From positions 1,820,252 to 1,884,251 of the forward strand of contig OZ037841.1 in NCBI GenBank assembly GCA_964035575.1: a stretch of DNA of 64,000 nucleotides. Direction: 5' to 3'. The position numbers and the translations under genes are program-made. This stretch comes from Rhynchopus sp. YZ270_cl-10. Its lineage: Eukaryota > Euglenozoa > Diplonemea > Diplonemida > Diplonemidae. The notes under the pieces are model-generated. The model did not search any database. It worked only from the letters and a program-made list of their open reading frames with translations, and was not told where the DNA came from. This document shows, piece after piece, positions 1 through 64,000 of the stretch (position 1 is its first letter; each line of letters begins with the position of its first letter).

Positions 1-907
1 AATGGTTGGTGGTGCAGGGACGGTTGCCACTATGCCCCGGTAAAAGAAACTGTTGTGCGAAGAGGGGTAATAGAAGTGACGTTGCTAACGGGAGATTGCC
101 CCGCTGCTCTTTTTTTTTTCTTAATTTTTCAAATCAGCAGCGTTGTCTTTTATTCCCAAAGAGGCGGCCTAAGAACTAGAAATATCAAAGGAAAACAAAA
201 AAATTGCCCCAAAAAGGAACAAAAAAACATCTGTGATTTGCTTTCCTTTTTTACCGTAAAGAGAAAGTATACCATTGAATTCAATTTTTTTAACGGGATA
301 GTGGAAAAAGGTGCAAACCACTCTTGTTTCCATTTTTGACTTACACTATTCTCTCTCTTTCCGTTCTCCTTTCTAACTCGTGTTTCCTATTTATCCTCGT
401 ATTTTCCTCATCTCTTTTTTTTTTTTTGTACTCAGGTAGCTACGTAGCCTTCAGGGAGGCAATCGTGTGCTAATACAGAAAGTATCAGTCAAGGCTGTCC
501 TTACAGACGCATGCCAAAGCGGCCGCCACATGGGTGTGGACTTAAGATTGAAGTTTCATCATTGTACTAGCCCAGGGAGGGTTCCCGGCTACCGGCGAGG
601 TCTCTTCCAATCCGTTCCCTAGTTTCCTAGGGGGGCCTCCTTGGCTTCACTGGCTAGGGCTCTGCAGGTCCCTCCACACATGTTGTGTGCCTGCCTTCAG
701 CACCCAGGGTAGCATACCCAGCACCTTTTACCCTCAGGTCAGACCTTCATAGAGTTTCAGGAGGAGTGCCACAAAAGGGCCCCCGGATGCAATTTAACGT
801 CCAGCCCAGGACGTGGTGACGAGGGTGAGGAGCTCTTTTTGAGTCACGCTTTTAAATGATGACCAAGGATAAGATGCCATGGTCAAGATGCTGTCTTTTG
901 TACAGAG
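1..907. other. Non-coding stretch with one dispersed repeat
   Basis: I see no convincing gene here. The first 430 bases are AT-rich with T tracts. From about 471 to 835 lies a GC-richer block whose reverse complement matches 37,822-38,270: the shared core is a 'cctgggctggac...ttaaattgca' segment followed by 'aaactctatgaaggt'. The word 'acagaaagtatca' with a following 'tcaaggctgt' at 472-505 recurs at 16,330-16,355. A 94-codon open frame at 55-339 lacks protein-like composition and is not called. Confidence 0.6.
471..835 (-). repeat. Dispersed repeat, inverted copy of 37,822-38,270
   Basis: Read on the minus strand, this block starts with a CCTGGGCTGGAC core, continues with TTAAATTGCA and AAACTCTATGAAGGT, and ends near a CTGTAAGGACAGCC-like word. 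The same order occurs on the plus strand at 37,822-38,270, with patchy conservation in between. Family unknown; no ORF or terminal repeats were recognised. Confidence 0.5.
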
Positions 908-2070
908 CATATGGGTCGATTTCAAACCCCCCCCCCCCCCAAAAAGTTCTTTTTTGTCTTTTTCATGATATAGGCAGTTTTTTTGCAGTCTGAGGTCCGG
1001 AACCGCCCCAAAAACGATTTTCTGGGAGGTTTTGGGTGGTTTTGGGGCGAAATGGACCTTTTTTGACCATTTTTATGGTATTTTTAGGCTGTTTTTGGCC
1101 CTTCTTCTTACACAGCCTATTGGGGGTCAAAATAGCTATTTTTGACCAAAAAACACAATTTATTTGACGCCAGGAGGCCTCCGTTGGCCCAAATATATCC
1201 CAAAAATGGGCTGTGAGCCCAATCCGACCTGTTTTGGGCACATTTGGCACTTTTCTTGGTGCTTATTTGATGTTTTTTGGTCAAAAATAGCTATTTTGAC
1301 CCCCAATAGGCTGTGTAAGAAGAAGGGCCAAAAACAGCCTAAAAATACCATAAAAATGGTCAAAAAAGGTCCATTTCGCCCCAAAACCACCCAAAACCTC
1401 CCAGAAAATCGTTTTTGGGGCGGTTCCGGACCTCAGACTGCAAAAAAACTGCCTATATCATGAAAAAGACAAAAAAGAACTTTTGGGGGGGGGGGGGGGG
1501 GGTTTTGAAATCGACCCATATAGGCAGTTTTTTTGCAGTCTGAGGTCCGGAACCGCCCCAAAAACGATTTTCTGGGAGGTTTTGGGAGGTTTTGGGGCGA
1601 AATGGACCTTTTTTGACCATTTTTATGGTATTTTTAGGCTGTTTTTGGCCCTTCTTCTTACACAGCCTATTGGGGGTCAAAATAGCTATTTTTGACCAAA
1701 AAACACAATTTATTTGACGCCAGGAGGCCTCCGTTGGCCCAAATATATCCCAAAAATGGGCTGTGAGCCCAATCCGACCTGTTTTGGGCACATTTGGCAC
1801 TTTTCTTGGTGCTTATTTGATGTTTTTTGGTCAAAAATAGCTATTTTGACCCCCAATAGGCTGTGTAAGAAGAAGGGCCAAAAACAGCCTAAAAATACCA
1901 TAAAAATGGTCAAAAAAGGTCCATTTCGCCCCAAAACCTCCCAAAACCTCCCAGAAAATCGTTTTTGGGGCGGTTCCGGACCTCAGACTGCAAAAAAACT
2001 GCCTATATCATGAAAAAGACAAAAAAGAACTTTTGGGGGGGGGGGGGGGGTTTTGAAATCGACCCATATG
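908..2070. mobile_element. Tandem foldback (long inverted repeat) element, two copies
   Basis: Two head-to-tail copies (about 908-1,521 and 1,519-2,070) each consist of a left arm of roughly 190-240 bp, a central spacer of about 120 bp and a right arm that is the reverse complement of the left. Outer ends are CATATGGGTCGAT and ATCGACCCATATG next to C/G homopolymer runs. The second copy lacks its outermost ~60 bp on the left. Placing the ends at TGGGTCGA/TCGACCCA leaves TA on both sides, as in Tc1/mariner-type target sites, but no transposase is present. The open frames inside are products of the palindrome and are not genes. Confidence 0.85.
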
Positions 2071-2071
2071 A

Positions 2072-2152
2072 TTGGTGCTTTCGGAAGTCGGTCAACGACC
2101 TGTCGGCGACCTGTCGGCGACCTGTCAATATCGACCCCTCCCGGAGCACCAA
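2072..2152. mobile_element. 81-bp TIR element (MITE) with TGA target duplication
   Basis: The element begins TTGGTGCT and ends AGCACCAA, an exact 8-bp terminal inverted repeat, and is flanked by TGA on both sides (2,069-2,071 and 2,153-2,155). Internally it has tandem CGACCTGTC(A/G)G words followed by CAATATCG. The same termini and internal words form the ends of the 1.4-kb element at 39,588-40,980. It carries no coding capacity. It abuts the foldback element, so the two insertions are stacked. Confidence 0.75.
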
Positions 2153-2155
2153 TGA

Positions 2156-3765
2156 TCTGATTTTTTTTCAATACGTTGTCGTTGTGCCACTGCACCACAC
2201 CGCCACCCGATTTTCCGAACGTTGTGGGTTTTTTGTGAGTGTACGCCCATAGCGGCCATCGTTGTTCATTTTATTAATGCGTGTCCCGTGTCTTATTAGC
2301 TTCACATTTATCCGTTTCTTTAACTTTCGTTGGGCATCGAAACCCGAAGTGTACAACTTCACGTCACGACTTTTTTCTGTGCAAAAGCCTTTGGATAATT
2401 TACTTTCCAGGAGCTTTTTTCCCCTTTTTTCTTGTACATTTTCTTTCATTTTTTGTGATTTTGTTTTGCCACTCCTCGCTTGCACAGCGAGTGTTTTTTT
2501 AAAGCACAAAGTGTATTTTTCTAAGATGCACAGGACGTTCATCTTTACAGTTTTGTTGCTCTTCATTTATTTTTTTAAATTCCGGTGATATCTGCTTTCA
2601 TATTCTTTCAAACAACTGTACGGATGGAACCTGTAGAAGGATACGCTGCAATACTTTTTAAAAAGAGTTATTTCTTCACCCCCTATCCCTTCTTGCATTC
2701 TCTCCTCCACATTAGCAATGTGGCTCTCCTCAACAAACTTAGCGATCGTGGTGTGCTTTTGCAACACGGTCGCAGATACGCCATATCAAAGCAGTCTTTT
2801 TTCGTTTTGAACTTTTCCTTTTTTTCGCGTCCTTTTTACGCTTTCCTCTATTTTGCGTTGTTTCTTTTTACGATTGTGATCAAAAGGTGACTTAAGCAAG
2901 AGGCTCTGGTATCATCTTCAGCTCTTCTGATGGCTCCATGTCTTCCATCTTTCGAGTACTATCCCGCTGTGGATTTCTTTGAACGAACTTCGAAAGCGAA
3001 AAAAGAAAATAAAAGAAGTAAAAAAAATGCAATTCACCCCATCCCTCCGAATTCTCATGGTATTTTTTTTTTATGTGTGGCTGGGCCGAATAATATAGTG
3101 TAACTTTAGTACTTTTGTGTACATCAAAAAGGGGTTTTCAAACATTGAGTTGTGTACATTTTTTTCCCATGCATGCAGGGTGACCGGGTTTCCGGTTTTC
3201 TCCTGCAGCAACATGGTGGTGAAAAACCGGTTTTCTGGCGAAAACTTGGGAAAATATTTTTTTCACCGCCTTAGTGACCTACCCACAATTTAATTTTTGA
3301 CTCCCCCAAAAAATAAAGTGTACCTTTAGTACTTCTACTTCGTAAGTACTGTTTTAGGGGTGTTTCCAGCCACACCAATTGAGTATTTTTTTTGTAGCTC
3401 AAAACTCAAAATAAATTATTGTCACACCCACTCAACCAAAAAAGAAGAACAAAAAATAAATAGCCTACTTCCTTTCCTCACCCACTTCTTCCACATTCTG
3501 TCATCTTACAAAAGACATGGTGCGCCAAGCCCAATACACCCGCCCCATGTCGTTAGCCTGGGTCCCATTCGTTTAGTAGTCACGTTGCTAAGGTGCGATC
3601 ACCCCTGGGACTAAGAGAAGCAGGAGTCGTTCACTCAGTAGTTCATACACCCAAACCCACAATACGAATCTTCCACTCTACAGATACACAACCGCTCTTT
3701 CGTTTGTAATTCTTTTTCGTTCCAACACACATCAACCGAGTTATTTTTCTTTTTTTTTGCTGTTC
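2156..3765. other. AT-rich intergenic stretch with diverged repeats
   Basis: No gene was recognised. A segment at about 2,700-2,800 ('ctccacattagcaatgtggc...cttagcgatcg...gtgtgctttt') is a diverged relative of 7,916-8,010 and, more weakly, 10,424-10,505. A second small pair lies at 3,092-3,115 and 3,318-3,340 ('agtgta(a/c)ctttagtactt'). Open frames on both strands here are T-tract-rich and do not look like proteins. Confidence 0.55.
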
Positions 3766-3828
3766 TTTCTTTAGCTCTACTAAGCTTGACTTAGCTCCTT
3801 TCTTTTGAACCCATCAAAAATATACCAC
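3766..3828 (+). promoter_or_regulatory. Conserved leader upstream of receptor gene 1
   Basis: A pyrimidine tract ending CTTTCTTTAG is followed by CTCTACTAAGCT and then the TTTCTTTTGAACCCATCA block that immediately precedes ATGATG. The first part is shared with the leader of copy 2; the TTTCTTTTGAACCCATCA part is shared by all four copies. The pyrimidine tract plus AG could be a splice acceptor (cis or trans), which I infer only from its shape. Confidence 0.45.
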
Positions 3829-6783
3829 ATGATGACAACGAGAACCTCGTCATGGTGCACACAACAGCTGTCCCTTCTCCTCCTCCTTGCCTGCACGACA
3901 GTCCCACCTGCAGCAGGGGTGCCACAGCAGCCGATCAGAGTCATGGCAGTGCTCTCCACCCAGACACCCGTCACCCCACACGGTGCATATGGTCCAGTGT
4001 CAGCCTGCATGCAGATCACACCTAGCTGCAAGGGCGGGCTTCCTCCACTTCACGCATGGCTGCGGCAGCAGCGGTCTGACGCACGAGGCAGCGTCTTCCT
4101 CACTGGACCTGACACCAAAAGTCGTTTCATTCTTTCGTACCCTTCGCAGTATCTTTTCAACCTTGAAGCCTGGCGACGACTTGGTGTTGACTTTGGAGTG
4201 CTCCAAGACGAAACGTTTGTGACGATGGACGGTCGTGCTGATGTTGCGATACAGTTCCTGGAGGCGGCTCACGTTCCCATGATTGCGTCAAGCATGATGT
4301 CTGACAACACATTTACTATGTTCTACGGTCTCACCGAGCGGATTCACTACAAAACCATTGATGGTGTAACTATCGCGACGATTACACTCTGGTCTGATGT
4401 ATGGCAGGGAGGCACATTTGGCTTCTTCCGTCACGCAGTCATCCTTCCTGTTGTCTGCAAACGTGCCCGTGCACGTGGTGCACAACGTATCGTTGTCTTC
4501 ATTTCTGGTTCCACCTCCGGTGCTGACGACCCCACCATCTACTCACAGTACGACATTGATGTTGCGGTATTTACCTTGTTCGCTGGAGAGACCATCAAAA
4601 CCAATGGGACGACCATATACAGGACAGGGCCTGATTATGGACTGCTGTCGGTGAGCCTTGTGCAGGATGGTGCAGTGTGGACGGATTCGTTTGAGGCAAT
4701 CAGTCTCAACACACCACCTGCAGGATACGACACGGCTGTGTTTGCTGCGGACCAGGCCTGGGCACAGCTCGCGTTGGACCAGGCGAATGCGAACAACGTT
4801 GCTCTCACTGTGTCCACTGCAGCGCTTGACCCGTCCACTGGCCCAGACGGTGCTTATCTCTGTGCCCTGTACGAATGCCACATGGGACGTATGGGGTGTG
4901 ATGCAATATATGAATGGGCCACATGGGCCGATGTGGTGGTAACTGTGGGTGGGTCCTTCAGAGGTCCTGGGTGGCCGGCCGGCCCAGTGACGAACGGCGA
5001 CATCTATGCGGGGAACCCGTTCACAGATTTGATGTGCACACAGAACTACACAGGTCCAGGGTTGTTGCGTATTTTGGAGCAGGGTCTCAACTTCACAGCT
5101 TCTGACGGGACGAAGCCTGAAGGTGCAAGCCATTCGTACCTGCAGGTGGCGGGGTTGCGATTCAGGTACAACACACTCCTGCCGCGGCAGCAGCGTGTCA
5201 CGGCGGTGGAGGTCTTTGACAAGGAGCTGGAGGAGTACGTTCCCTTGAGCAGACGCCGCACCTACTCGGTGGTCACCATCCAGCACCTCCTCCGTGGTGC
5301 TGACGGCTACGGAGACAGTCTTGGCGACCACCAACCAGGCTCACAGGTGTGCCACACGAGCACCACAATTGAGGTGTTCATTGCCTACCTGAAGCGCCAG
5401 AGCACCTACACACCACACATTGACGGGCTCTCTATTAACGACTTCAGCGGGACATGGATGAACCTCTTGAACAAGACACGTGAGGACTGCACAGTGGACG
5501 AACGCTTCTTGGCTGAGTGGAGCGACTGCGAGCCGTGTGAGCCAGGCTTCTGGCATCCCAACGTTGAGAGTGAGTTCTGTGTGGAGAAGCTTGCGACTGT
5601 GAAGGAGTCAGGAGACGGTGCGCCTATTGGTTTGATTCTTGGTGTCGTGTTTGGTGTGCTTGTGCTGCTTGCGATTCCTGTTGCGTGGAAGATGACAGAG
5701 AAGCAGCGCCGCATCAACGCACTCTTCAACAACAACAAGATTGCTGAGGAATGCGCCGTTGCGGTTGTGGAGCTGCGTCTCTCGGACCTGGATTACTTAC
5801 TGGAGCTGGACAACCCGAACAAAATCCAAGCAGCCTTCATCTCCATTGTGAAGCAGCTGAAGGTGTACATGGCGTTCATGCCAAAGACTCTCCTTGCTGA
5901 CCGCCAAGACGCGAATGATTCCACCAAGAACGACTCAGCGGCAGCATCTGACAGTTCGTCTAACTATAGCAAGTCGTCTGGTCAGTCACGCCAGAAAGAT
6001 CAGGTCAGGCAAGCAACAAACTTCACAAAGCGCAAAAGCATTTCGATGTTGTGCCTGAACAGCAGAAACCACACTGCACTCTGCGATAAGTCGGACAGTG
6101 CAGGTGTGGTGCACACAGCACTGATTGAGAACTTCACCTTCACTGTTGCGACACACAAGGGTGTGTCCGAGCCTATGTGTGGCGACCGCCTTGTGGCATC
6201 GTGGAACACTGCCATCGACCGTGCGGGGCACTCCGCGTTGTCGTGTGCCGCAGCACATGCATTGGTTGAAAAGCTCACAGACCCGAACACAATGTCATTG
6301 CCCGACGGGTCAGTGATCACACCGAACATTGGAATTGCTTCAGGAAAGGGACTCTTTGGTTTGTTTGGCGGCACGGCAACAAAGAAGTACGACGTTATCG
6401 GGAAGGTGCTGCCGTCTGCAACGATTCTGATGCTTCTGAACAAAGAGCACGAGACGCACATCCTCGTCACTGCGAAGGTTGCAGAGGCTGTGGGCTCTCT
6501 TTACTTTTTGCGCATTGTGGACTACGTGCACTACGCGAAGCTGGATCGGGCGAGCTTTATCTTTGAGCTGTGTGAGCGCAAGGAACAGGATGAAGGTGAC
6601 GAGTGGATGTACACATTGGACTCACACGACAGACGTGACCCTTACCTTGTATGCAACGATACATGGAGGCTGCTGGTCAAGGAGGGCAGACTCCCGAAGC
6701 AGGAAGCAGGGATGAGTGAAAAGCTGCTCTCGATAGTGAACCCGAACTACGTAGCACCGTGCGCTTCGCTGAATCTCTTGTAA
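3829..6783 (+). CDS. Receptor with 5'-nucleotidase-like ectodomain and class III cyclase-like cytosolic domain, copy 1
   Basis: 984 residues. I start at the ATGATG at 3,829; the in-frame TTG at 3,805 is not a credible start. Residues 1-30 are a signal peptide. Residues 35-290 follow the order of the 5'-nucleotidase metallophosphatase domain, and 390-500 match its C-terminal domain (GNPF at 395-398; YSVVTIQHLLRGADGYG around 479-495). A Cys-rich stalk (DCEPCEPGFW) precedes one membrane helix (about 599-620). The cytosolic part has a conserved helix (FISIVKQLKVYMAFMP), a variable Ser-rich linker (694-735) and a class III cyclase-like domain (740-930) with CGDRLVASW and KKYDVIG. The nucleotidase metal-binding motifs are absent. 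In the cyclase domain the first metal Asp is Asn744, Asp786 is kept, and the transition-state Asn/Arg positions are Pro862 and Ile866. Probably a plasma-membrane sensor, perhaps of nucleotides or nucleosides; enzyme activity is doubtful. Confidence 0.85.
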   Translation: MMTTRTSSWCTQQLSLLLLLACTTVPPAAGVPQQPIRVMAVLSTQTPVTPHGAYGPVSACMQITPSCKGGLPPLHAWLRQQRSDARGSVFLTGPDTKSRFILSYPSQYLFNLEAWRRLGVDFGVLQDETFVTMDGRADVAIQFLEAAHVPMIASSMMSDNTFTMFYGLTERIHYKTIDGVTIATITLWSDVWQGGTFGFFRHAVILPVVCKRARARGAQRIVVFISGSTSGADDPTIYSQYDIDVAVFTLFAGETIKTNGTTIYRTGPDYGLLSVSLVQDGAVWTDSFEAISLNTPPAGYDTAVFAADQAWAQLALDQANANNVALTVSTAALDPSTGPDGAYLCALYECHMGRMGCDAIYEWATWADVVVTVGGSFRGPGWPAGPVTNGDIYAGNPFTDLMCTQNYTGPGLLRILEQGLNFTASDGTKPEGASHSYLQVAGLRFRYNTLLPRQQRVTAVEVFDKELEEYVPLSRRRTYSVVTIQHLLRGADGYGDSLGDHQPGSQVCHTSTTIEVFIAYLKRQSTYTPHIDGLSINDFSGTWMNLLNKTREDCTVDERFLAEWSDCEPCEPGFWHPNVESEFCVEKLATVKESGDGAPIGLILGVVFGVLVLLAIPVAWKMTEKQRRINALFNNNKIAEECAVAVVELRLSDLDYLLELDNPNKIQAAFISIVKQLKVYMAFMPKTLLADRQDANDSTKNDSAAASDSSSNYSKSSGQSRQKDQVRQATNFTKRKSISMLCLNSRNHTALCDKSDSAGVVHTALIENFTFTVATHKGVSEPMCGDRLVASWNTAIDRAGHSALSCAAAHALVEKLTDPNTMSLPDGSVITPNIGIASGKGLFGLFGGTATKKYDVIGKVLPSATILMLLNKEHETHILVTAKVAEAVGSLYFLRIVDYVHYAKLDRASFIFELCERKEQDEGDEWMYTLDSHDRRDPYLVCNDTWRLLVKEGRLPKQEAGMSEKLLSIVNPNYVAPCASLNLL

Positions 6784-9261
6784 CAACGTTACTACTCGAT
6801 ACCAGATCACACCAGCGAACACCGGCTACAATAGCCTCTTCTTTTATTGTTTGCGTGAGGCCGAGGTCCGCCTTGTCACTTTTTTTACGTGGTGAAGAGT
6901 ACCACCGGCATCACCTCGTCTATGTGTGCACGAGGCTGCCACTCTACAGTGTGCTGTATGTGTATACGTTGTTCAGTGTGTCTTAAATAGCGATCAGCGC
7001 ACCTGCCATCCCGGGCGTGTTGTGTATACGAAAGGGTTTTTGATTTCAAGTAGCCTTTGTTTTTCTTTTCTTAACGTACCCTGCGTAGCCTGCGCTATTC
7101 TGTGTCGCGTAGGTTATCCCCATCCCCAGTAATTAGGTGAGGTCTGAGGATAGTTAGCAGATGCTGCACCCCGTTCGCTACGGTATGGTGGGTCAGCTGC
7201 ATCAATAGCTATTCCTCTTTTTCTTCTTCTTCAGTTATGGCAGGGTTTCCACAATCGTGAAGATGTTCATCAAAAAACGAACGGAAAAAAAGGGGGGTTT
7301 ACACCACAGCAAAAAGTTGTATTTTACACTGTGGTTACAAAGCTTTTTTGAAAAAATAGGATATATAGTGGAGGACACTCTAGGTGGCTACACTAACACA
7401 ACCAAGTATTCAAAATAGGAAAACTCCCGAAAATAGGTTCGTCACCTTTGGGAAACCCTGTTCATGGTGACTAAGTAAGTTGTCGTGCTTAGATGCATAC
7501 CATCTTTTCTTGTTCTCATTCTTCACAAAGTAAGAGTGTGTCAATTTTGCTTTCTTTCTAAAAGGGATTCTTTATTTTGCTTTACCATTTCAGCTTAGCT
7601 TCATCTTACCAACTTTTCTCTCCACAACTGGAGGGCTATCTTCCCTTGCCGCGTGCTCGAGGCAAATCACTGTGTTTAACAGTTACCTACAACACAAGCA
7701 AAGTGACGACATCCCGAACATGCCGTCTCGGCGCTGCAGAGGGGGCTTCAGCTGGTGTTCACGCACAAATAGTGGGGCATGTGTGCACGTGTTCAGAACT
7801 ACTTTCTTTTCAAGGTTCTATTCATTGATGTGCCCAATGAAGAATGAAGAGTTGGTAAGTTGAACCTTGAATGCTGTCATGAACCCATTTCACCCTCCCC
7901 TCCCCCTCGAGGCTCTCTCCTCCACATGAACAATGTGGCGTTCGGTGCTCTCCTCACATACTTAGCAATCGGGTGTGCTTTGCAACACTGTTGAGGATGT
8001 GCATGTCAAAAGCCTTGTTTTTGCTGCTATTTTCTTTTTTCCTTTTGCGCCTTTTTGTCACGGACGTCTCATTGATGGGACATCCTTTTAAGAAGGCACC
8101 TTTTTTTACTCATTCGTGTTTGATGTTTTTGTTCTTTATGCATGTGTACATTGTAGTGTTTGCAAGTTTGAGAAAATATATCCGTTTCGCTTGATCAGAT
8201 CTCGACCGTTTGTTGCATTGCACGCTTCCACTTTTTTTTTTTTTTTTGAAAAAATTGATTGTTTCCAGCACACGCGGACTGTGTCAGTGTGTGATGGTAT
8301 ATGATTATTGCCTGAAGTACAGAAAAATGGGAGTGTCGGTGGCGGAGCACAAAAGAGGTAAAATGAAAAACATATCGGGTGGGGTCTCTGATCTAATCTG
8401 TGCGACGAATATATTTCCCCTATCACGCCATGTTTGGCCAGGGCCTCTCCAGCGCGTCAGTTGCAAAATTTTTGATAACTTGTGATCCCCGCCAACCCAC
8501 ACTCCCTATTTGTCCAAAAATTAGTTCACCAAAGGTTCCTGGCGAAGCCACGGTACGCAACATTTCAAAAATTGCGCTTAAAAATTGCACATTAGTCAAA
8601 CTATGTTATGGGAAAGGTGGGATACTTGCGCCGCAGGCGCACAGTTCGTTACTTTTTTCCTTTTGCCACCTTCTTTTTTCTCACTTCTTGTTGGGTTCCA
8701 CGAGCTCCGTCCGTCAAATGGTGGGGTCACAACGCGTCGCTTTTATTCTCAACGATTTTTTTTCAAACCCAATTTTTTTGGACCAAATTAAAGAGGTTTC
8801 CGGAGCGTATGGTGCAATACAAATATCACAGAATATACATTACACACTATACGCACAAACAAAACGTCAGGAAACGACTCACACTGCCATTTTATTCACT
8901 GCTTGTGTATCGCGTCTTTTTAATTTTTATGCATGACTAAGCACATGCAGCTTAGGTACATCTGACCAACGTTTATCTTTATTTTTGCGAGAAAAAAAAA
9001 TACATCATCATTTTGTTTATTTCCAGTGGACAACCAAACGGTGTTAAGAGCAGGGCTTGCTTCTGCAGGAACTTCAATCGCGAAGTTTTCAGTTTTGGCA
9101 GTAACAAAAAATGCTCAACTCAAAAGCGACACTTGTTTGGGATATCCAAATATGCAGTTGAGGAGCAGCACCAACACAGCTTCCTCGCTTCTTAGTGTTG
9201 CTGGCAGCTCCAGGAGGAAAGCCAGCATTTTAAAGTAGTTTTTTTTATCAGACACCTTCAT
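6784..9261. other. Intergenic stretch between receptor copies 1 and 2 (left part)
   Basis: No gene was supported. 7,916-8,060 is a diverged dispersed repeat (relative at 2,700-2,890). At about 8,626-8,640 a TGCGCCGCAGGCGCA hairpin is followed by a 'cgttac/gctac' T-rich segment that recurs at 9,383-9,480 with the same hairpin and a following 'ggggtcac' word, so these two are copies of one short repeat. The 178-codon open frame at 8,400-8,936 spans one of these copies and has no protein-like features. Confidence 0.55.
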
Positions 9262-9663
9262 CAGGGGCTTATATATTTTGTAAAGGTTTTGGGGGAAATT
9301 TGGGGTGGTCCGAAGAATTGACAGCACGGTGACCACAATCGGTTTTTCCCGTAAGGGACCCCTTACAACCTCAGGGAGGGTTGCGCCGCAGGCGCATGGT
9401 ACGCTACTTTTTTTCTCTCGCCATGCTGCATGCTTCCTTTTGCTTCGGCGTTTGACCAATTGAGTCGCGTGCTGGCTGTGACGGGGTCACGTCTTCATGA
9501 AGTCATTTCTGGTCACTCTCAGAGGACTCTCGAGGCTCGTGTGAGGTACTAAAAAACCCCTATTTCCCCCCAAGAATTATCATTTTTTTTGGACGAAGAA
9601 CTGTTAATGCCTGGTGAAAACCTGGTCAGGTTGACCAGGACGTACCTTATATATAAGCCCCTG
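9262..9663. mobile_element. hAT-like short non-autonomous element (putative)
   Basis: Inverted 14-bp ends CAGGGGCTTATATA (9,262-9,275) and TATATAAGCCCCTG (9,650-9,663) bound 402 bp without coding capacity. The 8 bp on the left (ACCTTCAT) and right (ATATTCAT) agree at six of eight positions, compatible with an aged 8-bp target duplication, and CAG-start termini are typical of hAT elements. Inside, near the right end, is a CCTGGTCA-GGT-TGACCAGG hairpin, the same palindromic word that is clustered at 15.2 and 17.6 kb. Confidence 0.5.
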
Positions 9664-10949
9664 ATATTCATATTTCAAGCCTCTTACACTCTCAGTGCTT
9701 TCTGTTCTCCTGAATCGAAAGCACATGAATTAAAGTTCTATGTATCTTCATGAGTGCCTGTTGCATGTAGCGATCAAATGCATGCAACGTTATCCTCGGA
9801 ACATACTTTCACGCATACCGTTGCTGGTGTTTGTGCCTTGTGTGGGCGAACATCTGCTCTGGTTCATATCTTTTTTCTCTTTTTTTATATATCTCTTTTC
9901 ATGCATTGGACACCCAGAAAAACCGTCTGTAAGTATCCCCGCCTTTGGGTTGCATAGAGTAGAGTGCAGAACCCGCCTTTTGTGTTGCGTCTGGTACCAC
10001 AGAACTGGTAGATATTCTTCTCTCAACAAAGCATTTTTTTTTTTGAAATTTCATCGTCTGTGTGGTTCAGCATTGAACTGCCGCGAAACAAACGTATCTT
10101 TCCCGAAATAAATGTTAGAGAGATGAGTCCGTGTCTTTTTTTAAATTATGCTCTGGTCTTTTTGTTATTTTTGTCTTGGTTTTTTTTTGCGCGGCTGGCA
10201 ATTATCGTCTCAGCAAAGTTCCTGTCTCGAGATAATTAGTGTTTCAATAAATTGGTCATCGATTATTGCTGTCGCCTTTTGCGGTAAGGTCCCAGCGCTC
10301 CACTGTATTCTTCATAGTGCTCCTTTGTTGGAGGTGACTAACTAATCAGCAGAGTCGTAGCATCGCCACAAGATTGTTTATTTCTCGTTCTTCTGTTTGT
10401 TTTCCTTTTTCTTGTGCATAAAGAACAGCACGTCCTCAGTGAAGGATGTGCTTTGCACTGTCGGGGAAATGCACATCAAAGCCTTAGTGTTCCTTTCTTT
10501 TTGTTCAAAGCGCCCTTCAAAAAAACGATTTATTTGCTCTTACGTGTGTGTTTTGTTGCCTTTTGAGATCTTGTTGTTTTCCCAAAAGACGCGATATTTT
10601 GTTTAGATGTGTGTGCACGAGATGCACATTACATTGCTCAGCACATTCACGATTTCTTCAGAATTAATCGACCTCTTGGTAAATCCATTATAATTGTTCA
10701 GTGTCACACCCCAGGATCACGCACCCCAGTATACAACCCCTCACAGACGCTATACCTTCCACCTTTTCCTTTTCCTTTCCTTTTTTTTTTTTACACATTA
10801 TACTTTCCCTGCATACATCAGCGCAACAGTTTTACATACTAAACTTTTACACAATATATTGCAATACCGAATACCTATTTTTCATTTTCTTTCGTTGTCA
10901 TCTAAGCAGTTCATTTTGTGACATCTTTTTACTGTCTGCATCTTTTACT
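9664..10949. other. Intergenic stretch upstream of receptor copy 2
   Basis: AT-rich with long T tracts; no gene or element boundaries recognised. 10,424-10,505 ('aggatgtgctttgcactg...gcacatcaaagcctt') is a third, weaker member of the dispersed repeat seen at 2,700-2,800 and 7,916-8,010. Confidence 0.5.
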
Positions 10950-11020
10950 TTCTTTAGCTCTACTAAGCTCAGCTCATCTTACCACATTTGCTTCTTTCTT
11001 TTGAACCCATCATAAACCAC
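10950..11020 (+). promoter_or_regulatory. Conserved leader upstream of receptor copy 2
   Basis: It shares CTTTCTTTAGCTCTACTAAGCT with copy 1 and TTGCTTCTTTCTTTTGAACC plus CATCATAAACCAC with copies 3 and 4, directly before ATGATG at 11,021. The leader therefore combines blocks found separately in the other copies, like the coding regions themselves. Confidence 0.45.
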
Positions 11021-13392
11021 ATGATGACAACGAGAACCTCGTCATGGTGCACACAACAGCTGTCCCTTCTCCTCCTCCTTGCCTGCACGACAGTCCCACC
11101 TGCAGCAGGGGTGCCACAGCAGCCGATCAGAGTCATGGCAGTGCTCTCCACCCAGACACCCGTCACCCCACACGGTGCATGGGGTCCAGTGTCAGCCTGC
11201 ATGCAGATCACACCTAGCTGCAAGGGCGGGTTTCCTCCACTTCACGCATGGCTGCGGCAGCAGCGGTCTGACGCACGAGGCAGCGTCTTCCTCACTGGAC
11301 CTGACACCAAAAGTCGTTTCATTCTGTCGTACCCTTCGCAGTATCTTTTCAACCTTGAAGCCTGGCGACGACTTAGTGTTGACTTTGGAGTGCTCCAAGA
11401 CGAAACGTTTGTGACGATGGACGGTCGTGCTGATGTTGCGATACAGTTCCTGGAGGCGGCTCACGTTCCCATGATTGCGTCAAGCATGATGTCTGACAAC
11501 ACATTTCCTATGTTCTACGGTCTCACCGAGCGGATTCACTACAAAACCATTGATGGTGTAACTATCGCGACGATTACACTCTGGTCTGATGTCTGGCAGG
11601 GAGGCTCGTTTGGCTTCTTCCGTCACGCAGTCATCCTTCCTGTTGTCTGCAAACGTGCCCGTGCACGTGGTGCACAACGTATCGTTGTCTTCATTTCTGG
11701 AACAGCCTACGGTGCTGACGACCCCACCATCTACTCACAGTACGACATTGATGTTGCGGTCTTCACTTTCGTCCCTGGAGACACCATCAAAACCAATGGG
11801 ACGACCATATACAGGACAGGGCCTGATTATGGACTGCTGTCGGTGAGCCTTGTGCAGGATGGTGCAGTGTGGACGGATTCGTTTGAGGCAATCAGTCTCA
11901 ACACACCACCTGCAGGATACGACACGGCTGTGTTTGCTGCGGACCAGGCCTGGGCACAGCTCGCGTTGGACCAGGCGAATGCGAACAACGTTGCTCTCAC
12001 TGTGTCCACTGCAGCGCTTGACCCATCCTCTGGCCCGAATGGCGAACTTCTCTGTGCCGTGAACGAATGCCACATGGGACGTATGGGGTGTGATGCAATA
12101 TATGAATGGGCCACATGGGCCGATGTGGTGGTGACTGTGGGTGGGTCCTTCAGAGGTCCTGGGTGGCCGGCCGGCCCAGTGACGAACGGCGACATCTATG
12201 CGGGGAACCCGTTCACAAATTTGATGTGCACACAGAACTACACAGGTCCAGGGTTGTTGCGTATTTTGGGCTGCTTGCGATTCCTGTTGCGTGGAAGATG
12301 ACAGAGAAGCAGCGCCGCATCAACGCACTCTTCAACAACAACAAGATTGCTGAGGAATGTGCCGTTGCGGTTGTGGAGCTGCGTCTCTCGGACCTGGATT
12401 ACTTACTGGAGCTGGACAACCCGAACAAAATCCAAGCAGCCTTCGTCTCCATTGTGAAGCAGCTGAAGGTGTACATGGCGTTCATGCCAAAGACTCTCCT
12501 TGCTGATCGTGTGGGGAGTGATGAAGAGAAGAATGAGGGATCTGATAGTTCATCCAAGTTCAGCAATAGCAGAAGCAAGCAGTCTTCTTTAAAGTCACGC
12601 CAGAAAGATCAGGTCAGGCAAGCAACAAACTTCACAAAACGCAAGCACATTTCGATGTTGTGCCTGAACAGCAGAAACCACACTGCACTCTGCGATAAGT
12701 CGGACAGTGCAGGTGTGGTGCACACAGCACTGATTGAGAACTTCACCTTCACTGTTGCGACACACAAGGGTGTGTCCGAGCCTATGTGTGGCGACCGTCT
12801 TGTGGCATCGTGGAACACTATCGTCGACCGTGCGGGACACTGTGAGCGTGCGTGCGATGCAGCACATGCATTGCTTCAAAAGTTCGGGGACACCAAAACC
12901 TGTGATGAGCAGGCAGTGATTACACCGAACATTGGAATTGCTTCAGGAAAGGGACTCTTTGGTTTGTTTGGAGGCACGGCAACAAAGAAGTACGACGTTA
13001 TCGGGAAGGTGCTGCCGTCTGCAACGATTCTGATGCTTCTGAACAAAGAGCACGAGACGCACATCCTCGTCACTGCGAAGGTTGCAGAGGCTGTGGGCTC
13101 TGCCTATTTTGTGAGCATTGTGGACTACGTGCACTACGCGAAGCTGGATCGGGCGAGCTTTATCTTTGAGCTGTGTGAGCGCAAAGAAAATAAAGACGGA
13201 GACGAGTGGATGTACACATTGGACTCACACGCCAAGAACGACCCTTACCTTGTGTGCAACGATGCATGGAGGCAGGTGATCAAGGACGGCACTCTCCCTT
13301 CGGCTGAAGGGCTGAGTGAAAAACTACGTTCCATTGCTGCGGATGAGAAGCAGCAGTATATTGCGCCGTGTGCTTCACTGAATCTCTTGTAA
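11021..13392 (+). pseudogene. Receptor copy 2, broken by a 586-nt internal deletion
   Basis: The first ORF (11,021-12,301, 426 residues) encodes signal peptide and ectodomain to residue 416 (GPGLLRIL) and then ten shifted residues and a stop. Aligned to copy 1, the sequence equivalent to 5,078-5,663 is missing: the rest of the 5'-nucleotidase C-terminal domain, the Cys-rich stalk and most of the membrane helix. 586 is not a multiple of three, so the frame shifts. The stop TGA overlaps an ATG (ATGA at 12,298-12,301) that opens the remaining cytosolic frame (12,298-13,392, 364 residues, starting MTEKQRRIN), which is intact and has its own sequence variants. No homology is visible at the breakpoints. 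The two halves may be dead, or expressed as a secreted ectodomain and a soluble cyclase-like protein. Confidence 0.85.
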
Positions 13393-14687
13393 CTAAGTGA
13401 GGATGGTCTCTGAGTGGCCAACTACACGAACCCAAGCTATTTGTGAGGGTGGTGAATAGGTTATTTATTTGATGCCTAAGTTCCCGAACAGGGTTCTGAG
13501 GCGATTGTCTAGACAACAAAAATCAAGAAATTATAATACGAGTAATATATTATCAGATAATATTTATGGTTCTAGTAACACACCTTTGGCCGCCTGTTCG
13601 CGCACTGTTTCTGCTCACCTATTTTCTATTGGTGCACCTGGCTACGTTCAGTGCGACCGATTGCAGTGTTTGCATCTATATTACACCGCTACGCCTATTA
13701 TTTACTGGTTCAGCATGCTTGCAGCACACAGTCGCAGCAAATTGTCCCTTTCTCCTGTTCCTATACAATCAAAAACAGAGGGGAACAAAACATCTCACTT
13801 TTTTTCTAATTTTTTTCTCTTCCGGCAGCCCTGTGTACACTGCTTTGTCATCATACAGCATACATCTGTAAACTATCAAAAATGTCTCCATTTTGAGGCA
13901 AGTGTTCTTACCTCCATCATATCGCCGCAGATTCTTCCTGTCATTGTCTGTCATTAAGCAGGGAGTCCATGCGTGAGAATCCCCCGCCAACGCGTGTCGG
14001 TCAACGGAAAGTGCTTGTACGACGTCGAACACTTCACTCCGTTTAGTTAAAGATGTGCCTCTGCCATCTTCTCCGTGGAAGCGCATCTGAGACCTTCTAA
14101 AGAGAGAGCTGCTTCCCGTTTCCATGACATTCAAGCTCCTTGCCAAATGAACAACTTTTTTAGCACTGTGGTGCTTGCGGGTCGCGACAGGTGAGGTGCT
14201 GTCGGCGAAGTTGACCGGCGCCTCACAATGGATTTTTCTTTGAGGCGGACTTTCAGAGTCCGCCATAGTCCGTCTCTAACTCAGGCGGACCGAATTGTCT
14301 AATTTTTTTCATATTGAACCCCTTTTTGCTGAGATTGGCACGTTTTACACAACTACTCTTTTTCGAGCCTTTGTTTCCACAAAGGCAGCATTGCAAAACC
14401 GCATCAACCTTGCGACGCTGACATCGTATGTAAGTCAGATGGACTTATTTTCATCAAGAATTTCACTTTTTTGTTTATCTGAGGAACAGAAGTAATCGAG
14501 AGAGATGTCGTCGGGAGATCTCTCGTTCTTTTTCGCCTTGTGCGGAGTCGTGGCGACTCTGTTTTCTTTCCTTGAGCATTTTTATTGGGGGATGGGTTGT
14601 GCAAGCAAAGTAAGGCAATAGGAGAAAATATACCACTAAGCGTGAAAGGGGAGATGCCCTTGAGCATGAACTGGGGGAACAACTTAA
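13393..14687. other. Intergenic stretch downstream of receptor copy 2
   Basis: No gene was firmly supported. A minus-strand open frame at 13,769-14,266 (165 codons) has mixed composition and no recognisable domain, so I leave it uncalled. 14,360-14,400 ('cctttgtttccacaaaggcagcattgcaaaacc') is a diverged copy of a word also found at 21,990-22,020 and 25,994-26,025. A GGCGGACT...AGTCCGCC inverted pair lies at about 14,242-14,264. Confidence 0.45.
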
Positions 14688-14926
14688 ACCCCCCTCCCAA
14701 CTATTGTTTACATACAGGTATTGTTTACATATAATTATTCACAGCTATTATTTACATCCAATTACTATTTACATTCGAATTATTTATTTACACCCCCTTT
14801 TTTTTGCAGGTTTTTGGTGACGGGGTGCGGATTCGTGACCAAAAACACAATTTTTTGGAATTTCCGGAATCTGTCCAGAAAATGGTGGGGTCGATGTTGA
14901 AAATTGGACAATTTTTTGACCACTTA

Positions 14927-15146
14927 AATTTTGGAAAATATGAGCCCGGTCACTAGGTGGGGCCCATTTTCGGCCAAAAACTCACACTCATCCAGGTTAC
15001 TGCAGAAATACAGTTGGACCGCGCGTCCCCCACGGGTGGTGTTCTTCCTGTGAAGGATGAGGGATATTCCTCTCGCTTTCCATAAAGCTTTGAACCACAC
15101 GTCTTCCCGGAAACCCCTACGGTAACAACTGCGTGCCTTCGCGTAC
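14927..15146 (-). pseudogene. Possible protein fragment next to the left palindrome cluster
   Basis: The minus-strand frame has protein-like composition (YAKARSCYRRGF, VWFKALWKARG, VQLYFCSNLDECEF) and stops at about 14,924. It begins at the edge of the GACCAGGT cluster without a credible ATG. The spacing of aromatic and Cys residues is reminiscent of DNA-binding N-termini of transposases, but I cannot assign a family. Treat as a possible relic only. Confidence 0.2.
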
Positions 15147-15154
15147 ACCGTGCG

Positions 15155-15300
15155 CTGGTCAGAGGTCTGACCAGGTAATACCTGGTCAGATTTATGACCA
15201 GGTACACCTGGTCAGATCTGACCAGGTACACCTGGTCATGACCAGGTATACCTGGTCATGACCAGGTGTACCTGGTCAGATGACCAGGTACCTGGTAGGT
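15155..15300. repeat. Cluster of GACCAGGT/ACCTGGTC palindromes, left
   Basis: About twelve half-sites form six palindromes of the type GACCAGGT-(0-4 nt)-ACCTGGTC, spaced roughly 20-25 bp, with spacers such as AT, AC and GT. Just outside lies CGTACACCGTGCGCTGGTCAG, which also flanks the right cluster in inverted orientation. Such dense palindromes would be expected to extrude hairpins or bind a dimeric protein; function unknown. Confidence 0.8.
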
Positions 15301-15339
15301 TCCCAGACCCACGCAGTACCACGTCGCAGTACTACGCAA

Positions 15340-16105
15340 AATTTACCACCAGACCCTGTCTTCGTGCACCTGAAGTACAACGCCGCAGACAGGCCAAACA
15401 TGCGTTGGACTCAGAGGAATGCCCGCTGTGCAGGTATCATGAGAACCAACTCCCAGCAACAAGGGGCGCCTTTTGGCGGGCGTTGTTGAGGGTGTTTGGG
15501 GTGCAAAGTTTTCCACAATTTTGATGCGCGGGTACAGAAGTGTTGTCTTGTTCTTTCATCTCTAGGAATGTAAATGTCAATCGCGTTTAACTACCACGAG
15601 GGCTTGTTCAGTGAACCCACAAGGGGTCGAAGGGGGTTGGTTATCCCATATCTATCAAAGGTTGTGTCGACCAGGCGAAACCACTATGTTACGCTGTACG
15701 TTGTTAAATCCGAAGAAATAACACTTTAGCAGCCGCAGGAAGTTTGCTAAAAAGAGTGCCTCACGCTACACAAACCACCACCCGCGATTGACTTAGATGT
15801 TATAACAAAGAGAATTCAGAACAAAACAACACCCTGCCCCATACACACTAAATTGTCATGCTTCAAGAGCATGCCTGGGCCAAAATTACTGTTGACAAAA
15901 AAGGCAACAAGACCACCCACAAGGAGTGTGAAATGTGCACTGGTTTTCTGGGGGAACGCAATATTTTCTTGTGTCTAGTCCTCCGCAAGCAGAGGACAGA
16001 CTTTCCGGAAGGTTTCCAAAGGTCGAATTTCTTGCACTAGCTATGCTCCCTGGGTTAAATGGCAATAGCAGTGACTGACAAAATATTCCCACCCCCCAGG
16101 TCTTC
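15340..16105 (+). repeat. Dispersed repeat, copy at 15.3 kb
   Basis: This segment aligns co-linearly, with small gaps, to 42,350-43,149. Shared landmarks in order: CCCTGTCTTCGT, AGGCCAAACA, ATGAGAACCAACTCCCA, GTGTTTGGGGTG, AACAAAACAACAC, ATGCTTCAAGAGCATGCC, CTGGGGGAACGCAATATTTT, CAGAGGACAGACTTTCCGGA and TTGCACTAGCTATGCTCCCT. Both copies lie just after a palindrome-rich cluster. No ORF is conserved between them over the full length, so it may be a relic of a longer element. Confidence 0.75.
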
Positions 16106-16282
16106 GTCCACAAACCCAGAATAGATTGATGTGGGTGAAGCCTTTCGGATTTTTGAGTTGTTGATAGAATGTCGAAGAGCGGCGAAACTTCTCATCGCAA
16201 TCACGGATGCAGTTCAGATTTCACGATCCTGTGATGAGTGTAAATGTGGGGTGTGATTAAGTTATGGTGTATAAACGCAGTA

Positions 16283-16470
16283 CTGTAAAATCGTTTAATT
16301 TGTCACCTACAATTCTTCCGTCCCTAATACAGAAAGTATCACTCAAGGCTGTACTTTAAAAAGTAGACACAAAAAATCGCCCGACGTAATGTGAGGGGGT
16401 GACAAAATTCATTTATGACTGATATTTCAACTCGGTTAATTAGGGTGTGACAAATTAAACGATTTTCCAG
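16283..16470. mobile_element. Tc1/mariner-like MITE, 188 bp
   Basis: Ends read CTGTAAAATCG on the left and CGATTTTCCAG on the right; the inverted match continues for about 24 bp (through TTTAATTTGTCAC) with one mismatch. Both ends are flanked by the dinucleotide TA (16,281-16,282; 16,471-16,472), the target site typical of Tc1/mariner elements. The interior is non-coding and contains the word ACAGAAAGTATCA also seen at 472. Confidence 0.7.
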
Positions 16471-16570
16471 TATTAAAGATGAGGTTAATGAAGAAAGTGG
16501 TAATAACTATGCATTGCCGTGAAATAAGGTAGCCTTTTTTTCACGCCACAGCGGATTTCCTGCTGCACTA

Positions 16571-16633
16571 ATGGTTCCCAAGCGAAGCGAGGGGACCATG
16601 TATAAGTATTTACCGAGCGAAGCGAGGTGAATA
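16571..16633. repeat. Two consecutive hairpins with the same loop
   Basis: The first hairpin pairs ATGGTTCCC with GGGGACCAT (16,571-16,599); the second pairs TATTTACC with GGTGAATA (16,607-16,633). Stems differ but both loops contain GCGAAGCGAG. No coding context. Confidence 0.65.
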
Positions 16634-17574
16634 TTATGTGCAGCAGGTAACGAGCACGCCTGCAGAAGTTTAAAAACGGCTGCCTTATGACAAGCAATAT
16701 GTAAGTTTATTCCGATTACACAAAGTAGGGGTAGTCTGCAAGCACCAGCCAAAAAAGAGTGAGATCGGTGATCAGGGAAAACAAACACCACCACACAACA
16801 ACTTGACAACCACTAAAGGAATGAATCTACACTAGTGCCTGACAGTTAAACATATTTACGTACCTTGTCTTCATCGTAACCTGCGCCTTCGCTGCTGTCA
16901 AGGTGCCTTCTCTGGGTACAGTGCCCAGTGTCCAGTACAGAAAAAAAAATTCGTCTAAAAAATCGAGTACGCAAAACCACATTTTAGACATTTTAGACCC
17001 CTACAGAGGCTCAAAAGTGCCAAATTTTGCTTTTATGGCCTCAAATCGTAAAAATTAGCTACTACAGTACACGGGGTATGACCGTATTTTGGCTGAAATT
17101 TTGACTTGAAAATTTTTTTCAACATTTGCCCAATCTGAGGTTTTCTTTGGATTTTTTGGGCCATTTTATGACCTACCACGGCCAGTTTTGGGCAAAAAAG
17201 TTATTTTTTCTTTGGTCAAAAATCGCCTTGTCTAACCACTGTTTCGTGTAGGATTGTTCAAATACGTGTATTTGGTGAAACCCCAGATGGTCAAAACACC
17301 CGAATTTTGCGTTTTTTTGCATTTTTCGGTGCCCCAAGACCCAACCCAGAGGCCAAATTTTTCCCGAAAAAAAAAATTTTTTTTTTTGAGATTTTTCGAT
17401 TTTTTGCTAAGGTGATGCCCATACAAAATGTACAGGGTGCACACAAATAGCCGTGGAATAAATTCTAGATGCTCTAAACTGCTCGTAAGTGCCTTTATTT
17501 GCACTTTTAGCCCAGTTTTGAGGTCATATGGACCCACCAAGGGCATTTTTGTGTTGTCAAAAAAAAAAAAAAAA
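16634..17574. other. Interior of composite element, no gene seen
   Basis: AT-rich sequence with many 'ttttgg', 'aaaatt' and 'tttttgac' words similar in flavour to the 349-bp satellite at 46-48 kb, but without an alignable repeat. The 104-codon minus-strand frame at 17,232-17,546 is low-complexity and not called. Confidence 0.4.
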
Positions 17575-17748
17575 CCTGGTCACAGTGGCCAAATACCTGG
17601 TCACTGACCAGGTATACCTGGTCAATACCTGGTCATTGACCAGGTATACCTGGTCATGACCAGGTGTACCTGGTCAATCTGACCAGGTCAAAACCTGGTC
17701 ATATTACCTGGTCAACTGACCAGGTATCCTCTGACCAGCGCACGGTGT
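17575..17748. repeat. Cluster of GACCAGGT/ACCTGGTC palindromes, right
   Basis: About fifteen half-sites, several paired around TAT, TG or AT spacers, in the mirror arrangement of the left cluster. The outside flank (CTGACCAGCGCACGGTGTA) is the reverse complement of the left flank. Confidence 0.8.
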
Positions 17749-17869
17749 AGGCAAGAACCTCCTTGCGAGTCTTCTCCCCTGAGAACTGCGTTTCCCCCAG
17801 AGCCCTAGCAAAGTCCAGTGCCCCTTGCACGGTTTTACTCACTTTTGCCATTTTTGTATTTGTTTTCAT
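17702..17869 (-). pseudogene. Short protein fragment running into the right palindrome cluster
   Basis: A minus-strand frame from ATG at 17,869 (second ATG at 17,851) encodes about 55 residues: MAKVSKTVQGALDFARALG, then GEKTRKEVLAYTVRWSE, and terminates inside the GACCAGGT cluster. Composition is clearly protein-like and resembles a short helix-turn-helix N-terminus. The peptide AYTVRWSE also occurs in frame at the outer edge of the left cluster (about 15,143-15,166, plus strand), so both clusters interrupt the same coding segment. Likely a truncated transposon-encoded DNA-binding protein; family not identified. Confidence 0.35.
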
Positions 17870-18262
17870 CCTGTTGTCAAGTAAGTTGTGTGGGAAATTA
17901 TGGGAAAATGTAGGTTTCCTATAGGAACCTATAGGAAACCAAGGGTACCAATTTTTACCGTTGGTTTATTTTGCTCTCGGGGGGTATCCATCATATTTCC
18001 AATTGGACTTTTTGCTCGTCGTTTTTTTTATTGAACCCAGAAACTTAACTCTGAGTTCATTAAAAAAAAAATCGGGGAGAAAGTCCCAGTAGAACCCAGA
18101 TGAAATAAAAATAAGGACCCCAGGTTACCTTTTGGGGGGGGGTGGTTTATGGACTGACCCACATGTACTATTTACATTTAAATTATTTACGTGTATTATT
18201 TACATGCACGAATACTATTTACATAAAAATATGTAAACAATAGCTGTGAGGGGGGTTTACAT

Positions 18263-18789
18263 ATTTATTTTACTCTCCCCGTTTTATAGTGTTGAAAGGT
18301 GCACACGCCAAGAGAAGAATGACACCACTTCCAGGATAACACCCTGCGTTTACACTGGGTATTCCAACCACAACCCCGCACCACCTGCGAGCCATCCTCG
18401 CATGCTGGCGGCGTACTTTGGCGTGCGCTTGAGGTGCTTCTCTCAACTCCATATGAATGAACGAACAATAAAAAGAATAAAGTGATCAAAGTGATCAGCA
18501 CACACAAAAATATGCTTCTCCCCTCCCTCCTTCTTATACATATCTCGTTCTCTTCTCTCTGTCTCTAAAGAACGCCAGACGGAAAGGACCACGTGTCTGT
18601 ACATCAGCGTGTTCACCAGAAAGCGCAAAGCACTTTACATATGGACGAAATTCTAAATCAGTCTTCTGATTCAGACCAGTTTTATGCACTGAGCCTTTTG
18701 GGGGTTGTCTACACTTTCAAAAACAGGTTTTGTTTTATGTGAGCCAAGGTTTGCATTTGCTTCTTTCTTTTGAACCCATCATAAACCAA
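18263..18789. other. Intergenic stretch and leader of receptor copy 3
   Basis: No gene is seen to 18,730. The end (18,733-18,789) is the conserved leader: TTATGTGAGCCAAGG, then TTTGCATTTGCTTCTTTC and TTTTGAACCCATCATAAACC before ATGATG. The GAGCCAAGG block is shared with copy 4 only. Confidence 0.5.
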
Positions 18790-21756
18790 ATGATGAGAAC
18801 CAGAACCTCGTCATGGTGCACACAACAGCTGCCCCTTCTCCTCCTCCTTGCCTGCACGACAGTCCCACCTGCAGCAGGGGTGCCACAGCAGCCGATCAGA
18901 GTCATGGCAGTTCTCTCCACTCACATACCCGTCACCCCACACGGTGCATGGGGTCCAGTGTCAGCCTGCATGCAGATCACACCTAGCTGCAAGGGCGGGC
19001 TTCCTCCACTTCACGCATGGCTGCGGCAGCAGCGGTCTGACGCACGAGGCAGCGTCTTCCTCACTGGACCTGACACCAAAAGTCGTTTCATTCTGTCGTA
19101 CCCTTCGCAGTATCTTTTCAACCTTGAAGCCTGGCGACGACTTAGTGTTGACTTTGGAGTGCTCCAAGACGAAACGTTTGTGACGATGGACGGTCGTGCT
19201 GATGTTGCGGTACAGTTCCTGGAGGCGGCTCACGTTCCCATGATTGCATCTAGTATGCTGCCGGACAGCACATTTCCTATGTTCTACGGTCTCACCGAGC
19301 GGATTCACTACAAAACCATTGATGGTGTAACTATCGCGACGATTACACTCTGGTCTGATCTCTGGCTCGGAGGCTCATTTAGCTTCTTCCGTCACGCAAG
19401 TATCCTTCCTGTTGTCTGCAAACGTGCCCGTGCACGTGGTGCACAACGTATTGTGATCTTCATTTCTGGAACACCCTCGCCCGGTGCTGACGACCCCACC
19501 ATCTACTCACAGTACGACATTGATGTTGCGGTCTTCACTTTCGTCCCTGGAGACACCATCAAAACCAATGGGACGACCATATACAGGACAGGGCCTGATT
19601 ATGGACTGCTGTCGGTGAGCCTTGTGCAGGACGGTGCAGTGTGGACGGATTCGTTTGAGGCAATCAGTCTCAACACACCACCTGCAGGATACGACACGGC
19701 TGTGTTTGCTGCGGACCAGGCCTGGGCACAGCTCGCGTTGGACCAGGCGAATGCGAACAACGTTGCTCTCACTGTGTCCACTGCAGCGCTTGACCCATCC
19801 TCTGGCCCGAATGGCGAACTTCTCTGTGCCCTGTACGAATGCCACATGGGACGTATGGGGTGTGATGCAATATATGAATGGGCCACATGGGCCGATGTGG
19901 TGGTGACTGTGGGTGGGTCCTTCAGAGGTCCTGGGTGGCCGGCCGGCCCAGTGACGAACGGCGACATCTATGCGGGGAACCCGTTCACAAATTTGATGTG
20001 CACACAGAACTACACAGGTCCAGGGTTGTTGCGTATTTTGGAGCAGGGTTTGAACTTCACAGCTTCTGACGGGACGCATTCAGGTGCAAGCCATTCGTAC
20101 CTGCAGGTGGCGGGGTTGCGATTCAGGTACAACACACTCCTGCCGCGGCAGCAGCGTGTCACGGCGGTGGAGGTCTTTGACAAGGAGCTGGAGGAGTACG
20201 TTCCCCTGAGCAGACGCCGCACCTACTCGGTGGTCACCATCCAGCACCTCCTCCGTGGTGCTGACGGCTACGGAGACAGTCTTGGCGACCACCAACCAGG
20301 CTCACAGGTGTGCCACACGAGCACCACAATTGAATTGTTCATTGCCTACCTGAAGCGCCAGAGCACCTACACACCACACATTGACGGGCTCTCTATTAAC
20401 GACTTCAGCGGGACATGGATGAACCTCTTGAACAAGACACGTGAGGACTGCACAGTGGACGAACGCTTCTTGGCTGAGTGGAGCGACTGCGAGCCTTGTG
20501 AGCCAGGCTTCTGGCATCCCAACGTTGAGAGTGAGTTCTGTGTGGAGAAGCTTGCGACTGTGAAGGAGTCAGGAGACGGTGCGCCTATTGGTTTGATTCT
20601 TGGTGTCGTGTTTGGTGTGCTTGTGCTGCTTGCGATTCCTGTTGCGTGGAAGATGACAGAGAAGCAGCGCCGCATCAACGCACTCTTCAACAACAACAAG
20701 ATTGCTGAGGAATGCGCCGTTGCGGTTGTGGAGCTGCGTCTCTCGGACCTGGATTACTTACTGGAGCTGGACAACCCGAACAAAATCCAAGCAGCCTTCG
20801 TCTCCATTGTGAAGCAGCTGAAGGTGTACATGGCGTTCATGCCAAAGACTCTCCTTGCTGACCGCCAAGACGCGAGTGAAGTGATCCAAAAAGAAGCATC
20901 AGGAGCAGCATCTGACACTTCGTCAAACATAAGCAAGTCGTCTGGTCAGTCTCGCCAGAAAGATCAGGTCAGGCAAGCAACAAACTTCACAAAGCGCAAA
21001 AGCATTTCGATGATGTGCCTGAACAGCAGAAACCACACTGCACTCTGCGATAAGTCGGACAGTGCAGGTGTGGTGCACACAGCACTGATTGAGAACTTCA
21101 CCTTCACCGTTGCGACACACAAGGGTGTGTCCGAGCCTATGTGTGGCGACCGTCTTGTGGCATCGTGGAACACTGCCATCGACCGTGCGGGGCACTCCGC
21201 GTTGTCGTGTGCTGCAGCACACGAATTGATTGATAAGTTCACAGACCCAAAGAAGAGTGTGTTACCAGCATGGACAGCTATTACACCGAACATTGGAATT
21301 GCTTCAGGAAAGGTGCTCTTTGGTTTGTTTGGCGGCACGACAACAAAGAAGTACGACGTTATCGGGAAGGTGCTGCCGTCTGCAACGATTCTGATGCTTC
21401 TGAACAAAGAGCACGAGACGCACATCCTCGTCACTGCGAAGGTTGCGGAGGCTGTGAACTCTCTTTACTTTTTGCGCATTGTGGACCATGTGAAGTACAG
21501 GAAGCTGGAGCGGGCGAGCTTTATCTTTGAGTTGCGTGAGCGCAAGGAAAGCAAGAACGGTGACGAGTGGATGTACGCGATGGAGTCGCACGAGAAGGCT
21601 GATCCACACGCCTTCTGCAATGAGACGTGGTATGAGCTTGTCACGAATGCTAAGTACCCTACGCAGGCTGAAGGGTTGAGTGAAAAGCTGCTCTCGATAG
21701 TAAAGTCTCAGAATGACAACTACGTTGCGCCGTGTGCCTCGTTGGATCTCTTATGA
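18790..21756 (+). CDS. Receptor with 5'-nucleotidase-like ectodomain and class III cyclase-like domain, copy 3
   Basis: 988 residues from ATGATG at 18,790, same architecture as copy 1: signal peptide, degenerate metallophosphatase-like and 5'-nucleotidase C-terminal parts, Cys-rich stalk, one membrane helix, signalling helix, Ser-rich linker and cyclase-like domain. It differs from copy 1 in several ectodomain loops: STHIPV for STQTPV, SMLPDSTFPM for SMMSDNTFTM, SGTPSPGADD for SGSTSGADD, and FVPGDTI for LFAGETI. The cytosolic end carries GGTTTKKYD, AVNSLYFLRIVDHVKYRKLERASF and a C-terminus ending ASLDLL, shared with copy 4 but not copies 1 and 2. The catalytic substitutions are the same (Asn for the first metal Asp; Pro and Ile at the transition-state positions), so activity is doubtful. 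Confidence 0.85.
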   Translation: MMRTRTSSWCTQQLPLLLLLACTTVPPAAGVPQQPIRVMAVLSTHIPVTPHGAWGPVSACMQITPSCKGGLPPLHAWLRQQRSDARGSVFLTGPDTKSRFILSYPSQYLFNLEAWRRLSVDFGVLQDETFVTMDGRADVAVQFLEAAHVPMIASSMLPDSTFPMFYGLTERIHYKTIDGVTIATITLWSDLWLGGSFSFFRHASILPVVCKRARARGAQRIVIFISGTPSPGADDPTIYSQYDIDVAVFTFVPGDTIKTNGTTIYRTGPDYGLLSVSLVQDGAVWTDSFEAISLNTPPAGYDTAVFAADQAWAQLALDQANANNVALTVSTAALDPSSGPNGELLCALYECHMGRMGCDAIYEWATWADVVVTVGGSFRGPGWPAGPVTNGDIYAGNPFTNLMCTQNYTGPGLLRILEQGLNFTASDGTHSGASHSYLQVAGLRFRYNTLLPRQQRVTAVEVFDKELEEYVPLSRRRTYSVVTIQHLLRGADGYGDSLGDHQPGSQVCHTSTTIELFIAYLKRQSTYTPHIDGLSINDFSGTWMNLLNKTREDCTVDERFLAEWSDCEPCEPGFWHPNVESEFCVEKLATVKESGDGAPIGLILGVVFGVLVLLAIPVAWKMTEKQRRINALFNNNKIAEECAVAVVELRLSDLDYLLELDNPNKIQAAFVSIVKQLKVYMAFMPKTLLADRQDASEVIQKEASGAASDTSSNISKSSGQSRQKDQVRQATNFTKRKSISMMCLNSRNHTALCDKSDSAGVVHTALIENFTFTVATHKGVSEPMCGDRLVASWNTAIDRAGHSALSCAAAHELIDKFTDPKKSVLPAWTAITPNIGIASGKVLFGLFGGTTTKKYDVIGKVLPSATILMLLNKEHETHILVTAKVAEAVNSLYFLRIVDHVKYRKLERASFIFELRERKESKNGDEWMYAMESHEKADPHAFCNETWYELVTNAKYPTQAEGLSEKLLSIVKSQNDNYVAPCASLDLL

Positions 21757-22415
21757 ATAGAGTAAATGTGACACCAGCCAGCAAACGTTTAGTAGTGCCC
21801 CGGGGATATGCTACGATCGTGCTAGGCTGATAAAAGTGAGGGGGTATTGTGATGCGGTACCAGCTTAACCTATCCGGGTTTCTTTTTACACCTTCTGTTG
21901 TTGACCGCAGGGTTTTTGTGCTTTTTTCCGGGGCTGGCTCGTACCCGGGTCAGTCGGTGCCTGCATCAACTACTTGTTTCTTTTTCGCTTTTGTTTCCAC
22001 AAAAGACATCGTTGCAAAGCAAAACCTTTCCTCATATTCAGCAGCATTGATTTTTTGTTTTACGTTGAGGTTCCCACTTTTCCTTTTGTTTGTTGTCTCA
22101 GCCATCTTGTATTTTTGAGAAGTCTGGACAAAGAAACAAAACGAAAAGTGGGAGTGCCCTTCATGACGACCCTGCATATTCAAAACCTTTACAACCAAAA
22201 GATCGCATTTTCTTCATCTTTTTCTCACAGTTCGGGTTTTCTCCTCTTGTGCAATACCGGACGCAGGACATCCTCCTCCTGCTTTCCTCCTTTGGCAACG
22301 TTTTAGCACTGTAGACGGAGTTTAGGTTCAGCTGTCCAGCTCTTGTCCCTCATCCCATACCCATCCCAGACAACTTTCATTCACTTTTAGGGGTTCTTAC
22401 ACTTACACGGGTTTC
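21757..22415. other. Short intergenic stretch with dispersed repeat family A
   Basis: The 3' flank ('aatagagtaaa(t)gtgaca(c/t)cagccagca') is shared with copy 4 (25,463-25,490). From 21,876 to about 22,120 is one member of a repeat also present at 25,870-26,100 and 38,521-38,660: 'ttctgttgttg(a/g)ccgcaggg', 'gggtcagtcgg', 'cctgcat(c/t)aa' and, in two members, 'tttccacaaaagacatcgttgcaaa'. The duplicated flanks show that copies 3 and 4 arose by tandem duplication that included flanking DNA. Confidence 0.6.
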
Positions 22416-22492
22416 ATATTATGTGAGCCAAGGTGTCTCGTTCCTGTCGCACTTTGCATTTGCTTCTTTCTTTTGAACCCATCATATACCAC
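22416..22492 (+). promoter_or_regulatory. Conserved leader upstream of receptor copy 4
   Basis: It has TTATGTGAGCCAAGG as in copy 3, then an extra 'tgtctcgttcctgtcgcac' segment absent from copy 3, then TTTGCATTTGCTTCTTTC and TTTTGAACCCATCATATACC before ATGATG. Confidence 0.45.
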
Positions 22493-25462
22493 ATGATGAG
22501 AACGAGAACCTCGTCATGGTGCACACAACAGCTGTCCCTTCTCCTCCTCCTTGCCTGCACGACAGTCCCACCTGCAGCAGGGGTGCCACAGCAGCCGATC
22601 AGAGTCATGGCAGTGCTCTCCACCCAGACACCCGTCACCCCACACGGTGCATATGGTCCAGTGTCAGCCTGCATGCAGATCACACCTAGCTGCAAGGGCG
22701 GGCTTCCTCCACTTCACGCATGGCTGCGGCAGCAGCGGTCTGACGCACGAGGCAGCGTCTTCCTCACTGGACCTGACACCAAAAGTCGTTTCATTCTTTC
22801 GTACCCTTCGCAGTATCTTTTCAACCTTGAAGCCTGGCGACGACTTGGTGTTGACTTTGGAGTGCTCCAAGACGAAACGTTTGTGACGATGGACGGTCGT
22901 GCTGATGTTGCGATACAGTTCCTGGAGGCGGCTCACGTTCCCATGATTGCGTCAAGCATGATGTCTGACAACACATTTACTATGTTCTACGGTCTCACCG
23001 AGCGGATTCACTACAAAACCATTGATGGTGTAACTATCGCGACGATTACACTCTGGTCTGATGTATGGCAGGGAGGCACATTTGGCTTCTTCCGTCACGC
23101 AGTCATCCTTCCTGTTGTCTGCAAACGTGCCCGTGCACGTGGTGCACAACGTATCGTTGTCTTCATTTCTGGTTCCACCTCCGGTGCTGACGACCCCACC
23201 ATCTACTCACAGTACGACATTGATGTTGCGGTATTTACCTTGTTCGCTGGAGAGACCATCAAAACCAATGGGACGACCATATACAGGACAGGGCCTGATT
23301 ATGGACTGCTGTCGGTGAGCCTTGTGCAGGATGGTGCAGTGTGGACGGATTCGTTTGAGGCAATCAGTCTCAACACACCACCTGCAGGATACGACACGGC
23401 TGTGTTTGCTGCGGACCAGGCCTGGGCACAGCTCGCGTTGGACCAGGCGAATGCGAACAACGTTGCTCTCACTGTGTCCACTGCAGCGCTTGACCCGTCC
23501 ACTGGCCCAGACGGTGCTTATCTCTGTGCCCTGTACGAATGCCACATGGGACGTATGGGGTGTGATGCAATATATGAATGGGCCACATGGGCCGATGTGG
23601 TGGTAACTGTGGGTGGGTCCTTCAGAGGTCCTGGGTGGCCGGCCGGCCCAGTGACGAACGGCGACATCTATGCGGGGAACCCGTTCACAGATTTGATGTG
23701 CACACAGAACTACACAGGTCCAGGGTTGTTGCGTATTTTGGAGCAGGGTCTCAACTTCACAGCTTCTGACGGGACGAAGCCTGAAGGTGCAAGCCATTCG
23801 TACCTGCAGGTGGCGGGGTTGCGATTCAGGTACAACACACTCCTGCCGCGGCAGCAGCGTGTCACGGCGGTGGAGGTCTTTGACAAGGAGCTGGAGGAGT
23901 ACGTTCCCTTGAGCAGACGCCGCACCTACTCGGTGGTCACCATCCAGCACCTCCTCCGTGGTGCTGACGGCTACGGAGACAGTCTTGGCGACCACCAACC
24001 AGGCTCACAGGTGTGCCACACGAGCACCACAATTGAGGTGTTCATTGCCTACCTGAAGCGCCAGAGCACCTACACACCACACATTGACGGGCTCTCTATT
24101 AACGACTTCAGCGGGACATGGATGAACCTCTTGAACAAGACACGTGAGGACTGCACAGTGGACGAACGCTTCTTGGCTGAGTGGAGCGACTGCGAGCCGT
24201 GTGAGCCAGGCTTCTGGCATCCCAACGTTGAGAGTGAGTTCTGTGTGGAGAAGCTTGCGACTGTGAAGGAGTCAGGAGACGGTGCGCCTATTGGTTTGAT
24301 TCTTGGTGTCGTGTTTGGTGTGCTTGTGCTGCTTGCGATTCCTGTTGCGTGGAAGATGACAGAGAAGCAGCGCCGCATCAACGCACTCTTCAACAACAAC
24401 AAGATTGCTGAGGAATGCGCCGTTGCGGTTGTGGAGCTGCGTCTCTCGGACCTGGATTACTTACTGGAGCTGGACAACCCGAACAAAATCCAAGCAGCCT
24501 TCATCTCCATTGTGAAGCAGCTGAAGGTGTACATGGCGTTCATGCCAAAGACTCTCCTTGCTGACCGCCAAGGCGCGAGTGAAGTGATCCAAAAAGAAGC
24601 ATCAGGAGCAGCATCTGACACTTCGTCGAACAGGAGCAGCAGATCATCTATCTGTTCGCGTGACAAGGAGAACATTAGGCAGGCAACAAACTTCACACAA
24701 CGCAAAAGCATTTCGATGATGTGCCTGAACAGCAGAAACCACACTGCACTCTGCGATAAGTCGGACAGTGCAGGTGTGGTGCACACAGCACTGATTGAGA
24801 ACTTCACCTTCACTGTTGCGACACACAAGGGTGTGTCCGAGCCTATGTGTGGCGACCGTCTTGTGGCATCGTGGAACACTATCGTCGACCGTGCGGGGCA
24901 CTGTGAGCGTGCGTGCACTGCAGCACATGCATTGGTTGATAGGTTCACAGACCCAAAGAAGAGTGTGTTACCAGCATGGACAGCTATTACACCGAACATT
25001 GGAATTGCTTCAGGAAAGGTGCTCTTTGGTTTGTTTGGCGGCACGACAACAAAAAAGTACGACGTTATCGGGAAGGTGCTGCCGTCTGCAACGATTCTGA
25101 TGCTTCTGAACAAAGAGCACGAGACGCACATCCTCGTCACTGCGAAGGTTGCGGAGGCTGTGAACTCTCTTTACTTTTTGCGCATTGTGGACCATGTGAA
25201 GTACAGGAAGCTGGAGCGGGCGAGCTTTATCTTTGAGTTGCGTGAGCGCAAGGAAAGCAAGAACGGTGACGAGTGGATGTACGCGATGGAGTCGCACGAG
25301 AAGGCTGATCCACACGCCTTCTGCAATGAGACGTGGTATGAGCTTGTCACGAATGCTAAGTACCCTACGCAGGCTGAAGGGTTGAGTGAAAAGCTGCTCT
25401 CGATAGTAAAGTCTCAGAATGACAACTACGTTGCGCCGTGTGCCTCGTTGGATCTCTTATGA
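22493..25462 (+). CDS. Receptor with 5'-nucleotidase-like ectodomain and class III cyclase-like domain, copy 4
   Basis: 989 residues from ATGATG at 22,493. From residue 4 to about 693 the protein is identical to copy 1 as far as I can compare, including every variable ectodomain loop and the membrane helix. In the Ser-rich linker it switches to copy-3-like sequence (ASEVIQKEASGAASDTSSN), then has a private stretch (RSSRSSICSRDKENI), then a copy-2-like block (NTIVDRAGHCERAC), and ends with a copy-3 type C-terminus (TDPKKSVLPAW onward, ending ASLDLL). It is thus a recombinant of at least three paralogues. Domain order and the missing catalytic residues are as in copy 1. Confidence 0.85.
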   Translation: MMRTRTSSWCTQQLSLLLLLACTTVPPAAGVPQQPIRVMAVLSTQTPVTPHGAYGPVSACMQITPSCKGGLPPLHAWLRQQRSDARGSVFLTGPDTKSRFILSYPSQYLFNLEAWRRLGVDFGVLQDETFVTMDGRADVAIQFLEAAHVPMIASSMMSDNTFTMFYGLTERIHYKTIDGVTIATITLWSDVWQGGTFGFFRHAVILPVVCKRARARGAQRIVVFISGSTSGADDPTIYSQYDIDVAVFTLFAGETIKTNGTTIYRTGPDYGLLSVSLVQDGAVWTDSFEAISLNTPPAGYDTAVFAADQAWAQLALDQANANNVALTVSTAALDPSTGPDGAYLCALYECHMGRMGCDAIYEWATWADVVVTVGGSFRGPGWPAGPVTNGDIYAGNPFTDLMCTQNYTGPGLLRILEQGLNFTASDGTKPEGASHSYLQVAGLRFRYNTLLPRQQRVTAVEVFDKELEEYVPLSRRRTYSVVTIQHLLRGADGYGDSLGDHQPGSQVCHTSTTIEVFIAYLKRQSTYTPHIDGLSINDFSGTWMNLLNKTREDCTVDERFLAEWSDCEPCEPGFWHPNVESEFCVEKLATVKESGDGAPIGLILGVVFGVLVLLAIPVAWKMTEKQRRINALFNNNKIAEECAVAVVELRLSDLDYLLELDNPNKIQAAFISIVKQLKVYMAFMPKTLLADRQGASEVIQKEASGAASDTSSNRSSRSSICSRDKENIRQATNFTQRKSISMMCLNSRNHTALCDKSDSAGVVHTALIENFTFTVATHKGVSEPMCGDRLVASWNTIVDRAGHCERACTAAHALVDRFTDPKKSVLPAWTAITPNIGIASGKVLFGLFGGTTTKKYDVIGKVLPSATILMLLNKEHETHILVTAKVAEAVNSLYFLRIVDHVKYRKLERASFIFELRERKESKNGDEWMYAMESHEKADPHAFCNETWYELVTNAKYPTQAEGLSEKLLSIVKSQNDNYVAPCASLDLL

Positions 25463-26376
25463 ATAGAGTAAAGTGACATCAGCCAGCATACGCGTCATAG
25501 CAATTCTCATCAGCAAAACCCACGTTAGTTAGGGAGGGTTTATGAAGCTTTACAGCTTTTAGGGTTGGGATCACTGTCACACGAGGTCTTTGCATTTCAA
25601 GTCAACGTTCTCGGTTGACAATCCCACAACGTTCAGCCACCTCGCAGGCGCAGGGCAGTGGCTTCCCCGTGCACGGAGCTTGACAATCGTGCACCAAGAG
25701 TTGGGTGCAGGGAACGAGAGTACCTGAAAGCTTCACAGCTCTTCAGCAGAAGGTGGGTCGCCGGCGGATGGGAGGTTGTGTACCGTCCCCGTCCACATTA
25801 TGGTACGGGTAACCAGGGGTGCATGTGATACAGCATTTGTCGTGTTTGAGATTCACTTCATTCCTTCTTTTGTGTAGGGTTTCACCTCTCGTGTTACTTT
25901 ATTGGCCGCAGGTTTGTGCTTTCATCCGGAGGCTAGCATCGTACGTGGGTCAGTCGGAGGTCCCTGCATCAACTACTTGGTTCTTTTGCACTTTTGTTTC
26001 CACAAAAGACATCGTTGCAAAACTGCAATACCTTCCCTCATGTTCAGCAGCATTGATTTTTGTTTTATTTTGAGGGTCACACTCGTCGTCTTTCTTAAGA
26101 AACACGACGAAAAGTGGAAGTTCCCTAGCATGAAGCATGTTCAAAACATTTCACCACAAAAAACTAACTGAGACTTGCATCATCTTTTTCTCACAGTCCC
26201 GTTTTTGTCCTCTTGTGCAAAGCTGGACGCAGGACATCCTCCATCTCCTTTCCTCCTTTGACGTTACAGCACCTGTAGACGGGGTTTAGGTTCATCCGGC
26301 CCTCTTTTGTCCCTCATCCCATCCCTACACACCTCATCCCATCCCATCCAGGACGTGGGTGTTCGACACAAATAAA
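25463..26376. other. Intergenic stretch with dispersed repeats
   Basis: No gene. 25,686-25,815 aligns with 38,389-38,512 ('gttgggtgcag', 'agtacctg', 'cttca.c.gaaggtggg', 'cgccggc', 'ggtacggg'), and 25,870-26,100 is a member of repeat family A (other members 21,876 and 38,521). The last part (26,210-26,370) resembles 22,250-22,360 ('ggacgcaggacatcctcc', 'gtagacgg(a/g)gtttaggttca', 'cctcatcccat'), so the upstream regions of copy 4 and of the J-protein gene are themselves duplicated. Confidence 0.6.
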
Positions 26377-28469
26377 ATGGAGTCGAAGATCTTAGACGCT
26401 GTGCCAGAGATCATCGAAGGTGTCGTAAGCAGCTACGACTGCCTCTGCATTCCTGAGGACTGCACTGCTGCGGAGGTCATCAAAGCGTACAAAAGGCAGT
26501 CCGTACGCTGGCATCCTGACAAGAACCCTGATAACAAAGTTGTTGCCGAAAAGCGGTTCAAAGAAGTCAATGAGGCGTACCTCACTCTCGTCGACCCAGC
26601 GAGTGGCGAGCTGCGTAAACAGTCTGAACAGCAAAGTGTTGCTCACCAGGGCACACTGCGCGAGGGCATGCACAAATCGCAGCTCACGTTCTCCCTCACA
26701 CTCACCATTGACGAATTGTTCCGCGGCTGCACCAAACGCAAGGAACTAACCAGGAACAAAGTGGTTTTTGGCGATTTGGTTCCAGAGAACAAAGTGTTAG
26801 AGATCGCAGTCGAGTCTGGCTGGCGAACCGGGACGAAGCTGTTTTACCCAGACCTAGGCGGCCCTGTGGGGGTTGGTGGGCAAAGTGTGGACATCATATA
26901 TGAAGTGCAGCAGGCTGCTCACGATGAATACCGTCGCGCGGGAGACGATCTAAACCACGTCTGCACCTTAGATGGCACGAACCGCCCAGTACGTCTCTCC
27001 CGCCTCAGCAGCACACCATTGGGCACCCCTACCGGGCCGCTGGTGCCGTACTGCAATATCCTCTCAGAACTCTGTCCGGCAAGCATCACACTGCTCAAAC
27101 CTCATCCCATCCCGGAGGGCATTCTCGAAGGCATGCTTGGGTGTGGTCAGGTTTCTGGTAAGGCTGTGCCGAAGTGGGCGACGCCGAAGGGGAAGGGGCT
27201 GAAGATGCGTGACAAGGACAGCACAGTGGGGAGGGTGCGCATGCCGGGTGCGTTGCAGGCGGCTGTGGGTGTGGCGGGGGAGGGTGACAGTGTGCTGTGC
27301 AGTGTCGCGTGGAAGGTGACGAAGAAGACACAAGAAGTGGCAGTTGGCCTCGCGCCGCCCACAGCACACTGCGACAGGCGGCACTACGCAGACGTTGCGC
27401 AGGGACGCTGGGGTGTCGTGTGGCGTGCAGACGGCAAGGTGTTCACGCTCGGCAGCGAACGTGTGAAGCTGACGCTGGCACCGTATGACACGTCGGACAA
27501 GTGCCAGATTACAGTGCACCCAACAGATGGTCACATCCTCTTCTTCAAGAACGGCACTCTCCTGCACCACGAAGGCAAGAAGGTTTGTATTTTTGTAGAT
27601 TTGTAGATTTCAGGGGTGGAGTAGGGTTTTTGGGCACCATCTGGTGGAAAGAAGCCATACTGAATTTTTTGACCACTTTCGAGACGGAACGGTGTTAAAA
27701 TGATAAGTGCGTGTCAAGGCCCACTTTTCGCAGACTGCACTGGTCCAACATTAAACAAATCAACCAAAAAACACTTCACAGATCATTATTCCTACTGAGG
27801 ACAAAACTGCTGGCGACGTTGTCACCATCGAAGGCGAAGGCATGCCAGTCATGCGCAAGGGGAAGGTTTGTCCACTTCCATCTCCTCTGACCCCTCCCTC
27901 CCTCCCTGCCTCCCTCCCCCCCATTCTCTTCTCTTCAGGTTGTCGGTCGTGGCGACGTGCTTGTCACCTTCTCTGCCCCACGCGTGCAGAAGCCCCGCCA
28001 ACGCGAGGCTGCTGCAGACGAGAACATCGAAGGCAGCTTTGCCTCCATGCAGCTGTGGCTGACAGACCGTGGCCACCCTGAGCCCACCGTAGACATGCAG
28101 GAGTGGAGCAGCGACACTGGCACGGGGCGGCAGTACCAGGCACGCCTCTCCCTTGTGCAGAAGCGGCCCTTCAAGCCAGAAGGTGCCTTCGACGGCCAAC
28201 CCTTCATGGGCAAAATGAGCCCCGTGCGCGCCCTTGCGCTGGACAGCGTCGGTGCAAAGGTGCTGCGTTGTCTGTCACGCCTCGCAGACCGCTTCCCATC
28301 AAGCCACGTACCCACTGCGAAGCCTGTCAAGCGCAAGGCAGCGGAGATGGACTCTCCTGCAGAAGAAACCCCAGCGGCAAAGGTGCAGAGAACGGAGGAA
28401 GTTGGGAAGGTGGAGCAGAAAGAGGCAGAGATCACAGTGCCTACATCGGCGCTGGACGACATCGATTAG
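26377..28469 (+). CDS. J-protein (Hsp40, class-B-like) with a large insertion; three exons
   Basis: Exons 26,377-27,582, 27,782-27,865 and 27,939-28,469 join in phase 0 to 606 residues. ATG at 26,377 is the first in frame. Residues 20-85 are a J-domain with HPD at 46-48, which stimulates Hsp70 ATPase. No G/F-rich or zinc-finger region follows. Residues 103-200 match the first C-terminal substrate-binding domain (LTLTIDELFRGCTKRKEL; AHDEYRRAGDDL). The second begins after the first intron (IIPTEDKTAGDVVTIEGEGMP, then GRGDVLVTFSAPR). Between them, about residues 210-400, is an insertion absent from ordinary class B J-proteins; its end (HILFFKNGTLL) resembles a SPRY-domain strand. The C-terminal 160 residues after the family's usual end are not recognised and include a basic KPVKRKAAE stretch that could be a nuclear signal. 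Likely a cytosolic or nuclear co-chaperone. Confidence 0.85.
27583..27781 (+). other. Intron 1 of the J-protein gene (199 nt)
   Basis: GTTTGT at the 5' end, ACTTCACAG at the 3' end. An in-frame TAG lies 24 nt into the intron. Removing it joins GKK to IIPTEDK in phase 0 and restores the GEGMP motif of the family. Confidence 0.85.
27866..27938 (+). other. Intron 2 of the J-protein gene (73 nt)
   Basis: GTTTGT at the 5' end and a strong pyrimidine tract before TTCAG. Splicing joins MRKGK to VVGRGDVLV in phase 0, the expected C-terminal domain sequence. Confidence 0.85.
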
Positions 28470-28817
28470 TTTTTTTGAAAGGTTTTTTTTTTGTATCTTT
28501 CAAGTTTCTTTGATTCTGGGCAAGGAAAAGCTCAAACAATAGGGTCTGTGGGTTCCACCACAGGGGAGTCTAGAAAGAACATGAGTCACAAAAAAAAGTC
28601 AACTAGTTACAGCAACCAAGTATGCTTCATTTATTCCTCTGCACACCCTCCTCCTCCTCTTCATCCCCACCCCATATCATTAGAAAGGCTTCCCCAACCA
28701 TACACCCCAAAAACTCTCTGTGTTTCACACCAATTCTCAAAGAAGTTTCTTCATAGTTTGGGGTACATTAGGATACGTGCTTGTGTGTGCGTGCAGCAGT
28801 AATCGTAATATTTAGAG
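28470..28817. other. Intergenic region between the J-protein and coiled-coil genes
   Basis: 348 bp, with T/C-rich blocks and a CT-rich tract (28,630-28,670). No repeat or ORF. The close same-strand spacing is compatible with shared transcription. Confidence 0.5.
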
Positions 28818-31800
28818 ATGTTCCGACGGCTGTACTCTGTCTCACATGACGGTGACATCAGCTTTGATGAGTCTGCCCTCGAAGTACTTCAGGCTTTGGA
28901 GGGTGGTGTGCGTGCTGTGGCGGTGGTCCCCGCACCCTTGTCCTCGCAGTCAGCAAATGCCTGCACAAACGAAAACGCGCTGAACGCTCAGCATCTTGCA
29001 CTGGAGTGCATGACTCGCAACACATCCTCGGACGCCACAACGCTGTCACGACAGCGTTACACTGAGACCACTGTGTCGTTCTGCATTGCAAATGGACAGC
29101 CACATCCACAGGTTGTTCTGGACATTGACATTCCGGAGGGATCTCCGCCGTTTAGTATGTCCCGTGCATTTGCTTTGCTTTGTATGGTTTGTAGTAATGT
29201 GGTTGTGTGTCCGAACCATTCAAGTGAGACGGACAGTGATGCGGACGATGGCACCAGCGATGAAGAGGTCGAGAATGATCTGTCTGTGGGCCATGGTGAT
29301 ATGTCAGTGCCGCAGATTAATGTTTCGAATGTCTCGAATTTGTCGAATCTTTCGAACAACACTTCTCGGCAGAGCAGTCCTGGAGGCCGTCGCCGCTCCT
29401 CAGGTTGGGCCGTCGCAAACGAAGCACTGCAACTCCGCCACAACCGCAGCGGCAGTCTTCTTCCCTACGACGCGACTGCGAACACGACACCCGTTTCCTC
29501 CGTCCCCACCTCTCCTACCCGAGGCAACAACAGAGCAAGAAGAGCTTCCGTGCAGTCGACCTGCAGTGTTTGTCGCACACAAACCGCACCATCGTTGGGA
29601 GTCTTTTATAAAAAGGGTTTTGTGTGTCGAGGGTGCGAGCCTGCGAAGAGACGACGCGCGGAGAAGGGGAGACGTGCAAAGGTGTTTGGGTCGCATGGTG
29701 CGAGGCTGCGTTCTGGTGTGGCGTCGGAGGTGCGTGCCTTCTGTGAACAGTGTGCCGCGGATCTGTCTGCAATGCGCAGCAGTGCACACAACGAAGCCGA
29801 CAAAATGCTTCCTATGCCGCGTCTGTCGTGGCTGTTCAGCGAGACAGAAGTCCCTCTCGCTTTCAGTCTCGAAAGGGTTCTAAGCGACGGTGTTGGCAAC
29901 GCTGCTGCAGACACTGCCTTCGCAGCAACCCGCACCGAATTTCTTGCGTTGTTCCCCTACTTCGAAAGCATCCCCCTCCAGTCGCTTCGCTCCCGCGTCC
30001 TTGCGCCGCTCGCTCCAAAGGCGTTGACATCAAATCACAACACAACTTCGGTTGTTTCTGCTGCAGATGTGGTTGCGGTGCTGCGTCGTGTGGCGGGAGA
30101 GCTTTCTGCTGGGGGGCGCCCTGCGCTATCTCTTCCTTGGAGGGTCGTGGCGGAGAGGGAGTGTGAGGGGCTCCAGATTTTGGATGGGGCTGGTGGTGGT
30201 GGGAGAGACGCTGTGTGGCTTTCCCTTGTGGAGCGTGCGATGCGTGTCGGTGGTGTGCTCCGTCCCCTGCTCCCAAGGCTGCGTGGAGAGGTGCGTACTG
30301 CAGAGGCAAACCAGATGCACACCATCCTGACAGAAAACGCTGACCTCCAGACGACCCTGAGGCATTCCTTCGCACAGCGCCTGCAGACCTCGCTGTCTTC
30401 GTTTGGGTGCACCGCAACAGAGGCTGCGCCACATGATTGGCAGGCATGGGCAAGAAACGTAAAGGACACTGCAGCGCATTTGATAGTCTCATCTACATCG
30501 TCGTCTGCAGCGTTCTTCCGTTTTCTTGGGTACCGTGGCGAAGAGGACACTTCTTTGCCTCTTATTTTGCAGCCGGCAGAGTTGGTAGAAGCCTTTTCGG
30601 TGACGTTGAAGATGTGTGGGACGTACCATGGGGCAAAGATGCGGCAGACGCAGACGCTGGGGCGGAGGGAGGAGACAGTAGTGCCACCCACGACACCACC
30701 GCAGAGCACAACGCAGTTTGAGGAAACGCTGCGGCGCGAGCGTGCAAAGGTGCAGAGGGAGACGCGCCTGGAGTGCGAAGGTTTGGCCAAACAGCGCATC
30801 CGAGACTCCTTCGCAGAGTTGTCTTTGGCAAGCGATGCAGTTCGGGTGCGGTGCAAGACGGACATCGAGGCAAAGGAGACTGAGATAGCGGCGCTCAGAT
30901 GTGAGGTGTTGACACTACGCGACGCGCACAGCGAGGTTGAGGCTGGGCAGCGGATGTATGCGGCGAACAATGCTGTCTTGTCGGAGGATGTTGCGAGCTT
31001 AACGCAAGAAGTGGCCAGACTCGAGGAAAATCTCCTTTCCGCAAAGAGCAGCAGTACCAAACTGCAGGAACAACTGCGCGACGCTGAGTTGCGCATGCAG
31101 CAGGATCTTCGCGTTGCTGCAACATTCTCATCTGACTCACATCTGCAGACAGCAGCGTCGACGTCGCTGTTGCAATCGAACGCGACGACCACATCCCACA
31201 GTGCACCTGCTGCAGCGGAGCTTGACAGAACAGTGTCGCTTCTTGAAAAGATCGACACTCTCAACTTCAACATCCGCAGCACCTCGCCTGCGGAGGCTCT
31301 CTTCGATGGCAGTGGTAGTACCCTAGTAAAGCTGCAGTCTCCAGAAGCTCAAGATCGTTACGTCCACGATGCTGCTTTTGTTAAAGTACGTGACAAACGG
31401 ATTAAAGCACAGAAAGACGTCATCGAAGGTCTGCAGCAAGAGAACGCTCGGTTGCGACAGAGCATGGCGAGCCGCGGGGAGGGTGCACCACGTGAACAAA
31501 ATACGAATGCGCACAACACGAGCTTCTTCTCGAACGTCACGCAGGACGACTTTCTGCAGCGCATCCTGCACACCCCTGATCAGGAGCAGTACCTTGCGAA
31601 CTTTTCTCTGTTTGACGACGCGACGCTTGCGTCCCTCAACAACGCTGACGACATTCAGAACGACTCCGCAGCAGCAGCCCTCCGCCAGCAGCTTAACGGT
31701 CTTCGAAGTGAGCTCCGTGCACTGCGCCTTGAGTGTGCCGCAGGAGTGCAGAGTCTCAACGACGCGACCACGGATGTTTCCCGTCTAGAGTCCGCCTTAC

Positions 31801-33997
31801 AGCAAAGCGAAGCTGCCTGCGAAGCACTCAGAAGTACTCTGAAGGAGGCTCAGCTGCTTGGTACTGGGCTCATGCAGGAAAACAGTGTGCTTGTAGACGA
31901 GGCCAGCGACCTGCGCATCGCAATGCAGCTCGCACAGACGGAGCAGCGCCAGGGGGAAGCAAAGTGCGCAGAGTCTGTGGCGCATATGGAACAGCTTCGT
32001 GCACAGCTTCGGGCGACAGCTAGCACCACATCTTCTTCTTCGTCACCTCACGAAACAAAACGGCTTTTGACCAAAATTGATGACCAAACATCAGCAGCGG
32101 CGTCGTTGAAACAGAGGAACCAAGCATTGGAGCTTGCATTAGAAAGTGAACAATCGGCACGCCATGAAGATGCGGTGGTGTTGAGGCAACGCATCCAACA
32201 GGCGCAGGAGACGGAGAAGGTGCACGAGAGAGACGCAGAAGAGCTGCGTCAGCGTCAGCGGGTGTTGGATTCTGAGATGGCGGAGGCTGCTGTGGTGGCG
32301 CAAGGAGTGGAGGCAGCGCTGAAGAGGAAGGAGGCGGAGCTGGTGGAGCGTGTGGAGCTCCACACAGCGCTGTTGCGGCGTGCTGCTAGTTTGGAGGACG
32401 AGCTGCACAAGGCGCAGACGCAGACAGCTCTCCTCACGCAGCAGGTGGCACACCTCGAGGGGGAGTGCGTCACAGCAGCCGCAAGCAGCCGTGCACTCAA
32501 GGCACAGCACGAAGCATCGTCAGCAGAGAATGCAGCACTCCAAAGGAGGCTCTCCGCAAAGGCACGCAGTCTGGACGACGAGCGGACAGACCTTGACATG
32601 CAGGCGCTCCGAAGAGATAAGGAGCAAGCATATGAGTTGGAGATGCAACGCGCGAAAGTGGTATGCAAAGTGGCTTTTCCCCATCAGCACCTTCAAGATT
32701 GTCTTGTTGGCATCCCCGATTTTTTACTTCTTTTCATTTCTGCAGGCGGAGCTATCTGCACAGCTTCTTCAGCAGACATCACGTTTAGAAGTGTCTGAAG
32801 CAAGTTTGGAGCAGAAGAGTGAAGAGCTCAACAGCCTTGCGTTGGATGTGCAAGAGCTGCGGCAGCAGGCGGTGCTGGATGGGGAGGAGATCCTAGGCCT
32901 GCAGCAGCAGCAACAGCAGCAGCATGTGGGCAACAATGTTACCACTTCAAGCAACATAAGCAACACAGGCAGCGCCCCACCCCGAGAGGAGAGCTCCGCC
33001 ACAGCGTCTCTGCGCCTGCAACTCGACCGTGCCGCCGAAGAACGTCGTGCTCTCTGTGCGCACGTCACCGCCCTGCAGGAGGAATGTGTGCAGCTAAAGG
33101 TCGAGCTAGCCAAGCGCCGCCAGAGCAAAGTGTACCGTGACGAACAGCAGGTATGATTGTTTTTTTTTGAATTATGTGTGCACACCCCACCTCTCTCTCT
33201 CTCAGGACCGTAACATGCGTGACCACCAAAGCACCGCAGAAGTCACCAAAGCCGACGCTGCTGCAGAAGTGTCACAGCTGCACAGCCACATCACATCTCT
33301 GCAGGATGCACTCCACAAGGCGGAGGCGGAGCACGAAGCTGCTGTGGTGGACCTGGAAGCAAGGTGTGCTGCGGTGGAGGAGCGAAACAAGACTGTCGCA
33401 CGGGAGCGAGCTGCACTGGCGACAGAGCTTTCTGCTGCACGCCACGAGGTCGAGACACTGCGCACCCAGCAGCAGCGTACTGCCGACGACGATGCAAAGC
33501 GACATGCAGACGTTGACGAGCAGACTGCCCGCAAGGTTGCAGCCCTGGAGGAGCGCATCTCTGGGTTGGAGGCTGCGTGCAGGTCTGCTGATGTGCGGCG
33601 CCAGGCTGCGGAGCAGCGTATTGTGCAACTGTCGCGTGAGGTTGATGCGATGCGTGCCGAGGTGGCCAACTCCGAGCAGCATGCGGAGGACTGCGAGCGG
33701 CGTCTGCGGACAGCGTCGGAGGAGACCAAGGCGTTGCGCGAGAGGCTGCACACCGTGCAGGAGCGTGGTGAGGTGGAGCGGCGGCGCCTGCGTGACGCCA
33801 AGCACACTCTCGTGCAGGCGGACCTGCAGCTCAACAGAGATGCACTCGAGCGGCAGGCACGCATGCGTTCGAAGTCTCCACAGGACCCTGCAGGGCAGAT
33901 TGCCGAGCAGCGTGCCCTCCTTGCACGCAACAAACAGCTCCTTGCAGACCTCCCATCCGAGGCCACACGAGGGCTGGATGACTCCATACAGGATTAG
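28818..33997 (+). CDS. Long coiled-coil protein with zinc-finger-like motif and degenerate guanylate-binding-protein-like N-terminus; three exons
   Basis: Exons 28,818-32,660, 32,746-33,150 and 33,206-33,997 join in phase 0 to 1,679 residues. The N-terminal 130 residues resemble the GTPase part of guanylate-binding proteins: PQVVLDIDIPEG followed by AFALLCMVCSNVVVCPN corresponds to the family's DTEG...FaLa.L.SS segment. No P-loop (GxxxxGKS) is present at the expected place near residue 37, so GTP binding is unlikely. C249/C252/C270/C273 form a CxxC-17-CxxC zinc-binding-like motif in a basic region. Residues 370-560 are helical and could match the family's helical domain. From about 635 to 1,660 the sequence is heptad-rich coiled coil. 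Low-complexity Ser/Asn (150-240) and poly-Gln tracts occur. Probably a structural or tethering protein; the GBP relation is tentative. Confidence 0.75.
32661..32745 (+). other. Intron 1 of the coiled-coil gene (85 nt)
   Basis: GTATGC at the 5' end, TTTCTGCAG at the 3' end. Splicing joins QRAKV to AELSAQLLQ in phase 0 and continues the heptad pattern, whereas reading through it gives non-coiled-coil sequence and an early stop. Confidence 0.85.
33151..33205 (+). other. Intron 2 of the coiled-coil gene (55 nt)
   Basis: GTATGA at the 5' end (its TGA would be an in-frame stop) and CTCTCTCTCTCTCAG at the 3' end. Splicing joins YRDEQQ to DRNMRDHQS in phase 0. At 55 nt it is the shortest intron seen here. 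Confidence 0.85.
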
Positions 33998-34370
33998 TGA
34001 AGATGAGGGTGGGCTCATGAGGTAAACTTTCTCAATGAGGGTTCCCATTTTGGGATTGCTTGGGTGTTTTGTGCGTAGGTGTGTATAAAAGCTCGAATCG
34101 TTTTTTCATGGGGATTAACACAATAAATATATCTATACATTCAAAGGGTTGGTTTGGTGTGCGTGCGAGGCACGTTCAAGTTTCTTCATTTTCTATAGAG
34201 TTTGTTGTTTCCTGTTCTTTTTCTTTTTGTATTTTTCTCACCAAATATTTATATATGGCAATGGAGAGACCACAAAAAGAGCCTACCTCCGCACCTTTTG
34301 CGCTCCTGAACCCTTTTATCCTAGCACCCATACTGCCCACACAGACATTAACCACCACAACACAACAACG
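33998..34370. other. Intergenic region and 5' leader of the subtilisin gene
   Basis: 373 bp of T-rich sequence without repeats. The frame of the downstream gene is open back to 34,149, but that part (MVWCACEARSS..., FLFFFFLYF) is T-tract translation without resemblance to the family. ATG at 34,371 gives a clean signal peptide and is preferred. Confidence 0.55.
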
Positions 34371-37305
34371 ATGATGAGGACACTGGTCCTGTTGGGGGCT
34401 GCCTGTCTGGCCCCCGCACTCGACGTGCCTGCTGAGAAGGCGTACCTGGCGGTGCTGAAGTCGACCTGCACAGACGAAGATCTGCAGGCGATGAAGATGT
34501 GGGCCCTGCAGAAGCAAATCATCAACCCCGGGCCGAAGTCGACAGGAGTGATCTCGATTGAGGGCTTCAAGGCGGTTGCACTGAAGATGACCGAGGCGCA
34601 GCTGGCGGAGGCGAAGAAGCACCCGTTCCTCGACTACTTCGAGACAAACGACGAGGGCAGCATCCAGAGCAAGAGCAAGTCGAAGTCGAAGTCGAAGTCA
34701 GGCTCAAAGTCAAACTCGAAGAGCGGATCGCACACTGACGCGGAAACCCTTGCCACAGAGTACTGGGTGACACTGTCGTCGACGGAGATTGGCTGCTCGG
34801 GACACTTCCAGCACTGGGTGCTGCGCCGCGGGATCTCGTGGCCGGCAGACTTCTGGTATGACGATGACCTGAACGTGTACACAGGGAAGTTCCTGCTGAC
34901 GGAGGAGCAGGCGGAGATCATCCAGGCCTACAGCAGAGGCCTTGTGAACGCAGAGGAGGCCGAGGCTGCGCTGAGCATCCCCGTGAACCAGGTGACTCTG
35001 GAGTGCCCCGACACGCAGACAGACAACGTGACGTGGCACCTGGCGGGCATGACAGGTGACCCGAAGCACCCGGACCACAGCACCTACATGCACAGCGCAC
35101 GGTGGGGACAGGGTGTCGATGTGTACATCCTGGACACAGGAATCAAGTGCGAGCACGAGGAGTTCCAAGAGGGGAGCTGCATGTGGGGCGCGAACCTTGT
35201 GGACAACCTGAACGACGACGACAGCGGGCACGGGACCCACATTGCGGCAAGCATTGCGGGTATCAGGAACGGTGTGGCGAAGTCGGCGACAGTCGTGGCG
35301 GTTCGTATTGCACGCGACGGGAACACGAACAAGCAGTCGGTTGCGGAGGCGATCCAGTTCGTGGTTGAGTCGCGCAAGGCACGTGGTCGCCCTAGCATCA
35401 TCAACATGTCGATCCAGTTCTTTGGCTCGACGCTGCTGAACGACGCAGTGAACGCGGCAGCACGCGCAGGCGTGGTGGTGATCTCGGCGGCAGGGAACGG
35501 AGACGAGCCGTCGTGCGAGTACTCGCCCTCGGGTGCGTCTGGGTCGATCACCGTGGGTCTGCACGACGTGGACTACAACCCGCAGTGGTCGAGCTTCGGG
35601 AAGTGCGTTGCGCTCTACGCCCCAGGGTTCGAGGTGTGGTCCGCAGACAACGCGAACAGCACTGCCTACCGCAACCGCAGCGGCACGTCGATGGCGGCAC
35701 CACACGTGGCGGCCATTGCGGCGGCGTACCTGACGGACCGCCCGGAGGCAACGCCTGCGTCTGTGCGTGCCTTCCTTGTGGAGACGGCGCACAGGAACCT
35801 GCTCTCGCCCCTGCGTGAGTTTGACCAGAACCTTGTGGCCCGAATCCCTTGCGAGGGGAACGCCGTCTCGTACGAGGACGTGCCGCAGGTTGTTGACCGT
35901 TCGATGTGTCCGGAGGGCATTGAGACGGAAACGCTCACGGGTGCTTCGGGCAGCGGCTACTACCTCTCCCTTGGGAACGGGTCGGAGACGACGAACGCTG
36001 CGTGCTGGGAGATCAAGTGCGACGGGCTTGTGCAGGTCGACGCAAGGTGGATCACGGCAAACGCACTGTACTACAGACTGTACATCAACGTGACGGAGGT
36101 GAAGTCGAAGGTGCAGATGAGCAACTACGGCTACATCGAGAGCGACAGGAAGCTCCACGGTGACGTGTTCGTGTCCTTCGTGAACACAAGGCTGGAAGGA
36201 GACGTGCCGTTCAACTTCTCGTACACGTGCACCGCACCCGAGGTGTCACAGCCCGAGGTGGAGGAGCCGGTGTCTCTCTTCCCCCTTGCACACACACACT
36301 TCGGGACCACGGCGGACAACTGCAACAACATTGTGATGCGCGCAAACAGGCGCCGTGAGAGGCAGGGCACGCTCTCGTACCTCCCAACGGAGGGCTACCC
36401 GCACAGCACGGATCTGTGCTGGATGCTGAAGTGCAGGCGCTGGGTCAAGGTGCAGCCGCAGTTTGTCGACACCGAGCAGGACTTCGACACCATCAGGATG
36501 ACGGACCGTGGCGAGTACAAGCGCGTGCTCACAGGTAACTACTCCGCAGGCAACTACTCGGACCTGCCCGACGCGATGTACTTCCGCAAGTTCGCGATTG
36601 TGAAGTTCTCCTCGGACGCGACTGTCACTGCGGGTGGGTTCTCGTTTGATTGGAGCTGCGACGACTCGTACACACCGCCGGTCACGGAGCTCCCGGTCCC
36701 CATCCCGTTCCCGGAGCTGACGCCGTCCCCGAACCCGACGTGCTCGCTGTCTGGGTGCTTCGGGTCGACATGCGACTGGACGATTCGTGCTTCGTTCGAC
36801 CTGTACGACTGCACGACGCTCGGCTGGTTCGGGTGCGACTGCACCGGGTGCGAGTGTGCAGCACCTGCGACGCCGGCACCGTGCCTCCCCGCCACACCGG
36901 GCTACATTGAGTACTACAGCGTGGCCACGTACTGCTGGCGCATGGAGTGCCCTGCAGGGCAGCACGCCGTGTACGAGTGGCTCGGCTTCAGCCTTGCCTG
37001 GCACGCGGAGTACCTCACGTTTGCGACTGAGGACGGTGTGCGTGTGTCGCGTGGCGGGCAGGACTTCACAGGGAGGACCATCGACACCACCGAGTTCAAG
37101 GAGCAGATTGCCTATGTCAGGTATGTCGCAGTTTGCAACACATCATCACAACCACATCGTATCCCAACACCCACATCATGCACCACAACACAGGTTCGAG
37201 AGCTCCCGCGATGGCGACGGTCAGGGAAGCCCGTACGGGTTCAAGTTCAACTGGGCCTGCGTTGACACTGTCGAGACGATTGTAGACACAACAGAGACTG
37301 TGTGA
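34371..37305 (+). CDS. Secreted subtilisin-like serine protease (proteinase K type) with C-terminal CUB-like modules; two exons
   Basis: Exons 34,371-37,120 and 37,194-37,305 join to 953 residues. M1-A18 is a signal peptide. Residues 20-95 resemble an inhibitor I9 propeptide (KAYLAVLKS ... HPFLDYFETND), followed by a Lys/Ser tract (about 100-122) and a second I9-like segment (EYWVTLSS ... KFLLTEEQAEII, 127-205). The catalytic domain has all S8 residues: Asp255 (VYILDTGI), His287 (SGHGTH), oxyanion Asn376 (AAGNGD) and Ser440 (GTSMAAPHVA), so it is predicted active. C-terminal to it are two Cys-paired beta-rich modules (about 500-620 and 625-760, each ending FxxxCxx), a Cys-rich linker (12 Cys in about 60 residues) and a third module ending NWAC; they resemble CUB or pre-peptidase domains. 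No membrane anchor. Probably extracellular or vacuolar proteolysis. Confidence 0.88.
37121..37193 (+). other. Intron of the subtilisin gene (73 nt)
   Basis: GTATGT at the 5' end, CACAACACAG at the 3' end. It splits an Arg codon (AG|G, phase 2), joining AYVR to FESSRDGDGQG. Without splicing the third beta-rich module would end prematurely. Confidence 0.85.
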
Positions 37306-37821
37306 GCATGACGACACAATAGTCATGCAATAGACACAATATTATGTATCATAAAACGCGATTATCATAAAAACCAAAATGCTCAATCCGAGAATCCCCT
37401 ACCCCTTCCTTCCTTCCTTCGATGTTCTTACCCTTTCCTCTTTCTCTCTCATTGTTTTTCTTTCTTTTGACACAACCCTCACGTGGCACTGGTGCGGAAC
37501 AAACCTCGGTTTGTCTGCACAAATCCACAAAGAAGGGTTTTTGAGAGACTGCTGTGCGAGCCCCCTTTTGGCCCTCCGATAACGACGAGAAGAAGTCAAA
37601 AATGTCGTTACTTTCATCCTGCACATCACAGGGTTGTGGTCCATGATTTTGGGGTACTTTTGTTTTTCGTGTTCAGCACCCACCCCCTTTTCCCTGCGCG
37701 CGTGTTTTTTTTCCCTCTCCGTTTTTCTTTCGGGAATTTCTTTCAGCTTTTATTTTGAAATTGCAACGAGTGACACTATTCACACTGTTTATTTTTCATT
37801 TTTTCCACTCTCTTTTCTCGG
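37306..37821. other. Intergenic stretch downstream of the subtilisin gene
   Basis: T-rich sequence without a supported gene. Open frames on both strands (for example 37,349-37,624 minus) lack protein-like composition. Confidence 0.5.
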
Positions 37822-38270
37822 TCCTGGGCTGGACCTTAAATTGCACCCGGGGGTCCGTTCCTCCAGAAACTCTATGAAGGTGTTGACCGCTCGAACCGAT
37901 GTCTCCTACCTGAGAGATTACAAAACAGGAGGCGAGGAGGGGTATGCGGGGCGTTTTTGTGCCTTCAGGGTCTTTTTGTTTTTCAGCAACCCTGCCTCTC
38001 CTATATCACCAGTGCATAGCCTTTGTCTTTCTGTTGGGGTATGCGGGACTTCCCCTAGTCCTCAGGGTCTAAACGCCCCTGCCCTCTTTTATGCAAGTTC
38101 ACCCTGGCAGGGTATATAAATGCTGGGTCAGGCTGGCCCCCCTATGCTATGATGGGTGCTCGCACCCGGAGCATAAATGGCCAGCGGTCAGGCCAGAGTC
38201 GCTCTACGGAGTCTCTCTGCCACGCCTTTGGGTTACGGTGTGCTGCCTGTAAGGACGTCCATGTATATCC
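37822..38270 (+). repeat. Dispersed repeat, inverted relative to 471-835
   Basis: It starts with CCTGGGCTGGACCTTAAATT, continues with AAACTCTATGAAGGTG and ends with CTGTAAGGACGTCC. Also inside is a short hairpin GGGTGCTCGCACCCG (38,153-38,167). GC-richer than its surroundings. No ORF recognised. Confidence 0.5.
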
Positions 38271-38388
38271 CTAAGAGAAAGGGTGAGGCCCAACTGTCGG
38301 TACAGCATGGGGCGCCAAGAGAGAGATGTTGTGACCCCCCGCCCACCCCTTTTTGTGTTTTTGGGTTTCTGCTCTCTTGTGTAGACTA

Positions 38389-38790
38389 TCGTGCATCAAG
38401 CGTTGGGTGCAGCGAACTGCAGTACCTGTAAGCTCACAACTCTTCAACGGAAGGTGGGCCGCCGGCTGTCGAGCGGTTGTGAACCGCCCTCGTTCTCTTA
38501 CGGTACGGGCCAGTCATTAGGTTTCCTTTTTACATCTTCTGTTGTTGGCCGCAGGGTACTTGTGCTTTCATCCGGATGGCTGGCATCGTACGTGGGTCAG
38601 TCGGAGGTGCCTGCATTAATAACTTCACTTTCTCGCGAATTAAGGTGGCCCGATCCATCTTCCAAGCTTATCATCAAGGAAACCCTGTTGCGTACAAAGG
38701 TGACCTAGCATTGCGCCATAGGTCATTTGTTGGTTCCTTTAGTTTCCATTTTTTTTTTGTTCACAAGAAGAGGGTTTCACGCCTTTAAGC
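38389..38790 (+). repeat. Dispersed repeat, relative of 25,686-26,100 and 21,876-22,120
   Basis: 38,389-38,512 matches 25,686-25,815; 38,521-38,660 matches repeat family A (CTTCTGTTGTTGGCCGCAGG, ATCGTACGTGGGTCAGTCGG). The same two blocks in the same order occur at both places, so one longer unit was copied; family A at 21,876 has only the second block. Confidence 0.6.
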
Positions 38791-39401
38791 GAAAGTGTTA
38801 GGCTAACTTAGCCGCCCAAAAACAATGTTTGTTCTCATGAGTGCGCGGGTGGTAAACGGTTTTTTTTAAACCTTCCTCCATGTGTCATCAAAGTGCCAAC
38901 AGTATTTTTGCTGGTCCAGAAAGGCGTGCGGCCAAACTTCTTGTGTTCTGTCGTGCACACATATTCAAGTGTATGACTGCGTGTTGCTTTTTTGTTAAGG
39001 ACAAATGTGCAAATAGTAAAAGCCCTGAGAAGTGTTTCCTCACGTGAGGTCACCCAGCTTCAAAGGTCTTTTATTGTTTGGTGGTGTCAACGTGAGAGGG
39101 TTTTCCCCAGGCAAGCAGCTGCACGTCAGGTGTGATTGTCTTGTACCAGCGTTGTCCCATACGAGAGTTTCTGACACTCCTTTCCTTCCCTTGCCCCGAC
39201 TTACGAATTGGGTTGTGCTGCTTTTGTACTATGCAGGAACACATCATGAAACCAAGTTTTCAAATACAACCAACAACAAAATTTAACAAATACCAGGTGT
39301 CTTGTGCGCATCCCTCACTTCGATTTAGATGTGAAGGACACCATCACCTGTTGTGTCCCACTAATGAAAAAAGCACGCAATTCACCACAGACGAAAAACG
39401 A
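38791..39401. other. Non-coding stretch
   Basis: No gene, element end or repeat recognised. Small open frames at 39,032-39,419 are not supported. Confidence 0.45.
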
Positions 39402-39587
39402 AATCCTAAAAAACCTTAGTTTTTTAGTCTTTACTAAAGAGCGTTCGCCACCCCTCCCCACACACCCTCCCCACAGTGGGAAAAATCGATTTTTTTAAAT
39501 AAATAGTTGCTCTTCCAAAAGTGAATTTTTTGGGCTTAACGTGTTGTTTGGGGGTATTGAGGCCCAAAAAAAAATCCTAAAAAACCT
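39402..39587 (+). repeat. 170-bp tandem repeat, unit 1 and start of unit 2
   Basis: The unit begins AATCCTAAAAAACCTTAG and includes GTTTTTTAGTCTTTACTA, a CACACCC-rich part, GATTTTTTTAAATAAATAG and GTATTGAGGCCC. Unit 1 spans 39,402-39,571. Unit 2 starts at 39,572 and is interrupted after CCT (39,587) by the TIR element; it resumes at 40,981 with a duplicated CCT and runs to about 41,172. Confidence 0.85.
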
Positions 39588-39678
39588 TTGGTGCTATAGG
39601 AAATGAGTCAACGACCTGTCAGCGACCTGTCAATATCGGGGGGGGGTGGGTCATTTTTTAATAGTACTTAGCCATTTT

Positions 39679-39922
39679 CAGGTACACAGGTACACAGGTA
39701 CAGGTACACAGGTACACAGGTACACAGGTACACAGGTACACAGGTACACAGGTACACAGGTACACAGGTACACAGGTACACAGGTACACAGGTACACAGG
39801 TACACAGGTACACAGGTACACAGGTACACAGGTACACAGGTACACAGGTACACAGGTACACAGGTACACAGGTACACAGGTACACAGGTACACAGGTACA
39901 GGTACACAGGTACACAGGTACA
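39679..39922 (+). repeat. (ACAGGTAC)n microsatellite, 8-bp unit
   Basis: About 30 copies of ACAGGTAC. A unit shortened to 6 bp (AGGTAC) occurs near each end of the array (about 39,697 and 39,897). Lies inside the 1.4-kb TIR element. Both strands are open in several frames, giving spurious ORFs. Confidence 0.95.
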
Positions 39923-40336
39923 TAATCTGTGGTGGTCAAAAGTGCAAAATCCACACGTTCTATCTTGTGCATCCCAGCTTGAACGACTCTTTGCCGCTTC
40001 ACAGCTGGTCTGTGAATGTGTTCACAGACCAGCTGTGGAAATCACCTCCAGCTTTGAGGGACTCAGGGCTGTGTGACGCTGCTGATTTCGACACGTTGCC
40101 GAAGCAGCGATCGCGCTTGGTGTGGTTTTGTGTATCCCAAAAGGAGTCATCACTCAAAGCATTTTGACTAAACGTCTGAACGTTCTGAACCTGGAATCGA
40201 TAGCAGACAGGAACAAGAGGATGGGCAGGCAGCGCCTGCCCGACCTGTGTGAAGTGAATCAGTGATTGCCTGACAGATGTCTGGGTAACCGTGTATTCTG
40301 TGTGGGTATCCATGTCCGGAGTATATCCCATTGTCC
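39923..40336. other. Interior of the TIR element, no gene seen
   Basis: Sequence of balanced composition with a CAGCTGGTCTGTGAA/TTCACAGACCAGCTG inverted pair at about 40,001-40,037. The open frame at 39,646-40,167 runs through the microsatellite and is not credible. Confidence 0.45.
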
Positions 40337-40660
40337 CCTTACATTGTGATTTACGTGTAACTTTTTTTACATGTTAGCCACATGTCATTTGACATGTAAA
40401 GTGACATGTGCCACAGGTGAAATGACCTGTTAAGTACATGTCATTTTTAGGGGGCACATAACATTTACTTCACCGTCGTGTAGGGTCCGCGCGGGGTACC
40501 CCGGGGTTTGGGGAGCACACGGCGGTGAAGTAAGTTACATTACATGGAATGTTACATGTGAAAAACCGTTACGTAAATGACATGTAACTTCACATGTAAT
40601 GTAACAGTTACATGTATTAGTACATGTGATCATGTTACATGTGTCGATATGTAAAAAACC
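40337..40660. repeat. Cluster of ACATGT palindromes with a long hairpin
   Basis: ACATGT, usually within TTACATGTAA, GACATGTAA or CACATGTAA, recurs more than a dozen times. In the middle an 18-bp inverted pair with one mismatch (TTACTTCACCGTCGTGT at 40,465 and its partner ending 40,533) encloses a 33-nt GC-rich loop containing GGGGTACCCC. Confidence 0.85.
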
Positions 40661-40983
40661 CATCCACCATAATTTTCACAACGATTTTTGAGGATATTTT
40701 TGGTCTCACCAGAAATCACCGCCGAAAGCTGCCCAGAACCACCCCCAAAACCATTGTACCACTACCTGATTTCGCCACCTGTACCACATTGTAACAAAAG
40801 TTACATGTAATACCACATGTACCACCCGTTACTTCGTGTACCCTGAGGGTCCGTATGGGCCACTGTGTGTCTGTGTGTGTGCCCCACCAAAAAATCGCTA
40901 AGGGCCGTTAAAAAATGACCCTCCCCTATGGCAACGACCTGTCAGCGACCTGTCAATATCGGCCCCTCCTGGAGCACCAACCT

Positions 40984-41172
40984 TAGTTTTTTAGTCTTTA
41001 CTATAGAGATGTGCGCCACCCACCCACACACCACCCACACACACACACCCTCACCAGCCCCAGAGGGGATTTGACCAAAAAATCGATTTTTTTAAATAAA
41101 TAGTTGCTCATCAAAAAGTGAATTTTTTGGGTTTAACGTGTTGTTTGGGGGTATTGAGGCCCAAAAAAAAAT
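40984..41172 (+). repeat. 170-bp tandem repeat, remainder of unit 2
   Basis: It continues the unit interrupted at 39,587: TAGTTTTTTAGTCTTTACTA, an expanded CACACCC/ACACAC part, then TTTTTTTAAATAAATAGTTG and GTATTGAGGCCC, matching 39,418-39,571. Confidence 0.85.
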
Positions 41173-41876
41173 TTTTTTTCAGTCGTGTTCAGAAAATGGA
41201 CTGCCAAATCACATGTGGCATTCGGCCAAAAATCAGCTTTTTTGGTCATTTTTACCTTGTAAAACATGACACTTGTGGCATGCTTCCCAGCACAGGAAAG
41301 TGCATTGAAAAACCTGAAAAAACACAAGTAATATGTGATGGTCAAAAGTGCAAGATTCCTTCGTTAATGAACTTTTTGAGTTACCAGTTATAACTGGGGA
41401 ATATGGTCAGATCACTCTTTTGACCATCTGGCGTTTACCACAAAAACACCACTTTTTAACAGGCCACTTTTCACCTGAAAAGCCAGTTCAATGAAGGCAC
41501 AAGTGAAGTTTTTTTGTACACGTTACCGTGAGCGGGCGCGCGAAGCGCGCACGCGAACGCCCTGTGGGAAGCGAATAGCGGACCACCTGACCAGTGCGTG
41601 AGGTGCTTACAAAAAAAACCACCTGTAAAAAAAGTGTGGTCCTCATCACGTTTCCATGAAAGTGTCACACAAGAACGACAGGTTTTTTAGCCCGTCACCA
41701 AATCATCTATCGTTTGAAAGACATGATGTGTCCTGCACTCAGCTTTCAGGTTTCAAATACAAAAAGCGAATATTATTTGCTCCTTATCGCTGGTACTACT
41801 GCTTTTCTATCCAGACCTATTATTGGATTCTGCCATACTCTGGTGAATGCACCTCATCCCCTCACCATGGACTCGT
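41173..41876. other. Non-coding stretch with one strong hairpin
   Basis: No gene supported. At about 41,533-41,551 a GCGCGC-GAA-GCGCGC hairpin lies in an otherwise AT-rich context, reminiscent of the GCGAAGCG loops at 16.6 kb. Confidence 0.45.
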
Positions 41877-42026
41877 AATGACATTACGCGCGTCATGACG
41901 AGGTAATTACGAGTGCCTTGACGAGGGCACCCCCTCGTAATTACGAGGGGGTGCCCTCGTCATGACGAGGTAATTACGAGGGCACCCCCTCGTAATTACC
42001 TCGTCATGACGTCGTCATGACGTGGG
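41877..42026. repeat. Cluster of long perfect palindromes
   Basis: 41,920-41,961 is a perfect 42-bp palindrome centred on TAATTA with arms GACGAGGGCACCCCCTCG. 41,959-42,010 is a second inverted repeat with perfect 24-bp arms (from GTCATGACGAGG) around a 4-nt loop. The same words TCATGA, CGAGGTAATTACGAG and GAGGGCACCCCC are shuffled through the rest. Confidence 0.9.
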
Positions 42027-42028
42027 CA

Positions 42029-42207
42029 CCCAGGTACCCAGGTACCCAGGTACCCAGGTACCCAGGTACCCAGGTACCCAGGTACCCAGGTACCCAGGTA
42101 CCCAGGTACCCAGGTACCCAGGTACCCAGGTACCCAGGTACCCAGGTACCCAGGTACCCAGGTACCCAGGTACCCAGGTACCCAGGTACCCAGGTACCCA
42201 GGTACCC
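42029..42207 (+). repeat. (CCAGGTAC)n microsatellite, 8-bp unit
   Basis: About 22 uninterrupted copies of CCCAGGTA. Each junction contains the palindrome GGTACC. The core AGGTA is shared with the array at 39.7 kb and with the ACCAGGTA half-sites at 15.2 and 17.6 kb. Directly adjoins the palindrome cluster. Confidence 0.95.
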
Positions 42208-42349
42208 CCAATGACATAACGAAGTATCGCTTGAAAGTACCTTTCAATATACCTTGCTTGGGTGTGCATGAAGTAGCACACACAAGGTATATCAAACGAT
42301 AAATCAATCAGATAAAACGTTACATCATCGGAAAATTGTTGGCACCGCC

Positions 42350-43149
42350 GCCCTGTCTTCGTATTTATTACGTCGACAGGCCAAACAGCGTTGGGCTCAG
42401 AAGAAGCAGTGCAAGACACTGGGGATCAACATGAGAACCAACTCCCAACAACACAGGCTACCGAAGTAGCAGGTGGGGTGTTGCGGGTGTTTGGGGTGAG
42501 AAAATCGATTTTGGTAAGTTACAGCAGAAAATTCTTAAGTTTGCACTAGTCGAGAAGGGTTACCACTGCTCACCGAGCGGTGCACCCATTTAAGGGTGGA
42601 GAAGCGTGACACGCACATACAAGTATGCACATTACTTCAACAAAGGCTGAATTCTGGTAATTCTAAGGGATGTGAATTACAGCCACCACATGGTTGTCAT
42701 TAGGCTACTACCTTCGTCGTAGACGTATACAAAGGTTTCGCCCCCTTCTCTTTCATGCAAACTTAAGAAAATCCTGAAGTAACTACAACCTGGCGTGCGG
42801 GTACAGATGCATTGCTTTGTTCTTTCCTCAAAGTCATGTGTGATCTCTCGGGTCTGTACTAAAGTCAGTGTTTAGATAAGCATCCACTTGACTCGTTCTA
42901 ACAACCGTTGAAATCTAGAACAAAACAACACACTGCCCCTTCTCACACCAAGCCGCCATGCTTCAAGAGCATGCCCTGGGCAAAAATTACTGTGACAAAA
43001 ATTAGTTTCCTGGGGGAACGCAATATTTTCTTGTGCCTAGTCCTCCGCAAGAGCAGAGGACAGACTTTCCGGATCCCGAAGTCGAATTTCTTGCACTAGC
43101 TATGCTCCCTGGGTTAAATGGCTATAGCAGTGACTGACAAAGAGTTTCC
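42350..43149 (+). repeat. Dispersed repeat, copy at 42.4 kb, cut by the assembly gap
   Basis: Co-linear relative of 15,340-16,105 in the same orientation (landmarks CCCTGTCTTCGT, ATGAGAACCAACTCCCA, ATGCTTCAAGAGCATGCC, CTGGGGGAACGCAATATTTT, TTGCACTAGCTATGCTCCCT). It runs to the last known base before the run of N. Confidence 0.75.
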
Positions 43150-43349
43150 NNNNNNNNNNNNNNNNNNNNNNNNNNNNNNNNNNNNNNNNNNNNNNNNNNN
43201 NNNNNNNNNNNNNNNNNNNNNNNNNNNNNNNNNNNNNNNNNNNNNNNNNNNNNNNNNNNNNNNNNNNNNNNNNNNNNNNNNNNNNNNNNNNNNNNNNNNN
43301 NNNNNNNNNNNNNNNNNNNNNNNNNNNNNNNNNNNNNNNNNNNNNNNNN
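43150..43349. other. Assembly gap, 200 N
   Basis: A run of exactly 200 N, probably a gap of unknown or nominal length. The open frames that cross it are artefacts. Confidence 0.99.
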
Positions 43350-43351
43350 AT

Positions 43352-45599
43352 ATGATGTTTGACCCAAGTTGTCCAGAGGAGGCACGATCCATATGGAGTG
43401 CACGCCAAATTAGAAGCCTGAAGGATCTCACGAAAAATGAGCACGACCTGATGGAGGAGCTTGAGGAGGAACTTTCCGACTGTAATTTTGAGCAGGACCT
43501 TGCTTTAGAGGTGGAAGAACTTTCCGGTGCTTTGCTTGAAGAATCACGCTTCCTTTTGGAAAACTTCTCCAGCATCCTGGAACAGAAAAAAGATGAGCTA
43601 TCCAAAAAGCTACAAAGCAAGGGGATCAGGAATATTTTCACCTATAAGCACAAAGGGGCTGCGCTTCCGGAGGAGGTTGACGACAACACAGAAAAACACT
43701 CCTGTGGAAGGATGGATCGGCGGTGTAAGCATTGTGCTGCGTTGCTTTTTCCTGGAGAGACATCAAGAATATGCTGCACTGGTATCACTGCCTCAGATCA
43801 AAATCCTCAACGAAGAGCATCTTTCCCTCCTCAAGGACAAACAATACAAAAAATTCGCAATGATTCTCAATGCGCACTTCGCCATGGTTGAGGGCAAAAT
43901 GCGCCGTGACAGCCGTGTGCCAAATACAGGAATAGCCGCAGTGTCAGTAGAAGGGAGGGGAATGAAGAAGTACACTTTTTCAGACACTGATGTTGCAGAG
44001 TCGTGGTTTGCTGATCCTAATAACCACAAAAGCATGACTGGTGAAATCCTCCCAGAAAACCTGAGGCAACTTGCTGAAATATGTCATATTCTGCTGGGAA
44101 ACAATGCATTTGCTTCCCAATTTAAAACAATTGCCCAGCAGTATAAGGGGAAGGAGGATGAGCTGAAAAAGCTTAAAATCGACTTCAACGAAGTGCTGAA
44201 AAGCAAGACTGGCACTGAATACACCACCGATGAGGCAAAGGGGGCTGTTAAGCTGTTCTACACCATCAATGAAGACGCACCTGCAGAGCGCAGATTTACA
44301 GTCTACCCCTTATTTACGTCAGCTGATAATAACAGGGGGAAGGATGCCAAGTGGAACTCACCAGTCATCATCGATGACTTTAACCAGCTCTATGAGCTAT
44401 TGGCATACCCATTGCAATTTTTGTATCCCACCGAGCATGATGGATTCCGACTCAAAATGCCTCACAGAATTGTAGTTCCAGCTGCCGCAACTGCTGACAG
44501 TGATGATGAAGATTCAGATTCTACAAACCAAAACAGAAATGAAAATAATACAAATGGTGAAGAAAATGACGACAACATGCAGGATGATGACATGAAGAAA
44601 GAAGATTTAAAAAATAGAACCCTACCTGCACACGACGAAAATATGGACGAAGACGTGCACGAAGAAACTGTAGAAGAATGCGACGGTGCAGAAGCAGACA
44701 ACGCTCAGGACGCAATGCTAGAGGTTCTAAGAAACGCTAATAACCTTGAAGACACAACACCCTCTTCAACATTCGTTATTCCGCAAACCCGCAAACCCGC
44801 AAACCCGCAAACCCGCAAACCCGTAAACCCGCAAACCCGCAAACCCGCAAACCCGCAAACCCGCAAACCCGCAAACCCGCAAACCCGCAAACCCGCAAAC
44901 CCGCAAACCCGCAAACCCGCAAACCCGCAAACCCGCAAACCCGCAAACCCGCAAACCCGTAAACCCGCAAACCCGCAAACCCGCAAACCCGCAAACCCGC
45001 AAACCCGCAAACCCGCAAACCCGCAAACCCGCAAACCCGCAAACCCGCAAACCCGCAAACCCGCAAACCCGCAAACCCGCAAACCCGCAAACCCGCAAAC
45101 CCGCAAACCCGCAAACCCGCAAACCCGCAAACCCGCAAACCCGCAAACCCGCAAACCCGCAAACCCGCAAACCCGCAAACCCGCAAACCCGCAAACCCGC
45201 AAACCCGCAAACCCGCAAACCCGCAAACCCGCAAACCCGCAAACCCGCAAACCCGCAAACCCGCAAACCCGCAAACCCGCAAACCCGCAAACCCGCAAAC
45301 CCGCAAACCCGCAAACCCGCAAACCCGCAAACCCGCAAACCCGCAAACCCGCAAACCCGCAAACCCGCAAACCCGCAAACCCGCAAACCCGCAAACCCGC
45401 AAACCCGCAAACCCGCAAACCCGCAAACCCGCAAACCCGCAAACCCGCAAACCCGCAAACCCGCAAACCCGTAAACCCGCAAACCCGCACTAGAAGAAAG
45501 CTCGCTAAAATGTGGCAGGATGGTGTGGTTGTGAGGTATATGGCTCCGCCGCGAATTAATGTTGAAAAGAGTAGTATCATTCAGCAAATGCAGAAATGA
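43352..45599 (+). pseudogene. Partial, frame-interrupted ORF resembling a Helitron N-terminal region, ending in an in-frame 8-bp repeat array
   Basis: The ORF emerges from the gap as MMFDPSCPEEARSIWSARQ and runs in one frame to about EVDDNTEKHS (43,700), then continues one frame over (EYAALVSLPQIKILNEEH...); the break is a frameshift or a short intron not resolved here. The second part has the layout of the region before the Rep domain of Helitrons: LRQLAEICHILLGNNAFASQF like their 'dehNpfv..Fr' segment and ELLAYPLQFLYPTEHDGF like 'LqYPLlFP.GedG'. The Rep and helicase domains are absent. An acidic Asp/Glu/Asn tract follows, then about 90 AAACCCGC units read as NPQTRKPA, then a 37-residue basic tail ending at 45,599. 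Probably a truncated element; whether the array is translated is unknown. Confidence 0.5.
44781..45489 (+). repeat. AAACCCGC array 1 (about 89 units)
   Basis: Near-pure 8-bp repeats with three AAACCCGT variant units (about 44,821, 44,957 and 45,470). The last part (CCCGTAAACCCGCAAACCCG then CACTAGAAG) is identical to the right end of array 2. Confidence 0.97.
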
Positions 45600-46283
45600 T
45601 GTGCCTATTCATTCATAGAAAACCTGAAATGACACGGAAAAGTCGAAAAAATGAGGGAGGATGTAGTTTTGAGGCACGTTGCTACGCCGCGAATTATTGA
45701 TACATGCTGCTGACATGACTGATACAGTAAAAGATTATCAGAAAAGGTCACTGAAATGTAGCAGGATTTACCCACTGAATATTTGGACAAAAACTGCTAA
45801 ATTTAGCAGTTTAGCAGTGTGTTTAAGGAAGGATATTTTGCTCCGCCGCTAATATTGACACATAAGAGACTGTGGTTGTTAAGCTGTTTGGATCCGCCGC
45901 AAAATTACTCACAGGGATAAGAAAGCTCGCCAACATGTAGCAAGCTTGTCTGGTTGTGGTGTGGTTGCTCCGCCGCTATTAATTTTTCAGGTTTGCATGA
46001 CTATAAGAAAGTTTGCACAGTTTGCACAATGTTATTTACTATCATCTCCGGGGAAGACTGCTACCAGTGTCAAAATAATGGTACTTGTGTGCTTGGCTAT
46101 TTTCCACACATCTTAACGTAAGGAAGGCACGTTTATTTTGAGACTTCCCATGTTTGACAAAGTTGTGTGGCAAGCGATAATCGTTGTGCTTCCAATGAAC
46201 AACGACACTGTTCTAAATACTGACTTGTGCTGGGAAGCCTGTCATCAATGTCAAAAATATGGTGGTTTTCTGTTTTCTAAAAT
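45490..46283 (+). repeat. Tail part 1: degenerate ~100-bp repeats with a CTCCGCCGC motif, copy 1
   Basis: The motif (GCTCCGCCGC or CTACGCCGC) followed by AATTA(A/T)T recurs at about 45,544, 45,690, 45,840, 45,892 and 45,970, usually after 'gtggttgt' and an 'aaatgt(g/a)gca(g/a)g' word, suggesting about five eroded tandem units. The whole block is repeated at 51,103-51,896. No gene. Confidence 0.6.
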
Positions 46284-48690
46284 CATGTAAAAACTGATAC
46301 ATGCATTTTAAGTCAAAAATACCCATTTCTCAGTGCAAATTGACCCCACCACAGCACGCACAGACTCCAGAGACCCAAAATCAAAATTTTTTTTTTTTGA
46401 TTTTTTGTAGGCAAAAATTGCTTGGAAAATTTTTTGGTCAAAAATCCTGGTTTTTGGGGTATCATACATGTGTATGACCAATTTTCAGGTGGCCAAAAGT
46501 GGTGTCTGACCCCCATGTCCAGGTTATGGAAATGTCCTATGAAGCCATTGCGAAGGAATTTGGTACTTTTGAGCATTGCACATTATGTACTGACCAAAAA
46601 ACCCACACAATACCCCAAAAACACCAAAAAACATGTAAAAACTGAAACATGAATTTTAGGTCAAAAATACCCATTTCTCAGCGCAAATTGACCCCATCAC
46701 AGCACACACAGACTCCGGAGAGCCAAAATCAAAAATTTTTTTTTTCGATTTTTTGTAGGCAAAAATTGCTGGGAAAAATTTTTTGGTCAAAATCCTGGTT
46801 TTTGGGGTCTCATACGTGTGTATGACCAAATTTTAGCTGCTCTAATGTGGTGTCTGACCCCCATGTTCAGGTTATGGAAATGTCCTATGAAGCGATTGTC
46901 GAAGGAATTTTGTACTTTTGAGCATTGCACATTATGTACTGACCAAAAAACCCACCTAAAACCCCCAAAACACCAAAAATCATGTAAAAACTGATACATG
47001 CATTTTAGGTCAAAAATACCCATTTCTCAGCGCAAATTGACCCCATCACAGCACACACAGACTCCGGAGAGCCAAAATCAAAAATTTTTTTTTTCGATTT
47101 TTTGTAGGCAAAAATTGCTGGGAAAAATTTTTTGGTCAAAATCCTGGTTTTTGGGGTCTCATACGTGTGTATGACCAAATTTTAGCTGCTCTAATGTGGT
47201 GTCTGACCCCCATGTTCAGGTTATGGAAATGTCCTATGAAGCGATTGTCGAAGGAATTTTGTACTTTTGAGCATTGCACATTATGTACTGACCAAAAAAC
47301 CCACCTAAAACCCCCAAAACACCAAAAATCATGTAAAAACTGATACATGCATTTTAGGTCAAAAATACCCATTTCTCAGCGCAAATTGACCCCATCACAG
47401 CACACACAGACTCCGGAGAGCCAAAATCAAAAATTTTTTTTTTCGATTTTTTGTAGGCAAAAATTGCTGGGAAAAATTTTTTGGTCAAAATCCTGGTTTT
47501 TGGGGTCTCATACGTGTGTATGACCAAATTTTAGCTGCTCTAATGTGGTGTCTGACCCCCATGTTCAGGTTATGGAAATGTCCTATGAAGCTATTGTCGA
47601 AGGAATTTTGTACTTTTGAGCATTGCACATTATGTACTGACCAAAAAACCCACCTAAAACCCTCAAAACACCAAAAATCATGTAAAAACTGATACATGCA
47701 TTTTAGGTCAAAAATACCCATTTCTCAGCGCAAATTGACCCCACCACAGCACACACAGACTCCGGAGACCCAAAATCAAAAATATTTTTTTTCGATTTTT
47801 TGTAGGCAAAAATTGCTGGGAAAAATTTTTTGGTCAAAATCCTGGTTTTTGGGGTCTCACACATGTGTATTACCAAATTTTAGGTGGTCAAAAGTTGAGT
47901 CTGACCCCCATGTCCAGGTTATGGAAATGTCCTATGAAGCGATTGTCGAAGGAATTTTGTACTTTTGAGCATCAGAAATTAGGTACTGACCAAAAAACCC
48001 ACCTAAAACCCCAAAAACACCAAAAATCATGTAAAAACTGATACATGCATTTTAGGTCAAAAATACCCATTTCTCAGCGCAAATTGACCCCATCACAGCA
48101 CACACAGACTCCGGAGAGCCAAAATCAAAAATTTTTTTTTTCGATTTTTTGTAGGCAAAAATTGCTGGGAAAAATTTTTTGGTCAAAATCCTGGTTTTTG
48201 GGGTCTCATACGTGTGTATGACCAAATTTTAGCTGCTCTAATGTGGTGTCTGACCCCCATGTTCAGGTTATGGAAATGTCCTATGAAGCGATTGTCGAAG
48301 GAATTTTGTACTTTTGAGCATTGCACATTATGTACTGACCAAAAAACCCACCTAAAACCCCAAAAACACCAAAAATCATGTAAAAACTGATACATGCATT
48401 TTAGGTCAAAAATACCCATTTCTCAGCGCAAATTGACCCCATCACTGCACGCACAGACTCCGGAGAGCCAAAATCAAAAATTTTTTTTTTCGATTTTTTG
48501 TAGGCAAAAATTGCTGGGAAAAATTTTTTGGTCAAAATCCTGGTTTTTGGGGTCTCATACATGTGTATGACCAAATTTTAGGTGGTCAAAAGTGGAGTCT
48601 GACCCCCATGTCCAGGTTATGGAAATGTCATATGAAGCCATTGCTGAAGGAATTTTGCACTTTTGCGCATCAACAATTATGTACTGGGCA
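46284..48690 (+). repeat. 349-bp tandem satellite, seven units, copy 1
   Basis: Units start at CATGTAAAAACTGATACATG: 46,284, 46,632, 46,981, 47,330, 47,679, 48,028 and 48,377, i.e. spacing 348-349. Units 3 and 4 are nearly identical; the first and last diverge most. Short frames inside (78 codons, MGIFDLKCMYQ on the minus strand) repeat because the DNA repeats and are not genes. Confidence 0.95.
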
Positions 48691-49302
48691 TTTTTCCCAC
48701 ACAAATTTGACCCAGTACTCAAGGTCAATTTGACCTTGGTTCTTCTCTCAGGGTCTTCTGACCAATTTTTAACATGTCTAAAATGGTATCTGACCCCCAT
48801 GTCCAGGTCATAAAAACGCCCAATCAGTCCATTAAAGCCACAGATTTGATGTTTTGAGTAGTTGTGGTTAAATGTGGCCCAATTTTCCCAGCCAAAAAAT
48901 GACCCCAAAAATCACGAAAAAAAATATTTTAAAGCCGATACACTTACACACCTAAATTTGGCCCAATATGTCCAATCTGGTCCTCCAGGGTGGCAATGGC
49001 CTCATTTTATGGGCATACTGGCCATATTTCATACTTATGTCACATTTTGAAATTTTCGTCACATACAATACACACACCTTAGAACCACAAAATATCGTCA
49101 ATTCCTTCACAAAAATAGCCGTGAAATGCCGCACCCATTTTAGGTATCTTCAGAAAATGCTAACATCCAAACCCAGTACATTACGTCGTTTTTGGGCCCC
49201 AATCTACCGGAGTGTATTATGAGAAATACTGGGACCACGCGATCCAGCAATCCTGCAGCGTCGCCATTTTGTACCCCTCAAACCCGTAATAACTAGAAAC
49301 CC
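48691..49302 (+). other. Tail part 3: unique end of the macrosatellite tail, copy 1
   Basis: About 610 bp without internal repeats or gene, repeated at 53,955-54,560. It ends CCCCTCAAACCCGTAATAAC then TAG directly before AAACCCGC units; here only about three units remain (49,300-49,330). Confidence 0.7.
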
Positions 49303-49330
49303 GCAAACCCGCAAACCCACAAACCCGCAA

Positions 49331-50704
49331 GGGAGTAACCCACAAACCTACACCCTACAATTCGCAAACCTACACCCTACAATTCACAAACCTACACCCT
49401 ACAATTCACAAACCTACACCCTACAATTCACAAACCTACACCCTACAATTCGCAAACCTACAACCTACAATTCGCAAACCTACAACCTACAACCTACGAA
49501 ATTGTAGGTTGGTTGTGGGCTCGTGGACCTGACTTTCGGTAATATAAAGGGAGTAACCCACAAACCTACACCCTACAATTCACAAACCTACACCCTACAA
49601 TTCGCAAACCTACACCCTACAATTCACAAACCTACACCCTACAATTCACAAACCTACACCCTACAATTCGCAAACCTACAACCTACAATTCGCAAACCTA
49701 CAACCTACAACCTACGAAATTGTAGGTTGGTTGTGGGCTCGTGGACCTGACTTTCGGTAATATAAAGGGAGTAACCCACAAACCTACACCCTACAATTCA
49801 CAAACCTACACCCTACAATTCGCAAACCTACACCCTACAATTCACAAACCTACACCCTACAATTCACAAACCTACACCCTACAATTCACAAACCTACACC
49901 CTACAATTCGCAAACCTACAACCTACAATTCGCAAACCTACAACCTACAACCTACGAAATTGTAGGTTGGTTGTGGGCTCGTGGACCTGACTTTCGGTAA
50001 TATAAAGGGAGTAACCCACAAACCTACACCCTACAATTCACAAACCTACACCCTACAATTCGCAAACCTACACCCTACAATTCACAAACCTACACCCTAC
50101 AATTCACAAACCTACACCCTACAATTCACAAACCTACACCCTACAATTCGCAAACCTACAACCTACAATTCGCAAACCTACAACCTACAACCTACGAAAT
50201 TGTAGGTTGGTTGTGGGCTCGTGGACCTGACTTTCGGTAATATAAAGGGAGTAACCCACAAACCTACACCCTACAATTCACAAACCTACACCCTACAATT
50301 CGCAAACCTACACCCTACAATTCACAAACCTACACCCTACAATTCACAAACCTACACCCTACAATTCGCAAACCTACAACCTACAATTCGCAAACCTACA
50401 ACCTACAACCTACGAAATTGTAGGTTGGTTGTGGGCTCGTGGACCTGACTTTCGGTAATATAAAGGGAGTAACCCACAAACCTACACCCTACAATTCACA
50501 AACCTACACCCTACAATTCGCAAACCTACACCCTACAATTCACAAACCTACACCCTACAATTCACAAACCTACACCCTACAATTCACAAACCTACACCCT
50601 ACAATTCGCAAACCTACAACCTACAATTCGCAAACCTACAACCTACAACCTACGAAATTGTAGGTTGGTTGTGGGCTCGTGGACCTGACTTTCGGTAATA
50701 TAAA
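49331..50704 (+). repeat. Higher-order satellite: 22-bp subunits in 218/240-bp units
   Basis: The 22-bp subunit is ACCTACACCCTACAATTC followed by ACAA or GCAA. Each higher-order unit ends with AACCTACGAAATTGTAGGTT (a hairpin), then GGTTGTGGGCTCGTGGACC, a 'gactttcggtaatataaa' segment and GGGAGTAACCC. The anchor GTGGACCTGACTTTCGG lies at 49,523, 49,741, 49,981, 50,221, 50,439 and 50,679, giving periods 218, 240, 240, 218 and 240; the 22-bp difference is one subunit. The block is bounded on both sides by AAACCCGC repeats. Confidence 0.95.
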
Positions 50705-50710
50705 GGGAGT

Positions 50711-51102
50711 AACCCGCAAACCCGCAAACCCGCAAACCCGTAAACCCGCAAACCCGCAAACCCGTAAACCCGCAAACCCGCAAACCCGCAAACCCGCAAA
50801 CCCGCAAACCCGCAAACCCGCAAACCCGCAAACCCGCAAACCCGCAAACCCGCAAACCCGCAAACCCGCAAACCCGCAAACCCGCAAACCCGCAAACCCG
50901 CAAACCCGCAAACCCGCAAACCCGCAAACCCGCAAACCCGCAAACCCGCAAACCCGCAAACCCGCAAACCCGCAAACCCGCAAACCCGCAAACCCGCAAA
51001 CCCGCAAACCCGCAAACCCGCAAACCCGCAAACCCGCAAACCCGCAAACCCGCAAACCCGCAAACCCGCAAACCCGCAAACCCGTAAACCCGCAAACCCG
51101 CA
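50711..51102 (+). repeat. AAACCCGC array 2 (about 49 units)
   Basis: 8-bp repeats with AAACCCGT variants near both ends (about 50,738, 50,762 and 51,082). Its right boundary is the same as that of array 1. Confidence 0.97.
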
Positions 51103-54100
51103 CTAGAAGAAAGCTCGCTAAAATGTGGCAGGATGGTGTGGTTGTGAGGTATATGGCTCCGCCGCGAATTAATGTTGAAAAGAGTAGTATCATTCAGCAA
51201 ATGCAGAAATGATGTGCCTATTCATTCATAGAAAACCTGAAATGACACGGAAAAGTCGAAAAAATGAGGGAGGATGTAGTTTTGAGGCACGTTGCTACGC
51301 CGCGAATTATTGATACATGCTGCTGACATGACTGATACAGTAAAAGATTATCAGAAAAGGTCACTGAAATGTAGCAGGATTTACCCACTGAATATTTGGA
51401 CAAAAACTGCTAAATTTAGCAGTTTAGCAGTGTGTTTAAGGAAGGATATTTTGCTCCGCCGCTAATATTGACACATAAGAGACTGTGGTTGTTAAGCTGT
51501 TTGGATCCGCCGCAAAATTACTCACAGGGATAAGAAAGCTCGCCAACATGTAGCAAGCTTGTCTGGTTGTGGTGTGGTTGCTCCGCCGCTATTAATTTTT
51601 CAGGTTTGCATGACTATAAGAAAGTTTGCACAGTTTGCACAATGTTATTTACTATCATCTCCGGGGAAGACTGCTACCAGTGTCAAAATAATGGTACTTG
51701 TGTGCTTGGCTATTTTCCACACATCTTAACGTAAGGAAGGCACGTTTATTTTGAGACTTCCCATGTTTGACAAAGTTGTGTGGCAAGCGATAATCGTTGT
51801 GCTTCCAATGAACAACGACACTGTTCTAAATACTGACTTGTGCTGGGAAGCCTGTCATCAATGTCAAAAATATGGTGGTTTTCTGTTTTCTAAAATCATG
51901 TAAAAACTGATACATGCATTTTAAGTCAAAAATACCCATTTCTCAGTGCAAATTGACCCCACCACAGCACGCACAGACTCCAGAGACCCAAAATCAAAAT
52001 TTTTTTTTTTTGATTTTTTGTAGGCAAAAATTGCTTGGAAAATTTTTTGGTCAAAAATCCTGGTTTTTGGGGTATCATACATGTGTATGACCAATTTTCA
52101 GGTGGCCAAAAGTGGTGTCTGACCCCCATGTCCAGGTTATGGAAATGTCCTATGAAGCCATTGCGAAGGAATTTGGTACTTTTGAGCATTGCACATTATG
52201 TACTGACCAAAAAACCCACACAATACCCCAAAAACACCAAAAAACATGTAAAAACTGAAACATGAATTTTAGGTCAAAAATACCCATTTCTCAGCGCAAA
52301 TTGACCCCATCACAGCACACACAGACTCCGGAGAGCCAAAATCAAAAATTTTTTTTTTCGATTTTTTGTAGGCAAAAATTGCTGGGAAAAATTTTTTGGT
52401 CAAAATCCTGGTTTTTGGGGTCTCATACGTGTGTATGACCAAATTTTAGCTGCTCTAATGTGGTGTCTGACCCCCATGTTCAGGTTATGGAAATGTCCTA
52501 TGAAGCGATTGTCGAAGGAATTTTGTACTTTTGAGCATTGCACATTATGTACTGACCAAAAAACCCACCTAAAACCCCCAAAACACCAAAAATCATGTAA
52601 AAACTGATACATGCATTTTAGGTCAAAAATACCCATTTCTCAGCGCAAATTGACCCCATCACAGCACACACAGACTCCGGAGAGCCAAAATCAAAAATTT
52701 TTTTTTTCGATTTTTTGTAGGCAAAAATTGCTGGGAAAAATTTTTTGGTCAAAATCCTGGTTTTTGGGGTCTCATACGTGTGTATGACCAAATTTTAGCT
52801 GCTCTAATGTGGTGTCTGACCCCCATGTTCAGGTTATGGAAATGTCCTATGAAGCTATTGTCGAAGGAATTTTGTACTTTTGAGCATTGCACATTATGTA
52901 CTGACCAAAAAACCCACCTAAAACCCTCAAAACACCAAAAATCATGTAAAAACTGATACATGCATTTTAGGTCAAAAATACCCATTTCTCAGCGCAAATT
53001 GACCCCACCACAGCACACACAGACTCCGGAGACCCAAAATCAAAAATATTTTTTTTCGATTTTTTGTAGGCAAAAATTGCTGGGAAAAATTTTTTGGTCA
53101 AAATCCTGGTTTTTGGGGTCTCACACATGTGTATTACCAAATTTTAGGTGGTCAAAAGTTGAGTCTGACCCCCATGTCCAGGTTATGGAAATGTCCTATG
53201 AAGCGATTGTCGAAGGAATTTTGTACTTTTGAGCATCAGAAATTAGGTACTGACCAAAAAACCCACCTAAAACCCCAAAAACACCAAAAATCATGTAAAA
53301 ACTGATACATGCATTTTAGGTCAAAAATACCCATTTCTCAGCGCAAATTGACCCCATCACAGCACACACAGACTCCGGAGAGCCAAAATCAAAAATTTTT
53401 TTTTTCGATTTTTTGTAGGCAAAAATTGCTGGGAAAAATTTTTTGGTCAAAATCCTGGTTTTTGGGGTCTCATACGTGTGTATGACCAAATTTTAGCTGC
53501 TCTAATGTGGTGTCTGACCCCCATGTTCAGGTTATGGAAATGTCCTATGAAGCGATTGTCGAAGGAATTTTGTACTTTTGAGCATTGCACATTATGTACT
53601 GACCAAAAAACCCACCTAAAACCCCAAAAACACCAAAAATCATGTAAAAACTGATACATGCATTTTAGGTCAAAAATACCCATTTCTCAGCGCAAATTGA
53701 CCCCATCACTGCACGCACAGACTCCGGAGAGCCAAAATCAAAAATTTTTTTTTTCGATTTTTTGTAGGCAAAAATTGCTGGGAAAAATTTTTTGGTCAAA
53801 ATCCTGGTTTTTGGGGTCTCATACATGTGTATGACCAAATTTTAGGTGGTCAAAAGTGGAGTCTGACCCCCATGTCCAGGTTATGGAAATGTCATATGAA
53901 GCCATTGCTGAAGGAATTTTGCACTTTTGCGCATCAACAATTATGTACTGGGCATTTTTCCCACACAAATTTGACCCAGTACTCAAGGTCAATTTGACCT
54001 TGGTTCTTCTCTCAGGGTCTTCTGACCAATTTTTAACATGTCTAAAATGGTATCTGACCCCCATGTCCAGGTCATAAAAACGCCCAATCAGTCCATTAAA

Positions 54101-54560
54101 GCCACAGATTTGATGTTTTGAGTAGTTGTGGTTAAATGTGGCCCAATTTTCCCAGCCAAAAAATGACCCCAAAAATCACGAAAAAAAATATTTTAAAGCC
54201 GATACACTTACACACCTAAATTTGGCCCAATATGTCCAATCTGGTCCTCCAGGGTGGCAATGGCCTCATTTTATGGGCATACTGGCCATATTTCATACTT
54301 ATGTCACATTTTGAAATTTTCGTCACATACAATACACACACCTTAGAACCACAAAATATCGTCAATTCCTTCACAAAAATAGCCGTGAAATGCCGCACCC
54401 ATTTTAGGTATCTTCAGAAAATGCTAACATCCAAACCCAGTACATTACGTCGTTTTTGGGCCCCAATCTACCGGAGTGTATTATGAGAAATACTGGGACC
54501 ACGCGATCCAGCAATCCTGCAGCGTCGCCATTTTGTACCCCTCAAACCCGTAATAACTAG
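51103..54560 (+). repeat. Macrosatellite tail, copy 2 (3.46 kb)
   Basis: Near-identical to 45,490-49,302 at offset 5,613 up to the second 349-bp unit and offset 5,264 after it, so copy 2 has six 349-bp units (from 51,897) instead of seven. It contains the same degenerate CTCCGCCGC repeats (51,103-51,896) and unique end (53,955-54,560). No gene. Confidence 0.95.
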
Positions 54561-57500
54561 AAACCCGCAAACCCGCAAACCCGCAAACCCGCAAACCCGC
54601 AAACCCGCAAACCCGCAAACCCGCAAACCCGCAAACCCGCAAACCCGCAAACCCGCAAACCCGCAAACCCGCAAACCCGCAAACCCGCAAACCCGCAAAC
54701 CCGCAAACCCGCAAACCCGCAAACCCGCAAACCCGCAAACCCGCAAACCCGCAAACCCGCAAACCCGCAAACCCGCAAACCCGCAAACCCGCAAACCCGC
54801 AAACCCGCAAACCCGCAAACCCGCAAACCCGCAAACCCGCAAACCCGCAAACCCGCAAACCCGCAAACCCGCAAACCCGCAAACCCGCAAACCCGCAAAC
54901 CCGCAAACCCGCAAACCCGCAAACCCGCAAACCCGCAAACCCGCAAACCCGCAAACCCGCAAACCCGCAAACCCGCAAACCCGCAAACCCGCAAACCCGC
55001 AAACCCGCAAACCCGCAAACCCGCAAACCCGCAAACCCGCAAACCCGCAAACCCGCAAACCCGCAAACCCGCAAACCCGCAAACCCGCAAACCCGCAAAC
55101 CCGCAAACCCGCAAACCCGCAAACCCGCAAACCCGCAAACCCGCAAACCCGCAAACCCGCAAACCCGCAAACCCGCAAACCCGCAAACCCGCAAACCCGC
55201 AAACCCGCAAACCCGCAAACCCGCAAACCCGCAAACCCGCAAACCCGCAAACCCGCAAACCCGCAAACCCGCAAACCCGCAAACCCGCAAACCCGCAAAC
55301 CCGCAAACCCGCAAACCCGCAAACCCGCAAACCCGCAAACCCGCAAACCCGCAAACCCGCAAACCCGCAAACCCGCAAACCCGCAAACCCGCAAACCCGC
55401 AAACCCGCAAACCCGCAAACCCGCAAACCCGCAAACCCGCAAACCCGCAAACCCGCAAACCCGCAAACCCGCAAACCCGCAAACCCGCAAACCCGCAAAC
55501 CCGCAAACCCGCAAACCCGCAAACCCGCAAACCCGCAAACCCGCAAACCCGCAAACCCGCAAACCCGCAAACCCGCAAACCCGCAAACCCGCAAACCCGC
55601 AAACCCGCAAACCCGCAAACCCGCAAACCCGCAAACCCGCAAACCCGCAAACCCGCAAACCCGCAAACCCGCAAACCCGCAAACCCGCAAACCCGCAAAC
55701 CCGCAAACCCGCAAACCCGCAAACCCGCAAACCCGCAAACCCGCAAACCCGCAAACCCGCAAACCCGCAAACCCGCAAACCCGCAAACCCGCAAACCCGC
55801 AAACCCGCAAACCCGCAAACCCGCAAACCCGCAAACCCGCAAACCCGCAAACCCGCAAACCCGCAAACCCGCAAACCCGCAAACCCGCAAACCCGCAAAC
55901 CCGCAAACCCGCAAACCCGCAAACCCGCAAACCCGCAAACCCGCAAACCCGCAAACCCGCAAACCCGCAAACCCGCAAACCCGCAAACCCGCAAACCCGC
56001 AAACCCGCAAACCCGCAAACCCGCAAACCCGCAAACCCGCAAACCCGCAAACCCGCAAACCCGCAAACCCGCAAACCCGCAAACCCGCAAACCCGCAAAC
56101 CCGCAAACCCGCAAACCCGCAAACCCGCAAACCCGCAAACCCGCAAACCCGCAAACCCGCAAACCCGCAAACCCGCAAACCCGCAAACCCGCAAACCCGC
56201 AAACCCGCAAACCCGCAAACCCGCAAACCCGCAAACCCGCAAACCCGCAAACCCGCAAACCCGCAAACCCGCAAACCCGCAAACCCGCAAACCCGCAAAC
56301 CCGCAAACCCGCAAACCCGCAAACCCGCAAACCCGCAAACCCGCAAACCCGCAAACCCGCAAACCCGCAAACCCGCAAACCCGCAAACCCGCAAACCCGC
56401 AAACCCGCAAACCCGCAAACCCGCAAACCCGCAAACCCGCAAACCCGCAAACCCGCAAACCCGCAAACCCGCAAACCCGCAAACCCGCAAACCCGCAAAC
56501 CCGCAAACCCGCAAACCCGCAAACCCGCAAACCCGCAAACCCGCAAACCCGCAAACCCGCAAACCCGCAAACCCGCAAACCCGCAAACCCGCAAACCCGC
56601 AAACCCGCAAACCCGCAAACCCGCAAACCCGCAAACCCGCAAACCCGCAAACCCGCAAACCCGCAAACCCGCAAACCCGCAAACCCGCAAACCCGCAAAC
56701 CCGCAAACCCGCAAACCCGCAAACCCGCAAACCCGCAAACCCGCAAACCCGCAAACCCGCAAACCCGCAAACCCGCAAACCCGCAAACCCGCAAACCCGC
56801 AAACCCGCAAACCCGCAAACCCGCAAACCCGCAAACCCGCAAACCCGCAAACCCGCAAACCCGCAAACCCGCAAACCCGCAAACCCGCAAACCCGCAAAC
56901 CCGCAAACCCGCAAACCCGCAAACCCGCAAACCCGCAAACCCGCAAACCCGCAAACCCGCAAACCCGCAAACCCGCAAACCCGCAAACCCGCAAACCCGC
57001 AAACCCGCAAACCCGCAAACCCGCAAACCCGCAAACCCGCAAACCCGCAAACCCGCAAACCCGCAAACCCGCAAACCCGCAAACCCGCAAACCCGCAAAC
57101 CCGCAAACCCGCAAACCCGCAAACCCGCAAACCCGCAAACCCGCAAACCCGCAAACCCGCAAACCCGCAAACCCGCAAACCCGCAAACCCGCAAACCCGC
57201 AAACCCGCAAACCCGCAAACCCGCAAACCCGCAAACCCGCAAACCCGCAAACCCGCAAACCCGCAAACCCGCAAACCCGCAAACCCGCAAACCCGCAAAC
57301 CCGCAAACCCGCAAACCCGCAAACCCGCAAACCCGCAAACCCGCAAACCCGCAAACCCGCAAACCCGCAAACCCGCAAACCCGCAAACCCGCAAACCCGC
57401 AAACCCGCAAACCCGCAAACCCGCAAACCCGCAAACCCGCAAACCCGCAAACCCGCAAACCCGCAAACCCGCAAACCCGCAAACCCGCAAACCCGCAAAC

Positions 57501-60500
57501 CCGCAAACCCGCAAACCCGCAAACCCGCAAACCCGCAAACCCGCAAACCCGCAAACCCGCAAACCCGCAAACCCGCAAACCCGCAAACCCGCAAACCCGC
57601 AAACCCGCAAACCCGCAAACCCGCAAACCCGCAAACCCGCAAACCCGCAAACCCGCAAACCCGCAAACCCGCAAACCCGCAAACCCGCAAACCCGCAAAC
57701 CCGCAAACCCGCAAACCCGCAAACCCGCAAACCCGCAAACCCGCAAACCCGCAAACCCGCAAACCCGCAAACCCGCAAACCCGCAAACCCGCAAACCCGC
57801 AAACCCGCAAACCCGCAAACCCGCAAACCCGCAAACCCGCAAACCCGCAAACCCGCAAACCCGCAAACCCGCAAACCCGCAAACCCGCAAACCCGCAAAC
57901 CCGCAAACCCGCAAACCCGCAAACCCGCAAACCCGCAAACCCGCAAACCCGCAAACCCGCAAACCCGCAAACCCGCAAACCCGCAAACCCGCAAACCCGC
58001 AAACCCGCAAACCCGCAAACCCGCAAACCCGCAAACCCGCAAACCCGCAAACCCGCAAACCCGCAAACCCGCAAACCCGCAAACCCGCAAACCCGCAAAC
58101 CCGCAAACCCGCAAACCCGCAAACCCGCAAACCCGCAAACCCGCAAACCCGCAAACCCGCAAACCCGCAAACCCGCAAACCCGCAAACCCGCAAACCCGC
58201 AAACCCGCAAACCCGCAAACCCGCAAACCCGCAAACCCGCAAACCCGCAAACCCGCAAACCCGCAAACCCGCAAACCCGCAAACCCGCAAACCCGCAAAC
58301 CCGCAAACCCGCAAACCCGCAAACCCGCAAACCCGCAAACCCGCAAACCCGCAAACCCGCAAACCCGCAAACCCGCAAACCCGCAAACCCGCAAACCCGC
58401 AAACCCGCAAACCCGCAAACCCGCAAACCCGCAAACCCGCAAACCCGCAAACCCGCAAACCCGCAAACCCGCAAACCCGCAAACCCGCAAACCCGCAAAC
58501 CCGCAAACCCGCAAACCCGCAAACCCGCAAACCCGCAAACCCGCAAACCCGCAAACCCGCAAACCCGCAAACCCGCAAACCCGCAAACCCGCAAACCCGC
58601 AAACCCGCAAACCCGCAAACCCGCAAACCCGCAAACCCGCAAACCCGCAAACCCGCAAACCCGCAAACCCGCAAACCCGCAAACCCGCAAACCCGCAAAC
58701 CCGCAAACCCGCAAACCCGCAAACCCGCAAACCCGCAAACCCGCAAACCCGCAAACCCGCAAACCCGCAAACCCGCAAACCCGCAAACCCGCAAACCCGC
58801 AAACCCGCAAACCCGCAAACCCGCAAACCCGCAAACCCGCAAACCCGCAAACCCGCAAACCCGCAAACCCGCAAACCCGCAAACCCGCAAACCCGCAAAC
58901 CCGCAAACCCGCAAACCCGCAAACCCGCAAACCCGCAAACCCGCAAACCCGCAAACCCGCAAACCCGCAAACCCGCAAACCCGCAAACCCGCAAACCCGC
59001 AAACCCGCAAACCCGCAAACCCGCAAACCCGCAAACCCGCAAACCCGCAAACCCGCAAACCCGCAAACCCGCAAACCCGCAAACCCGCAAACCCGCAAAC
59101 CCGCAAACCCGCAAACCCGCAAACCCGCAAACCCGCAAACCCGCAAACCCGCAAACCCGCAAACCCGCAAACCCGCAAACCCGCAAACCCGCAAACCCGC
59201 AAACCCGCAAACCCGCAAACCCGCAAACCCGCAAACCCGCAAACCCGCAAACCCGCAAACCCGCAAACCCGCAAACCCGCAAACCCGCAAACCCGCAAAC
59301 CCGCAAACCCGCAAACCCGCAAACCCGCAAACCCGCAAACCCGCAAACCCGCAAACCCGCAAACCCGCAAACCCGCAAACCCGCAAACCCGCAAACCCGC
59401 AAACCCGCAAACCCGCAAACCCGCAAACCCGCAAACCCGCAAACCCGCAAACCCGCAAACCCGCAAACCCGCAAACCCGCAAACCCGCAAACCCGCAAAC
59501 CCGCAAACCCGCAAACCCGCAAACCCGCAAACCCGCAAACCCGCAAACCCGCAAACCCGCAAACCCGCAAACCCGCAAACCCGCAAACCCGCAAACCCGC
59601 AAACCCGCAAACCCGCAAACCCGCAAACCCGCAAACCCGCAAACCCGCAAACCCGCAAACCCGCAAACCCGCAAACCCGCAAACCCGCAAACCCGCAAAC
59701 CCGCAAACCCGCAAACCCGCAAACCCGCAAACCCGCAAACCCGCAAACCCGCAAACCCGCAAACCCGCAAACCCGCAAACCCGCAAACCCGCAAACCCGC
59801 AAACCCGCAAACCCGCAAACCCGCAAACCCGCAAACCCGCAAACCCGCAAACCCGCAAACCCGCAAACCCGCAAACCCGCAAACCCGCAAACCCGCAAAC
59901 CCGCAAACCCGCAAACCCGCAAACCCGCAAACCCGCAAACCCGCAAACCCGCAAACCCGCAAACCCGCAAACCCGCAAACCCGCAAACCCGCAAACCCGC
60001 AAACCCGCAAACCCGCAAACCCGCAAACCCGCAAACCCGCAAACCCGCAAACCCGCAAACCCGCAAACCCGCAAACCCGCAAACCCGCAAACCCGCAAAC
60101 CCGCAAACCCGCAAACCCGCAAACCCGCAAACCCGCAAACCCGCAAACCCGCAAACCCGCAAACCCGCAAACCCGCAAACCCGCAAACCCGCAAACCCGC
60201 AAACCCGCAAACCCGCAAACCCGCAAACCCGCAAACCCGCAAACCCGCAAACCCGCAAACCCGCAAACCCGCAAACCCGCAAACCCGCAAACCCGCAAAC
60301 CCGCAAACCCGCAAACCCGCAAACCCGCAAACCCGCAAACCCGCAAACCCGCAAACCCGCAAACCCGCAAACCCGCAAACCCGCAAACCCGCAAACCCGC
60401 AAACCCGCAAACCCGCAAACCCGCAAACCCGCAAACCCGCAAACCCGCAAACCCGCAAACCCGCAAACCCGCAAACCCGCAAACCCGCAAACCCGCAAAC

Positions 60501-63500
60501 CCGCAAACCCGCAAACCCGCAAACCCGCAAACCCGCAAACCCGCAAACCCGCAAACCCGCAAACCCGCAAACCCGCAAACCCGCAAACCCGCAAACCCGC
60601 AAACCCGCAAACCCGCAAACCCGCAAACCCGCAAACCCGCAAACCCGCAAACCCGCAAACCCGCAAACCCGCAAACCCGCAAACCCGCAAACCCGCAAAC
60701 CCGCAAACCCGCAAACCCGCAAACCCGCAAACCCGCAAACCCGCAAACCCGCAAACCCGCAAACCCGCAAACCCGCAAACCCGCAAACCCGCAAACCCGC
60801 AAACCCGCAAACCCGCAAACCCGCAAACCCGCAAACCCGCAAACCCGCAAACCCGCAAACCCGCAAACCCGCAAACCCGCAAACCCGCAAACCCGCAAAC
60901 CCGCAAACCCGCAAACCCGCAAACCCGCAAACCCGCAAACCCGCAAACCCGCAAACCCGCAAACCCGCAAACCCGCAAACCCGCAAACCCGCAAACCCGC
61001 AAACCCGCAAACCCGCAAACCCGCAAACCCGCAAACCCGCAAACCCGCAAACCCGCAAACCCGCAAACCCGCAAACCCGCAAACCCGCAAACCCGCAAAC
61101 CCGCAAACCCGCAAACCCGCAAACCCGCAAACCCGCAAACCCGCAAACCCGCAAACCCGCAAACCCGCAAACCCGCAAACCCGCAAACCCGCAAACCCGC
61201 AAACCCGCAAACCCGCAAACCCGCAAACCCGCAAACCCGCAAACCCGCAAACCCGCAAACCCGCAAACCCGCAAACCCGCAAACCCGCAAACCCGCAAAC
61301 CCGCAAACCCGCAAACCCGCAAACCCGCAAACCCGCAAACCCGCAAACCCGCAAACCCGCAAACCCGCAAACCCGCAAACCCGCAAACCCGCAAACCCGC
61401 AAACCCGCAAACCCGCAAACCCGCAAACCCGCAAACCCGCAAACCCGCAAACCCGCAAACCCGCAAACCCGCAAACCCGCAAACCCGCAAACCCGCAAAC
61501 CCGCAAACCCGCAAACCCGCAAACCCGCAAACCCGCAAACCCGCAAACCCGCAAACCCGCAAACCCGCAAACCCGCAAACCCGCAAACCCGCAAACCCGC
61601 AAACCCGCAAACCCGCAAACCCGCAAACCCGCAAACCCGCAAACCCGCAAACCCGCAAACCCGCAAACCCGCAAACCCGCAAACCCGCAAACCCGCAAAC
61701 CCGCAAACCCGCAAACCCGCAAACCCGCAAACCCGCAAACCCGCAAACCCGCAAACCCGCAAACCCGCAAACCCGCAAACCCGCAAACCCGCAAACCCGC
61801 AAACCCGCAAACCCGCAAACCCGCAAACCCGCAAACCCGCAAACCCGCAAACCCGCAAACCCGCAAACCCGCAAACCCGCAAACCCGCAAACCCGCAAAC
61901 CCGCAAACCCGCAAACCCGCAAACCCGCAAACCCGCAAACCCGCAAACCCGCAAACCCGCAAACCCGCAAACCCGCAAACCCGCAAACCCGCAAACCCGC
62001 AAACCCGCAAACCCGCAAACCCGCAAACCCGCAAACCCGCAAACCCGCAAACCCGCAAACCCGCAAACCCGCAAACCCGCAAACCCGCAAACCCGCAAAC
62101 CCGCAAACCCGCAAACCCGCAAACCCGCAAACCCGCAAACCCGCAAACCCGCAAACCCGCAAACCCGCAAACCCGCAAACCCGCAAACCCGCAAACCCGC
62201 AAACCCGCAAACCCGCAAACCCGCAAACCCGCAAACCCGCAAACCCGCAAACCCGCAAACCCGCAAACCCGCAAACCCGCAAACCCGCAAACCCGCAAAC
62301 CCGCAAACCCGCAAACCCGCAAACCCGCAAACCCGCAAACCCGCAAACCCGCAAACCCGCAAACCCGCAAACCCGCAAACCCGCAAACCCGCAAACCCGC
62401 AAACCCGCAAACCCGCAAACCCGCAAACCCGCAAACCCGCAAACCCGCAAACCCGCAAACCCGCAAACCCGCAAACCCGCAAACCCGCAAACCCGCAAAC
62501 CCGCAAACCCGCAAACCCGCAAACCCGCAAACCCGCAAACCCGCAAACCCGCAAACCCGCAAACCCGCAAACCCGCAAACCCGCAAACCCGCAAACCCGC
62601 AAACCCGCAAACCCGCAAACCCGCAAACCCGCAAACCCGCAAACCCGCAAACCCGCAAACCCGCAAACCCGCAAACCCGCAAACCCGCAAACCCGCAAAC
62701 CCGCAAACCCGCAAACCCGCAAACCCGCAAACCCGCAAACCCGCAAACCCGCAAACCCGCAAACCCGCAAACCCGCAAACCCGCAAACCCGCAAACCCGC
62801 AAACCCGCAAACCCGCAAACCCGCAAACCCGCAAACCCGCAAACCCGCAAACCCGCAAACCCGCAAACCCGCAAACCCGCAAACCCGCAAACCCGCAAAC
62901 CCGCAAACCCGCAAACCCGCAAACCCGCAAACCCGCAAACCCGCAAACCCGCAAACCCGCAAACCCGCAAACCCGCAAACCCGCAAACCCGCAAACCCGC
63001 AAACCCGCAAACCCGCAAACCCGCAAACCCGCAAACCCGCAAACCCGCAAACCCGCAAACCCGCAAACCCGCAAACCCGCAAACCCGCAAACCCGCAAAC
63101 CCGCAAACCCGCAAACCCGCAAACCCGCAAACCCGCAAACCCGCAAACCCGCAAACCCGCAAACCCGCAAACCCGCAAACCCGCAAACCCGCAAACCCGC
63201 AAACCCGCAAACCCGCAAACCCGCAAACCCGCAAACCCGCAAACCCGCAAACCCGCAAACCCGCAAACCCGCAAACCCGCAAACCCGCAAACCCGCAAAC
63301 CCGCAAACCCGCAAACCCGCAAACCCGCAAACCCGCAAACCCGCAAACCCGCAAACCCGCAAACCCGCAAACCCGCAAACCCGCAAACCCGCAAACCCGC
63401 AAACCCGCAAACCCGCAAACCCGCAAACCCGCAAACCCGCAAACCCGCAAACCCGCAAACCCGCAAACCCGCAAACCCGCAAACCCGCAAACCCGCAAAC

Positions 63501-64000
63501 CCGCAAACCCGCAAACCCGCAAACCCGCAAACCCGCAAACCCGCAAACCCGCAAACCCGCAAACCCGCAAACCCGCAAACCCGCAAACCCGCAAACCCGC
63601 AAACCCGCAAACCCGCAAACCCGCAAACCCGCAAACCCGCAAAACCCGCAAACCCGCAAACCCGCAAACCCGCAAACCCGCAAACCCGCAAACCCGCAAA
63701 CCGCAAACCCGCAAACCCGCAAACCCGCAAACCGCAAACCCGCAAACCCGCAACCCGCAAACCCGCAACCCAACCCGCAAACCCGCAAACCCGCAAACCC
63801 AACCCGCAACCCGCAAACCCGCAAACCCGCAAACCCGCAAACCCTAAACCCGCAAACCCGCAACCCGCAAACCCGCAAACCCGCAAAACCCGCAAACCCG
63901 CAAACCCGCAAACCCGCAAACCCGCAAACCCGCAAACCCGCAAACCCGTAAACCCGCAAACCCGCAAACCCGCAAACCCGCAAACGCCGCAAACCCGCAA
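54561..64000 (+). repeat. AAACCCGC array 3, at least 9.4 kb, continues past the window
   Basis: From 54,561 to 63,640 the 8-bp phase never slips (9,080 bp, 1,135 units). From 63,641 to the window end the units show single-base gains and losses (AAAACCCGC, AAACCGC, AACCCGC), one CCCTAAA-like unit (about 63,841) and one AAACCCGT unit (about 63,946). The plus strand is C-rich, so the G-rich strand GCGGGTTT points away from the window's right end. No frame contains a stop, so the very long ORFs here have no meaning. Confidence 0.98.

Follow-up and report, generated by a model that had tools for sequence, protein, structure and literature searches.

Tandem receptor genes combining a 5'-nucleotidase-related ectodomain with a degenerate class III cyclase domain in the diplonemid Rhynchopus sp. 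YZ270_cl-10

A stretch of 64,000 nucleotides of the genome of Rhynchopus sp. YZ270_cl-10 (contig OZ037841.1; hereafter the window) encodes proteins in which two enzyme folds meet in one chain, and the question is what such a chain might do. Like the trypanosomatid receptor adenylate cyclases (T. brucei GRESAG4/ESAG4), the window genes encode a large N-terminal ectodomain, one membrane helix and a cytoplasmic class III domain, and they belong to a multigene family. The trypanosomatid proteins differ on the outside, where most have two Venus-flytrap domains resembling periplasmic binding proteins (PBP; passages of PMC6027212), whereas the window genes have a 5'-nucleotidase fold by homology. The original prediction, which had drawn the same distinction, was of a surface sensor of extracellular nucleotides or nucleosides wired to a cyclase-fold output. 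Here we report a computational analysis of both domains, of their relatives in the same genome and of the mechanism that they suggest.

Gene copies and architecture

The receptor genes in the window are four tandem copies (Table 1). The tandem family that had been predicted is thus borne out for three intact copies, while the fourth, copy B, is broken: about 586 nt (~0.6 kb) are absent after nucleotide 1249 of the intact coding sequence, and the second half of 5_nucleotid_C, the stalk and the helix are missing. Copy D is a mosaic, with an ectodomain like that of copy A and a C-terminal end like that of copy C. The flanks of copies C and D have in common a 56-nt upstream stretch and a displaced 189-nt downstream stretch (84%). 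Copy A has short stretches in common with the other copies in the 65 nt before its ATG, and no similarity to them was found in its downstream 700 nt.

Table 1. Positions of the receptor genes in the window and of the parts of copy A.
Feature	Position	Strand	Remarks
Copy A, intact receptor gene	3829..6783	+	984 aa
Copy A, N-terminal ectodomain lobe, metallophosphatase-related	3931..4833	+	about aa 35-335; hhalign and motif counts
Copy A, 5_nucleotid_C domain	4861..5310	+	aa 345-494; Pfam E 2.2e-21; cleft residues R378, F398, D492, Y494
Copy A, four-cysteine stalk ahead of the membrane	5488..5580	+	aa 554-584
Copy A, single transmembrane helix	5626..5682	+	aa 600-618; mean hydropathy 2.91
Copy A, juxtamembrane signalling linker (putative role)	5686..5913	+	about aa 620-695
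Copy A, class III cyclase domain, degenerate	6025..6675	+	aa 733-949
Copy B, broken	11021..13392	+	ectodomain part 11021-12269 abuts cytoplasmic part 12266-13392, frame lost
Copy C, intact receptor gene	18790..21756	+	988 aa; 5_nucleotid_C 19828-20271; degenerate cyclase 20989-21639
Copy D, intact receptor gene	22493..25462	+	989 aa; 5_nucleotid_C 23525-23974; degenerate cyclase 24695-25345

The one membrane helix that had been proposed corresponds to a single hydrophobic segment, and the stalk cysteines ahead of it (C554, C567, C570, C584) are invariant in all 17 sequences of profile A4, which was built from 17 family members with no canonical cyclase among them. An N-terminal hydrophobic stretch lies above the hydropathy threshold in L009, L015, L023 and L024; because it lies under the threshold in copy A, we can only infer export of the ectodomain.

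The genome contains 22 long open frames with the architecture of the window genes, 19 of which were read, and EukProt contains assembled full-length transcripts with it (P0005, P0008); a fusion or assembly artefact is thereby ruled out. Outside this genome, the matches listed with this architecture came from a single EukProt transcriptome and a single unplaced ENA protein. No earlier description of a 5'-nucleotidase/cyclase receptor was found among the open-access PMC papers listed, in line with the original prediction, for which no described precedent was known.

A 5'-nucleotidase homologue without most of its catalytic residues

Both lobes of the ectodomain matched 5'-nucleotidases in hhalign (Prob 100, E 2e-45), as did the N-terminal lobe alone when compared with eight proteins of the 5'-nucleotidase family (Prob 96.8, E 2.6e-10), and profile A4 matched the PDB 5'-nucleotidases 2z1a (E 1.1e-27) and CD73 (6vc9, E 1.5e-20). 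The Pfam domain 5_nucleotid_C was found in the three intact window genes with E-values of 2.2e-21, 2.9e-22 and 2.5e-21. In alignment A1, which consists of 19 members including one cytosolic control, this C-terminal substrate-binding domain (PF02872) was present in 19/19 and Metallophos was matched in only 1/19. Chance profile matches were ruled out by two controls: three further ectodomain types found in this genome scored Prob <=4.8 against the 5'-nucleotidase-type ectodomain, and ectodomain slices scored Prob <=0.5 against the cyclase-like domain. The window ectodomain gave Prob 3.2 against this genome's Bmp profile and 0.08 against its SBP profile, so that the PBP-like (Venus-flytrap) ectodomain that would have spoken against the original prediction was not obtained at the level of sequence. 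The motifs quoted in that prediction were all found in the product of copy A, and when the ectodomain is aligned with 5'-nucleotidases, 'D(I)DV' does lie ahead of the former GGHSH loop, as had been stated there.

The metal-binding and catalytic set of 5'-nucleotidases comprises NDx[HY], GD, G[ND]H[ED], a lone His and GHxH. Among 21 aligned receptor ectodomains, the Asp of NDx[HY] was present in 0/21 and its His in 1/21 (copy C), a loss read from the MAFFT merge alone, this motif lying outside the hhalign-aligned region. At GNH[ED] the Asn was kept in 3/21 and the His in 0/21, and the lone His and both His of GHxH were each found in 0/21; the Asp of GD was kept in 18/21 (here as PD or AD). The eight control 5'-nucleotidases had the NDx[HY] Asp in 8/8, followed by His in five and Tyr in three, the GD Asp in 8/8, Asn in seven and Asp in one at the third motif with its His in 8/8, the lone His in 8/8, and the two GHxH His in 8/8 and 8/8. 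Copy A follows the family, lacking the catalytic His as well as most metal ligands and retaining one Asp (D95). Judged from these residues, the window ectodomain has lost most of what a hydrolase needs and looks like a disabled enzyme; with the catalytic His gone, a single remaining metal ligand is not enough to rebuild a hydrolase site.

The nucleoside cleft, which we take to consist of an Arg and two stacking aromatics with roles as in CD73 and UshA, has fared differently. Its Arg, the Phe of PF, and the Asp and aromatic of Dx[FY] were found in 21/21 receptor ectodomains each (7, 6, 7 and 7 of the eight controls, respectively), and the Asn of NGG in 18/21, being absent in copies A and C and the C90 copy. 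The window genes thus resemble CD73, UshA and the Thermus protein 2z1a in both lobes, by homology, and in their cleft residues; they differ from these proteins in having lost the catalytic His together with most metal ligands (21/21, with one Asp in 18) and in the fusion of the ectodomain to a helix, a linker and a cyclase fold. Nucleotide sensing by the window ectodomain is predicted from this pattern, although the ligand of the window clade may not be a nucleotide, because this clade lacks the cleft Asn.

A cyclase fold without its catalytic residues

Pfam Guanylate_cyc scored E 0.09 in copy C and 0.04 in copy D, both under the cut-off, with copy A not listed, and every degenerate member listed individually fell under the Pfam cyclase cut-off (best E 2e-4). 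Homology to class III cyclases was recovered by profiles: A4 matched the PDB adenylyl cyclases 4oya and 2w01 (E 3.1e-6) and 1wc0 (E 5.8e-6), and A5 matched 2w01 (E 2.2e-14) and 3r5g (E 4.9e-14). A match driven by the canonical member P0010 of profile A3 was ruled out, since A4 contains no such member and still matches cyclases. The presence of both families in one chain was therefore confirmed with a single 17-member profile (1e-27 for 5'-nucleotidases, 3e-6 for class III cyclases).

Direct hhalign comparison of the degenerate domain with the canonical cyclases of this genome was weak (Prob 3.6-15, or 54 pooled with sister receptors). In L022, L042 and L044-L048, a second domain that by eye looks cyclase-like follows the canonical one; it was matched by the degenerate domain with Prob 58 (family) or 94 (pooled with sister receptors) and itself scored only about 1 against the canonical cyclase domain. 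This is suggestive of a derivation of the degenerate domain from a second domain of this type.

Class III cyclases require two metal-binding Asp, a base-selecting Lys, and a transition-state Asn and Arg. In the register given by the alignment of profile A5 to PDB cyclases, all 27 degenerate domains have Asn in place of metal Asp 1 and keep metal Asp 2 (27/27 each), with Lys in 0/27, the transition-state Asn in 1/27 and the Arg in 0/27; in copy A, N744 replaces metal Asp 1, D786 is kept, and the Lys and the transition-state Asn and Arg are lost. The window domain looks like a cyclase fold disabled as an enzyme by loss of its catalytic residues, which leaves the predicted cyclase-fold output standing as a fold alone. 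A trypanosomatid receptor cyclase, in contrast, is an active enzyme. Receptor guanylyl cyclases such as the ANP receptor also have a non-catalytic domain within a single-pass cyclase receptor; there, however, the pseudoenzyme is the kinase homology domain and the cyclase is active, whereas in the window genes the cyclase itself is degenerate.

The altered domain is under purifying selection, with dN/dS of 0.28-0.63 in 14/14 pairs (which share sequences); of the nine pairs with dS >0.25, eight have values of 0.28-0.36 and the ninth, L003-L004, has 0.54. All 17 sequences have Asn at domain position 12, Gly-Asp at 53-54 and Asn at 61, with R or K after the Asp in every one, and the Asn 12, GD[RK], Asn 61 pattern holds in 10/10 further copies. 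Such a kept altered site, as opposed to free decay, would suit a nucleotide reader or scaffold that regulates no cyclase and whose pocket (Asn, second Asp, Arg/Lys, conserved Asn) would accommodate ATP or cyclic nucleotides with no metal present; such metal-free binding is speculative, and we regard this reading as possible but rather unlikely.

Sister receptors and a proposed mechanism

The window family forms a single branch within a very large family of receptors in one genome. The degenerate cyclase also stands behind Bmp-, SBP- and PA-type ectodomains, sister receptors that share this output module carry PBP- and SBP-type ectodomains, and the module search gave 108 further matches. The linker is common to receptors of other ectodomain types (hhalign Prob 99.7 for Bmp-type, 99.4 for SBP-type) and has a dN/dS of 0-0.24 (10/14 pairs, where defined). 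The ectodomain tree and the output tree are in strong conflict (AU test, p 1.7e-7), a pattern that appears to fit swapping of sensor and output modules between copies, and the tandem arrays show mosaics and gene-conversion-like homogenisation.

These arrays, mosaics and homogenisation would also be expected of a family of variable surface proteins, acting as adhesins or decoys, whose two domains serve only as scaffolds and whose array diversity provides surface variation instead of sensing, but the conservation of the cleft residues in 21/21 ectodomains, the purifying selection on linker and degenerate cyclase, and the use of the same output by solute-binding-type ectodomains make this improbable.

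The same genome encodes canonical cyclases in large numbers. L022, L023 and L024 have a motif-complete cyclase of trypanosome type behind the same kind of ectodomain (closest PDB chain of the L023 cyclase: GRESAG 4.3, 1fx4, E 1.7e-35), and L025 has the first two cyclase motifs before its frame ends ahead of the third. Together with class III homology, L022-L024 might suggest that the window genes, too, are ordinary receptor cyclases that sense nucleotides and make cAMP or cGMP with their own cytoplasmic domain, which is very improbable with Asn at metal Asp 1 in 27/27, no adenine-selecting Lys, no transition-state Arg and the transition-state Asn in 1/27.

We favour, with moderate confidence in all five steps taken jointly, a single-pass surface receptor made from two former enzymes. 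In the intact genes, the ectodomain is by sequence a two-lobe 5'-nucleotidase homologue from which the catalytic His and the majority of metal ligands are gone, with the nucleoside cleft largely kept (step 1). Between its lobes it would bind, without hydrolysis, a nucleotide, a nucleoside or a related phosphorylated metabolite from outside the cell (step 2), and lobe movement would be relayed through the cysteine stalk, the helix and the conserved linker, itself observed and common to sister receptors (step 3). The cytoplasmic class III domain would make no cyclic nucleotide and would act as a regulator through pairing, most probably by joining or competing with the canonical cyclases of the same genome (step 4); pairing is proposed because trypanosome receptor cyclases require dimerisation of their catalytic domains for activation (passages of PMC6027212). 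Recombination or gene conversion in the tandem arrays may exchange sensors and outputs on either side of the linker and so create new sensor-output combinations (step 5).

Large lineage-specific class III expansions with varied sensors also occur in Euglena gracilis and Naegleria, whose paralogue families carry BLUF, NIT, HAMP and Cache1 domains; in section 8 of that report, neither a sensor of the 5'-nucleotidase, Bmp, SBP or PA type nor an output made of a degenerate domain alone is named (PMC6366073). More tentatively, over 100 and perhaps several hundred receptors of this one genome may use a disabled cyclase output whose altered Asn, GD[RK], Asn site reads or blocks cyclic nucleotides, with arrays recombining outputs and sensor folds taken from 5'-nucleotidases, solute-binding proteins and the PA domain like a kit, and the window family acting as an extracellular nucleotide receptor derived from a silenced ectonucleotidase.

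Since this genome also encodes relatives that join a motif-complete cyclase to an ectodomain of the same kind, ligand and output lend themselves to separate tests. The window genes add a sensor fold to receptor-type cyclases for which no precedent was found among the open-access PMC papers listed. An ectonucleotidase has apparently been converted into a sensor through loss of its catalytic residues, and the family points to a cyclase fold in wide use as a non-catalytic output.

Receptor genes and their relatives

The window forms the final 64 kb of contig C9 in a genome of 152.4 Mb and carries four tandem copies (A–D) of a receptor gene, together with the other features listed in the table. 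Homology between copy A and the other copies is confined to the coding sequence and short stretches within 65 nt before the ATG; copies C and D also resemble each other over 56 nt (79%) upstream and, downstream, over a displaced stretch of 189 nt (84%). Relative to the intact coding sequence, copy B has a deletion of approximately 586 nt following position 1249, and its two remaining parts overlap by 4 nt where they meet.

Features of the window
Feature	Position	Arrangement	Remarks
Receptor copy A	3829–6783	head-to-tail with B, C, D	open from Met to stop, 984 aa
Receptor copy B	11021–13392	head-to-tail with A, C, D	broken, frame lost
Receptor copy C	18790–21756	head-to-tail with A, B, D	open from Met to stop, 988 aa
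Receptor copy D	22493–25462	head-to-tail with A, B, C	open from Met to stop, 989 aa
J-domain protein	26359–27606	one ORF	DnaJ_C; sub-threshold SPRY match (E 0.05)
Coiled-coil gene	28818–34000		frame changes resemble short introns (by eye)
Subtilase	34149–37265		Peptidase_S8, E 6.7e-37; perhaps a secreted protease
N run	~43147–43390	within an ORF	
(CCCGCAAA)n satellite	44781–45489		
(CCCGCAAA)n satellite	50711–51102		
(CCCGCAAA)n satellite	54561–64000	at contig end	C-rich strand runs rightward to the end, a polarity opposite to that of a usual telomere
349-bp tandem repeat, first array	46279–48686	preceded by CCCGCAAA-type repeats	array starts ~5.6 kb apart
349-bp tandem repeat, second array	51892–53950	preceded by CCCGCAAA-type repeats	

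The frame changes in the coiled-coil gene suggest that the genome contains cis introns, though the receptor genes are open throughout. Of 12 further contig ends sampled, seven (L050, L052–L055, L057, L061) also carry the satellite, in either orientation, and the remainder (L051, L056, L058–L060) do not. At its left end (L049), C9 opens with a telomere-like (CCCATAC)n repeat, and some satellite units occur there as well.

Copy A matches 46 places in the genome, counting sister receptors in which only the cytoplasmic part matches. Almost the entire protein is spanned, with no canonical cyclase, by 22 long open frames (3 on C9, 4 on C90, 13 on C8, and 1 each on C44 and C21); all 19 that were read contain the degenerate cyclase domain, and the remaining three, on C8, were classed from the match alone. 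A further relative on C96 lacks its start, and copy B, C17, C11 and C8:1435784 are broken copies or fragments. The cyclase motifs FTDI, VKTIGD and TxNxxxR are present in L022 (C62), L023 (C65) and L024 (C49), and the first two in L025 (C83), whose frame then ends. The PDB chain nearest to the L023 cyclase is Trypanosoma brucei GRESAG 4.3 (E 1.7e-35). L022 shares the ectodomain type and linker (the latter by eye) of the window family yet has a canonical cyclase, and thus looks like an intermediate form.

Among 5.8 billion database proteins (best 8000 candidates scored per search), seven matches (P0002, P0003, P0004, P0006, P0010, P0022, P0023) are the same as, or lie inside, loci of this genome, and P0009 is such a locus with a longer start. 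The full architecture was otherwise found in P0007 (ENA), which is at most 38% identical to the loci of this genome, and in P0005 and P0008, complete assembled transcripts from one EukProt data set that probably come from another species, as their identity to the loci here is at most 54%; all other matches span one half.

Ectodomain and cyclase-like domain

The ectodomain is homologous to 5'-nucleotidases. Pfam 5_nucleotid_C was detected in all 19 members of an alignment including one cytosolic control (L026, in which the motifs are present), and Metallophos in only one. A profile of 21 receptor ectodomains aligned over 436 columns (Prob 100, E 2.3e-45), beginning at copy A residue 68, with eight members of the 5'-nucleotidase family, of which six came from the database and two, cytosolic-looking, from this genome. 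The N-terminal and C-terminal halves alone reached Prob 96.8 (E 2.6e-10) and 99.95; against the receptor ectodomain, three further types encoded in the genome scored at most 4.8.

In the merged alignment of 21 receptors and 8 controls, the receptors have lost the Asp of NDx[HY] (0/21; His in copy C only), the His of GNH (0/21; Asn 3/21), the lone His and both His of GHxH (0/21 each). The Asp of GD is kept in 18 receptors, as PD or AD, and is gone in L023–L025. The Arg of NGGxxR, PF and Dx[FY], which we take to be the residues holding the nucleoside in CD73 and UshA, occur in 21/21, and the Asn of NGG in 18, being missing from A, C and the C90 copy (the window clade). Nearly all motif residues are present in the controls (cleft Arg 7/8, Phe 6/8). 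A duplicated 5'-nucleotidase-like protein in a single long ORF (L066; C30:1124500–1129500) keeps SGDNW and GNHE, with GGSNS replacing GHxH.

One clear membrane segment (aa 600–618) follows. The N-terminal hydrophobic stretch exceeded the cut-off used in four of six sequences examined and fell below it in copy A; the ectodomain is presumably exported.

The evidence for cyclase homology comes from searching the PDB with profiles, not from single-sequence Pfam matches or direct hhalign comparison. Guanylate_cyc was absent from the listing for A and weak in C (E 0.09) and D (E 0.04), the best match (L011, E 2.2e-4) falling slightly short of the cut-off; against canonical cyclases of the genome the family domain gave Prob 3.6 and 15, and 54 when pooled with sister receptors. 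The family profile of 17 members without canonical cyclases matched 4oya and 2w01 (E 3.1e-6) and 1wc0 (5.8e-6), the cyclase-like domain alone (13 sequences) matched 4oya (6.2e-8), and 17 domains, six of them from sister receptors, matched 2w01 (2.2e-14) and 3r5g (4.9e-14) along the domain. Read by eye on the register of this last alignment, the first metal Asp is Asn and the second is retained in 17/17 domains; the catalytic Lys and the Arg occur in none, and the transition-state Asn only in L011.

A shared output module and proposed exchange around the linker

The degenerate domain also stands behind Bmp-type (L030, L040), SBP-type (L029) and PA-type (L032) ectodomains, as identified with Pfam; all four loci are among the 17 domains. 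The linker is shared with the Bmp and SBP types as well: among four sets compared, the window-family linker matched those of the Bmp type (Prob 99.7) and SBP type (99.4), five mixed other receptors, some with a canonical cyclase (86), and six-helix cyclases (52). The cytoplasmic part of L040 gave at least 108 matches (the best 108 of 820 candidates; weakest E 4e-30), and the 5'-nucleotidase branch was absent among those listed. Residues were checked in 14 of them: L030, L035, L036, L040 and ten picked copies, the latter all with Asn for the first metal Asp, the second Asp retained and no Lys, Asn or Arg. Guanylate_cyc had at least 150 matches in the genome (the best 150 of 493 candidates). In L022, L042 and L044–L048, a degenerate-looking extra domain (by eye) lies C-terminal to the canonical cyclase domain; it matched the window-family output module with Prob 58 (94 pooled) and the canonical domain with about 1, no detectable relation.

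The degenerate domain had dN/dS of 0.28–0.63 in 14/14 pairs, which are not independent. The ectodomain with helix gave 0.23–0.57 in 11 pairs and 1.0 in a pair that hardly differs (dS 0.012), the other two being undefined; values for the linker were 0–0.24 in 10 pairs and undefined in four.

The copies are mosaics. In 60-codon blocks, A and D share 99–100% in the first eleven and 69–95% later, C and D share 99–100% in the last two, and L019 and L020 are 85–100% identical in the first twelve and 49–54% later. The ectodomain topology was rejected on the output tree (19 members; delta lnL 682, AU p 1.7e-7), and four C90 genes (L004–L007), about 5.2 kb apart, have identical coding sequences. We read the mosaics, the tree conflict and the identical C90 genes as signs that exchange around the linker, by recombination or gene conversion, shaped the receptor copies. 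The 5.95-kb stretches of L005–L007 are only 84–90% identical to that of L004 in ungapped comparison.

Proposed mechanism and known systems

The ectodomain would bind a ligand without hydrolysing it, the signal would pass by conformational coupling from stalk through helix to linker, and the non-catalytic cyclase fold may act by regulating an output partner. We prefer pairing with the disabled domain as the output, by analogy with trypanosome receptor cyclases, whose activity requires dimerisation of the catalytic domains (PMC6027212). The same paper gives these cyclases mostly Venus-flytrap ectodomains, whereas that of the window family is of the 5'-nucleotidase type; the large cyclase family of Euglena is described with BLUF, NIT, HAMP and Cache1 (PMC6366073). 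Searches of open-access PMC listed no paper on a 5'-nucleotidase-cyclase receptor, and the family with the degenerate output could be more novel than that receptor itself.
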